A stretch of 64,000 bases of DNA from Heterobasidion occidentale. Taxonomy: Eukaryota > Basidiomycota > Agaricomycetes > Russulales > Bondarzewiaceae. Within the stretch, counting starts at the first letter, position 1. Each line of letters starts with the position of its first letter. The notes beneath the pieces were generated by a model that did not search any database, was not told where the DNA came from, and saw only the letters and a list, made by a program, of their open reading frames with translations. The translations under genes were made by a program, and so were the position numbers. Shown piece by piece: positions 1-64,000 of this stretch. The stretch covers positions 1,488,001 through 1,552,000 of the forward strand of contig JBCAQO010000010.1 of NCBI GenBank assembly GCA_039111635.1, read 5' to 3'.

Positions 1-1791
1 CGAGCTCGTGCGGGCCCGGCGCGGGGGGCGGCGTGCCGAGCGGCGCGTGCGGCGGGGACGTCGCCTGCGGGTAGAACAGCGGGAGGAGCTCTTCGTACAG
101 CTGCCTGGGTTTTACGGCGCCGAAGAACCAGGGCGCCTGTTCGAGGTAATAAGCGCAGAGCTCCGAGGCGCGGGGCCAGGGCGGGAGGTAGGCTTCGAGG
201 GCGTATTGCGGGAGGCGGATCGACGCGTCTGGGAACGCGTTGGAGATCTCCTGGATCGTGTAGGGAAGGTCGGAGGGCGAGCCCGCACTGGTGACGGCCG
301 TGGACGGCCGCGAGGGGTCATGATTGGGGCTTTCTGGGGAATCGTTCTCACCCTGTTCAAAGTTGGCATTGAGTGCAGGTAAAGAGAGGAGGAAATTTTC
401 CGCTTACCAGGAGTAGCGACTGCATGATGACGAGGTCGCACGGTGAGTGACTCACTCGAGGAAAGGGGCAGCTGTGAGACTATCAACGACGCACCTCCTG
501 GCCCGCGGACCGGCCATAGAACGTCGAGCCGCCGTCGTCATGCAGCGCGAGCGTCCCAAAGATATCGAGAGTAGTGCTCTCGTCGGCGTCTTCAGACGTT
601 TTTTCAGCCTCTGGCCGATCCGGATCTTGCACCGCGTCGCCTCCGGCCGCGACGTGGAGGTCGATGATAGACTTGATCTTCATGAGGTCGCGGCGCAAGA
701 GGGGGTGCTGCTCGCGGGTGACGTGAAAGTGGGAGAGCGCGAGCGCGTCCTCCAGCTGGCGGATGCGGTCGGACATGTCTGTTATTTTGGAGTGCAGGCG
801 GTCGGTGTCGGCGAGGACGAATCTGGGCAGCGTGGATGAGAGGGGTTGGTGGGAGGGGGCCGGGAGGAGAGACGAGGGCTGCTCACCGGGTGCCTTGGCC
901 TGTGACGAGGCTGCCTGAAAATATTTTTGTCAATGAGAGACTGGCGACGAGCAACGATAATGAGTGGGTATATGCGCCGAAAGCGAATATTATCGGACGA
1001 GCACTGGACGAGCGCCAGACGCGGCGAGCTGTCCCAGACCCGAGTCGCGCGAGCCCCGAGCCTGCCCCCGAGCGCGACACCCTGCCGCCGGCACTCGAGA
1101 TCCGCACACACGTCTCGATCTCCTCGAAACACCCTGTCACCCCGCCCCCTCCCCCTCCTTCCGTCCCCGATCCTCACCCTCGACGCCTCTTTCCCCAGAC
1201 AAAAGCCCCGCGACAAGCGCCCACCCATCGCCGCCTTCCCAGCGCCCTGCCAGATCCAGCACACGCAGCCCCGCATCCGGACACCTTACGACCCACGCCC
1301 GGGCGCCACCCGTCGCCTGCCATCTGTCAAGATCGCCCTCGACCCTGCCTGCCCGCCCGCTCTGGAAACCCGTCGAAGCCTGCCGAAGCGACGCGCACGC
1401 GCGCACACAAAGCAGAAAACAAAAAAGGAAGACGCGCGGGGATGGGGGGACGCACGCACCGTTGGGACAGATAGACGCGCAGCCGCGCCGCTTGCACGAC
1501 GTGCACGGCACGGTCTTGTCGCACTTGAGCTTCAGCCTGCGTTCATGCACACGGCGAGTTCGCAGACATCGGCGTGATGGAAAATGAGATCAGGAGAGCG
1601 CAAATGAGGCGAGGGGGCCAAAAGGAACAGTGAGGAGGGGCAGCAGGGGAGAGGAGGGAGGGGCCGAGCACGCACCGTCTGCACTCTGCGCACGAGATCG
1701 CGCCGCGCGAGCGTTTCAACTCCTGCTCGCGCGCGCGGTAGTCCGCAGTGTCCTTGTCCGAGCGCGGCAGCTGCGCGCGGCCGGCGGGCAT
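1..1791 (-). CDS. Zn(II)2Cys6 fungal transcription factor, 3' end off window
   Basis: Likely nuclear DNA-binding regulator of the Gal4 class. Exon 1 runs from the ATG at 1791 to CAECRR. Exon 2 (about 1,460-1,535) completes the binuclear zinc cluster with LKLKCDKTVPCTSCKRRGC and ends at CPNG. A 28-nt exon (887-914) and the next exon (about 495-821) join in frame to read CPNGSLVTGQGTRFVLADTD, followed by a short coiled-coil-like stretch around RIRQLEDAL. A 12-nt exon (408-419) encodes SLLL. The last visible exon begins GENDSPESPN and continues to base 1 through IRLPQYALEAYLPPWPRASE and WFFGAVKP, which resembles the start of the fungal-specific regulatory middle domain. The zinc cluster is clear; target genes are unknown. 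The gene continues beyond the left edge. Confidence 0.85.
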
Positions 1792-3279
1792 CGCGACGTC
1801 CTCAAGAGGCCCTTCTGCTGCTGGGGTTCGCTCCGAATTTCACGAGATGTGTGTTTTTTGTTGTGCAAGTGGGTGGGTCAGAGTGGGATGCTGTCGAATG
1901 GCGGCCGTGATGGCGATAGCGGTGGGTGTGGGGATGATGACGGTCGAATGACAAGGGAGGGGGGTAGCGGCAATGACGGAATGGACGGAATGATGGTGGG
2001 AGGGAAGAAGCGAAAAGCCTCTCTCCTCTCCTCTCCTCTCCTCTCTTCTCCTCCCGACACTCTGGCAAGGACGCCGCTCCAGTGGTACGTCCTCTCGGCA
2101 CCCACTCGCGGCCTCGGCCTGCTGACCACGCCACACCCTGCCATGCCCTGCCAGCTGCGATTTGGCGATCGCCCATCCCGTTTACGCCTCGCCCGCCGCG
2201 CTGGCGGCGCGAAGCTGCACGCCTGCAAGAGCTCCTTCGAATCGAAGGTCGGTCTGAGACTCCCCGGGCGGCGCACCGGACACGCGATCGCGACGGCCGG
2301 CGCCGGAGGGCACCGCTCGGCGTCCCGGTTGCCCCGATTCGTACTCGTATCGTGCTGTCTTGTGCCGCCGGCGAGCTAGCGCGTTTGCTTCCGCCCGGTG
2401 CGGCGGGGGCTGCCCCGCGCGCGGGGCGTCGGGCATATCGGCGAGAAGGGGCGAGAACGTCCCTTTGTTCTCTGCCCCACGATCCTGCTCCATCGTTGCG
2501 GCACGCGATCGGTTCGACGACAAAATACCGAAACCCTCCGCGCTATCCCGCTGCACCCCTCTCTCTCCATAAGTAAGTACTTCCACGCGCAGAACATTCT
2601 ACGTACATCATCCGATCTGGATCGAGCGCCTCACACAAACAAGCAAGCAAGCCTATCCCCCAAACAAGCTTCGCCTCGCCTACGAGGAAAGCACCAAGCA
2701 TTATGCATTAAGGCCAAGCAGCCGCCCGATCCGACTAACCTTTCCACATGCCCTGCTTGCCATCAGTTCGAGCCCGTCGGAGCCCAGATCCGGCGGCGTG
2801 CCGGACCCGAAGGCGGTCTCATTGCACTCTAATATCTGGGTGCGGAGCGCGGGGGCACGGCGCACCAACGGCGCACCAACGGCGCAAGCGGAGCGTGGGG
2901 ACGTCGCGAGCCGATTCGGGGCTGCTGCATAATACAGCGTGAAGTTGATGGTGACGATGAAGTCAAGTTACAGTACTGTACAGTAATGGCACGTAAGCGC
3001 GAGTTCATGGTCCATCCGCCCGGCGGACGACGAGTTTAGGTAGACGACTGGTAGACGTCCCCGATCCGGCGTCCTGACCGCGCGCGTGTCTCACATGAAG
3101 CCCGAACAAGAGCGCGCGCGCGCACGGACGAAAACACGATTACTATACAGGACAAACAAAGCAGCAAACGAACAGTGGTGAAAGAAAAGAAAAGAAAAAC
3201 GCCCCGAACAAATGCAGCAGCGATGTGAATACACGAAGTTTGGAGAGCCGCGAGAGCCTCCCGCCGCCGCCGCCGGCTT
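1792..3279. other. intergenic region with CT-repeat tract
   Basis: Promoter side of the zinc-cluster gene and 3' flank of the REEP gene. It holds a CT-rich microsatellite at about 2,020-2,050. Several short overlapping reading frames occur on both strands, as expected for GC-rich DNA; none shows a recognisable domain or convincing intron structure. Confidence 0.5.
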
Positions 3280-4568
3280 CTAATCAGCCTTGACGCGCTC
3301 GTACCCCTGCCCCGCCGCCGCCGCCGCGGCGCCCCAGCCAAACCAGCTCCCGCGCCTCTGCGCCGCCTGCGCCTGCGCCGGGGCCTGTGCCTCCTCCCCG
3401 TCGCTCGGCACCTCCACCTCCTCGAACCGCCCCGCCCCATGGTTGCCGTTCCCGCCGCTCGCGCTCCCGCCACTACTGCTGCCCCGCTCGCGCCGCTCCG
3501 CCTCGAACCCGCGCACCCGCACCGGCGAGCCCTCCGCGCTCGGCACCGCGCTCTCCCCGCCGCCCACATCGTACCCCTCCACCCCGAGCGCCGCCAGCTC
3601 CGCCTCCAGCTGTCGCCTCTTCCTCTCCCGCTCCACTGCTTCCGTCCTCCCAGCCCCAGCCCCAGCCCCAGCTCCCGATGCCGACGCGGACGCGGCGCGC
3701 CCCTCGCCGAGCGCGCGATCGCTGTCGCCGGCGGACGCGGCGGCGCCCTGCCGCAGCATCGCCGCGCCCGTCGCGACGATCGCGGGGCCATACGTGCGCC
3801 AGAGCCCGCCGAGCATCGCGACGGGGCCCGACACCGGATCCCCCAGCGACGGCGGCGGCCCCGCCGCGCGACCCGCCCCTACTCCCGCCCCTGTCCCCGC
3901 CCCCGCCCCCGCCGGCGCCGATTCCGCCAGATCCGCAGCGGCGGAGCTCGAGGCGGCGGCGGCGACGGCGTCCCAGAGGGCGCGGGCGCGGGCGTGTACG
4001 AAGGCGTAGACGCGCGTGCGGAGGGAGGCGACGGCGGCGTCTATTTGGGGCTCGTGTGTTGCGAGGAAGGGGTGGAGGTGGGCGCGGTAGAGGTACGAGG
4101 AGCCGCGGGTCTGCGGGAGGGCGAGGTAGAGGAGGAAGAGGGTCTTGAGGGGGAAGTAGAATGGGATCCTGCGGGGCGGGGCGACGGGGCGGGATGTAGT
4201 ATGGTTGTGGGGTGGGATGGAATGGAAGGAGGGAGGGATCGTCGTCGATGGGGTTTGTCAGCGAGGACGAGGACGAAGGGATGCGGGCGGGGACTGACCA
4301 GGACACGAGCCACTCGGCGACGTACTCGACGCCGACGATGCAGCCGAGGACAGACCAGTACATCAGCCAGCGCTCGAGGTCCTCCTCCGACGCGGGGCGC
4401 TGGGACAGCGTCTTGTACGACGCGTAGCCCGGGTAGAGGAAGGCCACGACCGAGCTAAAGCGCGCGGCGGCGCGAGTTGGTCAGCCCCCGCCCCTTGTAC
4501 CGCGCCAGCCAGCACGGGCGTCGAGGAGCGCACCTGACGATCCGAGAAGTGAAGTAGAGCAGAAACAT
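3280..4568 (-). CDS. TB2/DP1/HVA22 (REEP/Yop1-like) ER membrane protein
   Basis: Likely a reticulon-like hairpin protein that shapes ER tubules. Exon 1 encodes MFLLYFTSRIVR. Exon 2 holds the family signature: FLYPGYASYKTL, then a DLERWLMYWSVLGC segment and VEYVAEWLVSW. After an intron comes IPFYFPLKTLFLLYLALPQT, the second hydrophobic half. The remaining ~200 residues are a long low-complexity tail rich in Ala, Gly and Pro, with an (AG)n run encoded by CAGCCC repeats near 3,655, a charged stretch (ERERKRRQLEAELAALG) and the C-terminus GYERVKAD. Yeast Yop1 is about 180 residues, so the tail is an extension. It sits back to back with the BAH-PHD gene, about 460 bp apart. Confidence 0.88.
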
Positions 4569-5029
4569 CGTCGTTGCGGGTTCAGGCGCAGAGAAGGACT
4601 CCTGTTGCGAGGGTCGCTACTCCTGAGTCGGCGGGCAGAGGTTTAAAGTGTAAGGTAGATAGTGCTCGGCTCGAGTTTTCCACAGAGGAGGGTGTAGAGA
4701 GAGAGAGATGGTGTAGATAGATGGGGGGAGAGGAGGCAGAGGGGAATGGATGGTCGCCGCGTGTGTTATGGACGGAGGGCTGGACGAGTACGTCAACGGT
4801 CGCGGCCATGGCCATGCACGCTGCCTAATTGGGCCGCATCGGCCCTTCGATCGCCGTCGCGTGGTTCTGCGCGCAGTGGGCTCCCTCCCCGATCTACCCC
4901 ACGCGTTTCTTTCACCCTCGTCGTTCTGTCTTTCCCCAGCAGCGCGACAATCCCAGCCTCTCATCATTGCGCGCGTGTGCCACCCCGACAGCATATTTTA
5001 TATATTGCACCCAGCTCGCTCGTCCCAAA

Positions 5030-6696
5030 ATGCCACGCGCCAAATTCCGCCTCGCGCGCAAGAAGAAATCCAAGGCTAAGCATCCCGCCGCCCTCCCCAC
5101 AGACAAAGAATGGCTCACCCTCACCAAGAAGAAATACTTCGACCGTGAGTCCCCCACGCGTCGCGTCCATCCCCGCCTCCCCCTCCCTCCCCACGCTAAA
5201 CTGCACGCCGCGCTGACGATCGCCCAGTCGGCAGCCCTCCCCACCAAGTCCGCGTCCACGTCGGCGACAAGTAAGCACGTCGCACCCCTTGGCCTCGCAG
5301 CCACGCGCCCGCCGCTCACCCCCTCGGACCACCCCACCCCGCGCCGCAAAAACAGCATCCTCATCCTCGGCCAGGGCATGTCCCCGACGTCCTCCTACTT
5401 CGCCCACGAGCTCTGGGTCGGCCGCATCCTCGAGCTCGCACGACGCCGGCCGCTCACGCGCCCCGTGCAAGACCCCGCGGTAAGCACCCGCCCCGCCGTG
5501 CTGCCGCCCCTCTTCTTCTTTCCCTGTGTGTGTGTGTGTGCGTTCACCGCGCGTCTGACGCGCCCCCGTCGCGCGTCGCGTCGCGTCTCGGGCGACCCGT
5601 AGGTCTGGGCCAAGGTCCAGTGGTACTACTCCGGCGCCGACGTCGCCAACGACACCGACACCGAGTGAGTCTCCCACAATCATTTCCATCCTACAGACCG
5701 CCTCGGCCGTCCACGCTGACGCCGCCGCCGCCGCACACGCCCCCAAAAAAGCCCCGCCAACATCCAGGCCAGCTGCGGCCGCTACGAGCGCCTGCGCGCC
5801 GACGAATCCGACTACGACTACGTCGCGCACACCTCCTTCAGCGGTGCGTCCTCCGCCGCGCCTCTCCCCGCCCGCGACAGCTGACCGATGGCGCTGCATC
5901 TCGAAGGCCCCGCGAAGGTCATAGAGTACCGCGAGGCGGACATCGACCAGCCCCAGATCGCGGACGGCGAATTCTACGTCCGTCGCGCCTACTCCCGCCT
6001 CTCCAAACGCGCCACCGTGAGTCCCCGCCCCGCCCCCCCCTCTCCCTCCCTCTCCTGTCGACCTCACACCCCTCCCGCCCCCAGCCGAAACTCAAAGACC
6101 TAGTCTCCTGCACCGCCGCCTGCAACACCGTCTACAACCCCGACGACGCGCGCCCCATGCACTTCTGCCCCAAGCCCGCCTGCCGCCGGTGGTTCCACCG
6201 CGACTGCCTCGAGCACACCGAGTCGCACGACGCGCACGGCTCGATCGACACGCACGCGTTCAACCTCCTGCGCTCAGATCCAGACAGTGACGACCCCTTC
6301 CCCCTGCCGCCCCCCTCCTCGCGGGAGAAGCACCCCGGCAAGGGCGCGTCGTGGACCCTCGCCGCGCTCCCCGCGAAGCTGCGCGAGGCCGCCGCGCAGC
6401 AGATGCTCAAGGGCGTGCCGCCCTACGGCCTCGTCGGCAACGCGCAGCCCATCGCCGCCGCGCGCCGCCTCGTCTACGCGTGCCTGCGCGCGCGCGCGCC
6501 CGGCGACGTGAAGGCGGCCAGGGCGGCGCTCGACGAGTGGATGGAGCGCGTGGACTGTACCGACGTCGAGGGCATGCTCGCGGACGGCGGGGGCTCACCG
6601 GAGGCCGTTGGGAGCGCGCGGTCTGACTGCGGCGGCGAGAGCCCCCGGCTTTATTTCGTGGCGCTTTTTTGTCCGTTGTGCGGAGGTGCCATTTGA
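5030..6696 (+). CDS. BAH domain protein with C-terminal PHD-type zinc finger
   Basis: Probable chromatin reader. The basic start MPRAKFRLARKKKSK is followed by short exons. The BAH domain is spread over several: SILILGQGMSP, HELWVGRILEL, VWAKVQWYYSG and GEFYVRRAYSR. The last exon holds an extended PHD-like finger: CTAAC, HFCPKPACRRWFHRDCLEH with the expected C-x4-C-x2-W-x-H-x2-C spacing, and a terminal FCPLCGGAI pair at the very end. Introns are about 50-80 bp; one carries a TG microsatellite near 5,527. A TATA-like stretch lies 25-40 bp before the ATG. A BAH next to a PHD finger is typical of fungal histone-binding proteins. The target mark is unknown. A long antisense frame (4,964-6,067) is a GC shadow. 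Confidence 0.85.
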
Positions 6697-6873
6697 TACC
6701 ACATACCTTTGCGACTCACGAGAGGGTCCTTTCTTGGTCGAATTTACCTTGCGATTTCTTGTATGAAGAGTTCTTACGGGGCGCGGCGACGATCCTGTCC
6801 TGGTAGATGACTGTGCGATTGAAGATACACCCGTCGCTACAATGAAGAGATAGCAATACATCGTCGCGCGCGC

Positions 6874-8930
6874 CTACGGCTTCTCCGCTCTCGCCGCGAG
6901 CTTCTGATCCAGCTTCGCCTGGAGAATGCGGGAAGGACGTCAGCGCCGGCTGGTCCGTCGCGGCGGGTAGAAGAGCGCCACGCACCTTGACGGCGTCCAT
7001 GTACACGTCGGTCACGACCCAGTGCTCGCGGCGCATCGCCTTGCCGTGGATCGCGAGCGCGAGGTCCTTGGTCATGACGCCGTCCGCGTCGATCACCTCG
7101 ATGCACGCCGCCTCGAGGTCGCGCGCGAACGCGGCGAGCTCCGCGTGCGCGTCGAGCTTCGCGCGGTGCAGCAGCCCGCGCGTCCACGCGAAGATGGACG
7201 CGACCGGGTTCGTGGAGGTCTCGTTGCCCTTCTGGTACTCGCGGTAGTGCCGCGTGACCGTGCCTGCGCGTGCACACGCACAAAAGCGTCGGTGAGCGTT
7301 CAGGGGAGGGCGCGGGGGACGCGGCACGCACCGTGTGCGGCCTCGCTCTCGATGACCTGTCCGTCCGGGGTGATGAGCTCGCTCGTCATCATCCCGAGGC
7401 TGCCGAAGCCCTGCGCGAGGATGTCCGACTGCACGTCGCCGTCGTAGTTCTTCGTCGCCCAGACGAACCCGCCGGAGGACTTGATCGCCTGCGCGACCAT
7501 GTCGTCGATCAGGCGGTGCTCGTAGTAGATGCCCGCGGCCTCGAACTGCGGCTTGTATTCCCTGCGGGACCGGGGGCGCGTCAAGACGCGAGAAGGAGAG
7601 GGGGAGGGGGGAGGGGACGCACGACTCGTAGATCTCCTGGAAGATGTCTTTGAAGCGGCCGTCGTATTTCTTGAGGATCGTGTTCTTCGTCGACATGAAC
7701 TGCAGCACCTCACACCTGAGCGACGGGTCTCGCGGGGAGGAGGAGGAGAGAGGACCGTACGAGGGGCATCTTCTTCGCCAACGCCATTTTGAACGACGAG
7801 TGCGCAAAGCCCGTGATCGACTACAGCGCCGGCGTCAGCGAGATCGTCGCGCGTCGCGCACACAACGAACAGGGACGACACGCACCTCGTCAGTGTTGTA
7901 CATCGCCATCGCCACGCCCTTGCCCTGGAAGTCGTACACGTCGAGCGTCGTCGGCGCGGCGCCGTCCGCAGGCGTATACACGAGCTGCAGCTTCCCCGGC
8001 CCCGGCGCGACGAAGTCCGTCGAGCGGTACTGGTCGCCGAACGCGTGCCGCCCGATCACGATGGGGTTCACCCAGCCCGGTATCGGCCGCGGGATGCGCT
8101 CGAGGATGATCGGCTCGCGGAAGACGGTGCCGCCGAGGATGTTGCGGATCTGCGGGTGGTGCCTCAGCGACGGGACGGGGGAACGAGGCGGGGAGCGCAC
8201 TGACGGTCCCGTTCGGGCTGCGCCACATCTGCTTGAGCTTGAACTCCTTCACGCGCGCCTCGTCGGGCGTGATCGTCGCGCATTTGATGCCGACCTTGTG
8301 CTCGAGGATCGCGTTAGCAGAGTCGACCGTGATCTGGTCGTTTGTCTGCCCGCGGGGGTATCAGCGCGGCAGCCCTGTCCACAGAAAGGAAATGACGGGG
8401 GCTCACGGCGTCGCGGGCCTCTAGACCGAGGTCAAAGTATTTGATGTCCAGTTGTAGATAAGGAAGGATGAGCTGCGATGCGGCGTTTGCGCGTGAGGGT
8501 TCGAGGGCGGGCCTGCGGAGAAATAGGAGACGACGCACCTCCTCGCGGATTTTCTTCCAGATGATGCGCGTCATCTCGTCGCCATCGAGCTCGACGACGG
8601 GATTCTTCACGACGATCTTGTGGTCTGAGGGAATTTTGTGGTCTGCAGCCCCATTCCCAAAAATACGCGAAACCGCCCGCAGAAGCAAGGAAACAGAGCA
8701 AAGCACCGAGTTGTGCCGGAGCGCCGCAGACAGGCAACGAAAACGTCGATCCAAAGCTGGTCAGCGCCGTCCAACCGCATTCCCACAGCGAAAAAATAAC
8801 ACTCACGCATTGAGATGAAACTGGACGCAAATCCTCTGCTCAGAGCTTGCTGCTGGCGGCGGATATGGCAGGGCGGAACCAAGGCGGTCCGTCCGCGCGG
8901 CAGGCGGACGACCATGCGGGAGAGCATCAT
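6874..8930 (-). CDS. isocitrate dehydrogenase [NADP], mitochondrial
   Basis: Oxidative decarboxylation of isocitrate to 2-oxoglutarate with NADPH production. Exon 1 encodes [20 protein letters not shown] and a further Arg/Ser-rich stretch, a typical mitochondrial presequence. After an intron of about 170 bp comes [20 protein letters not shown], the conserved start of the eukaryotic NADP enzyme. Later exons give [76 protein letters not shown] and [19 protein letters not shown], ending LAARAEKP. All catalytic blocks are present and in frame across short introns. A second AUG directly follows the first and another lies at codon 6. The second AUG-proximal region would allow a shorter cytosolic form; that is speculation. 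Confidence 0.95.
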
Positions 8931-9410
8931 GTGAAAAAAAATGATACAGGTAAGCTCGCCGGAGAGAGGGGTGTTGCGCGACGCGGCCTGCACAACGATG
9001 GCGACGACGGCGGCGACGGGGAGGTTGTAGATGGAGGGCAGACTCCTCGCTGGCAATTTGGGTCTTCCTTCGGCGTCCCGGCGGCTCACGCTGCTGCGTC
9101 TCGCTCGGCCGAAGCCGTCGCCGACGACGTTCATCATCTCATGACCTGCTTTCTAGGCCGTGTCTCTCCCATAACGAGTAACGATGCTGGCGGTACGTCT
9201 AGATTGTCATATAAACCTACACAAGCGTACTATGTAATACACAGGTCAGGAGGTAATCATACGAGAGCTTCGAAGCACAACCACATAGGTACAGACGGTG
9301 CGTGAGAGTTGAGTATTATCAGAGGAACTACCGAACAGGCTTGGCATATCTGGAATTCGTTACACAAACAATATCGCTGCAAAGCCCAGAGAATTCCAGT
9401 GAAAAGTCAG
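8931..9410. other. intergenic, no gene seen
   Basis: Promoter side of the isocitrate dehydrogenase gene and 3' flank of the F-box gene. No reading frame with recognisable content. Confidence 0.5.
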
Positions 9411-10820
9411 CTAATGCAGGGACAAAAGACGGTCATGCGGCATAACGACAAACGACAATCCTTGGTCCTCCAACGCTCTCATCCGTGCGCATTCGGCGGG
9501 TGCGTCATTCTCCATGGCCTCCATCTTCTTCCCGCCGAATCGGAGCGTCCTGAGCCGAGTGATCGCACCGCCGTCGGCGTCGACCGCATTCGCAGGCAGC
9601 GAGACGCGCGATTCGGCCATGTCCAGGAAATTCGCGTACGATGCCTCCGGATTCACACCGTCGTCCTTCCAGATGTCATCCTCGTACTTCTGTCCGATCT
9701 CCAGCTCTCGCAACCTCAGATTCTGGCCGGATATCAAGCGTCCGTCAGGGGAAAACTTCAACGTGAGGCGGTCCATTAGGACGTCGGAGACTAGGCAGGT
9801 TGAGATCGACGTGAGGTTTGGCAGGGTGGCGAGAATGTCGGCCAGGTCGTCGTCGCATTTCCAGTCGAAGAGATGGACGTCGAATATCTCCATCGAATGG
9901 GTGCTGTGTGAAAGCACGCGGCGGAGTGCCGGCCATGGAGGCGGAAGGAATATCTCTGACCTCCTGAAATCCCTCAGAATATGGATGAGCAGGTGCTGTA
10001 GCTCCCGAAATTCAAAAGCATCCAGGAGCAGTCGGCAAACCCCCCGTACATGCGTTTTGATCATCAAAAACTGCAAATGATGCATGACTAGAGGAGGGAA
10101 CACAGCGCCCTCAAGGTCCCAGATGAGATCAATGCGTGAATCTGCAAAATTGAGATCTAGGGAGGTGAGGTTACTGCACCGCGATAACATATCGACCGTG
10201 TCAGGAATGCTGGCGGGATGATATGGACGCAGCGAAAGGTGCGTCAAATTCATCCAAGGTAACGTCCACTGTGTAGATGTGCAGCGCATGACTACTTCCC
10301 GAAGTCGAGGGGCATGGCATAAGAGGTCCGAAAGAGAATCTATTTCACTCGAATTTATATTTTCAACGCATTGTTTGAAGATGAATCTGGATAAGATGGA
10401 CTGCTGTCCGTCTGGGTGACGGGATAATAAGCTCAATGCGACTGTGGTGTCCAGAACGATGACACACGCCCAACGGTGAGCGTGAGCGACCAGCATGTCG
10501 AAGCAGGCCTCTGTGTATTCTCCAACATCAAGGGCATAGATGGTGATGGTGAGAGGAAAGCAAGTAGAACGAGCAAGCCAAGATCCAAGTGTCTGTTTGG
10601 CAGACGACGCTTCTTGGGGTGGCCCGATATAGATATTGGACCATAATTGAGGAGTGTCCAGAGCGATATCCCGCCATCTCTTGCAGACCGTTGTCAAGAG
10701 GGTAGGCACATTGCGTAACTTGAATAGATCCAAATCATCCGTGCTGTCGAATAGGCGGGGGAGGCAGTGGACGAAGATCTTAGCGATGATCTCGGTAGGA
10801 AGTCGCAATGTGCTGTCCAT
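9411..10820 (-). CDS. F-box protein with leucine-rich C-terminal region
   Basis: One uninterrupted 469-codon frame. An F-box lies directly at the start: LRLPTEIIAKIFVHCLP, then TTVCKRWRDIALDTPQLWSN. These are the usual first and second helices of F-boxes in the large Agaricomycete families. The remainder has irregular leucine-rich segments (LTHLSLRPYH, LTSLDLNFADSR, LQHLLIHILR, LPNLTSIST), consistent with a solenoid that would bind substrates for SCF ubiquitin ligase. The family is known for rapid expansion in basidiomycetes. The N-terminal coiled coil seen in many relatives is absent, so an upstream exon is possible but none was found. Substrate unknown. Confidence 0.85.
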   Translation of the reverse strand: MDSTLRLPTEIIAKIFVHCLPRLFDSTDDLDLFKLRNVPTLLTTVCKRWRDIALDTPQLWSNIYIGPPQEASSAKQTLGSWLARSTCFPLTITIYALDVGEYTEACFDMLVAHAHRWACVIVLDTTVALSLLSRHPDGQQSILSRFIFKQCVENINSSEIDSLSDLLCHAPRLREVVMRCTSTQWTLPWMNLTHLSLRPYHPASIPDTVDMLSRCSNLTSLDLNFADSRIDLIWDLEGAVFPPLVMHHLQFLMIKTHVRGVCRLLLDAFEFRELQHLLIHILRDFRRSEIFLPPPWPALRRVLSHSTHSMEIFDVHLFDWKCDDDLADILATLPNLTSISTCLVSDVLMDRLTLKFSPDGRLISGQNLRLRELEIGQKYEDDIWKDDGVNPEASYANFLDMAESRVSLPANAVDADGGAITRLRTLRFGGKKMEAMENDAPAECARMRALEDQGLSFVVMPHDRLLSLH

Positions 10821-10907
10821 GGAGCGATCTCGAAGATAATGAGGTTGGGTGTGCTGGTCAATGTTCAGCTCGAGCTGGTTGGAGGAGGTTCAACACTGGT
10901 TCAACGT

Positions 10908-11198
10908 TCACCGACAGATCACTCGATGTGAGGTCGCGACGAGGTTCAGGGCAACTTGGACGCCGCTGTCTCGAAAGGGAAATAAGCCAGGTCCATGCCA
11001 TGTGTCTTGCGGACCAATCGAGAAAATAGGACCTGAATCCAGTCTGAATTCACGCAAACAGTCATCTTCTATCTGCTGTGCGTCGAACGCACCTCTGTGT
11101 ACGACGACATCTCTAGAGATTCCGCTTTTATCATCATCGATTATCTTGAACTCACTGCTTGCGATGTTCTGAATCCGGAACATCATATCAGAGGACAT
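10908..11198 (-). CDS. hypothetical small protein
   Basis: A 96-codon frame beginning MSSDMMFRIQNIASSEFKII, just upstream of the F-box gene on the same strand. Composition is protein-like, with an ordinary mix of hydrophobic and charged residues and no low complexity, but I recognise no domain. It could be a separate small gene, a remnant, or chance. Confidence 0.25.
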   Translation of the reverse strand: MSSDMMFRIQNIASSEFKIIDDDKSGISRDVVVHRGAFDAQQIEDDCLREFRLDSGPIFSIGPQDTWHGPGLFPFRDSGVQVALNLVATSHRVICR

Positions 11199-12454
11199 GG
11201 TGGTGGCCAGCTAACAATACTAATAGAGTTGCACACGAATCTTTAGGTTTTGACATCGAGCAAGATGCCTCGCAGGTTCTCATGAGGAAAGGGCTCATAG
11301 CTCAACGACTTTGAAAACTCGCAACAGTTCTGGGCCTTTGGCAGACAGCAAGCCTCTTTTCAGTCTCTCGTCTCTTCTTCAAGCTGGTCTAGGTGTTGCA
11401 ATTATACTGCAATTGTGGACCTGGCAGGATCACTATGCTGTTACTCTCTTCCTTTCGTCCTTCAGTGCTCGCCTCAAGCTGGCTCCACCGCGCCCACATG
11501 GCGGTGTACATCCAGAGCCCCTCTTTGACTGTCTATCCCTCTCTTTCATTTCCCAGAATAACGTCGCTCGCTTGTGACTGTCCACGGAAGAAGCCTTGCT
11601 CACTGACATCTGCCTCGCGTCCGTCCGTCTCGATTTTGCGATAAGGCTAGGGCGACTGACTTTGGACTCACGTGCGAGGCTTTGATCGCGTCGCTCGTCG
11701 ACAACAGATTCTCGTGCGCTTTCTTCAGTCCAACCTCCAATGCTAGGTCATGAATATACTCAGTCGGCGGAGGTCATACCCGGGATCTCTTCTGGCAGTA
11801 CGAAGCGCATATTGTGTTCTTTCTCTGTTGCTCAGAGATCTGCAATATGAAGGGCACGAAGGTCAGGCCAGGAGGCCCTTCCGGGGTTAGGTACGTCGCA
11901 AGGACCAGAACTCGCACACAGCATCACAATGTCGGCGCAGCGACTAAAGCGAAGGTGTGCAATTCTCTTTATGGGTCTCATAGTGTTCGGTCATCTTGAT
12001 GACGGTTCTTGAGATAAGGCCTTTGGAAGAGCTGTTGACCGGTCTCCTTGTAGGCATTTCGATTATTTATCGAAACACAAATTCCCCCATCTCATGGTCT
12101 TGGACATCAAGGGACTCAACAACACCTCGGAAGAACCAGGACGAAGTATCTATAGCCCTTCTTTCTCTCAATTTGTCCTTACAAAATAATATCTGCCCTA
12201 CATGTAAGCAACCTGGCTTCACCTTCGCTTGGGGTGCCACCGATGACTTCACCGCTCCCTTGATGCATCCGCCACATATGATTTAGATGATGGGCCTGGC
12301 CACAAACGTTGCCACTTTGCGAATTGACTCTTTTGGCCATCCCTTACACCGACAGTTTCCAATTCTCTGAGGCAAATGTCCAACACCGATCGCCGCCAGG
12401 ATGCGCGTGCGTGCAGTTTCTCTCTATCACCATGGCCTCTGTGGCCAACAGCAT
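11199..12454. other. intergenic, no gene seen
   Basis: Only short frames on both strands. It forms the upstream region of the first WTPA-WAVP locus. A phrase GACATCAAGGGACTCA near 12,104 resembles GACATCAAGGGGCTCA near 19,470 upstream of another copy, hinting at shared promoter ancestry. Confidence 0.4.
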
Positions 12455-12463
12455 TATAAAATA
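12455..12463 (+). promoter_or_regulatory. TATA box of WTPA-WAVP copy W1
   Basis: TATAAAATA lies about 75 bp before the likely ATG at 12,531. The other family copies also have a TATA element at their 5' side. Confidence 0.45.
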
Positions 12464-12530
12464 AATGCATCACAGTGGTACGCCCTCCCGATAGCACATC
12501 TTCATCTTATCATCTCCTCCCCTCTGAATA

Positions 12531-13562
12531 ATGGATCCTGTCCCTTATGTCGACTTTATCCCATACGTGCCGCAAAGTATCACCGCCGTCAAGGCGACAT
12601 TCCGGACGATCTAGTTAAGGAGTTTGCCCCGTTTCCACCTCCAGGATATCCGTTGGACTTCAGGGGTTTGGAGACGCTACATAAATCAATTCACTGTGAG
12701 GCGCTTTGACTATCTGGCATCTTTTTGATCCGTGCAGACTGATTGCGGTTCCAAGCTTCTCTCAACACCGTCATCCCTTTAAAAGAAGAAGTTGCGAACA
12801 GACTGCTTCTTAGAATTGTTGGAACACCTTCTGTAAGTAGAACCATGTAATCTTGTCTGTCACTCGACTCACTGACCAAGGATATGCTGCATCAGGTCAA
12901 CCATATGGAGAACTTCCGCTGTCTCAATAAAGACTCAAACAACAAGGCCATCTACGGCCCCTGGCATAGAGGCAATGTAGTAGAGATGGGGGTCAGCAAG
13001 TGCCTGGTTCGTCTGGAGGGTGTGCTTGTTCGACCATCTTTTTGCTGAGTGGAATCATCATCCTCCAAGGTCGGCGTCACCATCACCTGGTATATTGTCA
13101 AGATGCCACCACTCGGCAAGAGCAAAGAAAGCGCGAGGGTTCTCGTCCGTCCTTGGTTCGGAGAGACTAATCCCTACCGCAGTTGGCGCAGGAGGTGTAC
13201 GATTACTGCGAACGCCTGGTGAGTCGACTCATTGCTCTCAGTGTTCTGTCTTGAATCTCATCTTACAACATGATGTTCAGCGCAATTACTTCGTGGCGGA
13301 GAAATTACAGGGACGTCGAGGATGGGTGTGGAGCCCTGCTACAATTGTGGTACGTCTGAGCTCACAATTCTGTCATCTTGTTCTCACGATGCTTTGTTCC
13401 TCCTCGCAGAGTCCCTTGGGTGCACCGATTGTAGTCAAGTACAAGCCCGGCTCTCTAGCGACGGAGCAGTACGGGAGTCAACTCGTGCACGCATTATATG
13501 CCGTTCCTGACACCCAGGACGCTATGCGATCTCTTTCGGGCATGGGCCAGTTTATAGAATGA
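12531..13562 (+). pseudogene. WTPA-WAVP family copy W1, probably broken
   Basis: Member of an unrecognised multicopy family. The conserved N-terminal phrase RRQGDIPDDLV is found near 12,580 but out of frame with the nearest ATG (12,531), and the second exon reads into TGA near 12,741 if spliced at the visible sites. The 3' part is clean: exon NYFVAEKLQGRRGWVWSPAT ends at an intron in the conserved position, and the last exon carries SPLGAPIVVKYKPGS and LVHALYAVPDTQDAM, ending GQFIE. It lies tail to tail with BTB copy A, 300 bp away. The frame breaks may be real decay or base-calling errors; a working gene with a different start cannot be excluded. Function unknown. Confidence 0.55.
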
Positions 13563-13862
13563 GAATTTCGCCATGCTCAATCCTTGCCGCCTTCTTTGAG
13601 ATTATAAGCTCAGTATCGTCTGGTTCGGTGTTCGAACAATCGATGTCACAGCTGTCCGAATTGCTGCCGGCGAGGATTCTCTGTATAGCATGTTCTATCT
13701 CGTAGAGGTTGCAGGGTATGATAGCATTCCGTAATAGCATCAGTGTGACCGAGAATCTATCAACGCTACATCAACAAAACAGCACAGACTTTTAAGGACG
13801 AAGTGATAAATAATTAGCAATTATTCTCGGTTCGGGTTTCCGGTCTCCGCGGTGGGTGTCGA

Positions 13863-14961
13863 TCAATGGTCGGCGAGGTCAAAGTGTCGGCTCAGAGATC
13901 CCCACAATGTCGCCTGCTGCTGCCCCACGTATTTGACCACCTCCGAGCGACATGTGGAACACAGGCCGGTCAGACTGAGAGCCGGCGGCGCGAGCGTGCC
14001 CTGTACTAGCCCCTTCACGAACTCCCAGTCCTCCACGGGCTGCGACATCAGGTCCTGCGTGTTCAGCAGGCACCGCTGCCCCGCGGGCGAGTACCAAAAG
14101 CCCGAGACGAGCGCGTGGCAAGACACCTGGTGTACAGGGTTGGCTGTCAGGGCCGGCCCTGCAATGCTGAGATTGACGTGCGCGGAGCGCAGCCGCGCGC
14201 CGCCGAGCACGAGGCGCTCGACATCGGCCGCTGAGAGCGGGGCGAGGTGGTGCCCGCCCGCCGCCGCCGCCGAGCTGCGGCGTGCGGCGGCTGAGGTCGT
14301 AGAAGCGCGGTGAGCAGGGCGTTGTCGGTGCAGTCGATGGAGCGCAGGAGCGCGATCACCGCGGCGGGGTGCACGATCAGGTCCTCGGCGTGCGGCTGCG
14401 AAGCGCGCCGCGCAGTGAGGGCGCGTGCGCGCGCGAGATGCTTGTCCAGGGCAGAGGGCCAGGCGGCGCGGAGGCGCGCGAGGACGTCATTTTGGAGGCG
14501 CGCGACGCGGTATTTGTACGCGAGGCGGAGGATACCGGAGAGGGTCGGAAAGTTCTCGATGGTGATTTGGGAAGCATCGATAGTGCTGACAGAGGAGCAG
14601 GGAGAAGAGAAGGACCAGGCGAGTGAACAATGGATGAGGAGATTTTGAGTGGCGAGGCCGCAAGTGAGTCTACGCACAAACCATCGTATATTGTGTTCAA
14701 GAATGCCTCCATGTCGTCCTTGTCGTCGACGACCTTGAGCAACGTACAGTCGCGCAGGGTGTCACGCGCGGGGGCGAGCATCTCCTGGAATAAGGTGGAG
14801 TGCTTGAGGAGGATGCTGCGGTGGACGCGGAAGAGGGTCTTGCCGCACTGTAAGAGGACGTTTCCGTCATCGAAGTAAAGCGCTGGGTGATTTGCGAGCA
14901 GCTCGGCATCGAGCTCGCTGCGCGGACGTTTGCGGTCAGAGGGTGGATCGATGGAGGCCAT
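13863..14961 (-). pseudogene. BTB/POZ family protein copy A, two frame changes
   Basis: Exon 1 holds a BTB-type fold: KRPRSELDAELLANHPALYF, DGNVLLQCGKTLFRVHRSIL, FQEMLAPARD, then DDMEAFLNTIYDGL before an intron. Exon 2 continues with LRLAYKYRVARLQNDVLARL (BACK-like helices) and HPAAVIALLRSIDC. Between about 14,230 and 14,310 the frame changes twice compared with copies B and D: two bases appear lost before FYDLSRRTPQL, and another shift lies in a GGC repeat before GGHHLAPLSAADVERLVLGG. The C-terminal part is then intact, with CSTCRSEVVKYVGQQQATLW and the stop after FDLADH. Such proteins may be Cul3 adaptors or transcriptional co-factors; no role is established. Confidence 0.7.
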
Positions 14962-15253
14962 GCTGGTCGAGCCTGTCGCTAACGAGGGGAAGGGTTCTGA
15001 TCACGTAAGTAACAGCGTCCTTGTTAAAGAAATGGCCTCGCGTCGCTGCTCTTCGACCTCGACACACACAAGTAGTAGGCCTCATGCAACTTCAATCTTC
15101 CGGAATGTCGCTGACTGTCTTACTGATGGCTGCAGATACACGTTCATGTGAGATCGTTGAATACCAAATCCCTTAGACGCGCATCTCCTCGCCGGTTACA
15201 CGCGGACGTGCCCACTGCCCACTGCCCATAGCCCTCCAAGTCTCTCTGCCACC

Positions 15254-16600
15254 ATGCACCACTTATCAGCCGCTCTGCGCGACTTGATCTCCCGCGCACT
15301 CCCCTGTCTCTCCCCCTCACATAGAGCCATGTCTTTCCCCAACGATGTCCTCTACTTCCCCAAGGAAGAACTCATCTACAACGTGACTGGATGGGCGGGG
15401 TTCATCCTCTTCACCTCCACCACCTCAGAGGACCGCCCGCGCATCGCCAGCATAAAACACTGCAAGCGGAAGCGCGGCGTCTTCCACGAGTTTCTCATCG
15501 TCGAGTTCGAGTACCTCGTTCCAGGCGCTCCCCCGCGCACCGTGCCCATCATCGTCGAGCGCACGATCGAGACCAGCCAGCTCCCCAAAGACAAGATCCG
15601 TCCCGCCGCCGACCTCTCCCATGAGAACGGCAGCCGCTTTTCGGCCTTCTTTCAATCCCCGTCCTCCTCTCGCCTCAGCTTGTCCCCCAGCTCCGTGGCC
15701 TCGTCCTCGTCCTCTTCCCTTGCGACGCCCGCCTTCGATCGCATCATCGTCCCCCCGAAAGGCGCGCGCGTCGGCAAAATCGACCGCCACTCCCGCCGCC
15801 CGTATAAGATCTGCCGCATGCTCACGTTTGATAAGCGCTTTACCGACTACGACCTCGCCGCGTTGCTGCTCGCGCTCCAAGAATACGCTCCCGACTACGA
15901 GCTCCTCTCGCGCCAGTGTTACTGGTATGCGACCGTGATCTACGATTTCTTCCGCGAGCGCCTCATCGGCCTTGGCAACGAGGACGGCGAGGAGGCCGAG
16001 TACGATGTCGGCAAGCTCAAGGACGAGCGTGGGCGCTTCCTCACTGTCTTCACCATCCAGCCCCCTGAGCCGCCGCTGGGCGAGATCAAGTCTGAGTTCG
16101 AGAAGCAACTTGCCGCGCTGTTGGACGAGAGGGCCCGGGAGGATCACCCCGCCGCCAAGTGGGTGAGGTCGCAGGAGGTGATGCGAGCGGCCATCGCAAG
16201 GGCGGAGGAGGAGGCAGCGGCGAGGAAGAGGGCGGAAGCCGTAGCAAAGGAAGAGGCCGCAGCGAGGGTGGAGGCCGAAGCGGCGGCGGCGGCAGCGGAA
16301 GCGACGGCGGAGGCAGCGGAAGCGGCGGCAAAGGCAGCGGAAGCGGCGGCAAAGGCAGCGGAAGCCGTAGCAAAGGAAGAGGCCGCAGCGAGGGTGGAGG
16401 CCGAAGCGGCGGCGACGGCAGCGGCAGCGGCAGCGAAGGCAGCGGCAGCGGCAGCGAAGGCAGCCGACGCAAGGGCGGCGGCGGCAGAGGCGGCGGCAGA
16501 GGCAGAGGCTGCGGCAAGGGCTCTGCTGGACGATGAGGTTGCCGTCCTCCGGCAGCAGCTCGCGGCCCTGAACCATGCTGACCCGTCCCCGGCCGCGTAA
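15254..16600 (+). CDS. hypothetical protein with Ala/Glu/Lys-rich coiled-coil tail
   Basis: A single 448-codon frame without introns. An internal ATG at codon 26 (MSFPNDVLYFPKEELIYNVT) is an equally good start. The N-terminal ~270 residues are globular in composition (GWAGFILFTST, HEFLIVEFEYLVPG, RRPYKICRMLTFDKRFTDYD, LLSRQCYWYATVIYDFF) with a Ser-rich insert. Fungal proteins of this general layout are common and uncharacterised. The last ~150 residues are EAAAKAAEAAAK-type repeats, encoded by GCGGCGGAAGC units, and should form a long helix or coiled coil. The antisense strand is open across much of it (15,425-16,684), a consequence of the repeated GCN codons. No function can be assigned. Confidence 0.7.
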   Translation: MHHLSAALRDLISRALPCLSPSHRAMSFPNDVLYFPKEELIYNVTGWAGFILFTSTTSEDRPRIASIKHCKRKRGVFHEFLIVEFEYLVPGAPPRTVPIIVERTIETSQLPKDKIRPAADLSHENGSRFSAFFQSPSSSRLSLSPSSVASSSSSSLATPAFDRIIVPPKGARVGKIDRHSRRPYKICRMLTFDKRFTDYDLAALLLALQEYAPDYELLSRQCYWYATVIYDFFRERLIGLGNEDGEEAEYDVGKLKDERGRFLTVFTIQPPEPPLGEIKSEFEKQLAALLDERAREDHPAAKWVRSQEVMRAAIARAEEEAAARKRAEAVAKEEAAARVEAEAAAAAAEATAEAAEAAAKAAEAAAKAAEAVAKEEAAARVEAEAAATAAAAAAKAAAAAAKAADARAAAAEAAAEAEAAARALLDDEVAVLRQQLAALNHADPSPAA

Positions 16601-17187
16601 TATCATGCAAAGTATACCATCTATCTTCCGCCAATCTTCAATTCTGCTCTCATATATGCTCTGATCAATGCTGTCCATGTACATCCCCGCACTCTCACAT
16701 TCGGCTATCTATACCACTTGCATTGTCTATATATCCTCGAGTTCGCGATGTGTTCCCTGAGGCCAGGACTTTTTTGGTTGAGTCCTTGCGTGTATGGCAG
16801 CTCTCTCTGCTGCGCTGAAGCGACGTCGTCTTACAGTAGAGGATCCTTGGCTAAATGTACGTCTGGAAGCGCAGACGTTGAATCTTTTAGGTATCAGCGG
16901 TCCCTCGCGCAATCCACAAAAAATTGTGTATTTTACAAGAGCTCGTATCACAGTCTGCATCGCAGTGGGAAGCCAGAGAAGATGTGTCGAAGCACTGAAC
17001 ATGCTGGGAAAAGAAGAAATAGATCTGGCTGATAGACACGAAGAGACACACAGGCGTTCACAAGACCAGATCTGCGTGAAGAGCAACGGACTGTGAGCAC
17101 GGAACCAAAACAAAACGACAGCAGAGCAGAGAGACTGTACAACAAAGCGGCTTATTTAACAAGATAGAACACTTTCATCAAGATACC
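16601..17187. other. intergenic, no gene seen
   Basis: 3' flanks of the coiled-coil gene and of BTB copy B. A 100-codon frame at 16,794-17,096 is overlapped by an equally long antisense frame; neither has recognisable content. Confidence 0.4.
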
Positions 17188-18331
17188 TTACTCGAGGCCA
17201 AAAAACGTAGGCATTGAGCGCCAAAGTTCTGCCTGCTGCCGCTCTACGTGCTGCAGCACCTCCGTGCGGCACGCCGAGCACACGCTCCAAGGAAAAGCCG
17301 ACTCCGTCGTGGCCGACCGCACCATCTGCCTCACAGTCTCCAAGTCCTCGACCGGCTGCGACATGAGGCCCGCCGGGAGCAGAAGCAGCGGCTGAGCCGT
17401 GTGAGTCCGAAATGCATGGATATACGAATGGCATGTCCCCCAGTGCTCGGGGACGGCAACAAGCATCGGTGAGGCGTACATTTGGACCTGGGTCATCCGG
17501 AGACGCGCGAGGCCAATCACAAAACGCTCAATATCGGCGGGCGCGAGGCAGGAAAGGGGATGGTTGGTATATACACCGCTGATGTGTTGGGGGGTGCAGC
17601 GGCTGACGTCGTAAAATAGTGCCATGAGCAACCCTTGGTCATCGTAGTGGATGGCACGCAGAAGCGCGATTACCGCAGCCGGGTGGACGGGCAAGTTTGT
17701 TGTGGTGTTCGTATCGACCTCCGGGTCTATAACCTCCGATAGGTCGATGGGCAGGTCTTGGATATACGACTGCAAAGAAGCGCGGCATGCAGCGAGGTCG
17801 TGTGTGGATTGCAGGTGGTGAGGGAGGTTAGATGGCCAAGCAGCATGCAGAGCTGCGAGAAATTCGGCTTTCAGGTGTTCGACACGGTACTTGTGCGCGA
17901 GACGGAGGACGCTGGATAGAGAGGAAGAGTTCTCTCGAGTGATTCGAGGCGATCCGATAATGATGGGGCAAGTGTGGTAGCACGACTATGTAAGAATTCA
18001 GAGAGGAGGTCATCCTCAGCCCAACGTACCGTTCACCATACAACGCATTGAGAAACGACACCATGTCGCTTTCATTGTCGTCAAGTTTGAGAAGCGTGCA
18101 ACCACGGATGGTCTCATGAATGCGATCGGGTGCGAGCATCTCCTGAAATACAGTCGAGACCTTGACGACGACGGTGTAGTGGACGCAGAAGAGTGTCTGG
18201 CCGCATTGAAATATTAGGTTTCCATCTTCGTGGTATCGAGTAGGATGGTTGACAAGCAGCTCTGTGTCAAGCTCGCCACGGTGACGTTTGGGAGCTCGAG
18301 AGTCATCGCAGGTGTCGCTGGTGATACTCAT
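17188..18331 (-). CDS. BTB/POZ family protein copy B, intact
   Basis: Two exons. Exon 1: KRHRGELDTELLVNHPTRYH, EDGNLIFQCGQTLFCVHYTV, FQEMLAPDR, DMVSFLNALYGER, the BTB fold. After an intron of about 100 bp: SSVLRLAHKYRVEHLKAEFL and HPAAVIALLRAIHYDDQGLL, then ALFYDVSRCTPQ, LAPADIERFVIGLARLR, and a C-terminal block LMSQPVEDLE followed by CSACRTEVLQHVERQQAELW, ending TFFGLE. The BTB-BACK-like order plus a C-terminal CxxC-R-E/S pair defines the local family. The CxxC may bind metal with partners elsewhere; that is inference. No frameshift was seen, so this copy and copy D serve as references for the broken ones. Confidence 0.85.
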
Positions 18332-19651
18332 GTAAGTATGAGATAGAAAGAGGAGGTCTTAGCGGAGAAATCAAGCAGGGGACAGAGAAACCAAGCCGAA
18401 AAGCAGGGGCTCGTGGAATAGACATGGATGCATCGCGCTAAGCCTTTGTTTAAGAAGGTGCTGCTGATGTAGTCAGTGCCCTCCAAGTCCAGGTATGCAG
18501 ACCCAGTGCCGGATTAGACGAGTACTCTTCTACTGTGGGACTGGTTGCGTCGGGAATCGAACCCTCAGCCGGCCGCCTCATGATGAGCGCTGACTACCGA
18601 AAACTTGCAATGACCTTTCTCTCTACTACTACGATCACAGCTACCATCTTAAGATTATGACCAAAACCTTCCTTTATTTTCCATCCAAGCTGCTCATACC
18701 ATCGGACCAACCAACAAGACGCCCACCACCATCTTCGTTGTCATAACCTGCGCTATTGAACGCACGAATTTTCGACGTCCAGCTCGCGGAAGCCGCAGAT
18801 TCCAGAAAGTACAGAAGACGAGAAGGATACTCAAGAATCATTCGAAAATGACTTTTTGAAGTAGAGCCGATGGTCTGTTGGCGTGCGTGTTGCTCTCATT
18901 CCAATCCAAGGCCAAATATCTCCTATTCCCGGTAACTCATTGAATGGTACGCATCTGAGTCAAAATACCACCATCTTAATTCGTCCCATCGGAGAGATTG
19001 CAACTGCCACTGCACACAGGAAGCGCATCATTGGATGCGTCAGTGATCACACCCAGCGCCAGTGAGACAGGCCATATTTCTTGCGAAGGCAAGCCGCAGC
19101 GCTCTATAGTCACAACCTTGGTGTGTCGCAAACGAGCCATATACTGAAGTATACGGAAGTCGGAACATGATCCTTGAATGGTCTCTGTCTCTTGCTCATA
19201 GAAACCCGACATCGATTTTTCAATACGTCATAATCTTTACCTTCCCCGCAGGTCCTTTGGTCTGCTGCAGATTTCTGCGGTGAATCCCAAGTTCATTCTC
19301 TCAGTCTTTCAAAGCACTGTGATAACACCTTAGTTTCGAGACTCCTTTCTTTTTTGCAATTAGATTCAGATGCAAGCTTCGGCCCTTTGACGCCCTAGCG
19401 ATGATTTGGGGCTCTTTAGCTCCAACTTGAGCTCTTGTCCACTCGGTCGAGGCACCAGCCACCGGTTGACATCAAGGGGCTCATGTTTGCTCTTTGTCCA
19501 GATTCTATTGTCCGCCATACTTTCACTTCGGTCACCGAGGTGGCGACCTGTCAGCGTCACTTGGCTTCCAAGCGTGGCATGTCGAACCCCGTAGCATCAA
19601 TGCGACAAGAGAAGTGTGCTCGTCGCTTGTATGTGCCACGGCTCTTATACC
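18332..19651. other. upstream region of W2, mostly inside the inverted repeat
   Basis: No gene recognised. From 18,457 onward the sequence is repeated in inverted form at 59,170-60,379. It contains a pol III B-box-like sequence at 18,553-18,563 and the promoter of the W2 gene. Confidence 0.5.
18553..18563 (-). promoter_or_regulatory. pol III B-box-like sequence near outer edge of left arm
   Basis: On the minus strand this reads GGTTCGATTCC, an exact match to the tRNA T-loop/B-box consensus. The flanks do not fold into a full tRNA: no matching acceptor stem is visible. The same element lies at 60,273-60,283. It may be a tRNA or SINE remnant. Confidence 0.3.
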
Positions 19652-19660
19652 TATATAAAT
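19652..19660 (+). promoter_or_regulatory. TATA box of W2
   Basis: TATATAAAT lies 106 bp before the ATG at 19,766, preceded by CGCTTGTATGTGCCACGGCTC, which resembles the block before the TATA boxes of the W4-W3 and W5 genes. It is duplicated at about 59,164-59,174 in the right arm. Confidence 0.5.
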
Positions 19661-19765
19661 ACCCACACCGTTGCACCATCCAACATTCCTTGCCCTATCC
19701 CTCCCCTCCCCTCTTCCACTCCTCATTGCATCTTTTTCTCCCGCTACCATCATCTAACACGTACA

Positions 19766-20796
19766 ATGCGGCGTCAGGGGACATCCCGCACAAGCTTATA
19801 CCCAAAAATCCTCTTGAGTTCAAGGATGACCCATGCCTTCCTCTGAGTTGCAAGGATATCATCCCGTTGTGCAATATCATCGCGCCCTGTACGTCCTCTC
19901 CCCCTGTTTGCAGCTGGTAATAGCGCTAATCAACTGGCTCCTTAGACGATGATATGATGCCTTACGCTTCCAGAACATTTAACACCACCGTATATTTTGG
20001 ATGTGAAACGGTGAGTGCTATATGGCTCCGGTCAATGCGCTCCCACCGACATGCAGACACACTACACCAGCGCAACAAAGTAATCACTTGTCGAAAATTT
20101 AACCCATCCGATGGGACATTCACGCCGAGCTTCAAAGCCACAGTGGTCCAGAGACGCATGAACCGAGCCTTGGTAGGTCTAAGACATATTCTGCTTTTAC
20201 CGTCACTTACGACGGAGCCCTCATTATTCGGCAGCTCGGCGTTGACATCCCTTTTTACGATGTACGCCCCATCGACAACCCACAGGCGCTTGTCACCATC
20301 TACCCTTTCCTTTTGGAAATTGTTACGAAAGACCCTTCGGCTGAATCTCTCAGAGCGGTTGGCTTGACAAACTACACGCCACGCGGTCCTGGTGATGTCC
20401 AAAGACTCATCGGGCAAATGGTCAGCCATCTTCACGTGATGAATCTGTATCATGTTGTATTGATACCCTGTGTTACTCGTAGAGACAGTGTCTCGTGAAG
20501 GAGCTTGTCGATGACCCATCTGACCCAGAAAGCGAACTTTGGGAATGGACTCCTGCTACAATCGAGGTACGTGGCCGTTTCACTTTTCTTTGAATCAAAA
20601 CTTACCGTGCTTTCTGTATATTCAGAGCGAATGGGCGGGTCCCTTCATGGTTAGATACACAGAAGGTTACAAGGCGCATAGGAAACATGGCAATGAACTT
20701 GTCCATGTCTTCTGGGCCGTGCCCAACACCGATCAAGCTCGCGAGATTCTTAGAAATCATGGTGAACCGATTGCTGAAAGGTCGGTGGCTGGGTGA
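19766..20796 (+). CDS. WTPA-WAVP family copy W2 (left arm), one-base frame break at codon 5
   Basis: Counterpart of W7 in the right arm. Exon 1 should read MRRQGDIPHKLIPKNPLEF, as in W7, but here the run GGGGG has four G, which breaks the frame. Later exons are intact: DDMMPYASRTFNTTVYFGCE, then QLGVDIPFYDVRPIDNPQAL and VTIYPFLLEI, then LVKELVDDP and SELWEWTPATIE, an intron at the conserved phase-0 site, and SEWAGPFMVRYTEGYKAHRK with LVHVFWAVPNTDQAREIL, ending ERSVAG. Because W7 has the intact start but a different one-base break, sequencing error in one or both arms is likely and the ancestral gene was complete. No signal peptide or membrane segment is visible. Function unknown. Confidence 0.6.
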
Positions 20797-21066
20797 TAGC
20801 CGAACGTTCATGGCAAGGCCCCGATAACAACAGATGGATGTATAAGGATGACTGCCTCCTAGGACAAGCTTGCTAAACAATATTTCATTGATTTTGAGAA
20901 AGAAGTTTGTTGATAGATCTTGAAAACAATGTACTTAGCCAATAAGGAATGACATATTAATGACTGTTTGTTCCCATCTAGCGTTTCAACATGCCGATGC
21001 CAGTCCCATCATCTCTGTGAGATGCTGAGATGAGTAGCTTATGCCGGACAGGCGAAGACCGATAGA

Positions 21067-21085
21067 GAGTGATCAATGATCACTC
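21067..21085. promoter_or_regulatory. 19-nt perfect palindrome upstream of gene X
   Basis: GAGTGATCA-A-TGATCACTC, about 95 bp before the ATG, repeated in every tandem unit and in the right arm near 57,740. Symmetry suggests a dimeric DNA-binding protein, but no protein is known. Confidence 0.35.
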
Positions 21086-21179
21086 ATGTTAATAACGCTT
21101 CTTATGTCCTCACGTCTTATATCCTCACGAACATCCAACAACGAAGAACGTAGTACGATTCCAACCATCACATACCTAG

Positions 21180-21638
21180 ATGAACAAACTACGGAAACCT
21201 ACACCTTCCTCACCTGCAAAGCGCGAACTTAGCGGACCAGCTCCAAACGGCTCCAATGCGCGCACGACCAGCACCCCCGCTCATTCTGCACGATCCCCGA
21301 CGCACCCACAAACACTGACAGAGGCGCCGATCGTTCCTTCGTATCATACAACACCGCTGGTCGTCTCTAGAACAATGACTTACGCTACAGCTGACGCGGC
21401 CCTGGTCTCCTTTAAACCATCTCTACCGTCTCCGCCAGTCCCACAACAGCAACACGCAGCGCTCAGGTACCCCAAGGCGCACGCGCCGCTCCCGACGTCC
21501 CCAGCAGAGCAATACTGGGCCGCCCGCGCGCTCACAGCGGAGACACTGCTTTCGGCGGCGGAGGCGCACCAGCGGGAGGTGCGGAGCGCGGTGGACGCAG
21601 AAGAGGAGAAGCGACTGGTCGGTTTCCTCAATTCGTGA
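21180..21638 (+). CDS. gene X first-exon copy 1
   Basis: First exon of the gene X family in tandem unit 1: MNKLRKPTPSSPAKRELSGP, a Pro/Ser/Thr-rich disordered stretch, then a helical region with AEQYWAARALTAETLLSAAE and AHQREVRSAVDAEEEKRLVG. In this unit the downstream exons are not adjacent. It could only be used by splicing over the next two units, or it makes a 152-residue protein alone. Confidence 0.5.
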   Translation: MNKLRKPTPSSPAKRELSGPAPNGSNARTTSTPAHSARSPTHPQTLTEAPIVPSYHTTPLVVSRTMTYATADAALVSFKPSLPSPPVPQQQHAALRYPKAHAPLPTSPAEQYWAARALTAETLLSAAEAHQREVRSAVDAEEEKRLVGFLNS

Positions 21639-21838
21639 GGGTGCAGTCCGGGATATTGACAGCGTGTCGACGTGCATTTGACTGGGGTTCGAGTAGCTTA
21701 TGCCGGACAGGCGAAGACCGATAGAGAGTGATCAATGATCACTCATGTTAATAACGCTTCTTATGTCCTCACGTCTTATATCCTCACGAACATCCAACAA
21801 CGAAGAACGTAGTACGATTCCAACCATCACATACCTAG

Positions 21839-22381
21839 ATGAACAAACTACGGAAACCTACACCTTCCTCACCTGCAAAGCGCGAACTTAGCGGACCAGC
21901 TCCAAACGGCTCCAATGCGCGCACGACCAGCACCCCCGCTCATTCTGCACGATCCCCGACGCACCCACAAACACTGACAGAGGCGCCGATCGTTCCTTCG
22001 TATCATACAACACCGCTAGTCGTCTCTAGAACAATGACTTACGCTACAGCTGACGCGGCCCTGGTCTCCTTCAAACCATCTCTACCGTCTCCGCCAGTCC
22101 CACAACAGCAACACGCAGCGCTCAGGTACCCAAGGCGCACGCGCCGCTCCGACGTCCCCAGCAGAGCAATACTGGGCCGCCCGCGCGCTCACAGCGGAGA
22201 CACTGCTTTCGGCGGCGGAGGCGCACCAGCGGGAGGTGCGGAGCGCGGTGGACGCAGAAGAGGAGAAGCGACTGGTCGGTTTCCTCAATTCGTGAGGGTG
22301 CAGTCCGGGATATTGACAGCGTGTCGACGTGCATTTGACTGGGGTTCGAGTAGCTTATGCCGGACAGGCGAAGACCGATAG
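21839..22381 (+). pseudogene. gene X first-exon copy 2, frameshifted
   Basis: Same sequence as copies 1 and 3 up to the phrase QQHAALRYP, where one C is missing from a CCCC run. A second C is missing about 20 bp later. The frame no longer reaches the coiled-coil segment. Both changes are in runs of C, so base-calling error is possible. Confidence 0.6.
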
Positions 22382-22495
22382 AGAGTGATCAATGATCACT
22401 CATGTTAATAACGCTTCTTATGTCCTCACGTCTTATATCCTCACGAACATCCAACAACGAAGAACGTAGTACGATTCCAACCATCACATACCTAG

Positions 22496-23656
22496 ATGAA
22501 CAAACTACGGAAACCTACACCTTCCTCACCTGCAAAGCGCGAACTTAGCGGACCAGCTCCAAACGGCTCCAATGCGCGCACGACCAGCACCCCCGCTCAT
22601 TCTGCACGATCCCCGACGCACCCACAAACACTGACAGAGGCGCCGATCGTTCCTTCGTATCATACAACACCGCTAGTCGTCTCTAGAACAATGACTTACG
22701 CTACAGCTGACGCGGCCCTGGTCTCCTTCAAACCATCTCTACCGTCTCCGCCAGTCCCACAACAGCAACACGCAGCGCTCAGGTACCCCAAGGCGCACGC
22801 GCCGCTCCCGACGTCCCCAGCAGAGCAATACTGGGCCGCCCGCGCGCTCACAGCGGAGACACTGCTTTCGGCGGCGGAGGCGCACCAGCGGGAGGTGCGG
22901 AGCGCGGTGGACGCAGAAGAGGAGAAGCGACTGGTCGGTTTCCTCAATTCGTGAGGGTGCAGTCCGGGATATTGACGGCGTGTCGACGTGCATTTGACTG
23001 GGGTTCGATCCTGACCTCCCCCATATTGACCTTGCCCGATTTTCCTCGACGCGCAATCGAACCTCTCGGCGATGCACGCGCGCAGAGAGACATCGCAGCG
23101 CTGCAGAAAGTGCACAGCGAGCGTGAGCGCAAGATGGAGCGCGTCGTGGTGAGCACAATCTATTTGTCACACGAGGTGAAGGTACAACGATCCACGATCG
23201 ACTGGGGCAGATGTTTTCCGGGGTGTTCATCGCGCTCCTCGTAGCCGTGCTCGTTTATCTCCTCGTCGACCACCACCATGCACGGCCCAAGGGACCGGCG
23301 CCCTCGATGTGGGGCATGGCCTTGCCGTCACATTTTACGATCCCTATTCTCTCACCATGGACGTCCGTCGTAAGTTTCTCTCGTCGTGCCACCCTCGCTC
23401 GCCCAAGTGCCAGCAATCGCTTCCTCTTATGTTGGCATCCCGTCTTGGCCTTGTCACGATGCCCATTCTCGTCGCTCACTCACACGCGTTCTCATAACAT
23501 GCAAACGGGCACGCAATCAAACGAATCAAGGTGGAGCATGAGGCGTCGGTGATTGGCGCGAAAACGACGATCGCCTTCGCGCTGATCGCGGCTGGACTTG
23601 CGTATGCCATGTTCAGATACTGGGCCGCAGCGCGTGGACATCGGCAACAGCAATGA
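22496..23656 (+). CDS. gene X (left arm): small coiled-coil membrane protein
   Basis: Unrecognised family; the complete structure is inferred from both arms. Exon 1 (22,496-22,954 region) is a Pro-rich disordered N-terminus followed by a charged helix (AHQREVRSAVDAEEEKRLVG). The next exon continues the coil with AQRDIAALQKVHSERERKME. Another encodes a hydrophobic segment, MFSGVFIALLVAVLVYLLVD, and the last gives ASVIGAKTTIAFALIAAGLA and YAMFRYWAAARGHRQQQ before the stop. The product would be a two-membrane-segment protein with a cytosolic or lumenal coiled coil. Exon borders are approximate. It lies between W2 and the BTB fragment, the same order as in the right arm. Function unknown. Confidence 0.5.
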
Positions 23657-23788
23657 CCATTCATTCTAGGGAAAGACAAAGCTGGCATATACATACATTC
23701 GTCATACAGCGTCATAGGTGCAGATATCGGAGATAACAGTGGCATAAGTAGATGGACATGAAGAGAATTTGCACACGCGATGCCATGC

Positions 23789-24089
23789 TTATGGTTTCCT
23801 GCCAGCAGTTGCGGGCGGTAGCAAGTAGCACTCGTCCAGTGATGCCCAGAGTGAGTTCTGACAGCGCAAGACGTGTTGGAGGAGCTCGAAGCGACACACC
23901 TCACACAGCCTGCTGAACTCGACCGGCTGCTTCAGCGAGCCCTCTACTTGGGCCCTAATGATCCACCATTTATAGATCGGCTGCGCCAGACGGTTTCCAG
24001 TGTCCATCAGTATGCGCACGGCGGTGACCCAAAAGGCATCCACAATGGCGTGGCAAGTCGACTGGTGATCGGACACATCTAACAGCAGG
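23789..24089 (-). pseudogene. 3' fragment of a BTB family gene (copy C)
   Basis: Only the last ~100 codons remain: LLDVSDHQSTCHAIVDAFW, QPIYKWWIIRAQVEGSLKQP, then CEVCRFELLQHVLRCQNSLW and the stop. It matches the end of copy F at 56,051-56,349. The copy is cut at exactly the inner edge of the inverted repeat, so it was carried along by the duplication and cannot encode a BTB protein. Confidence 0.85.
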
Positions 24090-24224
24090 GTAGAAAGTGG
24101 GGTCAGCAACGGAGGCTGCCAGCACGGGGCCCCTGCTAGAGGAATGGGTGGCTGTGAGTCTCGGGCAGCGCCGATCTTTCGGATGTCGAATGCCCCTGTT
24201 CACCTCACGCATACGCGCAAGCCA

Positions 24225-24876
24225 GCGATACAATGTGCTGCAATAGTTTGCGTGCGTGATATTACGCCAAATACTAGATCCCACCTGATCCCCTGCCATC
24301 ATGTCTTTGCGATATCCACCACAGCTGACACCGGCTAGGGCCGCGTCATGGCCGACAAGAGTAACATAGATCTGAATGTTAAAAAGGGATGGACCAACAC
24401 GTCTCGTCCTCTTTGATAGATTGCGAGCGAGGACGGATGAGCACCGTTGCAGCGGTACCTTGCATTCCCTCGTCGCAGGGAGCCACGCTCGACGCGCGAG
24501 CTGACAGTAAATCCCGCGTCGATCGCACCAGTTGGATTGCACTCATTACACTGCAAAGTCCAAGAAGATACGACACAAAGGAAACAGAGAGAGACAGAGA
24601 GGAAGTGAATATTAATAGGTCGGGGACAAATGTGGTAATGGACCGAGCTCAAAATCGAAAGAACGCCATCCAACGATGAACGTGAGAGAGAGGAGAGCTC
24701 GTATGAGGGACGTATGAATATGCGCGTGAGAGAAAGAGAGTACGAATTCGGCACGACAACATCCATCGACTACATATCGTCAGGGAAAGTAAGTCCGTAG
24801 CGAAAAGACGTTGCCCGCTCGCTCGCTCGATGTGGTGCATTTGAGCGAGGCGCGCACTGAGGTTGGAGCACATACC
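24225..24876 (+). repeat. direct repeat R1 flanking BTB copy D
   Basis: About 650 bp that align with R2 (26,480-27,220) with frequent substitutions and small indels. Shared phrases include ACTCATTACACTG, GACCGAGCTCAAAATCGAAA versus GGCCGAGCTCAAAATCGAAA, and ACATCCATCGACT. Reading frames inside are not conserved between the copies, so it is probably not coding. Confidence 0.75.
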
Positions 24877-25021
24877 TTTTCCCGAAGCTGGGTCTATCGT
24901 TCTGAATCTGGCTGGAAGATAAAGCACATCAAAAACAAAGGCATGGCGCTGTCATGCACAACCAAAACCAAAGCTCCGTTGTTAAGCAAACATACAAAAA
25001 AGCCTGCCTCGGGACGAGCGA

Positions 25022-26134
25022 TCACCTGAGGTCAAAACAAGCGGCGAGCATGCCCCACAGCGCCGCCTGCTGCCGCACCACATGGCGCAGCATTTCCTCC
25101 CGACACACCCGACACACCAGTGCGCCCAATGGCGACGGCGTCGTCCCCACGAGTATGTCCTTCACGGCCTCCCATCCCTCGACCGGGCTCGACACCAGCT
25201 CGGGCTCGGACGTCGCGACCAGCAAGGGCATCGCTGTGCCGAGCCAGAATCGCGTTGCGTGCGGGTGGCACGTCGCAGCGTGCGCGGGGACCGCGCCGAG
25301 AACGGGCGGCGCGCACAGCTCGAATTGCGCACAGCGCACGCGTGCGCCACCGACCACGAGGCGCGCGACGTCCGCGGGCGCGAGCGCCGCGAGGGGGTGG
25401 GCGTTGTTTCCGGTCTTGTCGAGCTGGGGCGTGCGCCGCATCAGGTCGTAGAATAGCGCGGGGAAGAGCACGGGGTCAGTGCCGGTGTGGTCGATGGAGC
25501 GCAGGAGCGCAATCACGGACGCAGGGTGCACTGTTTGAGATTCAGCGGGCTCGGTGCGTCCGGCGGCGGGGGGCGCGTTGTTGGTGCCGGGGGCAAGGGG
25601 GCGGCGCCTTTGGGAGAGGTGCGTGCTGAGGGCGCCCGGCCAGTCGGCGCGGAGACGGGCCATGATGACGCGTTTGAGGAGGACCAGCTGGTATTTATGC
25701 GCGAGTCGGAGCGCACTGGAGATAACGGGAAACTTTTCGAGGGCGAGAGCCGCGGTGGGTGTGGGACTGAAATAGAGGAGCGTCAGAGGAGCAGGGACTG
25801 CAAAACGCGAAGCGGCCGCTCACCGCACGTTCTGCGGCCCTCCGTAGAGTGACTCGAGCACAACCTCCATGCCGGCCTTGTCGTCGTCGAGTTGCACGAA
25901 GGTGCATCCGCGGAGCGTATTGTGATCCCGCTCGGGCGCGAGGAGCTCGCGGAATACGGGGGAGTGTTTAGACAAGACGGTGCGGTGGACGCGGAAGAGG
26001 GTCTTGCCGCACTCAAGGATGACGTTGCCATCGTCCATGTAGAGGGTGGGGTGGTCTACAAAGAGCTCGGCATCAAGCTCGCTGCGGGGGCGCTTGCGAT
26101 CTAGAGATCGGTCGCGAATGAAGCAGGTCGACAT
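25022..26134 (-). CDS. BTB/POZ family protein copy D, intact
   Basis: Two exons. Exon 1: DRSLDRKRPRSELDAELFVD, DDGNVILECGKTLFRVHRTV, FRELLAPERD, MEVVLESLYGGPQN. After a short intron: SSALRLAHKYQLVLLKRVIM, a Pro-rich linker, HPASVIALLRSIDHTGTD, ALFYDLMRRTPQLD, LAPADVARLVVGGARVR and the C-terminal CRVCREEMLRHVVRQQAALW, ending ACFDLR. BTB fold, helical BACK-like part and CxxC pair are all present and in frame. It is the closest relative of decayed copy E at 50.8-51.7 kb. It is flanked on both sides by the direct repeats R1 and R2. No partner or substrate can be inferred. Confidence 0.85.
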
Positions 26135-26479
26135 GTCGGACGAGATTTGCAGGAAAAATGATCAGGGCACTGAGAGTAAGGCCTGGAGAGAGAACGGGGT
26201 GAGGGAGGGGGTGGTAAAGCGAGCCCATTTATATATTTGCATGTCTCTGGTCGAGGAGAAGAGAACGGAGGCAAGTCGAGCGTCCCGACCGACTCGCGAA
26301 CGACCGGACTACGAGCGGGATGAGATGACAAGCGGTGGAAATTGCAAATTCTGTGAGAGAATATACCTTTGTTTGGTAATTCTGACATCCCCCAGCCCCT
26401 CTAATCGCGTTCACGGCTGGTTCACAGCTGTCCTCCACAGATCACATCCTCCCGCATAAGTACGCGATACCACTGCGAT

Positions 26480-27220
26480 ACCTCGGGCCAGCAAAGTGCC
26501 AGCAATAAATAGTCTGCGTACGTGATATCATGCCCCTCGCGCCTGTCACATCTTGGGGGCCACGGTCGTTCCCGCTCGGTCTGCACAACTGCCAAATCCC
26601 ACCAGATGCCGTTAATTTTGTTTTTGCAATATCCACCACAGCCGACTTCGACCAGGGCTGCGTCATAGCGCAGTGCAGGAGTCGACAACGATACTCTGCA
26701 TCTGGACATTCTGAATCGAATGAGAGGATGGACGAACACACCATGTCTCGTTGTCCGCATGGTTTGTTTCTTGCCAGAGGGTCAAACGAGAACAATCGTA
26801 GCGGCACGGCAACTTGCGTTTCCTTGTCGTCTCGCACGCTCGACGCGCGAGCTGCACAGTAAATCCCGCGTCGACCACACCAATTGGATTGCACTCATTA
26901 CACTGTAAAGTCCAAGAAGATACGACTCAACGGAAATAGAGAGAGAGAGAGAGGAAGGGAATAGGACGGGAAAAAATGTGGGAATGGGCCGAGCTCAAAA
27001 TCGAAAGAACGCGATCTGACGATGGAAGTGTGAGAGGAGCTCGTATGAGGACGTATGAATATGCGCGTGAGAGGAAGAGAGTACGAGTTCGGCACGGATA
27101 CGGACAACATCCATCGACTGCGTATCGTCAGGGAGAGTAAGTCCGTAACGAAAGACACTGCCCGCTTGCTCGCTCGATGTGGGTGCGTTCGAGCGAGGCG
27201 CGCAGAGGTAGGAGCACATA
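26480..27220 (+). repeat. direct repeat R2 flanking BTB copy D
   Basis: Partner of R1, lying upstream of BTB copy D. It carries an AG-dinucleotide tract near 26,940. The end is marked by GTAGGAGCACATAC, matching GTTGGAGCACATAC in R1. No gene is recognised between 26,135 and 27,324 apart from this repeat. Confidence 0.75.
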
Positions 27221-27324
27221 CAACGGGAGAGTGGACAGTCCTCGATCTATGAGCGTGAGGAGACGAGAAAAGAGAGCGACGGGACGTATGCGAAACAAAA
27301 TGAAATCGAAAACAAGTGTTCAAG

Positions 27325-30300
27325 TTACAGACTATTGCACAACGAGCAGTTCATGCGTATCGTATTACTGAGGATGGCGGCTGAAGACACGGACGACATC
27401 ATGAGCACCGATGCATTGCATGACGATAGAAAACTGCACTCACGAACGGCGATCAAAGCCACAAAGAGAGCAATGACCGAAATATAGATAGGAACGTACT
27501 TGATAATCTGCGGAATTTCTCATGTCAATACTATGCAAAATCACACAAACAAAGAAGACTACGCACAATCGCACGTCGCTGTTTCCGGACCTTGATATTA
27601 TAGATCGGTGCACGGATTTGTTTCGACGGCCGGAGCCAGACTGTCAACACACGCGTTAGAAGACCGATTCATCAGAGAAATCAAAACGGCACTCACAAAG
27701 GAGTACAGAATGGAGGCGGTCGATGTATGGGATCAACAGCGGCGGCGTGAGCATGAACAGGAGGAAGTGGCCGATGAGAATGTCGGAGCTCCAGAGTGAC
27801 AGCTCAATGATCTTCACGATGAACTCGCGCGCGGGCTGCGACAGCGCGTGCGAACCGAGTCCACGACCGTACCACTTGCCCGTCCACCATGCGCGGTTGG
27901 TCTCGTCGTGCTTGAACTCACGCGAGAGGAAGACGGAGATGAGGACTTTGTGCACGGCACGCTGAATAGCGACAACTGTGATCAACCCAAGTACGGCGTG
28001 CGACGTGTTCCAAAGCTCGAGGAACCACTAGGTAACGCCATCAGCTGATGAGATTCAGCAACAAATTTAGGACGACTCACGAGGAACTCGAAGAACCCGA
28101 TCATCCCAATCGTCCCGAGTGTGTGCGCGAGAGCTGCCATGATCGAACCGAACCTAGTGCAGCATGAATCAAGCATAGGTCCAAGCATCAGCGACACAAA
28201 GAAGAGCACAAGAAGCACGCCGGCATTCCAGACAATTGGTCCGATCGAGACGACAGCGATGCGAATCAGCGGGCTAGGCGGTGTCTTGCCGTTCACGGGG
28301 AACGACTTGACGAACATGTAGGCAATAACGAAGAGGACGGCCATAACGATGGGGAATATGACTTCCGATACTATGACCGCGCGCCAGCCCGCCCGAGGAA
28401 CATCGCCTGACAGCTTCTCGGAAGGCCTGCCCAGTTTCTTCTTCTTGTAGCCAGTGATCATTGTTCGCGACAGACGACAGTATCCGATCCACGAGTTATT
28501 GTGGGACCGAGAATTGCCACGAGACATCCAACGCAAGAATTCTCTGTAAACATCATGTCAGACACACCTCTAACATTTCATGAAGTGACGAAGAGGCTTA
28601 CCTATAATCCACGATAAAATCCGCGAAAGAAAACTGGTGAGGGTTGTACAAAACGGAGCAACACAGAGCGCGAGAATCGATATCCAGAAGTAAATCAGAT
28701 ATGGCGTCCAGAACGACAGCGTCACGTAGAGCAACATCAACAACGTCCTCATCCCGAGGTATATGCTCGGACCGGCGAAGCGGGAAAACAGGATGCTGAA
28801 CGATATTCTGGACGTCGCGAATCCACGGCCAGTGGCAATGTATCGGGCGCCTCCAAACGTCAAGTTGTTCAAGATGGAGTGCGTGTATATCTGCGTCGAG
28901 AACACCTCGAACACGGGAGAGAGCGACATGAACTGTTTGCTCAGGCGCACGATCGCTCGCCCAGTGCCGCGCTCAATCAACTCTGCAGAATAGAATTAAT
29001 GCTGTGTAGACGCATATAAGAACGAGACTGACCTTGCAAGAACAGAGGCAAGAAAGCGATCATGAAGACGAGGAAGATACTGATGATGCAACGCTCAATC
29101 CAAGAGAAAACGGGTTGCAAGTTGTAACAGCCGCCCTGATTTCCGACGGGCTGTCCAGTGCTCGTGTATCGACACGTCGTCAACTGCGAGTGAAGCGTTC
29201 CTAAGAAGACCACTGTTGAAATGAATAAGATCAGTCTCTCACAATCGCCACATCCAGACCGTATGCACTCACTCGTGACCACGAAGAACTGCACCGACAG
29301 GATAATGAGCATGTTGTTGATGTGGAATCCAGGATGGCCGTAGTAGAACGTCAAGAAGCGGTCGACAGGCAACTGCGTGCCGAGATAATAGTACTCCCGA
29401 CTGAGCATCTGCTCGCCCATACCTGTCCCGATCTTCGTCTGGAAGTTCAAGATCGTGCCGAACCCGAGATCGCGTCCTTTGCCGCACTGGTAATACTCGG
29501 TGTGCTTGATGCGTCCTCCACGTCCAAAGGCCGTCATACCCGCATAGATATCCTCGTTCAAGTGCAACCCTTCTGCGCTTTGGAGATGCCTCCGCGCGTG
29601 TTCATGAATGTCGCATTCAGAAATCCGGGTGTCCGTAGTGCAGTTTGCCGCCAATCCATGCCAAAGACCGCGCGCGAGCGTGCCGAACGTTTGCTCCTTG
29701 CCCGCAGCGATGTCACCCAGAATACCGATATTCTCCGAGAAGATGTACTCGCGCGCACCGACAATGGCGACAGGAGAGTTCTTGAATTCTTTGTGGCCCC
29801 ACTGCGCGTACGGACTCTGACTGGACACGGAGTACTCCTCGAACTCGCCAAGGATGTTGCGGATCTTGAGACACTCTTCGAGGTAGTTGTCCTGGTTAGC
29901 GTCGATGAGCTGCAGGTATTCACCGCGGTAGAAGATGATCGCGTGGTTCTGGTTGTCCGACTTGCCATCTCCCAAGATGGGGTTTCCAGGCAGCTCGATG
30001 CGGAACTTCGGCTTGCGTTGCCCCGTCTCGGGATTGAACTCCGAGTGTCCGTCGATGAGCGCAGAGAACAAGCGCGGATCGCCGCCCTCCTTCCGTGGCT
30101 CCTCTTCCAGATATGCGATCTGCAACTCGGGGTACGCGCGAAGCAAGAACTCGGCATTCTCATGCTCCTCCTTGTTGAACTTGGAGTACCGCTGCATCGA
30201 GACGACGAACTTGAACTTCCTGCGCGCCATCCGCTCGAGCTCGCGCTCAAGCTTGTCCGTATTCCCGCCGAAACATCTGCACGACCTCCGGGTTCTCCAC

Positions 30301-33300
30301 GCGGTAAAGCAGCTTGATCGCCTTGGCGTAGTTCATCATCCCAGAGACCGTCCGGTACAGCGTCTGCGCGCGAAGCGAAGCCCAGATACGGGTCCGAGCG
30401 TAAACTCCGGTGCCGCGCTCTTGAACCCAATCATGTAGAAGGGCAGATCGTCCGTCTTCGACTGTGCCTTTTCTTCCGAGAAAGGATTGTTGCCATTGTA
30501 CATTTCAGACTCCTCAGCGAGAATTTTGGTATCTTTGACAAAGTTTTCCCATTCAAGACTGTGAAGTTGCTTCAGGTACTCAGCAAGGTGACACGACTGT
30601 TCATGTCGGGCTCTTTGATGATTTCTCGCAGCGACAGAAGAATCTACGATATAGCCCAGCTTTAGCGATCAATAGAATACACCATGGCCTACGCGACTGA
30701 CCTTTTCACTGTAGTGTGGGGTCAAACGGTAAGGTTGGCATAGCGTCGACCGGAAGGGCTTCGGGAATCGCCGTCGTAAGCGATTGCGCAAAGAACGAGA
30801 TACGGCGTTCCGCCTCGCTCCCAGGTGGGAAGAAGTCGCCCTTGTAGCTCTTGTCGCTCTGCGAGATGAAGAATGGAGGGGCCCGCAAGCTTCGACGACC
30901 ATCAGGAGTATCGACTTGATGATACAGGAGCTTTGACATGTCGATGGACAACAAGTGCTCGCGATACATGGAAATGATGATGGCGTTCCATATTTGCGAC
31001 ACCAACACCTAAACGAGACGATCGTTGGGCCAACATCGAAGATGAGAGGAGTATACCTTGGGCTTGTACTTGACCTCCATATCCGACGTTGCCAAAATCT
31101 TCGAGTAGATTCGCTTCGGCAACCTCGCATAAATCTCCCTCCACGGCGTCCAGATCGACAAGCCCAGCGCAAACGAGCGCGCGATACTGAACACCGTGTT
31201 CCAGATGATGTACCACAAGAACGTGTCCAAGAAGAACAGCACGAGGTCCATGATGTACATCAGCGTGAGGGTGAACGCCGCGTGATTCCTGCATAGCGCG
31301 TTCCCGAACAGCTTCTCCTCGCAATTCTGGATGCGCATGCCGACCATGGCGCGGATCGGGTCGCGGAAGGAGAGGCGGGTGAGGAAGAAGTACGACTCGG
31401 TGAATTTACATCCGAAGACAAGGAACCAGAGCAGGAGCGACGCAAGGCGCGCTTGCGGCGCGAGCTCGGAGTAGCTCGCGGTGAACGTCTGCGAGGCGAG
31501 GTACTTGCGCGACTTGCCCGCGACGCGGTCGCCGAACATGCGCCCGGAGGGCATGATCGAGAACAGAAGCGTCGCGACGACCGAGATGAAGAATTGCACG
31601 ATGCCGAGGATGAGCGCGAGTTGACCTCCGCCGGCTTCCGAGTTTTCTGCGATCGCGATGTAGAAAGTCGGGCCGGCGGTGAGAGCGAGCGTGACAAACA
31701 GGAAGAGCAACCGCCGCGTGAGATGAGAGGTGTTGTTCCAGGTCGTGGGGATGTACGAGAATTCGGCGAGGGTAGCAGCTATCATGATCACAGTAGCCAC
31801 AGCACCCCCGAGAGCGGTCGCTGACCATGTCATCGCAGGAGAGTTCCGAATCTTAGGTTGGTACACCGTCGGCGAGTTGTATGCCGTATAGAACCAGTAG
31901 AGCGCGATGTGGATGACCCAGATGCGATTGAAATTGACAAGGACATGACCAAATGAGCGCTTCTCGTAGTACGTCTTGAAAAAGGCGCGATTCCAATCAA
32001 TCCGATCAAACCTCATAAACCGACCCGCTGGTGGAATATCCACGAGACGTGTCTGCAGCACATGTCCATAACAATGAGAACGCCATCACGATATCAGATC
32101 AAAAGTATTCGCACCTTGTCAGTGAGGGTGATCCGGGCGATTCCCTCAGGATACCAGAACAACTGATTGATGTCGTCATATCCAATAATCCTGTCATGGT
32201 CACGTTCCCGCCGCACAAATTTCCCATCCGAAACCTCGTACCCCTGGTCCCGAATGAATCGGTACAATGGCTTGATCACAGCGCGCAAATAAAGTCCTTC
32301 AGGCACTGGGTCGACGCGGTTCTGGCAGTCGGGAGAGCGGTAGTAGTCATCCGCGCACTTGAAGATGAAGCACAGGCACTCGGGCGTGAAGCGCACTTGC
32401 GCCGCTTCGCCCCAACACATCAAAAAGAGCGCGAGCTGTCGCATGCGATCGTACTGGCTCATGTTGTTCATCGCCTGCCGCCAGCGGTCCATGGCGCTCG
32501 CCAGCGACTTCGCCGAGGTATTCCGCCCGCGCTGCTTTGTCGACTTTAGGCGCTGCAAGCCGGGATTTTGTGTCTGACCGACGGCATCATCGAGGTCGAG
32601 TTGCGCGGCGAAGTACCATTTGCGGTAGTTGGCATGCTGACCACCGATATAATCCGCATGCAGCGTGAGAAGAGCTTGATGGGGAGACATCCGTGAGGCG
32701 CGACTGTCCAGTAGTTGCATGGTGAAGTCAAACTGACAACGGGGGCGGGTGAGGAGGGGAGGAAAGGAGGGAATAGGGGGAGACGCACCATGTTTCTCAT
32801 GGAATCCCGCTGAAAGCCAAACTTTTGTTGCAAGTCTAGAAAGATATCCTCGATCTCCTCCTTCGACAGGGGAATTTGGCGACCTGCGTCCCATGCGGGG
32901 TACGGCTCTCGTCCACCGCCATACTGAGAAGCGCCGTGGTCGCCCCAAACAGGAGCAGAGGTGTCTGACATGCCCATACGGCCTCCAAGGGACTCTGCTG
33001 ATGGTGCTCGCGCATACACATCATGTTCTGAGTCTGTGTCTGGATGGCCTGTAAGGGAGAGAAAAACAGGCAGCTGAACAAAGGAGCGACCGGACGAGGC
33101 GCCTAAAAACATACCATAGACGTCGCCGTGGTCATAATACCCCCTTTCACCCTCATTATATGCAGCGCTGCTGTCTGATCCGTAAGTGTCTCTTCGACCG
33201 TATGCGTGCTCGGGGTCATTATCATCGTATCTATGATTGAATGGGTCGTGAACGTTGCTAGGAGGCGAGGGAGACACATAGACGCCCTCGCGGCTCCTCG

Positions 33301-33319
33301 GCGGCGGGCGGGCAGCCAT
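27325..33319 (-). CDS. 1,3-beta-glucan synthase catalytic subunit (FKS family, GT48)
   Basis: Plasma-membrane enzyme that polymerises UDP-glucose into the main cell-wall beta-glucan. Domains in order: a disordered Tyr/Asp/Ser-rich N-terminus; FKS1 domain 1 ([39 protein letters not shown]); a first membrane block ([20 protein letters not shown]); the cytosolic GT48 core ([60 protein letters not shown]); and a second membrane block up to the C-terminus [14 protein letters not shown] after a final intron. Short introns interrupt the frame throughout. In the core (about 29,560-30,740) about eight one-base indels break the frame, mostly deletions in short base runs; the amino acids around each are conserved, so sequencing error is more likely than a dead gene. 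It is the only glucan synthase in the window. Confidence 0.93.
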
Positions 33320-36300
33320 GAGAGAAACCTGTGCGAGGTACTACTGCGACGGCGAGAGGGTGCGTATGTGACAGTGGGGCGAATGTTATGTGCTCGCCGT
33401 CGCGGATGTCGTCGCCGTCGTCTGTGTGGGAAGGGGCGGGGGGAGATGGCCGTTGGGGGAGGAGTGTGGTCGAGGTCAGGCGAGCGAGACCGCGCGAACT
33501 TGATTGAGGCATGCCTGCGGCCTGCGGCGCCACGGCCTCCGCCACCGGCTCTCACGACGTCCACCCATTTGTCCCTCGCACTGCCTCTCTCCACCGCACA
33601 TTGCAACCGGGTCACTCAATTCACAGTCGACGTTCATCACCCCGCTGCCCTCCAGCAGCTCGACGCATATGTTGTTCTCCGCCCGCGACTTCAAAATTCG
33701 CGCTCAAGCCCCTAATCAGGGCCATCATCCGGACCACGTCCAGTCTCGATCACAATATACCCAACTTGTCGAAGTTTCGGAGTCAATCCGGGCCATGCAT
33801 TCCAAAAGCGGAGTCCGCACCGGCTCTTCACAGAAAGAAAATAACTGTGGGAGTGGGAACGGCCCAAGCCAGGTAAGTCGTCGTGAGCGCTCCACAGCGC
33901 GCGGGACGCGCCATGTATATTGGCATCGACTCCACACCCAAGCTCTCAAGCTCTTAAGGACCATCAGTCGCAGTCTTCCTCGAGCGATACCATATCGCAC
34001 GAGGCCGCCTTAATCTCAAAAATAGGTTCAAGGTTCATTGACCGCGCCACGACGGCAGACCTCGGCAATTTGTTCTCTCCGTCTAGCATCTAGCCACCTC
34101 ATACGACTCCCAAGAACGATACGGGAAGCTGGCACAGCCTCGTGTCCCATCATTGCCGGGCTCTTCGATATGTTCGATTCTAGATAGTTTACATGACCCA
34201 CAATTCTTGTCGTACCGAAGGCGCCGGGCCGTCACCTAGTGTCGTTTTATTTAAAGCATGCTCCCTGAACAAGACCAGCTCCTGCAGGCAGCAGGTGTCC
34301 ACTTCTCGCAAATTCTCAGCGCCACGCCAAAACCAAAAATAGCGATGCGGGGCGAGTAGGTGAGAAACTCCACAACCTGTGACTGCCACGCGACTGCGCG
34401 CTCGGAGCAGACCCGCCGTCGTAAAAATAACATATACAGGGTTCAATATTCGACAGCAGCAGGCCCGTAAAACAATTGCAGGCCAGTCTCTGCCGAAGGC
34501 AGCATGGTTGGCGAACCTCGTCTAATGTCTGGATGGTCTCTGGATATTGCTGCCGGTAACAACTAATCTGCCAGGTGGTAGAAGAGATGACGGTAGATTG
34601 CCGCTGGACGCACAATGAGTGATCCTGCAAATCAGAATCGAGAGATAGACATACCCTGTCTTTTTTTTACGAACTGGATCAAGAGCTGGAAACCGGACCG
34701 TCTTCCTCCGTTCTCCTCGCAAGAGTCTCGTGCCCGAATCTCGCACAAGAAAGCCTATCTAGAGGCCATCTTTGGACAGAACGAAAAAAAGCAGCGCTCC
34801 CGAAGTCATCCTCCGCCCCCATTGCGCCTGAAACCTGACGCCATACAAGCGGAAACCGTCATCGATGATCGGCGTTAAGCCCACCCTGCTGAAAAACTTC
34901 ACTCCCTGACGTTCCCAAACGCTCATTGTAGGCGCTCCGATCGCAAACGGCTCAGGGATGCGCACCACATAGCGGGCCACGCCATCAGCCCGTATGGACC
35001 CAGCAAAAAGACAAAACCTTGCTGCTTCGAGCGCGGCCCAGGACGAGGACCCACCCACGGCCGGACACGCTGACCGTCGAATTCCTGGCAACGCAGATGA
35101 TCTAAAGTTAGGCCTGGGGGTGGCCTCGGTCCAGGTCCCCGAAACCCTCAAAACGACGCGCGAGGTCGACTCCAGAGGATGATAAGCCTGACCTGCCCCG
35201 AGCCGCTTCCTGTCCTCGTGGCCTCAACAGAAAGACCCGGACTGGTCCCTGGTCTCGCATGGCCTCGCAAAACCAACCCCAATCCCGGGACCGATCACGA
35301 GGACGGTCCAAAAAAACGCAACTGCGAATACCAGCCCTGGCGCTGGCGAGAGGTCCCCCAGAACCAGAGATCAAGGCAACCGATAGAGGGGGACGGACAT
35401 CTCTATACCCAGATTGGCTGCAGCTCCGAAAGCGATTGAGATCAGGCCGGCCGTTCGCAGCGCCTCTCCAGCCGCACAATATGTAGCGCCTCCGACTCGG
35501 ACTCAAACCCGCATCTCGCCATCTCGACGCGGGTGAACCCTACAGCTGTCGAATCAGGGTTTCAGGCGTCGCTGGGGAAACGCGCCTGCACGAGGCTCTC
35601 TGGATGTCGAAGACGAGTACAGCCGCGGTCTTGAAACGTTAAAAACTCGCCTATCAAAGATCAAAGATGACCGCCATTATCTGATGACTGTTCTTCTAAG
35701 GGATGAAGACATCGATGATCAAATCTTGAGCGAAGCTGAAAAGAGCAGAAGATGGGCGCGTACACGACTGAAACATAGGGTTTCAAGTCTGCGGCCGAAC
35801 AGAGATCCGGAGGGATGCTTGGTACTGAAGCAGGGGGTGTTCTGACCGGAAGTCTTTGAGCGCTGATCGAGGCTTAGCACTGGATCCCTAGTCTCCCAGG
35901 TCACGCAGCGCAAGCGGCGAGCCAAAGCCCAAATGGTCCGGTGAATGAGCCAGGCCCCTGCCAGCAATGAAACCGCGGCAGGCGACGTCCGGGGATACCA
36001 ACGGCACGCGCCGTGCCTGGGTCCATGGCGTCCCAAACCCACCACTGCCATAGGTTGGAGGATGCACGGCGCGGAAACGACTATTTACTCGAGTACACAT
36101 GACCGTTGCACGGGCGCAATGACGCCTGTCATCTATCGCTCTATACTTGGAATGGAAGAACGCACGTACCTCGGCCAGAAGACCAGACACATCCACGATA
36201 GCTCGAGCAGTAAATGCCGCACTCCATCTGTACCGTGATTAGAGCCGTATTCAGCATCATAATTGAACCTAATGCTCAGATCAATGGATTGCGTGCCAAC

Positions 36301-38693
36301 ACCAAACGAGCAAATCACCTACACAGCATCATCTTGCACAGGCTCTAACTTCCCTACTCTGCTCTCATTTGCGGATCCAAGCCCACACCTCGTGCACCGT
36401 CGCCGCCGAGCGCAGCTCATCCTAGGAACCTCATCCTTGGATTCCCATACGGACATCCTCGGCGAAATGAGTGTACAGCGCAAGCACGATCAATAAGTCC
36501 AACAGTGCCACAGCGCAGCAACCGCGCGTCCTATCGACAGATGCGAGAATTACGCCGCGGGGCCCGCCTCCGGTAGAAAGTGCACCAAGAATAAGTAGAG
36601 TCCGCAATCTCCACCTCCACATGTACCATCCAGTGACGCAGAGAGCGCCCGATGGCGATATAGTGCGCAGCGGCTCGCGCGGGGCTATGAACTAGTCGAC
36701 TATGGCTAGTAAGAGAGTAGACTGCTATTACCGTTTGGCCGGGTGGCGAAGCCCGTGTCTATCACCCATTATGACCACGCGCGGCTTCTACAAACCGTCG
36801 CATTGCATCTCTCCTGCAATCGGGCCAATCGACCTGCACGACGCAATCCCTAGCGTCGATGCCAGACACTGCGTCAGCCACGCGCATTCCGGAAGCGCAG
36901 ACTTCCAAGGGGGCCTGAAAGAATTGCGGGCGATGAGGGACAGCTGGGAGGGGGGCACGATCGGCTTCGAGATACGCATCCGACGGAATCAAATCTAACC
37001 AAATGTGCGGACCAGGCGAACGGGTGTCCGCGAGGCCGGGGCCACAGCCCCGTGCCTATCCGTGCTCCCCGGGATGGCGAGCGAGGCACGTCCGGCGCGC
37101 GAGAGATGACGTCGGCTCTCCCACTGAATGCACCTGTCCTGGGCACAACTTCGACCAGGTCAGATGCCCATCGCACACACGTCCCCGGCTCCTCGACTAT
37201 CAGTAGGCCTGAGACCACCGCCCCCCTTGCCTCCGTCGACGCGCTCCAGCTTCGCAGCTTGTTGATCGCTACTTTCCCACTCTGATCCTCTCTATTTGCG
37301 CGCGCAAACTGACGCGACTAGGCTCCTTCCAGCTGAAAGACCCATGACGCCTGCTCGGGGATTCCTTCAACCGAATGGAGAGCCCTCGCGTGAAAGGACC
37401 CTATCGATGAGACGACGGCAGACCCTTCATAAAGAAGCATCCGAATGGAGGATCCGAAAAAGCGCGCTGGAACCACGAGATATCACAGTGCGACTGAGGC
37501 CTGAGGATATCCCATGCCGACGGAGCTTCTGATCTGTCAAGTTCCATGGACGATAAGCACAAGGTCGCACGCTGACCCATCATGCATCACGCTCGGTCGG
37601 AATCGCTGTCCAAAACGTCGAATCCGAAACCGGGAGCAAATGAAAGTCCGACACATGCTCCGCCGTCCCTCCGCGGGCCACTGCCGTCTAGTCTCTGTTG
37701 CTGACCCAGCTCAGAGATAGGTGGCAACTCAAGAGACGCAAGTAAGTAGACCCACCGAAGCCTATCTGCAAAGATCGCCACAGAATCAGCTGGATTCCTT
37801 TTGACAGGTAGTACTCACCCCTCGTCGGCTAGATGCCAGATCGATAACAAAATCCTTTGGACCTATAGGCGCCCACAGTTCTGAACCACTTTACGAGTCA
37901 CTGGCCATAGTCACTAGATACAGTAACATCCCTCAGCGCTCAGCAATTGAATCATATTTTGAAGGAACATGTTGTTCGGAGCATTCAATCCTAAAAAGAG
38001 AGCCCGATGACGCGCATGGAAATAAAGTTAATGAAAGACACACTAAGGAACAGCGAACATCGAAGCATCACCAATCGATCTACAATCGTAGCCTTGCGCA
38101 TTCCACACACTTATCTCGATCGTGATCCGTTAAATATTGACTTCGCTCCGAATGGTAGATTCGCATCGATTCGCATTCATATTCTGCACATTCGCGAGGG
38201 CTTACTACCGTACGTATTGAATCGGGAGCGTCCAGGGAATCAGATCAGCCGTGGACCTCCCGCGCGCACGGCGCATGGGAAGCAGAGAGAAGTAGAATGA
38301 AGAGACGATGGTAGAGTCCGACGACGCACTTACGAAGCATGGATGGGGCTGGATTCAAAAAGCAGAGGGGAGGGGGAAAAAGAAGCATCGACGTCGGTGG
38401 CGCCGACGTGTCACGCACGAGGCAGAGACATGAACGGGAACGGGAGCAAGGACAGAACCGACGGCGCAACGAGCAAGCAAACAGAAGCGGGATCGACAGA
38501 GCCAGCCACCCCCCGACACACAAGTCAGGCGACTCCAGCACCAGCCCCCCGGACCCCAACCGGACCCCGGCCTGACCCCTCTAACCCACCCCACCTTCGC
38601 CTTCGGCCTGCCCACACCCGTCCCGTCTCGCCCCCGCTGCGGTCATGGCCACGTCTGGGGGCGGGGCACCGGCTGCACGCACAACGCGCGCCT
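33320..38693. other. 5.4-kb gene-poor region
   Basis: The first ~300 bp are the glucan synthase promoter side. Beyond that, only short frames (under about 170 codons) occur on both strands, with no conserved motif or exon pattern. A scattered plus-strand stretch at 34,990-35,870 reads in pieces such as MDPAKRQNLAASSAAQDEDP and LETLKTRLSKIKDDRHYLMT and could be a decayed retroelement gag, but no reverse transcriptase or integrase motif was found. Confidence 0.4.
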
Positions 38694-40370
38694 CTAGTCA
38701 TCATACTGCCGATACCCGCCCTCCCCTCCATCGCCCTCGTCCCTGCGCTTCCCCTTCCCCTTGCTCCCTGATGCAGCGATGGCGGCCGGATCGTCGACCT
38801 TCTTCCGGCGCTTGCGCTCCGTTTCACGCAGGTTAAGCCGCACGCCAAAGTAGGACAAGTGCTGGCCAAAGAGAGATAGAGCGTGATAAACATGCCGAAG
38901 CGGGAGAAGACGCAGAAAGTGGGCGTGGGTGCGAGTGTGAATGTCGGAGCCGAAGCGAGGGGCAGAGAGTGAGAGCGAGTGGAGGGTGGGAGCGGGAGCG
39001 GCCTTGAGCCGAGATGCCAAACGCACACGAGAGGACGAGACGCACCTTTGTCAAGTCTGTAGACGCGCGCAGGCCAGGAAACTCCTTGGTAGAGTAGACC
39101 CGGAACTGACCGCCGTAGCATTGCGCCCATACCGGCGTCTCCCCCTCGTCGGTCGACACTTTCGAAAAGAGGTCGAAGCAGCGGTACCTCAGGATGAAAT
39201 TGCCCTCCATCTTGACGGCCAGATCCTGTGAGCGGAATGGACGGGGCGGGTCACGGAACGGCGGCGGAACAGCAGAGGCAGGGAAGAAAGAAGTGTCAGC
39301 AGTCATGAGGCGCGGACGGCAAAGGAATGGGGTGGAGATGAGGGACGAGGAGGGAAGCCAGAAGGAGAATAACACGGACTGAGAAAACGAACATCAACAC
39401 TTTATTGCCCTTGTAATCGAGGTTCGACGCCTGGACGAACGTCGTGCCGGCGAGGGCTTCGGTGCACTTGGAGGATTCCGTGATGGGGTGACCTTGGTGT
39501 ATGTGCACCACGTCGAACTCTTGCGGCGGATGACTCGGGTGGTGCGAGGCGGTGGCGGGGTCGTGGGTGTATTGTGAGGAAGGAGGGATGTGCATGGGCG
39601 GGAGCTGCATCGGCATGCCCACGGGGGGAGCGCCGTGCGGCGGCATGCCCGCGCCTTGATAAGGAGGTTGAGGTGCAGGGAAGGTATAAGGGTATGTCTG
39701 GTTGCCCGAGGGATACGGTGACGCGGACATGGTGGAAGGCATGGACGAGGAGTGGCTCGATGAGGCTGCGTCTTGTCTGCGCTTGCCATCTGCGACCGAG
39801 CCCTCGCGCAACGACGACTCTTGTGGGGGGACCGGGAAGAGATCGACATGGCAGATCAAGCCCATGTTGCTGATGTCACTGCGGAGAACGAAAAATGGAT
39901 ACGATCGGAGACGCGGCGAGGGCAGATGACAGGAAATTGGACGCACTCGTAATTTTCGACCTCGACCTCTCTCTGATCGCTCTGAACCTTGTAAAGCCTG
40001 AGCTGGACGACGGGCGGTGGATCGAGGGGTCTGCGGTCCTTGCGGGCGTACCTGGGAGGCGAAAGAAAGAGAAAAAGAAGAAAGAAAAGGATTCGTGAGC
40101 GGATCGCGTCGGAGAGTGAATGGACACGGACTTTCTGCCGAGATCTGCCTTCTGGAGCTCGACGAGCTCGGCGCGGATGAGCTGACCTGAGAACTGCCCG
40201 CTGGTGAAGTTGAGGGGGTCGCCGATAGAGCGGGAGGAGGAGTGTTGACGGGGAGGGCGGTCCTCCCGGCCTCTGGACGCAGAGGATGCGGAGGCGGGCT
40301 GAGGCTGTGGGGGGTATTCTTGGGACGAGTAGCCCTGCTGGGGCTGGGAGCCATAGGGGTGGCCGTACAT
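38694..40370 (-). CDS. velvet-domain developmental regulator (VosA/VelB type)
   Basis: Nuclear regulator linking development, spores and secondary metabolism in fungi. A Gln/Pro/Ser-rich N-terminus (MYGHPYGSQPQQGYSSQEYP) leads to FTSGQFSGQLIRAELVELQK. After an intron, DRRPLDPPPVVQLRLYKVQS marks the velvet domain, then ISNMGLICHVDLFPV. A Pro/His/Gln-rich insert of roughly 110 residues follows before the domain resumes: CTEALAGTTFVQASNLDYKG, DLAVKMEGNFILRYRCFDLF, YSTKEFPGLRASTDLTK. The end, YFGVRLNLRETERKRRKK, is a basic nuclear-signal-like tail. The insert recalls VelB, which also has a split domain, while DPPPVVQLR fits VosA; subtype is left open. It is divergent from the EEP gene across about 590 bp. 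Confidence 0.88.
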
Positions 40371-40963
40371 GTGGGAGAGGAGCGGGACGGGACGCGAAGA
40401 GAGGAGGACAGATGGAGGGGCGGGCAGAAAAGGAGGAGTCCTATATATGTCCTCCACAACCGAGGCCCGTAAAAGATCCCAGACACCAGGCCAGCGAGCG
40501 CCCACTGATCGCTACGCACGCCATCCCGTCCCCCGGGACCAGGCCCTCCCATGTTTGTACTCCGCTCCCCGCATCCCCGGCGCCGGCCCCTCCGGCCACC
40601 CCGATACGGTCCCTAGCGCCGGTCTCTCATCAAACACCCATCCATGCACGTACTCAAGACGTGGTGCACCATCCCCGAACACCCCGTGCAATGCCCCCGT
40701 CGGCGTTCTCCGCGAGGCCTGCAGAGCGTGGAACACGTGGCAGGGACATGTCTCCGACACAAGCGCCCAGCGCTCCACCGCAGACGCCCGGCGCTTGCTC
40801 CGCCGTGAGCCAGTCTGCTGCTGCGCGCGACCGGACGCGTCGGTGGCTGAGCTGCTGAATGTTCACATCCTGCTGGCACCCAGACTCTTGTTGTTGTTGT
40901 TGGTTATCCCCGTTCCCTGCGAGTATTGTACAGTGACACGTTCGTGCTTCTTCGCTGTCTTCG

Positions 40964-43469
40964 ATGGATCATGAGTCCTCCCCGGCACGAGCGCGACGTC
41001 CCCCAAGCGATCATGTGTCCTCGTCCGACCGCGACTCCTCTCTCGACCCCGACCAACGTGCCCAAGGTGTCACCGTGCCTCTCGACCCCGCCCTATTTCC
41101 ATCGACATCAACTACTATTAAAGCACAGGATGCGACTGCGCATCCCATCGCCCAGAGCCTCGCCAGCAAAGCTGCACCGCCTCCCGTGCCCCCGTCCACG
41201 TCCGCATTTGACCCGCCAACTGCCGCAAGCATGCTTCCCTTTTCCGGCTGGCAGTGGCTGACCCTGATCGTCCTCATCGGGTGCACGTACACCATGGCTT
41301 CCGCCGCATCCTCGTCCTCGTCTCCTACCTCGTCTTCTTCGACCCAGATCCGCATCGCGTCATGGAACCTCCGCTACGATTCCATGCCCAACAACATCAC
41401 TGTGCAGCAGACGCTCGCATCGCTCGCAGATCCGCTGCAGCAGCCTGCGTTCTTCAATCTCACGGGCGAGCAGCCGTGGAGCACTCGGAGGATCAAAGTT
41501 GCGCAGCGCTTGCTCAGCGAGAATATCGTCCTTGCAGGTGAGCTCCTCACATCGCAATCAGCATGCTCTGATCGCAGAGTTTTCCGCGGCCTTCTCCGAC
41601 CCCAATCGCACTCGCGGACAAATGCTGTGCAGGGTTCCAAGAGGGACTTGTCAGACAAGTCCACGACCTCGCAGAGCTGCTGGGCGACGGCTGGGGCTGG
41701 GTACGTCTGCACGTTCTGGATCACTCGCGCATCCGTGTGCTCCCACGTCCTATCGCCCAAGGGATCGGCGTTTGATGCTGAAACACGCACGTTTCGCTTT
41801 GCTTCTGACTCACAGTTCGGCGTTGGAAGAGACGACGGTGTAGACGCCGGCGAATTCAGCCCCATCTTCTACCAAAAGTGCGTTTTACATCCTCTGAACA
41901 GCCAGTCGTGCAGGGACGGTATGGTTCCAAACCCCATTCTCCGGCTCTTCCGGTGTTGTACCGCTGACAGTACGCGGAAGCGAGTGATGCGATGCGATGA
42001 CACGCGATCCACTTTCCGAAGTCGATTCGCATCGTCGGTTTTCATTACATATGTATTTGCTTGCCGCGGCGCAGGTCTCTGCACGATCCGCATGTCAAAT
42101 TTCAAGGCTCTGCCGGTCGCCTTCCTCGAAGACCGTGGCCTCGCTCATCTGCCGTCCTCTGCTCTTCTGGTCTCCGGCGCACGCACTGACACATCGTTTC
42201 CCCCAGATCGACTTTCGATCTTCTCTCCAACGACACGTTTTGGCTCTCGTGAGTGTCTTAGTCTTCACCGTGCTGCCCGCACCTGAACAAACGTTAACCT
42301 TGCAGCAACACGCCTTTCGTCCCGGGATCCAAATTCCCCGGCGCAGGGTCCGTGCGCATCGCGACCGCGGTGCGTCTACGCGCCCGGGCAACCGGCACGC
42401 TCTTCACCTACCTCAATACGCATCTCGACGACCAGTCCGACGCGCAACGCCGCCTCGGCGCGTCGCTTATACTCTGGCGCGCGCGCTTTGAGGCTGCGCA
42501 GGGCGGGAGCGGGCGTGGGCTCGTCCTCGTCACGGGTGACTTCAACAGGTACGCTCTCTGACCCTTCTACCGCGCCCCCTCCGTTCTTGCCTTTGTACAA
42601 TTAAGCAGTGCATCTGACTAAACCCGGCTTACCCTCCTCGGACAAACGCAGTCCGTCGACGGGTACAGACTCAGGCGCGTATAATGTCATCACAGGCGCG
42701 CTGCCCCCCGTCGCGATCAACCAGACGTTCGTCGACCGCTACCCGGTTCCAAACAATGTCCTGCCGAATTTCACGGCCATCGACCTGCGCACGCGCGTGT
42801 CGCGGTTCGCCGCGTCGGGCAACTTCGCGACGTACACCGGCTTCGTCGCCCCGCAGGACGCAAGCCAGTACACGCACATCGACTTTGTATTTGGGGGCAG
42901 CAATGGAGGCTGGTACGTGGACTTTGCTCTTGTCCTGCCAAGGTCTTGTTTTTTTGTCTTGTTTTTTATCGTGAGCCGGCAATATGGTGTTGTTCTGCCT
43001 TTGTTCCACATTTCGGGAATTCTGCTGGGTCTATTCGTCAAGCTCGTTTACTTTCTGCCCTTGCGACGGCCCCGGCCGGCGTTTTCTTCTCTCTTCACAC
43101 CTGTGTCCGGATTCGTACTCGACGATCCTTCTCCTTCTTTCTTCCATCGTACATCTCTCGGCCTCTGGCGGAAACCCGCATCTGCCATGGCCCGCAGTCA
43201 TGCCTCGCCTGTATGCTGTCCTTGCCGTCCCACGCTCTAAGCCCTTTTCCTTCGCTTCACGACGTCTCGTCTCGTCTGGGCTCGGCTTTCCCTTCCCCTG
43301 GCCCATTCTCATGCACAGCACGATCTGACTTGCGTCGCACGTCTCCCCGTGCCTGCGTTTTTTTTTTTGCAGGACCGGCGACGCGTTCAAGGTCGAGACG
43401 GCCCTCACCGACGACGGCATTCTCGCGAGCGACCACCGCCCCGTTTTCGGGGACATCACGCTCCTGTGA
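40964..43469 (+). CDS. endonuclease/exonuclease/phosphatase (EEP) family protein, membrane-anchored
   Basis: Metal-dependent phosphoesterase fold. The N-terminus is disordered, then a hydrophobic segment near residue 90 (WLTLIVLIGCTYTMASAA), probably a signal anchor placing the catalytic domain outside the cytosol. Catalytic blocks: IRIASWNLRYDS (Asn), FQEGLVRQVHDLAELLGDGW (Glu), VGRDDGVDAGEFSPIFY, THLDDQSDAQRR, LVLVTGDFNR (Asp/Asn), YTHIDFVFGG, and DGILASDHRPVFGDITLL with the catalytic His. About seven exons; the last intron is about 460 bp, far longer than the rest, and ends in a T-run before GCAG. Fungal relatives are often annotated only as EEP-family; substrate (nucleic acid, lipid or inositol phosphate) is unknown. 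Confidence 0.88.
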
Positions 43470-44133
43470 CGCCGCGTGACCGCCGACCGAGCGCGCAACA
43501 AGAAACAGACATTTTAGCCATCAAGCACACCCGGCCGGGCGCCCCCTCGATCGAGGCTCCACGCTCCCGGAACTATTTCTTTTATTTCGACTCCCGTATG
43601 CGTTTTCTTTTTCTCTCGCGGGCATATCTAGGCGTATCTGTGTGTATGTAATCTGCGGTCGCTTGGCGGCGGCGGTCTCAGATCCAGGGTAGCTCAGGGT
43701 TCATTGTATCATCGTCGTGTGTCTGTGTGTGCGTGTGTATGCCGTGTACTCGAGTATTTACGTGTACTCGGTGCGATAACGCGAGCGCGTGGTGTGATAT
43801 CCGGAAGGGAGACGGACGCCTGCCTCTGCTTGTGCTATTGCGCCATGTGCTTTCGTTGGCTGTCCTGGTGCGATGGGTTCGCAGTGGTCGAGACAGAAGT
43901 CTTATATAGAAAACTGGGTAGCGATGTAGCCTCTGCTGTTCATAGCCGAAAGAACCTCCGCGTCCATGCGCTCGTCCATAGAGTTTGCTTCTCGCCTCGC
44001 CTCCTTCTTCCCGGCCCGGCCCCCTCTCCTCAGTCGCTCCCCCCTCCTGTCCGCGTACCTCGCTCTTCTCGCTGCCCCCTCGCGCCTTCTGTTCCCACTA
44101 CTGGGCGCCTCGTGTGTTCCCAGGCGGCGACAC
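43470..44133. other. intergenic between convergent genes, no gene seen
   Basis: 3' flanks of the EEP gene and the thaumatin-like gene, which point towards each other. Contains a TG-rich tract near 43,715-43,740. Frames are short and unremarkable. Confidence 0.45.
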
Positions 44134-46406
44134 TCACACCGCCCTCGCCCGGGAGAAGCAGAGCACGAGAAGCGCAGGGAGCACGTACGTGGTCCATGCC
44201 CAAGCCGCGGTCGCAGGGAGAGCACTGCTTCGCGCGGGGAGCAACGTCGAGGTCTGGACGGTGGAACCTGTGATCTCAGATGTACCCGTCCCTGGTGCAC
44301 CGTGGACCAGACGCGAGCGATTGGGAGACGAAAAGGGAACAGGTGACGCCCGCGGCGAAGGACCAGCAGGCGGCGTGTTGGATGGTGCAGTGGTGGGCGG
44401 GTAGAACAATCAGAGAAACGCAGAGGTCCCGAGATGCAGATGACCGAGAAGGGTGACGCAGAACAAGAACGACGATGCCGTCAGCATACGAGAGTCACCG
44501 CGTGAGGCGTCAGAGAGAGGTAAAAATAGACACATCGACGAGGGAGGTAATGAAACAAACAGATGCGGGGGAGGGGACTGTTGTGCGTACCTGAAGGCGG
44601 GGGTGGAGAGGACAGTGATGATGACGCAGATGTCGATGCAGATGCAGAAACAGCTGTCGTCCCGGGAATGGAAGAGGCGGACACGCTGGCGGAGACCGAA
44701 GCGGAGGCATTTGTGGGCCTGAATAAGTTTGACCCAATACGGAATATAGATAAGTGTATCAGAACATCAAGCTCAAGACCCGGCAACGTGGCCAAGGTGA
44801 CAAAGTCAAGGGATATAGGCGCGGTGGGAATAGAGAAACAAGGACACAGAGTCCGTGGGTCATCAGAGCGGCACGTAGAACGGAAAAAGAAGATGGAAGA
44901 TCAACAGATAGAGGGCAGGAGGCTGTGCACAGGGAAATGTTGTCACTTACGGACAGAAGGTGAGCGTGAAATCGGGATTGGCGCTCGAGTTGCAAGTCCA
45001 CAAGGCCGTGTTGCTGCTTTCGTCAAAGGCATACGCATACGAGTTTGGGCAGTTCCCCTCTGTTGTATTCGTCGTGCATGTACCATCCGGTCAACAACGA
45101 TGTGATGGTAGCACAAGAAGTCAGAACAGCCCGGTGGGATCGAGACGAATCCGTCACGATCAGTGAAGGGTGCGATGTTCCGAGTGAAAGGGGCACCTCA
45201 CGTACTGAAGTAGCTATAGAAAGCGACGCCCGACGACGGGCACGTTGCCGCTGTGGAGTGGCTTCCCGAGCAGCAGTTCGCCGAGTTGTCTATGCGCGAG
45301 GGGATGGGGGGCCATCGTTTAACTTCTAGCGCGCGGGTCGACGCTAGGCGAAAAAGTGCTCACTGGGGGTTCCATCAAGGTTTGCCGAGCAGGCGCTCTT
45401 GCAACCTACGGGGAAGCCCGTTGAGTCGAAGGGTCCAATGAGTGGAGACGGGCCTACAAGAGTCGTGTATTCAGCTTCTCAAGTTCTGTTGCTATCTGGA
45501 CACGTACAATCAGGTCCCAGATCAACAGGACAGTCAGCCACGGGACAATTGGCGTTGTTTGTGATGGCCATGGGCAGGTTAAAGCCGTCCACGAGGGAGA
45601 CTGCAAGATCCGAGACGTTAGCAAACTAGCTGGTCCATGGAAGCGCATGCAGGATATCACCGTCGTAGAAATCACGGCCTCCGTCGCCTTGGAGGGTCCA
45701 CTCAGCTACAGTAGCAGGAGGAACGCCCTGTTCCCGGTATTAGCTTTCCATTGTTCGACAAAAGGAGGCATTATGGACACTCACAGTCCCTGTGTGCGGG
45801 TCACATAGAAGCCCGCCGTTGCAACCGCCGTCGAGACACGAGTTGGGCCCCGGGTTCGTCGAGAAGTCGCAGTCCCGCCTTCCCTGCCCGTCGAATTTGA
45901 GATCCCGTCCCCGGAGCGGCATGATGCGAGCAAAGACCTACCCATATGCGACCAGACTTCCAGTTATCCGGGACCTCGAAAGAGACAGAGTTCGAGGGTG
46001 CCGCTTGCCATCTGATCCAAACGATGCTCAGCGTGTGGTCCTTTGACGGGGACGAGGATGGGGAGCTGATGGTGCGATCCTGATGTGAGGACCTGCTTAC
46101 CCGGTCGGAAACTGCGGCACGTTGGGTGCAACAGTCAGGTCTGTGAACATCTGATGAAGACCATCAAGATGCATGAATGCTGGAGCGAGTTTCGGGAACA
46201 AAGTAGGCCTACCGCCGGCCTGGTTTGATCCCGGGTATCATACAATGCTTCCATTTAATTGAACGGCAGATGCGACAGTCCTTGAGACACAATCATGTGG
46301 CTTACCAGATGGTGAACGGGCATGCGTTGACCACGGTAAATGTTCTCGCGCTCGTTGTCTGTGCCAGTCCAGCGACTAGAGAAAATGCCATAAGTGAAAA
46401 AGCCAT
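44134..46406 (-). CDS. thaumatin-like protein with C-terminal Ser/Ala-rich linker and hydrophobic tail
   Basis: Secreted protein, of the type that binds or cleaves beta-glucan in some fungi. Exon 1: signal peptide MAFSLMAFSLVAGLAQTTSA then RTFTVVNACPFTIW, the family start. Further exons: DLTVAPNVPQFPTG, WQAAPSNSVSFEVPDNWKSG, then RIW joined to GRRDCDFS, then CLDGGCNGGLLCDPHTGTG, PPATVAEWTLQGDGGRDFYD, VSLVDGFNLPMAI, CPVADCPVDLGPD, GFPVGCKSACSANLDGT, CCSGSHSTAATCPSSGVAFY and CPNSYAYAFDES, ending TLTFCP. The REDDD acids and many cysteines are present. After this comes a Ser/Ala/Thr-rich linker (ASASVSASVSASSIPG) and a tail AWTTYVLPALLVLCFSRARA that fits a GPI signal or membrane anchor. About ten short introns. 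The tail exon joins are inferred. Confidence 0.85.
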
Positions 46407-47688
46407 GTTTGCTTAGAACGTGTGAGCTTCGAGTTGTTTGGAACTGCTGAACAAAAAAAAATGCTGCGAGTTTGTATTGGGAGCTGGTCAAAACTTCGAT
46501 ATGTCGACACAGAGCGTAGGAACCTTGGCCATGAGCGGCATGCAGCCTCTGCGTGTTCAGAGCACTGCCAGTGGCGATGACGAAGAACGACGGGCCGGGA
46601 TTTGCCGAACTCTTTTTGTATTCGACTTTGTTCCCTCCGGTCATATCGTTTTCCCACGGGCTTCGTGTTTTCTTATTGTTCAAGCATCTCACGACAGCTC
46701 ACGACGTCAAAGCACAATGCTTCCCAGACGTGATCTTGAGTTAACGATATCCTCTGATTTGCCTTGCGAAAGACCGAGCTGCTGAAAGATTCCAACCTGA
46801 GTTTCACAATTAGGTACCGGATCTATTTTGTATGTCTGATATTTGCGGGGTCGCATACGTGAGCTCACAGTCTCAGCTACAGAGCCCGAATCTCTTTCAA
46901 CCCAGCGACGAATGGCTGCAGCATGCGTCTGGTGTGGCCGCTCGACTCGCAGACCGATTTCTGCGAGGCACTTTCCGTCGACAACTGTTCTTGGTTTCCA
47001 AAGGATTCTCACTATCTAGGCTGCCGTTTCCAGGCTCACTTTCTCATCGTCCTGCTTTGCGTTGTCACTACAGACTAGGGTTATTTTCGGTGTGGAGTCG
47101 GAGAATCATCAATGATGTGCTCATTTGTGCTCATCCGACTACGATGATGGCATTCGAGAGCTCTAGGCGCTCTTACTGCTCTGATCGATTTGAGGATACT
47201 TTGATATGCCGTCTCTGAATCCACATTCTCCATTCGTGTGCACATCCATACCAGCTGGACATAGCTTCGGGTTATTCAACGAGCTCTTCGGAATTGTTGA
47301 TGGACAACTCGCTGCCTCGATGATCTCCGAAGTAACTGGTTGAAGCGTCGCCTCGGAGCGGCATACACTCGGAATCGATGGACGAACATCGGAAGGCTAT
47401 CTGCTCATCTGCCACTCGAAGCCGAATCCTCCTCGCTCTGATTGGCTGATGACGCGCCGATCCATTCAGCTGGCCTCGTCGCGCCATCTTCTCGCTCCTG
47501 CGTCTCTGCTCGTGTCTCGCTGGGCTGACATCGATGACCAGCAGACCAATTTTCAATTGAGCCGCGGAGTAATGCTGGATGGCTCATATGTGTACCCTGA
47601 GGTTATGTGAGTACTCTGATCATCCGCACGCATTGCTGACTGCACCAGCCTTGAAAGGAACTGGCGGTCACCCCGCTTCATTCGAGGT
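46407..47688. other. intergenic between divergent secreted-protein genes
   Basis: Shared upstream region of the thaumatin-like gene (leftward) and the AA9 gene (rightward). Short frames only; none is convincing. A GCGGGG (minus strand, about 47,670-47,677) fits the SYGGRG site of Cre1-type carbon repressors, but such sites are common by chance. Confidence 0.4.
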
Positions 47689-47696
47689 TATAAAAG
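47689..47696 (+). promoter_or_regulatory. TATA box of AA9 gene
   Basis: TATAAAAG, 47 bp before the ATG, a good match in sequence and distance. Confidence 0.6.
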
Positions 47697-47735
47697 CGAT
47701 TCGAGGTTTGTAGCAGGACAGTCAACTTCCGCAAC

Positions 47736-48831
47736 ATGAAGACCTTTACGTCCCTCGCCTCCCTCGCGGTGCTCGTCGCCCAGGCCGCCGCCCATTGCAC
47801 GTCTATGATCCTTGCTGTTATTTTATCGCACTGAACTGGATTCCAGACACGTTCCCGTCTCTCGTTGTGGGTGGCACGACCACTCCTGCGTGGGTGAACG
47901 TCCGCAAGACCAACAATTTCAACACCCAGGCCCCCGTATGCATGCTCCTGTAAATCTCTACTTCCAATGACAGCTCCTCACCTCGCCTCTCTTCGTCAGG
48001 TCACCGACGTCACCAGCCCCGACTTCCGGTGCTACGACTCCCAGACAGACCCGACGGCGTCGACAATCACCGTCGCCGCCGGCGCGCAGCTGGGCATCAT
48101 GTCCGACGGCACGATCTACCACCCCGGCGTGGTCAACGTCTACATGGCGAAGGCGCCCGACGGCGACGCGGCGACGTTCGACGGGTCGGGCACCGTCTGG
48201 TTCAAGGTCTACCAGATCTCCGCCGTCACCGACGGCGGGACGTCCATCAGCTGGCCCGCGCAGAACCTGCCGGGCGTCACGTTTACGCTGCCGAAGAACC
48301 TGCCCACGGGCCAGTACCTCGTCCGCCTGGAGGCCATCGCGCTGCATGTCGCGTCGACCTACGGCGGCGCGCAGTTCTACGTGAGTGGCATTCGACCGTG
48401 GTGGCTCTGTTGATTTGTGCTCATGGCGTCGCGCCTCTGGACAGCTCTCGTGCGGTCAGATCAACGTCACGGGCGGGGGCAGCGGCAGTCCTGGCCCCGT
48501 CGTCGCCATCCCTGGCGTCTACACCGGCTATGTGCGTGCCGCGCTTTCCCAGACTTTGTCACATAGTCACCTTGGATTCTCCATCGCAGGAGCCGGGCAT
48601 TCTCATCAACATCAACGTGAGTCGCTTGTACTGATGCCCTGTCTCACCGCTCCTGACCCACGCTTTGCAGTACCCCATCCCTGGTATGCGTGACCGTTAT
48701 GTTTCCTTTCAGTGCTCGAAAGTGCTGACTTTTCGTTGCAGCCAACTACACGCAGCCCGGCCCCGTAAGTTCTGCCACGCGGTGCTCGGGCTCCACTGAA
48801 CCATTTTTAACAGGCTGTCTGGACTGGATGA
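47736..48831 (+). CDS. AA9 lytic polysaccharide monooxygenase
   Basis: Secreted copper enzyme that oxidatively cleaves cellulose or related glucans. Signal peptide MKTFTSLASLAVLVAQAAA, cut just before His20, which becomes the N-terminal copper ligand: HYTFPSLVVGG. Then YDSQTDPTASTITVAAGAQL, the second ligand in IYHPGVVNVYMAKAPDGD, WFKVYQISAV, LPKNLPTGQYLVRLEAIALH and the axial-Tyr block YGGAQFYLSCGQINVTGGG, ending YPIPANYTQPGPAVWTG. Size (~230 residues) fits a single AA9 domain; no CBM1 module follows. The first intron (47,797-47,846) must begin with GC rather than GT to keep the frame. The 3' end is split into very small exons (13, 23 and 18 nt at about 48,671, 48,742 and 48,814). Confidence 0.92.
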
Positions 48832-49226
48832 AGTGCGGCGAGATCTCCGACCGTGCAGACATGCGATGCTCGTATGAGCCGGATGTCAACGTTGTCAACG
48901 GTGGTACAATTTGCAGGGTTCTAGGTATAGTAGTCGGGTGTGGTAGACACCGAAGAATACAAGCGAGTACTAGGATGGTGATGGCCAGCTTGATATGCTC
49001 CAACGTGTTTGAAAAGTGAGCCAGGGATTGAAGGGGTTGGAAAACAACGGCGAAAGGACCTATCACTCGAGTGGCTGCCACCCATTCATATTCAGCAGCG
49101 ATCGGACAGCGGTCCGCATCTCTGACGGCCGAGCTGGGTGCCGAATCAGGCACAGCCCAGTCAAGCGCGAAGCCTTTCTAAGAGCCCACTCCGAGTCGCC
49201 CGATCGAGCCGCAGCGCAGACACTTC
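48832..49226. other. intergenic between convergent genes
   Basis: 3' flanks of the AA9 gene and the 2H phosphoesterase-like gene. No gene seen. Confidence 0.5.
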
Positions 49227-50497
49227 TCAGACCAAAGATATCCCACACGCGCGCACGTACTCGCCCTCGGGGCCCCAGCTGCCCATCTCGCAGATCTGCA
49301 TCTCCTCCACGTCCCACGTGCCCAGCCGCACGTCCACCGCGCCCGGTTCTCTCCTCGCCCGCCCACCTGCCGTCGCCTCCCCCAAACTCGTCGCCGCCGC
49401 GATGCCGCTACCTGCGCCCGCGAAATCGTCAACACGAAGAAAATCGGGATCACGCCACGATGGGGAAGATAGCCACCTTGGTTTGCCGCGATGCTGCGGA
49501 AAGCCGTCGACTGGAGGATATCGGTGTACGAGAACGGCTGTCTCGCGCCGCGTGGTCTAGGCTTGCGGTACGTCGTGTTGAGCACCGTGCAATGCAGCTG
49601 TCTCCGCAAACGGGTGCATCAGCGAACAAAGCTGGGGGCGTGGCTTGCGGCGACCCTCGCGCACCTTGAGCGGTCTATGGTCGTCGACCATCAGCCTCGA
49701 CGCTATGAACTCCCCGCGCACCATCTCTAGCCGTTGCAGGGTGTTCAGCCGACCCGAGGCCCAGGATGCAAGATACAAACGCACCACACACAGAACGCAG
49801 CCGCCTGCCGTCCTCCCCGCCCAACACGGGGCCCACAAACAAGACGTGCGCGCGCGACGCGTCGCCCCGCTCGGTCTGCAGCACGTCCATCTTCTCCAGG
49901 CCCACCCTGAGCCTCTGCCCGCGGAGCATCTGAAGCACCCGCGGGCGGAGGGACTCGAGCAGCGCGTGGGAGGCGGCGAGGGTGGGCGGAGGCGCGTTCG
50001 CGCGCGCGCTGCCGGGCTGGTCGAGGGACATGACGCCGAGGGTGAGGTGGAGCCTGCGCGCCGGGATCACGATGGTGCGGTCGAGCCCGGCGACGGCGGG
50101 GGCACCCTGGAGGAGCGCGGACGTGAAGCCGGTCATGGAGGCGCGGAGGCTCGCGTGGTGGCCCTAGATAGCAGAGCCTGGTGAGCCTGGCGGCGACTGC
50201 GCTCGATAGGGCGGAGGATGTTCACGATCGGCAAGGATATGACTGCCCTCGGGCCATCGTCGTCAGTCCGTGCACTGGTGGCAGCGGCCAGCGGTCAGTC
50301 GACTCACAGTGCGTCAGTTTAGGGTTGGCAGGCCTCTGCGAGGGACGTGCGGCAAGCGATGCGGTCGAGGGTGCGCCTGCGGAGCCGACGTGAGCGCTCT
50401 GCCGATGCGTCGACAGACGTCTGCGTACCACGTGCCTTGTGAGGCTGGGTCGAGGCGTGGGCTGCGCGCGACGAGACGCGCTGCCTGTGGTGAACAT
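49227..50497 (-). CDS. 2H phosphoesterase (AKAP7/ASCC1 RNA-ligase-like domain) protein
   Basis: Member of the 2'-5' RNA ligase-like fold found in AKAP7 and ASCC1. Two H-x-T motifs that define the 2H superfamily are visible: ARRLHLTLGVMSLD and LHCTVLNTTYRK. Between them lie MLRGQRLRVGLEKMDVLQTE and ARVLFVGPV-like text. The C-terminus has VRLGTWDVEEMQICEMGSWG and PEGEYVRACGISLV, the usual ending of fungal relatives. The N-terminus from MFTTGSASRRAQ is basic and probably disordered, leading to PANPKLTH, the usual start of the domain. The join between PANPKLTH and HHASLRASMTGFTSALLQGA near 50,170-50,310 needs an intron I could not place exactly. Role in RNA processing or signalling is unknown. 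Confidence 0.75.
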
Positions 50498-50821
50498 CGC
50501 AAAGGTAGGTGTTTGTGTCGAGTGGACGAAAGAGAGGATCGGGTGGCTGTCCAGACAGATGGAGCGACGGCCAAGGGGGGGCAAGATACGTGCCAATGGG
50601 TGTCTAAGCGTGATCATCCAGCAATCGGTATCGTGACCGACTGGAAGTCTACTTCTGGCGCGCGCGCCCCACAGGAGCACCTGGAAGAACGTGATGTCAA
50701 TGACTTGGTCGGACACCCTTACGCTCGCGTTCTGCGGTCACGTGAGCCCCACCTCTCCCGGCAGTCTCCCGGCCGAGCGCGTCGCCGCGTCCCGACAGTG
50801 TCCCGACTGGCCGAGTCATAT

Positions 50822-51745
50822 CAATGCCCTCGCGTTCTCCTCAAGCCCTGTTCTTGGTTCCTCATCATCCTCTATTCGAACCTCTTCTGCCATATTCACT
50901 CCGGACCGATCTCTAGATCGTAAGCGCCCCCGCAGCGAGTTTAAAACGAAGATCTTCATATACCACACCCTCTGCATGGACAATGGCAATATCCTCATCC
51001 AATGCGGCAAGGCTGTGCTGTCCAAGCCCTCGCTCGTACTCCGCAAGCTGCGAGTAGGATCATCATACCTTCTGCGTGTGCACTTTTGTACAACTTAACA
51101 ATGACAAGTCTAGCATGGAGGTTATACTCGTTTCACTCTACGGGTGACCGCAAACTATGTTGTGACCAATTGCTTTGCGTTCTAACATGCCTGCTCATCT
51201 GAATCGACCTCTTTTCGGTCACCCTCGCATCGTAGCCCTCATCATTGAGACTTTTTTTGTGATTTCCAGGGCGTTCCGGCTCACGCACAATGACCAGCTG
51301 GTCCTCCTCAAAATCATCATCAGTGCGCGCCTCCGTGCCACCTGTCTCGATGCCCTTGACGCGCATCCCTCGCGGAAGCACCAGCGCGCCCACGGCCCCC
51401 AAAGCCGCTGAACGTCAGACCATGCATCCCGCATCCGTGATCGCGCTCCTGCGCTCTATCGACCACCTGACGCGGCGCACGCTCCAGCTTACCGTCAGCG
51501 GTGTCCCCCGCCCCCTCGCGGCGCTCGCGCCCGCGGACGTCGCGCGCCTCGTGGTCGGCGGCGCGTAGTTCAAGTTGTGCCCGCCGCCCATGCTCGACGC
51601 GGTTCCCGAGCGCTGGACTTGCTCCTCGAGCTGATATCGAACCGGGTTGAGGGATGAGAGGCTGCGAAGGGAAATGCTGCGCTATGTCGCGCGGCAGCAG
51701 GCCATGCTCTAGGGCATGCTCACCACCTGTTTTGACCTGATGTGT
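50822..51745 (+). pseudogene. BTB family copy E, decayed
   Basis: Clearly a relative of copy D: DRSLDRKRPRSE, then MDNGNILIQCGK and SMEVILVSLYG in another frame, then HPASVIALLRSIDH, LAALAPADVARLVVGGA followed at once by TAG, and near 51,690 EMLRYVARQQAML then a stop. It lacks the TLFRVHR segment and the ALFYDL segment, so it has true deletions as well as stops. This decay cannot be explained by base-calling errors. It lies tail to tail with the W4-W3 gene, about 290 bp away, like W1 and copy A. Confidence 0.85.
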
Positions 51746-52033
51746 ATACCCGTTTTTATGGAACCCAGTCCTATGCAGGCTGTTTATGTACCTTGATGAA
51801 CTCTCGATTGCTTTATTTGTGATTCACCTGTGGCTCATTGCATCTTACATGGGTTTCAGTGAGGCTTTAGCTCTCGACATGCGCTTTTGCGATCGTCTTG
51901 CTTGCATCGTCGTTGTCATTTAAGGGCACTACGCTCCCGACAGAACATGACAGCCTCGTACAGTACTGTGGAATAGCAATCCCACACCTACATGTATATA
52001 CCGAAATTTTAGCAGGAGCTATCCCAAGTCGCA

Positions 52034-54058
52034 TTATTGGATTTCTTTGGCAATACATTTGCCAAGCTCTTCGAGGCCAGTCCTAGCTTCAGGAGTGTCG
52101 GGCACAGCCCAAAACGCCTTGACATTAGCACCACCGTGTTTGTAGGAGGCCGCATATCCGTCCTCAAACCTGACCACTAGGGGATACTCATGCCATGCGC
52201 TCTGGATACACCGGCGGCCGTCAGAATGAGATCCTACGATGTTGGAAATAGTCACGCACCATTAGAATGGCCGGCGTCCATTCGACTCTGGTTGTTCCTT
52301 CTGTGTGCTCGGTGATTGACTCTGCCACGAGGCACAAACGCTAGTGGGCACAAAAGAATCAAGGTCAAGACGGCCTGCAGGGGACTACCTGAATTTAGAC
52401 GTGACTGACCAAATTGAGAACCTTCTCTAGCTCACTGTCGGCTACACCCTCGAGGAATGGATATTCCATGTGGATATGATTTTTTTCGTTGTGCCAAATC
52501 ACACTGTAAAACGGAAGTTTGTGGCCGAGCTGTCAAATACGGATAGGGCTGGCTGAGGAATGGTGGTCAGAATCAAACGGGCATCGGACACACCAGGGCT
52601 TGCTGAACGCCGTGAGAGACAACTCTGTAATACTCCTCGAAGTATTTGTTAATCCCCCCCAGCCTGAAATCACCAAGCCCACCTGAAACAATTTGATAGC
52701 AAGTAAGTCAGAGCTACGCAGAGATTTTGAGCTACTGACCGTGCCACACGTAGGCATCCCACCATGAGAAATGATACACCCTTCGCAATCTCCCGAAGCG
52801 ATCTGGAATTGCTGCAGACACTCTACTATTGACGTCCGGCATTGCAGCAGATCAGCCTGAGAGGCAGCGGTAGGCATTCAACGAGACAACTTACGGCCGA
52901 CTATCCTTTCGTTAAGTTCCCATATGTCCCTAGGATGGAACCCGAGCGGGAGACATGTGCACTCCCAGAATTGCAAAGGATGCGGAACCAGTTGTTCGGG
53001 GATGCCCATCTGGGTTGGCATCCCAGCTCTCGAAGCGACAATCTGGCCGTGAACTCGAAGAACCTCCCTGACTTGAGGAGTGTTGGGCACAGCCCAAAAC
53101 GCTTTCACTCGGTTGCTACCGTGTTTGTTGAAGGCCGGGTACCCCGGAGAAAACTCAACCAGGAGTGGCCAGTCCTCCCACTCGCTCTGAATCAATGAGC
53201 CAAAAGGACGAGATCTTGGGAGGTTTGTGATTACATACCACAATAATCGCAGGCGACCATTCAGGCCAAAACGTTCCATCTGGCTGGAGCACCCTCTCCG
53301 CCACAAGGCAATATCGCTATTGGACAGGAAGGAACAAAAGATCAATACAACACGTAAAGATCTACCTTTAAACTTGACTAACCAAAGAATCAATTGTATG
53401 CCAATCGAGATCAGCAGGTTCGGTCAGGTCCCATACCTCCCCAAGGAATGGGTAGACTGTAAATTCCTGAGACGTATCGCATTGGTTTTCCATTTTATAA
53501 AAAGGCAATGCGACACCGAGCTGTTGAATATGAACTGTCCCTAAGAATAGCGATCAAAATTGAAGGTTAAATGGACGCACGAGACCTCGCTGTACGCCAT
53601 GGCTTTTGACTATGAATTTTGCGCAGTCAACAGGCTGGTTGTTGAACGTTGGCGGTTCAATCGTGTGTTCCATTTCGTTGACTTTTCGAACTGAAAGCAA
53701 CGGTTCAAGCTGACATGATTTCACGATGAGTCAATCCGGGCCACCAAACAAAGACGGGCTACTGACCTTTGGACATGAAACTCTGTTTTCATCTTCGCGT
53801 ACACACCCCTCACAGCCGCCCTTGAACGGCTCCAGCCAGTCATCTGTCAACGTGGATCGAAGTTGATCAGAATGAGAGAGCGACAGGCAATGAGCCAGAC
53901 TACTTACAACCCTCCAGTTCTTCACACAACTGTCTCGGATTGAATGGAATGATGAAATTATCCCCAATATCGATGGGATGGGGAACGAGGCTTTCCCAAA
54001 TGCCCAACTGAATTAGAGCCGTGGTGTACGAGCGAGAGGAAACAGGATAAGTTGACAT
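52034..54058 (-). CDS. WTPA-WAVP family, double-module gene (W4 then W3)
   Basis: The N-terminal module starts MSTYPVSSRSYTTAL then LGIWESLVPHP, and later QQLGVALPFYKMENQ, TVYPFLGEVWDLTEPADLDW, YCLVAERVLQPDGTFW, PEWSPAIIV, SEWEDWPLLVEFSPGYPAFN and VKAFWAVPNTPQVREVL. Without a stop the frame runs into the start of a second module, TQMGIPEQLVPHPLQF, followed by DVNSRVSAAIPDRF, CLVAESITE, RVEWTPAILM, SAWHEYPLVVRFEDGY and VKAFWAVPDTPEARTGL, ending CIAKEIQ. There is no room for a second promoter, so one two-module protein is the simplest reading; two overlapping genes starting at the internal MPTQMG is the alternative. Several short introns; exact exons of the middle parts are uncertain. No known domain recognised. 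Confidence 0.6.
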
Positions 54059-54094
54059 GTGTAGACGAGGGGTGCTGCAGGTCCACAATACGGC

Positions 54095-54420
54095 GGTGCT
54101 CTGGATATTTATCGAGCTGCGAGGGCCGTGTGGTATACGCAAGTGGCTAATCTGCCACAATAGGTAGCATTGTTGCTGGCATGGTCAGCCTGACGAGTCG
54201 CTCAGGCTGCAACGGCGGTGACGAGCATGCCACCTTGTCGCTTTGTGCCCAAACGAACGCGTCACGGGTACCTGAATCCTCGAGAGTGGTACCTCACCTG
54301 ATATGACAGTGGCGCAAGGCCACCGATGGTCAGTGACGCGAGTGGGCCCAAGCGAATCCACCCATCGTGGCGCTCAGTAGAGATCTGAGACAAAATCGGA
54401 ACATTCGACTTAACAACGCT
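54095..54420 (-). promoter_or_regulatory. promoter block of W4-W3, shared with W5
   Basis: TATA-like GATAAATATCCAG lies at 54,101-54,113 (minus strand), about 45 bp before the ATG. Upstream, GCAAGGCCACCGATGG, ACGCGAGTGG and CGTGGCGCTCAGT are shared with the region upstream of W5 (61,915-62,240). Confidence 0.6.
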
Positions 54421-55258
54421 CGTATTGTTCAATGTAGGTCAGTGTCGTTATAGAAATGGGCTTCAGCGCGTACCGAAAGGCTCCGAGGGTCATAGAGTGA
54501 AAATGGGAAGAGTGGTTGGGAGTGTTATTGATAAAGCTGCAGGTTATGATGCAAGTGTAGAGCGTTTCGGCCATTCAGCAGGATGTTATTCTCAGTTGAC
54601 ATGATTCATTCTATCATCGACCGGCGGCATTTTGAGCTGATGTACTCGAATATCGCTTCCCTCCGATAAATCGATATAGCCTCCGTTGCGCGCTTGGTCG
54701 GTGGTCAACCAGTAATGATTCACGCTGCGGGGATCTTGATCACGCCGAGCTTGAGCGCTTGAGCTTGCACCTTGCACCTTCGTGGTGCACCGTAGGAGCA
54801 AATAGAAGGTCGATCTGGCGTACCTCTGCGGAGACCTCCCTGACGCTCCTGCGTGACCATCGTTGCTCATAGGCACGCCTTGACACAGTACGAGCACGTT
54901 TACCGGAACAGAGCAGCGATAGACTGAGGCTGAAGTCGAATGTATAACGAGGAACGTTGAAAAGACAAGATGGCCATTACGGGGACTGTTGCCTTCCCTT
55001 GCACGCAGTGCGCCCTGATCTGCCCTGATCCGGCTGTCTCCGTGTAAGATCAGCCACGCCGAACCGCTATAGCCCACGTCGCTCTGTCCCACATCGAAAC
55101 GCCTTTCATGGCTGATGCCACCCTCTGCCACACATTTGCCATGGCGGACGCGCGCTTGACGGCGCTGGCAAGAAAGCATAAAATGATCCATTCTTCCACC
55201 TTAAAACTTCGATATTCTCACAGACCTTCCTATTCATACAGACCTCCCCATTTCCATT
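54421..55258. other. intergenic, no gene seen
   Basis: Between the W4-W3 promoter and BTB copy F. A 199-codon minus-strand frame (54,592-55,191) has no recognisable content. The plus strand from 55,108 leads into copy F. Confidence 0.4.
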
Positions 55259-56349
55259 ATGAACACCAGCGCCATCCACCAACAAACGTCGCCGCACAGA
55301 CGCAGAGCCTGAACAGGACACGCTGGTTAATCATCAGACGCTTTTTCGCGAAGACGGGAACACCATCATCCAGTGCGAGTCGACGCTGTTTCGCATCCAC
55401 AGCGGCCTGCTCGCAAGCTGTTCCCGATGGTTCAGCGAATTTTTCACACCCGAACGCGAGCACAAAGACGCTTTACTGTTCTTAAACCTGGATGTCGGCA
55501 GTGAAGACATGGCCGCGTTCCTGACAGCGGTCTACGATGAACTGTGCGTACCTACTTCATCATGCAATGCCACTCGTCCTCAATCCAATCTTTTGATCCT
55601 CTCTGTCAACGCAGCCTTCCAGATCCGGTGCTCACAGTACAAAATTGCCTCTATTTCTTCGGAGTCCTCAAGATCGCGCACAAGTACGGTGCCGAATCCA
55701 TCAAGGACGCCGTCCTCGCGCGCTTACAAGCGACTTGGCCTGCCAAACTCGAGGACCATATCGGGCGCGTCCAGCAGGTCTTGCGCAAGGCACGTCCGCG
55801 CCCGCAGGACATGTTATGAGGCGCCCGAACCCTGCGAAGGCCATCGCCACCCTGCGATCCATCGACTTCTCCGACCCTATACTTCTCGCGCCCCTCTTCT
55901 ACGACCTGAACAACGCGACAACCTTGTCGACAGACCCGCGCACGCTTGGTTGCACGTACAGGTGTCTCAGCTTCCCAGATATCGAGCGCGTTGTTATCGG
56001 AAACGCGAGCCTCGCAGCTAAACACGTCGCTCTGAGCGTGACGCCGCCCGTGCTGTTGGATGTGTCCGATCACCAGTCGACTTGCCACGCCATTGTGGAT
56101 GCCTTTTGGGTCACCGCCGTGCGCATACTGATGAACGCTAAAAACCGTCTGGCGCAGCCGATCTTTAAATGGTGGATCATTAGGGCCCAAGTAGAGGGCT
56201 CGCTGAAACAGCCGGTCGAGTTCAGCAGGCTATGTGAGGTGTGTCGCTTCGAGCTCCTCCAACACGTCTTGCGCTGTCAGAACTCACTCTGGGCATCACT
56301 GGACGAGTGCTACTTGCTACCGCCCGCAACTGCTGGCAGGAAACCATAA
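55259..56349 (+). pseudogene. BTB family copy F, full length but with frame breaks
   Basis: Source-like copy for fragment C. BTB fold: NKRRRTDAEPEQDTLVNHQT, REDGNTIIQCESTLFRIHSG, WFSEFFTPERE, DMAAFLTAVYDEL, an intron, then FFGVLKIAHKYGAESIKDAV, AIATLRSIDFSDPILLAPLF, FPDIERVVIGNASL and the terminal CEVCRFELLQHVLRCQNSLW. The nearest ATG (55,259) is out of frame with the BTB start, and the frame also changes near 55,815 between RPRPQDM and RRPNPAKAIATL. Copies B and D are uninterrupted at these places. The breaks may be decay or base-calling error. The 3' ~300 bp lie in the right inverted-repeat arm. It is convergent with gene X. Confidence 0.7.
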
Positions 56350-56481
56350 GCATGGCATCGCGTGTGCAAATTCTCTTCATGTCCATCTACTTATGCCACT
56401 GTTATCTCCGATATCTGCACCTATGACGCTGTATGACGAATGTATGTGTATGCAAGCTTTGTCTTTCCCTAGAATGAATGG

Positions 56482-57642
56482 TCATTGCTGTTGCCGATGT
56501 CCACGCGCTGCGGCCCAGTATCTGAACATGGCATACGCAAGTCCAGCCGCGATCAGCGCGAAGGCGATCGTCGTTTTCGCGCCAATCACCGACGCCTCAT
56601 GCTCCACCTTGATTCGTTTGATTGCGTGCCCGTTTGCATGTTATGAGAACGCGTGTGAGTGAGCGACGAGAATGGGCATCGTGACAAGGCCAAGACGGGA
56701 TGCCAACATAAGAGGAAGCGATTGCTGGCACTTGGGCGAGCGAGGGTGGCACGACGAGAGAAACTTACGACGGACGTCCACGGTGAGAGAATTGGGATCG
56801 TAAAATGTGACGGCAAGGCCATGCCCCACATCGAGGGCGCCGGTCCCTTGGGCCGTGCATGGTGGTGGTCGACTAGGAGATAAACGAGCACGGCTACGAG
56901 GAGCGCGATGAACACCCCGGAAAACATCTGCCCCAGTCGATCGTGGATCGTTGTACCTTCACCTCGTATGACAAATAGATTGTGCTCACCACGACGCGCT
57001 CCATCTTGCGCTCACGCTCGCTGTGCACTTTCTGCAGCGCTGCGATGTCTCTCTGCGCGCGTGCATCGCCGAGGTGTTCGATTGCGCGTCGAGGAAAATC
57101 GGGCAAGGCCAATATGGGGGAGGTCAGGATCGAACCCCAGTCAAATGCACGTCGACACGCTGTCAATATCCCGGACTGCACCCTCACGAATTGAGGAAAC
57201 CGACCAGTCGCTTCTCCTCTTCTGCGTCCACCGCGCTCCGCACCTCCCGCTGGTGCGCCTCCGCCGCCGAAAGCAGTGTCTCCGCTGTGAGCGCGCGGGC
57301 GGCCCAGTATTGCTCTGCTGGGGACGTCGGGAGCGGCGCGTGCGCCTTGGGGTACCTGAGCGCTGCGTGTTGCTGTTGTGGGACTGGCGGAGACGGTAGA
57401 GATGGTTTAAAGGAGACCAGGGCCGCGTCAGCTGTAGCGTAAGTCATTGTTCTAGAGACGACCAGCGGTGTTGTATGATACGAAGGAACGATCGGCGCCT
57501 CTGTCAGTGTTTGTGGGTGCGTCGGGGATCGTGCAGAATGAGCGGGGGTGCTGGTCGTGCGCGCATTGGAGCCGTTTGGAGCTGGTCCGCTAAGTTCGCG
57601 CTTTGCAGGTGAGGAAGGTGTAGGTTTCCGTAGTTTATTCAT
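56482..57642 (-). CDS. gene X (right arm), single-copy first exon
   Basis: Same gene as at 22,496-23,656, with one promoter/first-exon unit. Exon 1 frame (57,184-57,642): MNKLRKPTPSSPAKRELSGP to EEKRLVG. Later exons: AQRDIAALQKVHSERERKME, the hydrophobic MFSGVFIALLVAVLVYLLVD, and GAKTTIAFALIAAGLAYAMF, ending WAAARGHRQQQ. It is 133 bp from the stop of BTB copy F, tail to tail. The arms differ by a few substitutions (PLGDARA here HLGDARA), none of which breaks the frame of the later exons. Confidence 0.55.
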
Positions 57643-58026
57643 CTAGGTATGTGATGGTTGGAATCGTACTATGTTCTTCGTTGTTGGATGTTCGTGAGGA
57701 TATAAGACGTGAGGACATAAGAAGCGTTATTAACATGAGTGATCATTGATCACTCTCTATCGGTCTTCGCCTGTCCGGCATAAGCTACTCATCTCAGCAT
57801 CTCACAGAGATGATGGGACTGGCATCGGCATGTTGAAACGCTAGATGGGAACAACAATCATTGATATGTCATTCCTTATTGGCTAAGTACATTGTTTTCA
57901 AGATCTATCAACAAACTTCTTTCTCAAAATCAATGAAATATTGTTTAGCAAGCTTGTCCTAGGAGGCAGAGTCATCCTTATACATCCATCTGTTGTTATC
58001 GAGGCCTTGTCATGAACGTTCGGCTA

Positions 58027-59054
58027 TCACCCAGCCACCGACTTTTCAGCAATCGGTTCACCATGATTTCTAAGAATCTCGCGAGCTTGATCGGTGTTGG
58101 GCACGGCCCAGAAGACATGGACAAGTTCATTGCCATGTTTCCTATGCGCCTTGTAACCTTCTGCGTATCTAACCATGAAGGGACCCGCCCAATCGCTCTG
58201 AATATACAGAAAGCACGGTAAGTTTTGATTCAAGGAAAAGTGAAACGGCCACGTACCTCGATTGTAGCAGGAGTCCATTCCCAAAGTCGCTTTCTGGGTC
58301 AGATGGGTCATCGACAAGCTCCTTCACGAGACACTGTCTCTACGAGTAACACAGGGTATCAATACAACATGATACAGATTCATCACGTGAAGATGGCTGA
58401 CCATTTGCCGATGAGTCTTTGGACATCACCAGGACCGCGTGGCGTGTAGTTTGTCAAGCCAACCGCTCTGAGAGATTCAGCCGAAGGGTCTTTCGTAACA
58501 ATTTCCAAAAGGAAAGGGTAGATGGTGACAAGCGCCTGTGGGTTGTCGATGGGGCGTACATCGTAAGAAGGGATGTCAACGCCGAGCTGCCGAATATTGA
58601 GGGCTCCGTCGTAAGTGACGGTAAAAGCAGAATATGTCTTAGACCTACCAAGGCTCGGTTCATGCGTCTCTGGACCACTGTGGCTTTGAAGCTCGGCGTG
58701 AATGTCCCATCGGATGGGTTAAATTTTCGACAAGTGATTACTTTGTTGCGCTGGTGTAGTGTGTCTGCATGTCGGTGGGAGCGCATTGACCGGAGCCATA
58801 TACCACTCACCGTTTCACATCCAAAATATGGTGGTGTTAAATGTTTGGAAGCGTAAGGCATCATATCATCGTCTAAGGAACCAGTTGATTAGCGCTATTA
58901 CCAGCTGCAAACAGGGGGGAGAGGACGTACGGGGCGCGATGATATTGCACAACGGGATGATATCCTTGCAACTCAGAGGAAGGCATGGGTCATCCTTGAA
59001 CTCAAGAGGATTTTTGGGTATAAGCTTGTGCGGGATGTCCCCCTGACGCCGCAT
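58027..59054 (-). CDS. WTPA-WAVP family copy W7 (right arm), one-base break before the last intron
   Basis: Counterpart of W2. Exon 1 is intact: MRRQGDIPHKLIPKNPLEF, DDPCLPLSCKDIIPLCNIIA. It then reads DDMMPYASKHLTPPYFGCE. In the exon before the last intron the phrase for SELWEWTPATIE has lost one A of an AA pair (near 58,280), which breaks the frame here but not in W2. The last exon is intact: SDWAGPFMVRYAEGYKAHRK, LVHVFWAVPNTDQAREIL, ending EKSVAG. A TATA box (TATATAAAT on the minus strand) lies near 59,164-59,174. Confidence 0.6.
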
Positions 59055-59174
59055 TGTACGTGTTAGATGATGGTAGCGGGAGAAAAAGATGTGATGAGGA
59101 GTGGAAGAGGGGAGGGGCGGGATAGGGCAAGGGAATGTTGTGGATGGTGCAACGGTGCTGTGGGTATTTATATA

Positions 59175-60651
59175 GGTATAAGAGCCGTGGCACATACAAG
59201 CGACGAGCACACTTCTCTTGTCGCATTGATGCTACGGGGTTCGACATGCCACGCTTGGAAGCCAAGTGACGCTGACAGGTCGCCACCTCGGTGACCGAAG
59301 TGAAAGTATGGCGGACAATAGAATCTGGACAAAGAGCAAACATGAGCCCCTTGATGTCAACCGGTGGCTGGTGCCTCGACCGAGTGGACAAGAGCTCAAG
59401 TTGGAGCTAAGAGCCCCAAATCATCGCTAGGGCGTCAAAGGGCCGAAGCTTGCATCTGAATCTAATTGCAAAAAAGAAAGGGTCTCGAAACTAAGGTGTT
59501 ATCACAGTGCTTTGAAAGACTGAGAGAACGAACTTGGGATTCACCGCAGAAATCTGCAGCAGACCAAAGGACCTGCGGGGAAGGTAAAGATTATGATGTA
59601 TTGAAAAATCGATGTCGGGTTTCTATGAGCAAGAGACAGAGACCATTCAAGGATCATGTTCCGACTTCCGTATACTTCAGTATATGGCTCGTTTGCGACA
59701 CACCAAGGTTGTGACTATAGAGCGCTGCGGCTTGCCTTCGCAAGAAATATGGCCTGTCTCACTGGCGCTGGGTGTGATCACTGACGCATCCAATGATGCG
59801 CATACTGTGTGCAGTGGCAGTTGCAATCTCTCCGATGAGACGAATTCAGATGGTGGTATTTTGACTCAGATGCGTACCATTCAATGAGTTACCGGAATAG
59901 GAGACATTTGGCCTTGGATTGGAATGAGAGCAACACGCACGCCAACAGACCATCAGCTCTACTTCAAAAAGTCAATTTCGAATGATTCTTGAATATCCTT
60001 CTCGTCTTCTGTACTTTCTGGAATCTGCGACTTCCGCGAGCTGGATGTCGAAAATTCGTGCGTTCAATAGCGCAGGTTATGACAACGAAGATGGTGGTGG
60101 GCATCTTGTTGATTGATCCGATGGTATGAGCAGCTTGGATGGAAAAGAAAAGAAGGTTTTGATCATAATCTTAAGATGGTAGCTGTGATCGTAGTAGTAG
60201 AGACTCGAGAGAAAGGTCATGTATAACGCAAGTTTTCGGTATTCAGCGCTCATCATGAGGCGGTCGGCTGAGGGTTCGATTCCCGATTCAACCAGTCCCA
60301 CAGTAGAAGAGTACTCGTCTAATTCGGCAATGGGTCTGCATACCTGGACTTGGAGGGCACTGACTACATCAGCAGCACCCTGCTTATGTCGGTTGTTTTC
60401 CTTATTCAATGCCAGGGTCGTTGAAGGCCATGTGTCCGTCCTACTACTAAGGCAGAGGTTGGAGACAGTCGAGCCTAGCAGCTTTGCAACAATCAATCTA
60501 ATGTACCATGCTAAGCAAGGTAATCTCTCCGTAGGACAGTTAGCATTTACCCGAGTTATGGACAGGGACTACTATGGAGTGAGATATCTCTAGCAATTCA
60601 TTCTCGATTTTCTGGTCTCATACAGAAGTCGTACGCGATGATCAGCCTTAC
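59175..60651. other. upstream region of W7 and edge of the inverted repeat, no gene seen
   Basis: Mirrors 18,457-19,650 up to 60,379. Beyond that, 270 bp of unique sequence precede the 3' end of W5. No reading frame of note. Confidence 0.45.
60273..60283 (+). promoter_or_regulatory. pol III B-box-like sequence near outer edge of right arm
   Basis: GGTTCGATTCC, the same element as at 18,553-18,563, about 100 bp inside the outer end of the arm. No complete tRNA fold is apparent. Confidence 0.3.
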
Positions 60652-61870
60652 TTATACAGATAAACGCCGGAACTGTGTTGGGTCTTGTCGGCACCATTTA
60701 GTGGCGGCAACATTGTGGCCGAGACTTCTAAGAAGCTTTTTAGCCTCGACAGTGTCGGGCACAGCCCACAAGGCGTTGACGAATTTGCCTTTGTGTTTGA
60801 TATAGGCCGGATATCCCGGAGTAAATTCGACCACGAGCGGATATTCATGCCATTCGCTCTGAACAGGCAACTATAAGGAAGAGACTTTCTGATGTTTGAT
60901 ATGGTTACGCACCACAATTGTGGCCGGCGTCCACTGTCTAATCCGACCTAGTCTCGGATCCTCGATCTCCTCTGCCACAAGGCAGTATCGCTATTGGACG
61001 TAAAGAAATGAAGGGTCAACACGGCCTGTGATAGGCTATTCAGTTCAGACCTGACTGACCAAAGACTTTAATTGATTCCAATCGATATGATCATCGGTCG
61101 GATGAGGGGGGGATGCTTTTTCGCCAGACCACATGAAATCCCTGACCTCCCAAAGGAAGGGATAAACGAATCGGAAAAATGGTCTGACTAACGGCGGGTT
61201 GGTGATTGGCGGCGGGTTGTCGATGTATTGCAGGTCGGTGACCAATGGTGGGTATTTCTTTGAAACCAGCATGTAAAACGGCAAGTCCACACCAAGCTGT
61301 CGAACACGGATAAGAATTTCTGAGCGATGACGGTGGAAATTGGATGTATAATAGACGCACTAGACCTTGCTGTGTGTCGTGGCGTAGGATGTCGAAAGCA
61401 TCGTCGATATAGGGCTCAACGATCCTGTTCCACTCGTCGACTCCCCGCGTCTCTACTACCCCGTACCTCTGAGGTAACGTCAGAGGCATGTCAGTCACAG
61501 CCAGTGGAGTAGTGATACAAGCTGCTGACTAAGTTACATCTGTACGGATCGAGGGGACCACAACTCAAACAACGTCTTTGAAATGGCTTCAGCCAATCGA
61601 CTATTGACATCCGGCATCGTAGTTGGTCAGTGTGAGAGGAAGCGTGGTGTAAGGAGCGAATGACTTACAACCGCACACTGCCTCACAACCGCGCACTGCC
61701 TCACAACCGCGCACTGCCTGATGTATTCTTTGGATATCCTCAGGAGTGAATGGGAGGTTCGGATGGGCGTCGAATAGCAAAGGATGCCGAACGAGCTCTT
61801 TTGAAATGCCCATTTGTGTCGCTTCACCCGGGCAGGCGGGGGAGGAGTAGAGCATAGGCTTAGAAGACAT
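60652..61870 (-). CDS. WTPA-WAVP family copy W5
   Basis: Exon 1: MSSKPMLYSSPACPGEATQM, GISKELVRHPLLFDAHPNLP, FTPEDIQRIHQAVRGCEAV, with an 18-bp tandem repeat that adds the phrase CEAVRG-like units before the donor. Then PDVNSRLAEAISKTLFELW, VRQLGVDLPFYMLVSKKYPP with an inserted Pro/Asp-rich stretch, FFRFVYPFLWEVRDFMW, DHIDWNQLKSLV, YCLVAEEIED, RIRQWTPATIV, an intron at the conserved site, and SEWHEYPLVVEFTPGYPAYI with VNALWAVPDTVEAKKLL. No frame break was noticed in the conserved blocks, making it the best single-module reference. Not secreted as far as can be seen. Function unknown. Confidence 0.6.
61672..61730. repeat. 18-bp tandem repeat in exon 1 of W5
   Basis: About three copies of CCTCACAACCGCGCACTG. 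The length is a multiple of three, so copy number changes keep the frame. Confidence 0.8.
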
Positions 61871-61912
61871 GGAGGAGGAAGGAGTGCTGAAGGTGCGTGG
61901 TAGTCGACGGTG

Positions 61913-62240
61913 CTCTGAATATTTATAAGGTTGCGAGGGTCGTGGCGTATACAAGTGGCGACTTCGTCCCGGTTGGCAGCATTGTTGTCGGCAAGGCGTG
62001 CATGACAAGTCGCTAGTCGTTTGGCTGCGATGGTGGACGCAGCCCGCCACGTCGCTTTGTACCTCGGTGGACGCGCAATGTGAACAGTGGACCGTGATAC
62101 CCTAACCGGAAATGTCAAATGTCAGTGGTGCAAGGCCACCGATGGCCGGTAACGCGAGTGGATCCAAGCGGAGCCACCCGTCGTGGCGCTCAGTGTAGAG
62201 ACGAGACAAAAGCAAAGCATTGGACTCAACAGCGCGCTCG
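61913..62240 (-). promoter_or_regulatory. promoter block of W5, shared with W4-W3
   Basis: TATA-like TTATAAATATTCAGAGCACC (minus strand, about 61,909-61,928) lies about 45 bp before the ATG. Further upstream the sequence aligns with 54,160-54,420, including GCAAGGCCACCGATGG and CGTGGCGCTCAGT. Confidence 0.6.
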
Positions 62241-62611
62241 CGATCATGATGACCATGTGTTCGGGGCACCTCCTGCCAGTCCATGAAAGCTATATAATCG
62301 AGATTCAGTGCAAAGAGGATCGTTAGATGGTCCCGAATGCAAAAGATGAAACAAAGCCACAAGTCTAAGCGCAAGGATTACTGGAGGCCCCCGTGCACGC
62401 TTCTCTAAAGAGTGTTTTCATTATACCATTCAGCAAGGATCATAATCGTCTCTGTACGATGACATTCATGGTCGATATGGCTGCATTCCACCGCTGTCTG
62501 ATAGTATCTCAAGTTTCCACATATTCCTTCCGTCCGATTCAGAGTCCTCGCGTGCGCGCTTTGATTTTCGTTCCCTGGTGCACTTTGTCGGAGCTCGATA
62601 AGCAATGTGGA
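62241..62611. other. intergenic, no gene seen
   Basis: Between the W5 promoter and the 3' end of the phosphorylase gene. Short frames only. Confidence 0.45.
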
Positions 62612-63878
62612 CTACGCGGCAGGAAGCGTAGCGATGATCTGAGCGACGAGATTCTTCATCACGTCGGCCTTGAGCTTGCCGATCTCGAGCACCTCTTCGT
62701 GGGACACCGTAGGCGTTTGCGGGCGCTCGATAGACGTGCCGGCAAGCTGCAGTGAATAGAGCATCGCGTCAAAGCACCTGTTAGGCCGGAATGTACGAGT
62801 CAGCGGTGATGGTCGAGCGCACCTCCGCGTCGACCTCCTCCCTGATGCTCCTGTACCCGTCGGGTATGACGACCTTGTTCGTGACCAGGCTCAGCACGAG
62901 CACGTTCAGGCCCTCGTCGCGCGCGGCGACGACCTCCGGCACGGTGCTCATGCCCACAACGTCGGCGCCCGCGGCGCGCAGGAAGCGGCCCTCTGCAGGC
63001 GTTTCGTACGTCGGGCCGCTCACCCACGCGTAGGTGCCCTCCGCGAGCGCCGAGCGCTCGAGCTGTAGGGCGTGCGCGGCGCGGAAGGCTGCAAGGCGCA
63101 GCGGGCGCGAATAGGCGGAGGAGAGGGGGAGGAAGCGGAGGTGCGAGGGAGAGGTGGGGGGGCCGATGAGGGGGTTGAGGCCTGTCATTAGAGGAAGGGC
63201 GATATGATCGTGGATGACGACAACTGGGAACAGAGAGTAAGCGATATGATAATTTGTGCGGCTCGTGTAGGATAGAGCAGGAAAAGAAAGGGAAGAAACG
63301 CACTAGTCCCGACGGCGAGAGAAGGGTTGAGTGAGCCGGCAGCATTAGTGACTGAGAAACGTAAATGACAATGGGATTCAGCTACTCAGAAATATTTGAG
63401 GAATACGACGCACTGATTATATCCTTGACGCCGAGCTGCGCCATGAGTCGGATGGGATAGCCGACCGCTGATAGCGCATGTCCCTCATACGGGTGAAGCT
63501 ATCTAGTAAGAGATTAGAACAGTCAGGGCATTAGGATGCAGTATACGATCGCATACACGTCCAAGCATCGCGACGACCGGCACGCCCTCGCCCTCGCCCA
63601 CGAGGCCAAACGCGAGGATGCTCTTATGACCAGGAACTGTGCGTCCATGCAGCACCAAGGAGAATTAGTAATACATTACCATTTAACGAGAAACAAGGCG
63701 CACCCGTGCTTGTCGCGAAGCCTGCCAATGCAGAGTACGGCACCTCAACGCTCTCGCGCAGGCTCGATGCGAGCGTGCTGAGGCCCGAGCCGCACACGAT
63801 CCCGACGCGTGGGGCTAGGAGGCGCGGGGGGAGTAGCTTGGAGAGGGCGTCGATGTTGGATGCGAAGCGATCTGCCAT
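62612..63878 (-). CDS. purine nucleoside phosphorylase
   Basis: Phosphorolysis of purine nucleosides in salvage. Exon 1: MADRFASNIDALSKLLPPRL, then PRVGIVCGSGLSTLASSLRE, the phosphate-binding start of the trimeric (PNP/MTAP) family. Further exons: VPGHKSILAFGLV, VVAMLGRFHPYEGHALSAVG, YPIRLMAQLGVKDIIVTNAA, GSLNPSLAVGTIVVIHDHIA, GTYAWVSGPTYETPAEGRFL, GADVVGMSTVPEVVAARDEG and LSLVTNKVV. The Asn of LVTNK fits the purine-specific enzyme. A last intron starting GTGCGC joins EEVDAE to LAGTSIERPQTPTVSHEEVL, ending IIATLPAA. All key blocks are present. The promoter lies between 63,879 and the window end. Confidence 0.93.
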
Positions 63879-64000
63879 TGTCTGTGCCGACGATGGTACT
63901 CAGATACTAGCACTCAGATATTTGTCGACGACAGACTAGAGTAATTGCAGGTGACTCAGAGTCGCGGTCACGTGATGTGTTCGCGCAAAGCCCTCGCGTA

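Follow-up and report, generated by a model that had tools for sequence, protein, structure and literature searches.

The window that we analysed, a 64,000-nucleotide stretch of the Heterobasidion occidentale genome (C10:1488001-1552000 of a 45.05-Mb assembly in 159 contigs), carries six copies of a WTPA-AVP protein module. A sequence-only reading had described these copies (W1, W2, W4 with W3, W7 and W5), and a six-frame motif search with direct reading found all six where it had placed them. They occupy five loci, as had been described, though unrelated genes lie between these loci within 12531..61870, which is thus not one 49-kb feature. Each module spans about 220 aa, running from an N-terminal block through a variable middle and an LG..(L/I)PFY / YPF block to a C-terminal domain of about 80 residues that is split by a conserved intron. 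The motifs follow one another in the order originally given, and the N-terminal block is in general the QGDIP or MGI..LV.HP that had been assigned to it, except in W3, which reads LGI instead of MGI. The phase-0 intron directly after W(T/S)PA is common to the copies read, and the introns that precede LG and the CLV exon, like the one that follows W(T/S)PA.(I/L)., stand at the same place and in phase 0 in these copies, the phases in W1 being read locally because its spliced model loses frame across the LG exon.

These modules represent a real gene family rather than chance similarity, as the earlier reading had held from the conserved intron position. Scanning all six frames of the window with two C-terminal-exon profiles found the six modules and otherwise noise only, with the weakest true piece for the WTPA exon (one of two pieces of the frame-broken W7) scoring 19.9 bits vs 7.2 bits for the top window noise, and the lowest true AVP exon scoring 83.4 bits vs 5.2 bits for noise within the window; because the profile rows include W1-W5, the modules were bound to match themselves. 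As a more independent check, the last W3 exon was run against the whole genome and gave five matches (E 1.5e-10 to 2.2e-7), namely W3 itself, W2, W7, W5 and W4. This query missed W1, which is too diverged for it and was recovered in the genome when its own relative P0004 served as query.

The modules differ in how well their genes can be read. W3 and W4 form one two-module gene on the minus strand (52034..54058), which reads through 11 exons (54058-53908, 53843-53763, 53690-53581, 53520-53374, 53316-53239, 53186-52895, 52825-52736, 52682-52594, 52529-52401, 52340-52260 and 52201-52034) into 471 aa of tandem modules with no stop, its ten introns being all GT-AG and 52-72 nt long. The modules are joined in exon 6, where the end of W3 runs without a stop into the start of W4. 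W5 is a single-module gene on the same strand (60652..61870; 297 aa, ATG at 61870) that is open through six exons (61870-61669, 61600-61546, 61466-61361, 61296-61051, 60990-60913 and 60858-60652), with uncertain boundaries for intron 2, where a less usual splice is required; its exon 1 contains an 18-bp tandem repeat. Upstream of W3-W4, a 117-nt element (54303..54419, minus strand) is 81% identical to 62119-62235 upstream of W5, so that both genes have this 5' flank in common. Within the middle exon of each of the modules W3 and W4, a CxxC..C motif was considered as a possible zinc site and dropped, being absent by eye from the W1-type homologue P0010.

The other three modules are frame-broken in this assembly, so six modules do not equal six working genes. 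W2 (19766..20796, plus strand; one module) has a single-base frame break directly past its putative start codon and is open in its last four exons, while W7 (58030..59054, minus strand), an inverted copy of W2 at about 98% identity, is open in exon 1 but loses frame in both its LG/YPF and its CLV/WTPA exon. The most diverged window module, W1 (12531..13562, plus strand; ATG at 12531), has two breaks in the window allele, one between its start (MDPVPYV) and the QGDIP block and one inside the LG exon. The W1 allele of contig C85 keeps frame at the former, carries the latter and has an extra break in the CLV exon. Single-base breaks may be real or may be assembly errors.

W2 and W7 lie on the arms of a recent inverted segmental duplication, the left arm (18457..24090, plus strand) carrying W2 and pairing with the right arm (56048..60379, minus strand), which carries W7. 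The arms are 97.7-99.1% identical in three pieces and lie about 32 kb apart. By coordinates, the left arm ends in only the truncated tail of a BTB gene whose complete copy stands at the right arm (55263-56349), so the right arm is probably the source of the duplication. An assembly artefact was considered for the inverted repeat and dropped: we keep the repeat as real because its left junction is also present on C85, which is closer to the left arm (97.6%) than to the right (95.5%). C85 is an allelic haplotig of 27,572 bases, about 97% identical to window 2601-19680 and longer by about 700 bases near window 14885, and the assembly thus retains some uncollapsed haplotypes. A 657-659-bp unit with a 152-aa ORF, altered in one copy, occurs in three tandem copies on the left arm (21180-21638, 21839-22381 and 22496-22954, plus strand) and once on the right (57184-57642, minus strand), and a genome search matched it nowhere else.

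Five BTB/POZ-like genes are found among the W loci (13863-15000, 17188-18358 and 25022-26122 on the minus strand; 50895-51466 and 55263-56349 on the plus strand), three of which pass the Pfam BTB cut-off and two of which were recognised by similarity to the first. One of them is convergent with W1 and another with W3-W4. The end of contig C13 matches 5380-8731 and 14272-15555 side by side at 87-93%, with the stretch holding W1 missing; it is a form of this flank that lacks W1, either a structural variant or a diverged copy. Other features of the window include a 479-aa open frame (15161-16600, plus strand) whose Ala-rich end consists of tandem repeats of 21 bp and 126 bp, two adjacent duplicated 108-nt stretches (92% and 79%) at 24504-24690 and 26856-27036, about 2.35 kb apart, and a large multi-exon gene (28977-33340, minus strand) that we take to be 1,3-beta-glucan-synthase-like.

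Apart from the W2/W7 pair the W types are old, and the old copies show the pattern of constrained coding sequence. Synonymous divergence (dS) is 0.87-1.28 for the three W3/W4/W5 pairs, while among the seven pairs that involve W1 or W2 it is saturated in five and near 3 in two; pN was lower than pS in all ten module pairs. Beyond the window, a weak genome match on contig C4 (E 0.68, and 0.026 in a second search) turned out, once read, to consist of two diverged modules in tandem. Another weak match (E 1.2), at C10:1605706-1606247, reads as a diverged W module with a near-identical counterpart 49 kb away (C10:1654878-1655418), both being outside the window. Joined by hand, the copies C4b, C10d and C4a scored 59.6, 34.2 and 21.7 bits against a nine-barrel profile (A9), vs at most 7.3 bits among 900 shuffles and 3 reversals, and by eye C4b and C10d (frames only for C10d) are consistent with the phase-0 intron after W(T/S)PA. 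The genome thus holds at least ten W modules, a count that leaves out the C85 copy as an allele of W1 and that is a lower bound because any one query recovers chiefly its nearest relatives; in principle, uncollapsed assembly could also account for the two distal C10 copies. The lineage-specific expansion that had been suggested from six modules in one window fits the recent W2/W7 inverted duplication (about 98%), but not the other types, which are old and in several cases shared with Heterobasidion irregulare, nor is the family confined to the window, given its diverged members elsewhere on C10 and on C4.

Three protein searches, run with maximum E of 0.001, 10 and 10, yielded 1, 8 and 9 proteins respectively, or 11 different ones in all, by a method that detects only relatives of similar length with exact five-residue words in common, such that the family may also occur outside Heterobasidion. 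Four of the 11, comprising all four named matches, are hypothetical proteins of Heterobasidion irregulare TC 32-1 (HETIRDRAFT_156542, 327764, 109035 and 424505), and the other seven come from contigs. The closest comparison is that of W3-W4 with P0001 (HETIRDRAFT_156542, 357 aa), a homologue with 66% identity over 363 aa and the same two-module join. By eye, W1-type (P0005 and P0010), W2-type (P0003) and W3-W4-type proteins all occur in Heterobasidion irregulare, W1 having P0010 and P0004 as relatives, and no W5-type protein was seen among the 11 returned. P0001, P0002 and P0004 are joined at the three conserved intron points. P0002 and P0004 (contig source 'lgn') are continuous across splice points and are possible transcripts, judging from their sequence, whereas the sequences of P0006, P0009 and P0011 (source 'ena') continue into introns. 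In the literature, the four HETIRDRAFT tags were not mentioned in the papers searched, the family was not found in the accessible parts of work on Heterobasidion orphan genes and somatic incompatibility candidates (including PMC5870257), and searches for BTB with F-box in Agaricomycetes or for Tudor/chromodomain expansion in basidiomycetes gave no match. The WTPA-AVP family is undescribed, seen so far in this genome and in Heterobasidion irregulare, and is real, multicopy and partly decayed.

No known domain had been recognised at the outset, and for curated sequence models this stands: among the members scanned, none reached the cut-off of a Pfam or NCBIfam model, with NCBIfam giving no match at all for four proteins. 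The PWWP model (PF00855) matched no member scanned (maximum E 10, with HMMER filters dropping most matches above 0.1), while four true PWWPs do match it, and chromo and Tudor models likewise had no sequence match among the members scanned. The only Pfam match on P0001 is Agenet (PF05641), which was sub-threshold (16.2 vs a cut-off of 27 bits) and lies at the W(T/S)PA strand of that one member. Other sub-threshold matches were DUF3444 (E 0.054; one of seven and one of nine members) and Glyoxalase_4 (E 0.079-0.13; one member). Aligning the family by hhalign to PWWP, chromo-barrel and FXR sequences gave no signal, and a PWWP search of the fungus's own genome gave no match and recovered none of 14 controls, and hence is uninformative. 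PDB sequence-profile matches to beta-microseminoprotein (E 0.65) and dehydroquinate dehydratase (E 0.28) were set aside as chance, and a further PDB profile search was empty.

Predicted structure qualifies the absence of a known domain, pointing instead to an SH3-like barrel of the Royal type. Two AlphaFold2 models, which cover three copies and rest on a shallow alignment, predict the WTPA-AVP part with local confidence as a small SH3-like barrel closed by a helix; it has five strands in the P0001 model, and four plus one short strand in the P0002 model. In W5, the predicted barrel corresponds to 60703..60990 on the minus strand (exon 60990-60913, CLV...WTPATIV, and 60858-60703, SEW...AVP..., in the A9 alignment). 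Most of the solved structures nearest in fold are PWWP, chromo-barrel and Tudor domains, though Z is modest (6.2 or less), the best rows of the VIA lists for both models being PWWP and the MSL3 chromo-barrel, and Foldseek returned no match to the models with E at or below 0.001. From these models we read the C-terminal part as a divergent Royal-type reader domain that lacks sequence-profile support and whose function we infer.

To explain these observations together, we tentatively favour, at a little under an even chance, an undescribed family with an SH3-like, Royal-type-like barrel whose members are small nuclear readers and whose cluster undergoes birth and death. The predicted C-terminal domain would be a small SH3-like barrel with a closing helix, nearest in fold to PWWP, chromo-barrel and Tudor, and from this fold the intact W proteins would be small nuclear readers whose barrel binds either a peptide, of a histone or otherwise, or nucleic acid, with the two-module W3-W4 protein perhaps reading two such sites. 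The cluster would turn over by segmental copying followed by loss of reading frame. A less probable alternative, and one that we take seriously, is that the domain is another SH3-like barrel of the protein-protein or ribosomal-protein-like kind and the family an orphan adaptor rather than a chromatin reader, against which stand the PWWP and MSL3 chromo-barrel rows that top the VIA lists and Agenet as the sole Pfam match on P0001. We consider it unlikely that the cluster is largely dead, with the family drifting here as pseudogenes and one or two working genes at most: frame breaks in W2, W7 and both W1 alleles speak for this, as do P0005 and P0010 of Heterobasidion irregulare, partly out of frame by eye, yet W3-W4 reads through all 11 exons, its splice sites are clean and it has a two-module homologue, W5 is readable in six exons, the continuity of P0002 and P0004 would fit cDNA, and single-base breaks may be assembly error.

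Two further explanations address how the modules came to lie together. That W genes and the cluster BTB/POZ genes are functional partners duplicating together gains from the interleaving of all five BTB-like genes, two of them convergent with W1 and W3-W4, and from a search with the first BTB gene, in which three of the remaining four ranked directly behind its allele and the C13 copy. The fourth, however, ranked below several copies elsewhere, none of 36 genome-wide BTB matches (an exon-wise lower bound) lies within 60 kb of the W loci at C4:3.30 Mb, C10:1.606 Mb and C10:1.655 Mb, and the C13 end has a BTB copy beside its match to window 5380-8731, but nothing that matches W over the 5,962 bases read. 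Since diverged W loci occur without BTB and the C13 BTB copy without W, we regard this partnership as improbable. Even less credible, and indeed very improbable, is an origin of the modules in a transposable element, as its cargo or its relics; their multiple copies, recent inverted duplication and frame breaks would suit one, but their introns are conserved, their divergence is old and under constraint, the duplication arms include other sequence too, and no transposase or reverse-transcriptase ORF was noticed on reading the window ORFs.

What is new here is the structural hypothesis, a testable one built on predicted models, for proteins that are at present labelled no more than 'hypothetical', in a genus of forest fungi that is well studied. 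Should the barrel read chromatin marks, it would be a reader class missed by sequence profiles, in a family old enough for diverged subtypes yet seen so far in one lineage. In its fullest and more doubtful form, the favoured reading would have these as fungus-restricted chromatin readers, built of ~220-aa modules with a new variant of the Royal superfamily barrel, single or in tandem, in an old family turning over by duplication and frame loss with no relative outside one basidiomycete lineage.

Comparison with known systems places the family as follows. HETIRDRAFT_156542, 327764, 109035 and 424505 are homologous to the W proteins, but are unnamed, uncharacterised and partial gene models. The MSL3 / MRG15 chromo-barrel and the PHF1 Tudor domain are near in predicted fold and without sequence match to the W members scanned, whereas Agenet is a weak, below-cut-off likeness confined to the W(T/S)PA strand of P0001. 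The PWWP domain (PF00855; e.g., Shuguo PWWP, 6kcp) is also near in predicted fold, without Pfam match or hhalign signal, and differs in sequence at the second Trp of its motif, a position that we presume to be an aromatic-cage residue and that, if the motifs are so aligned, is Thr or Ser in all nine A9 rows.
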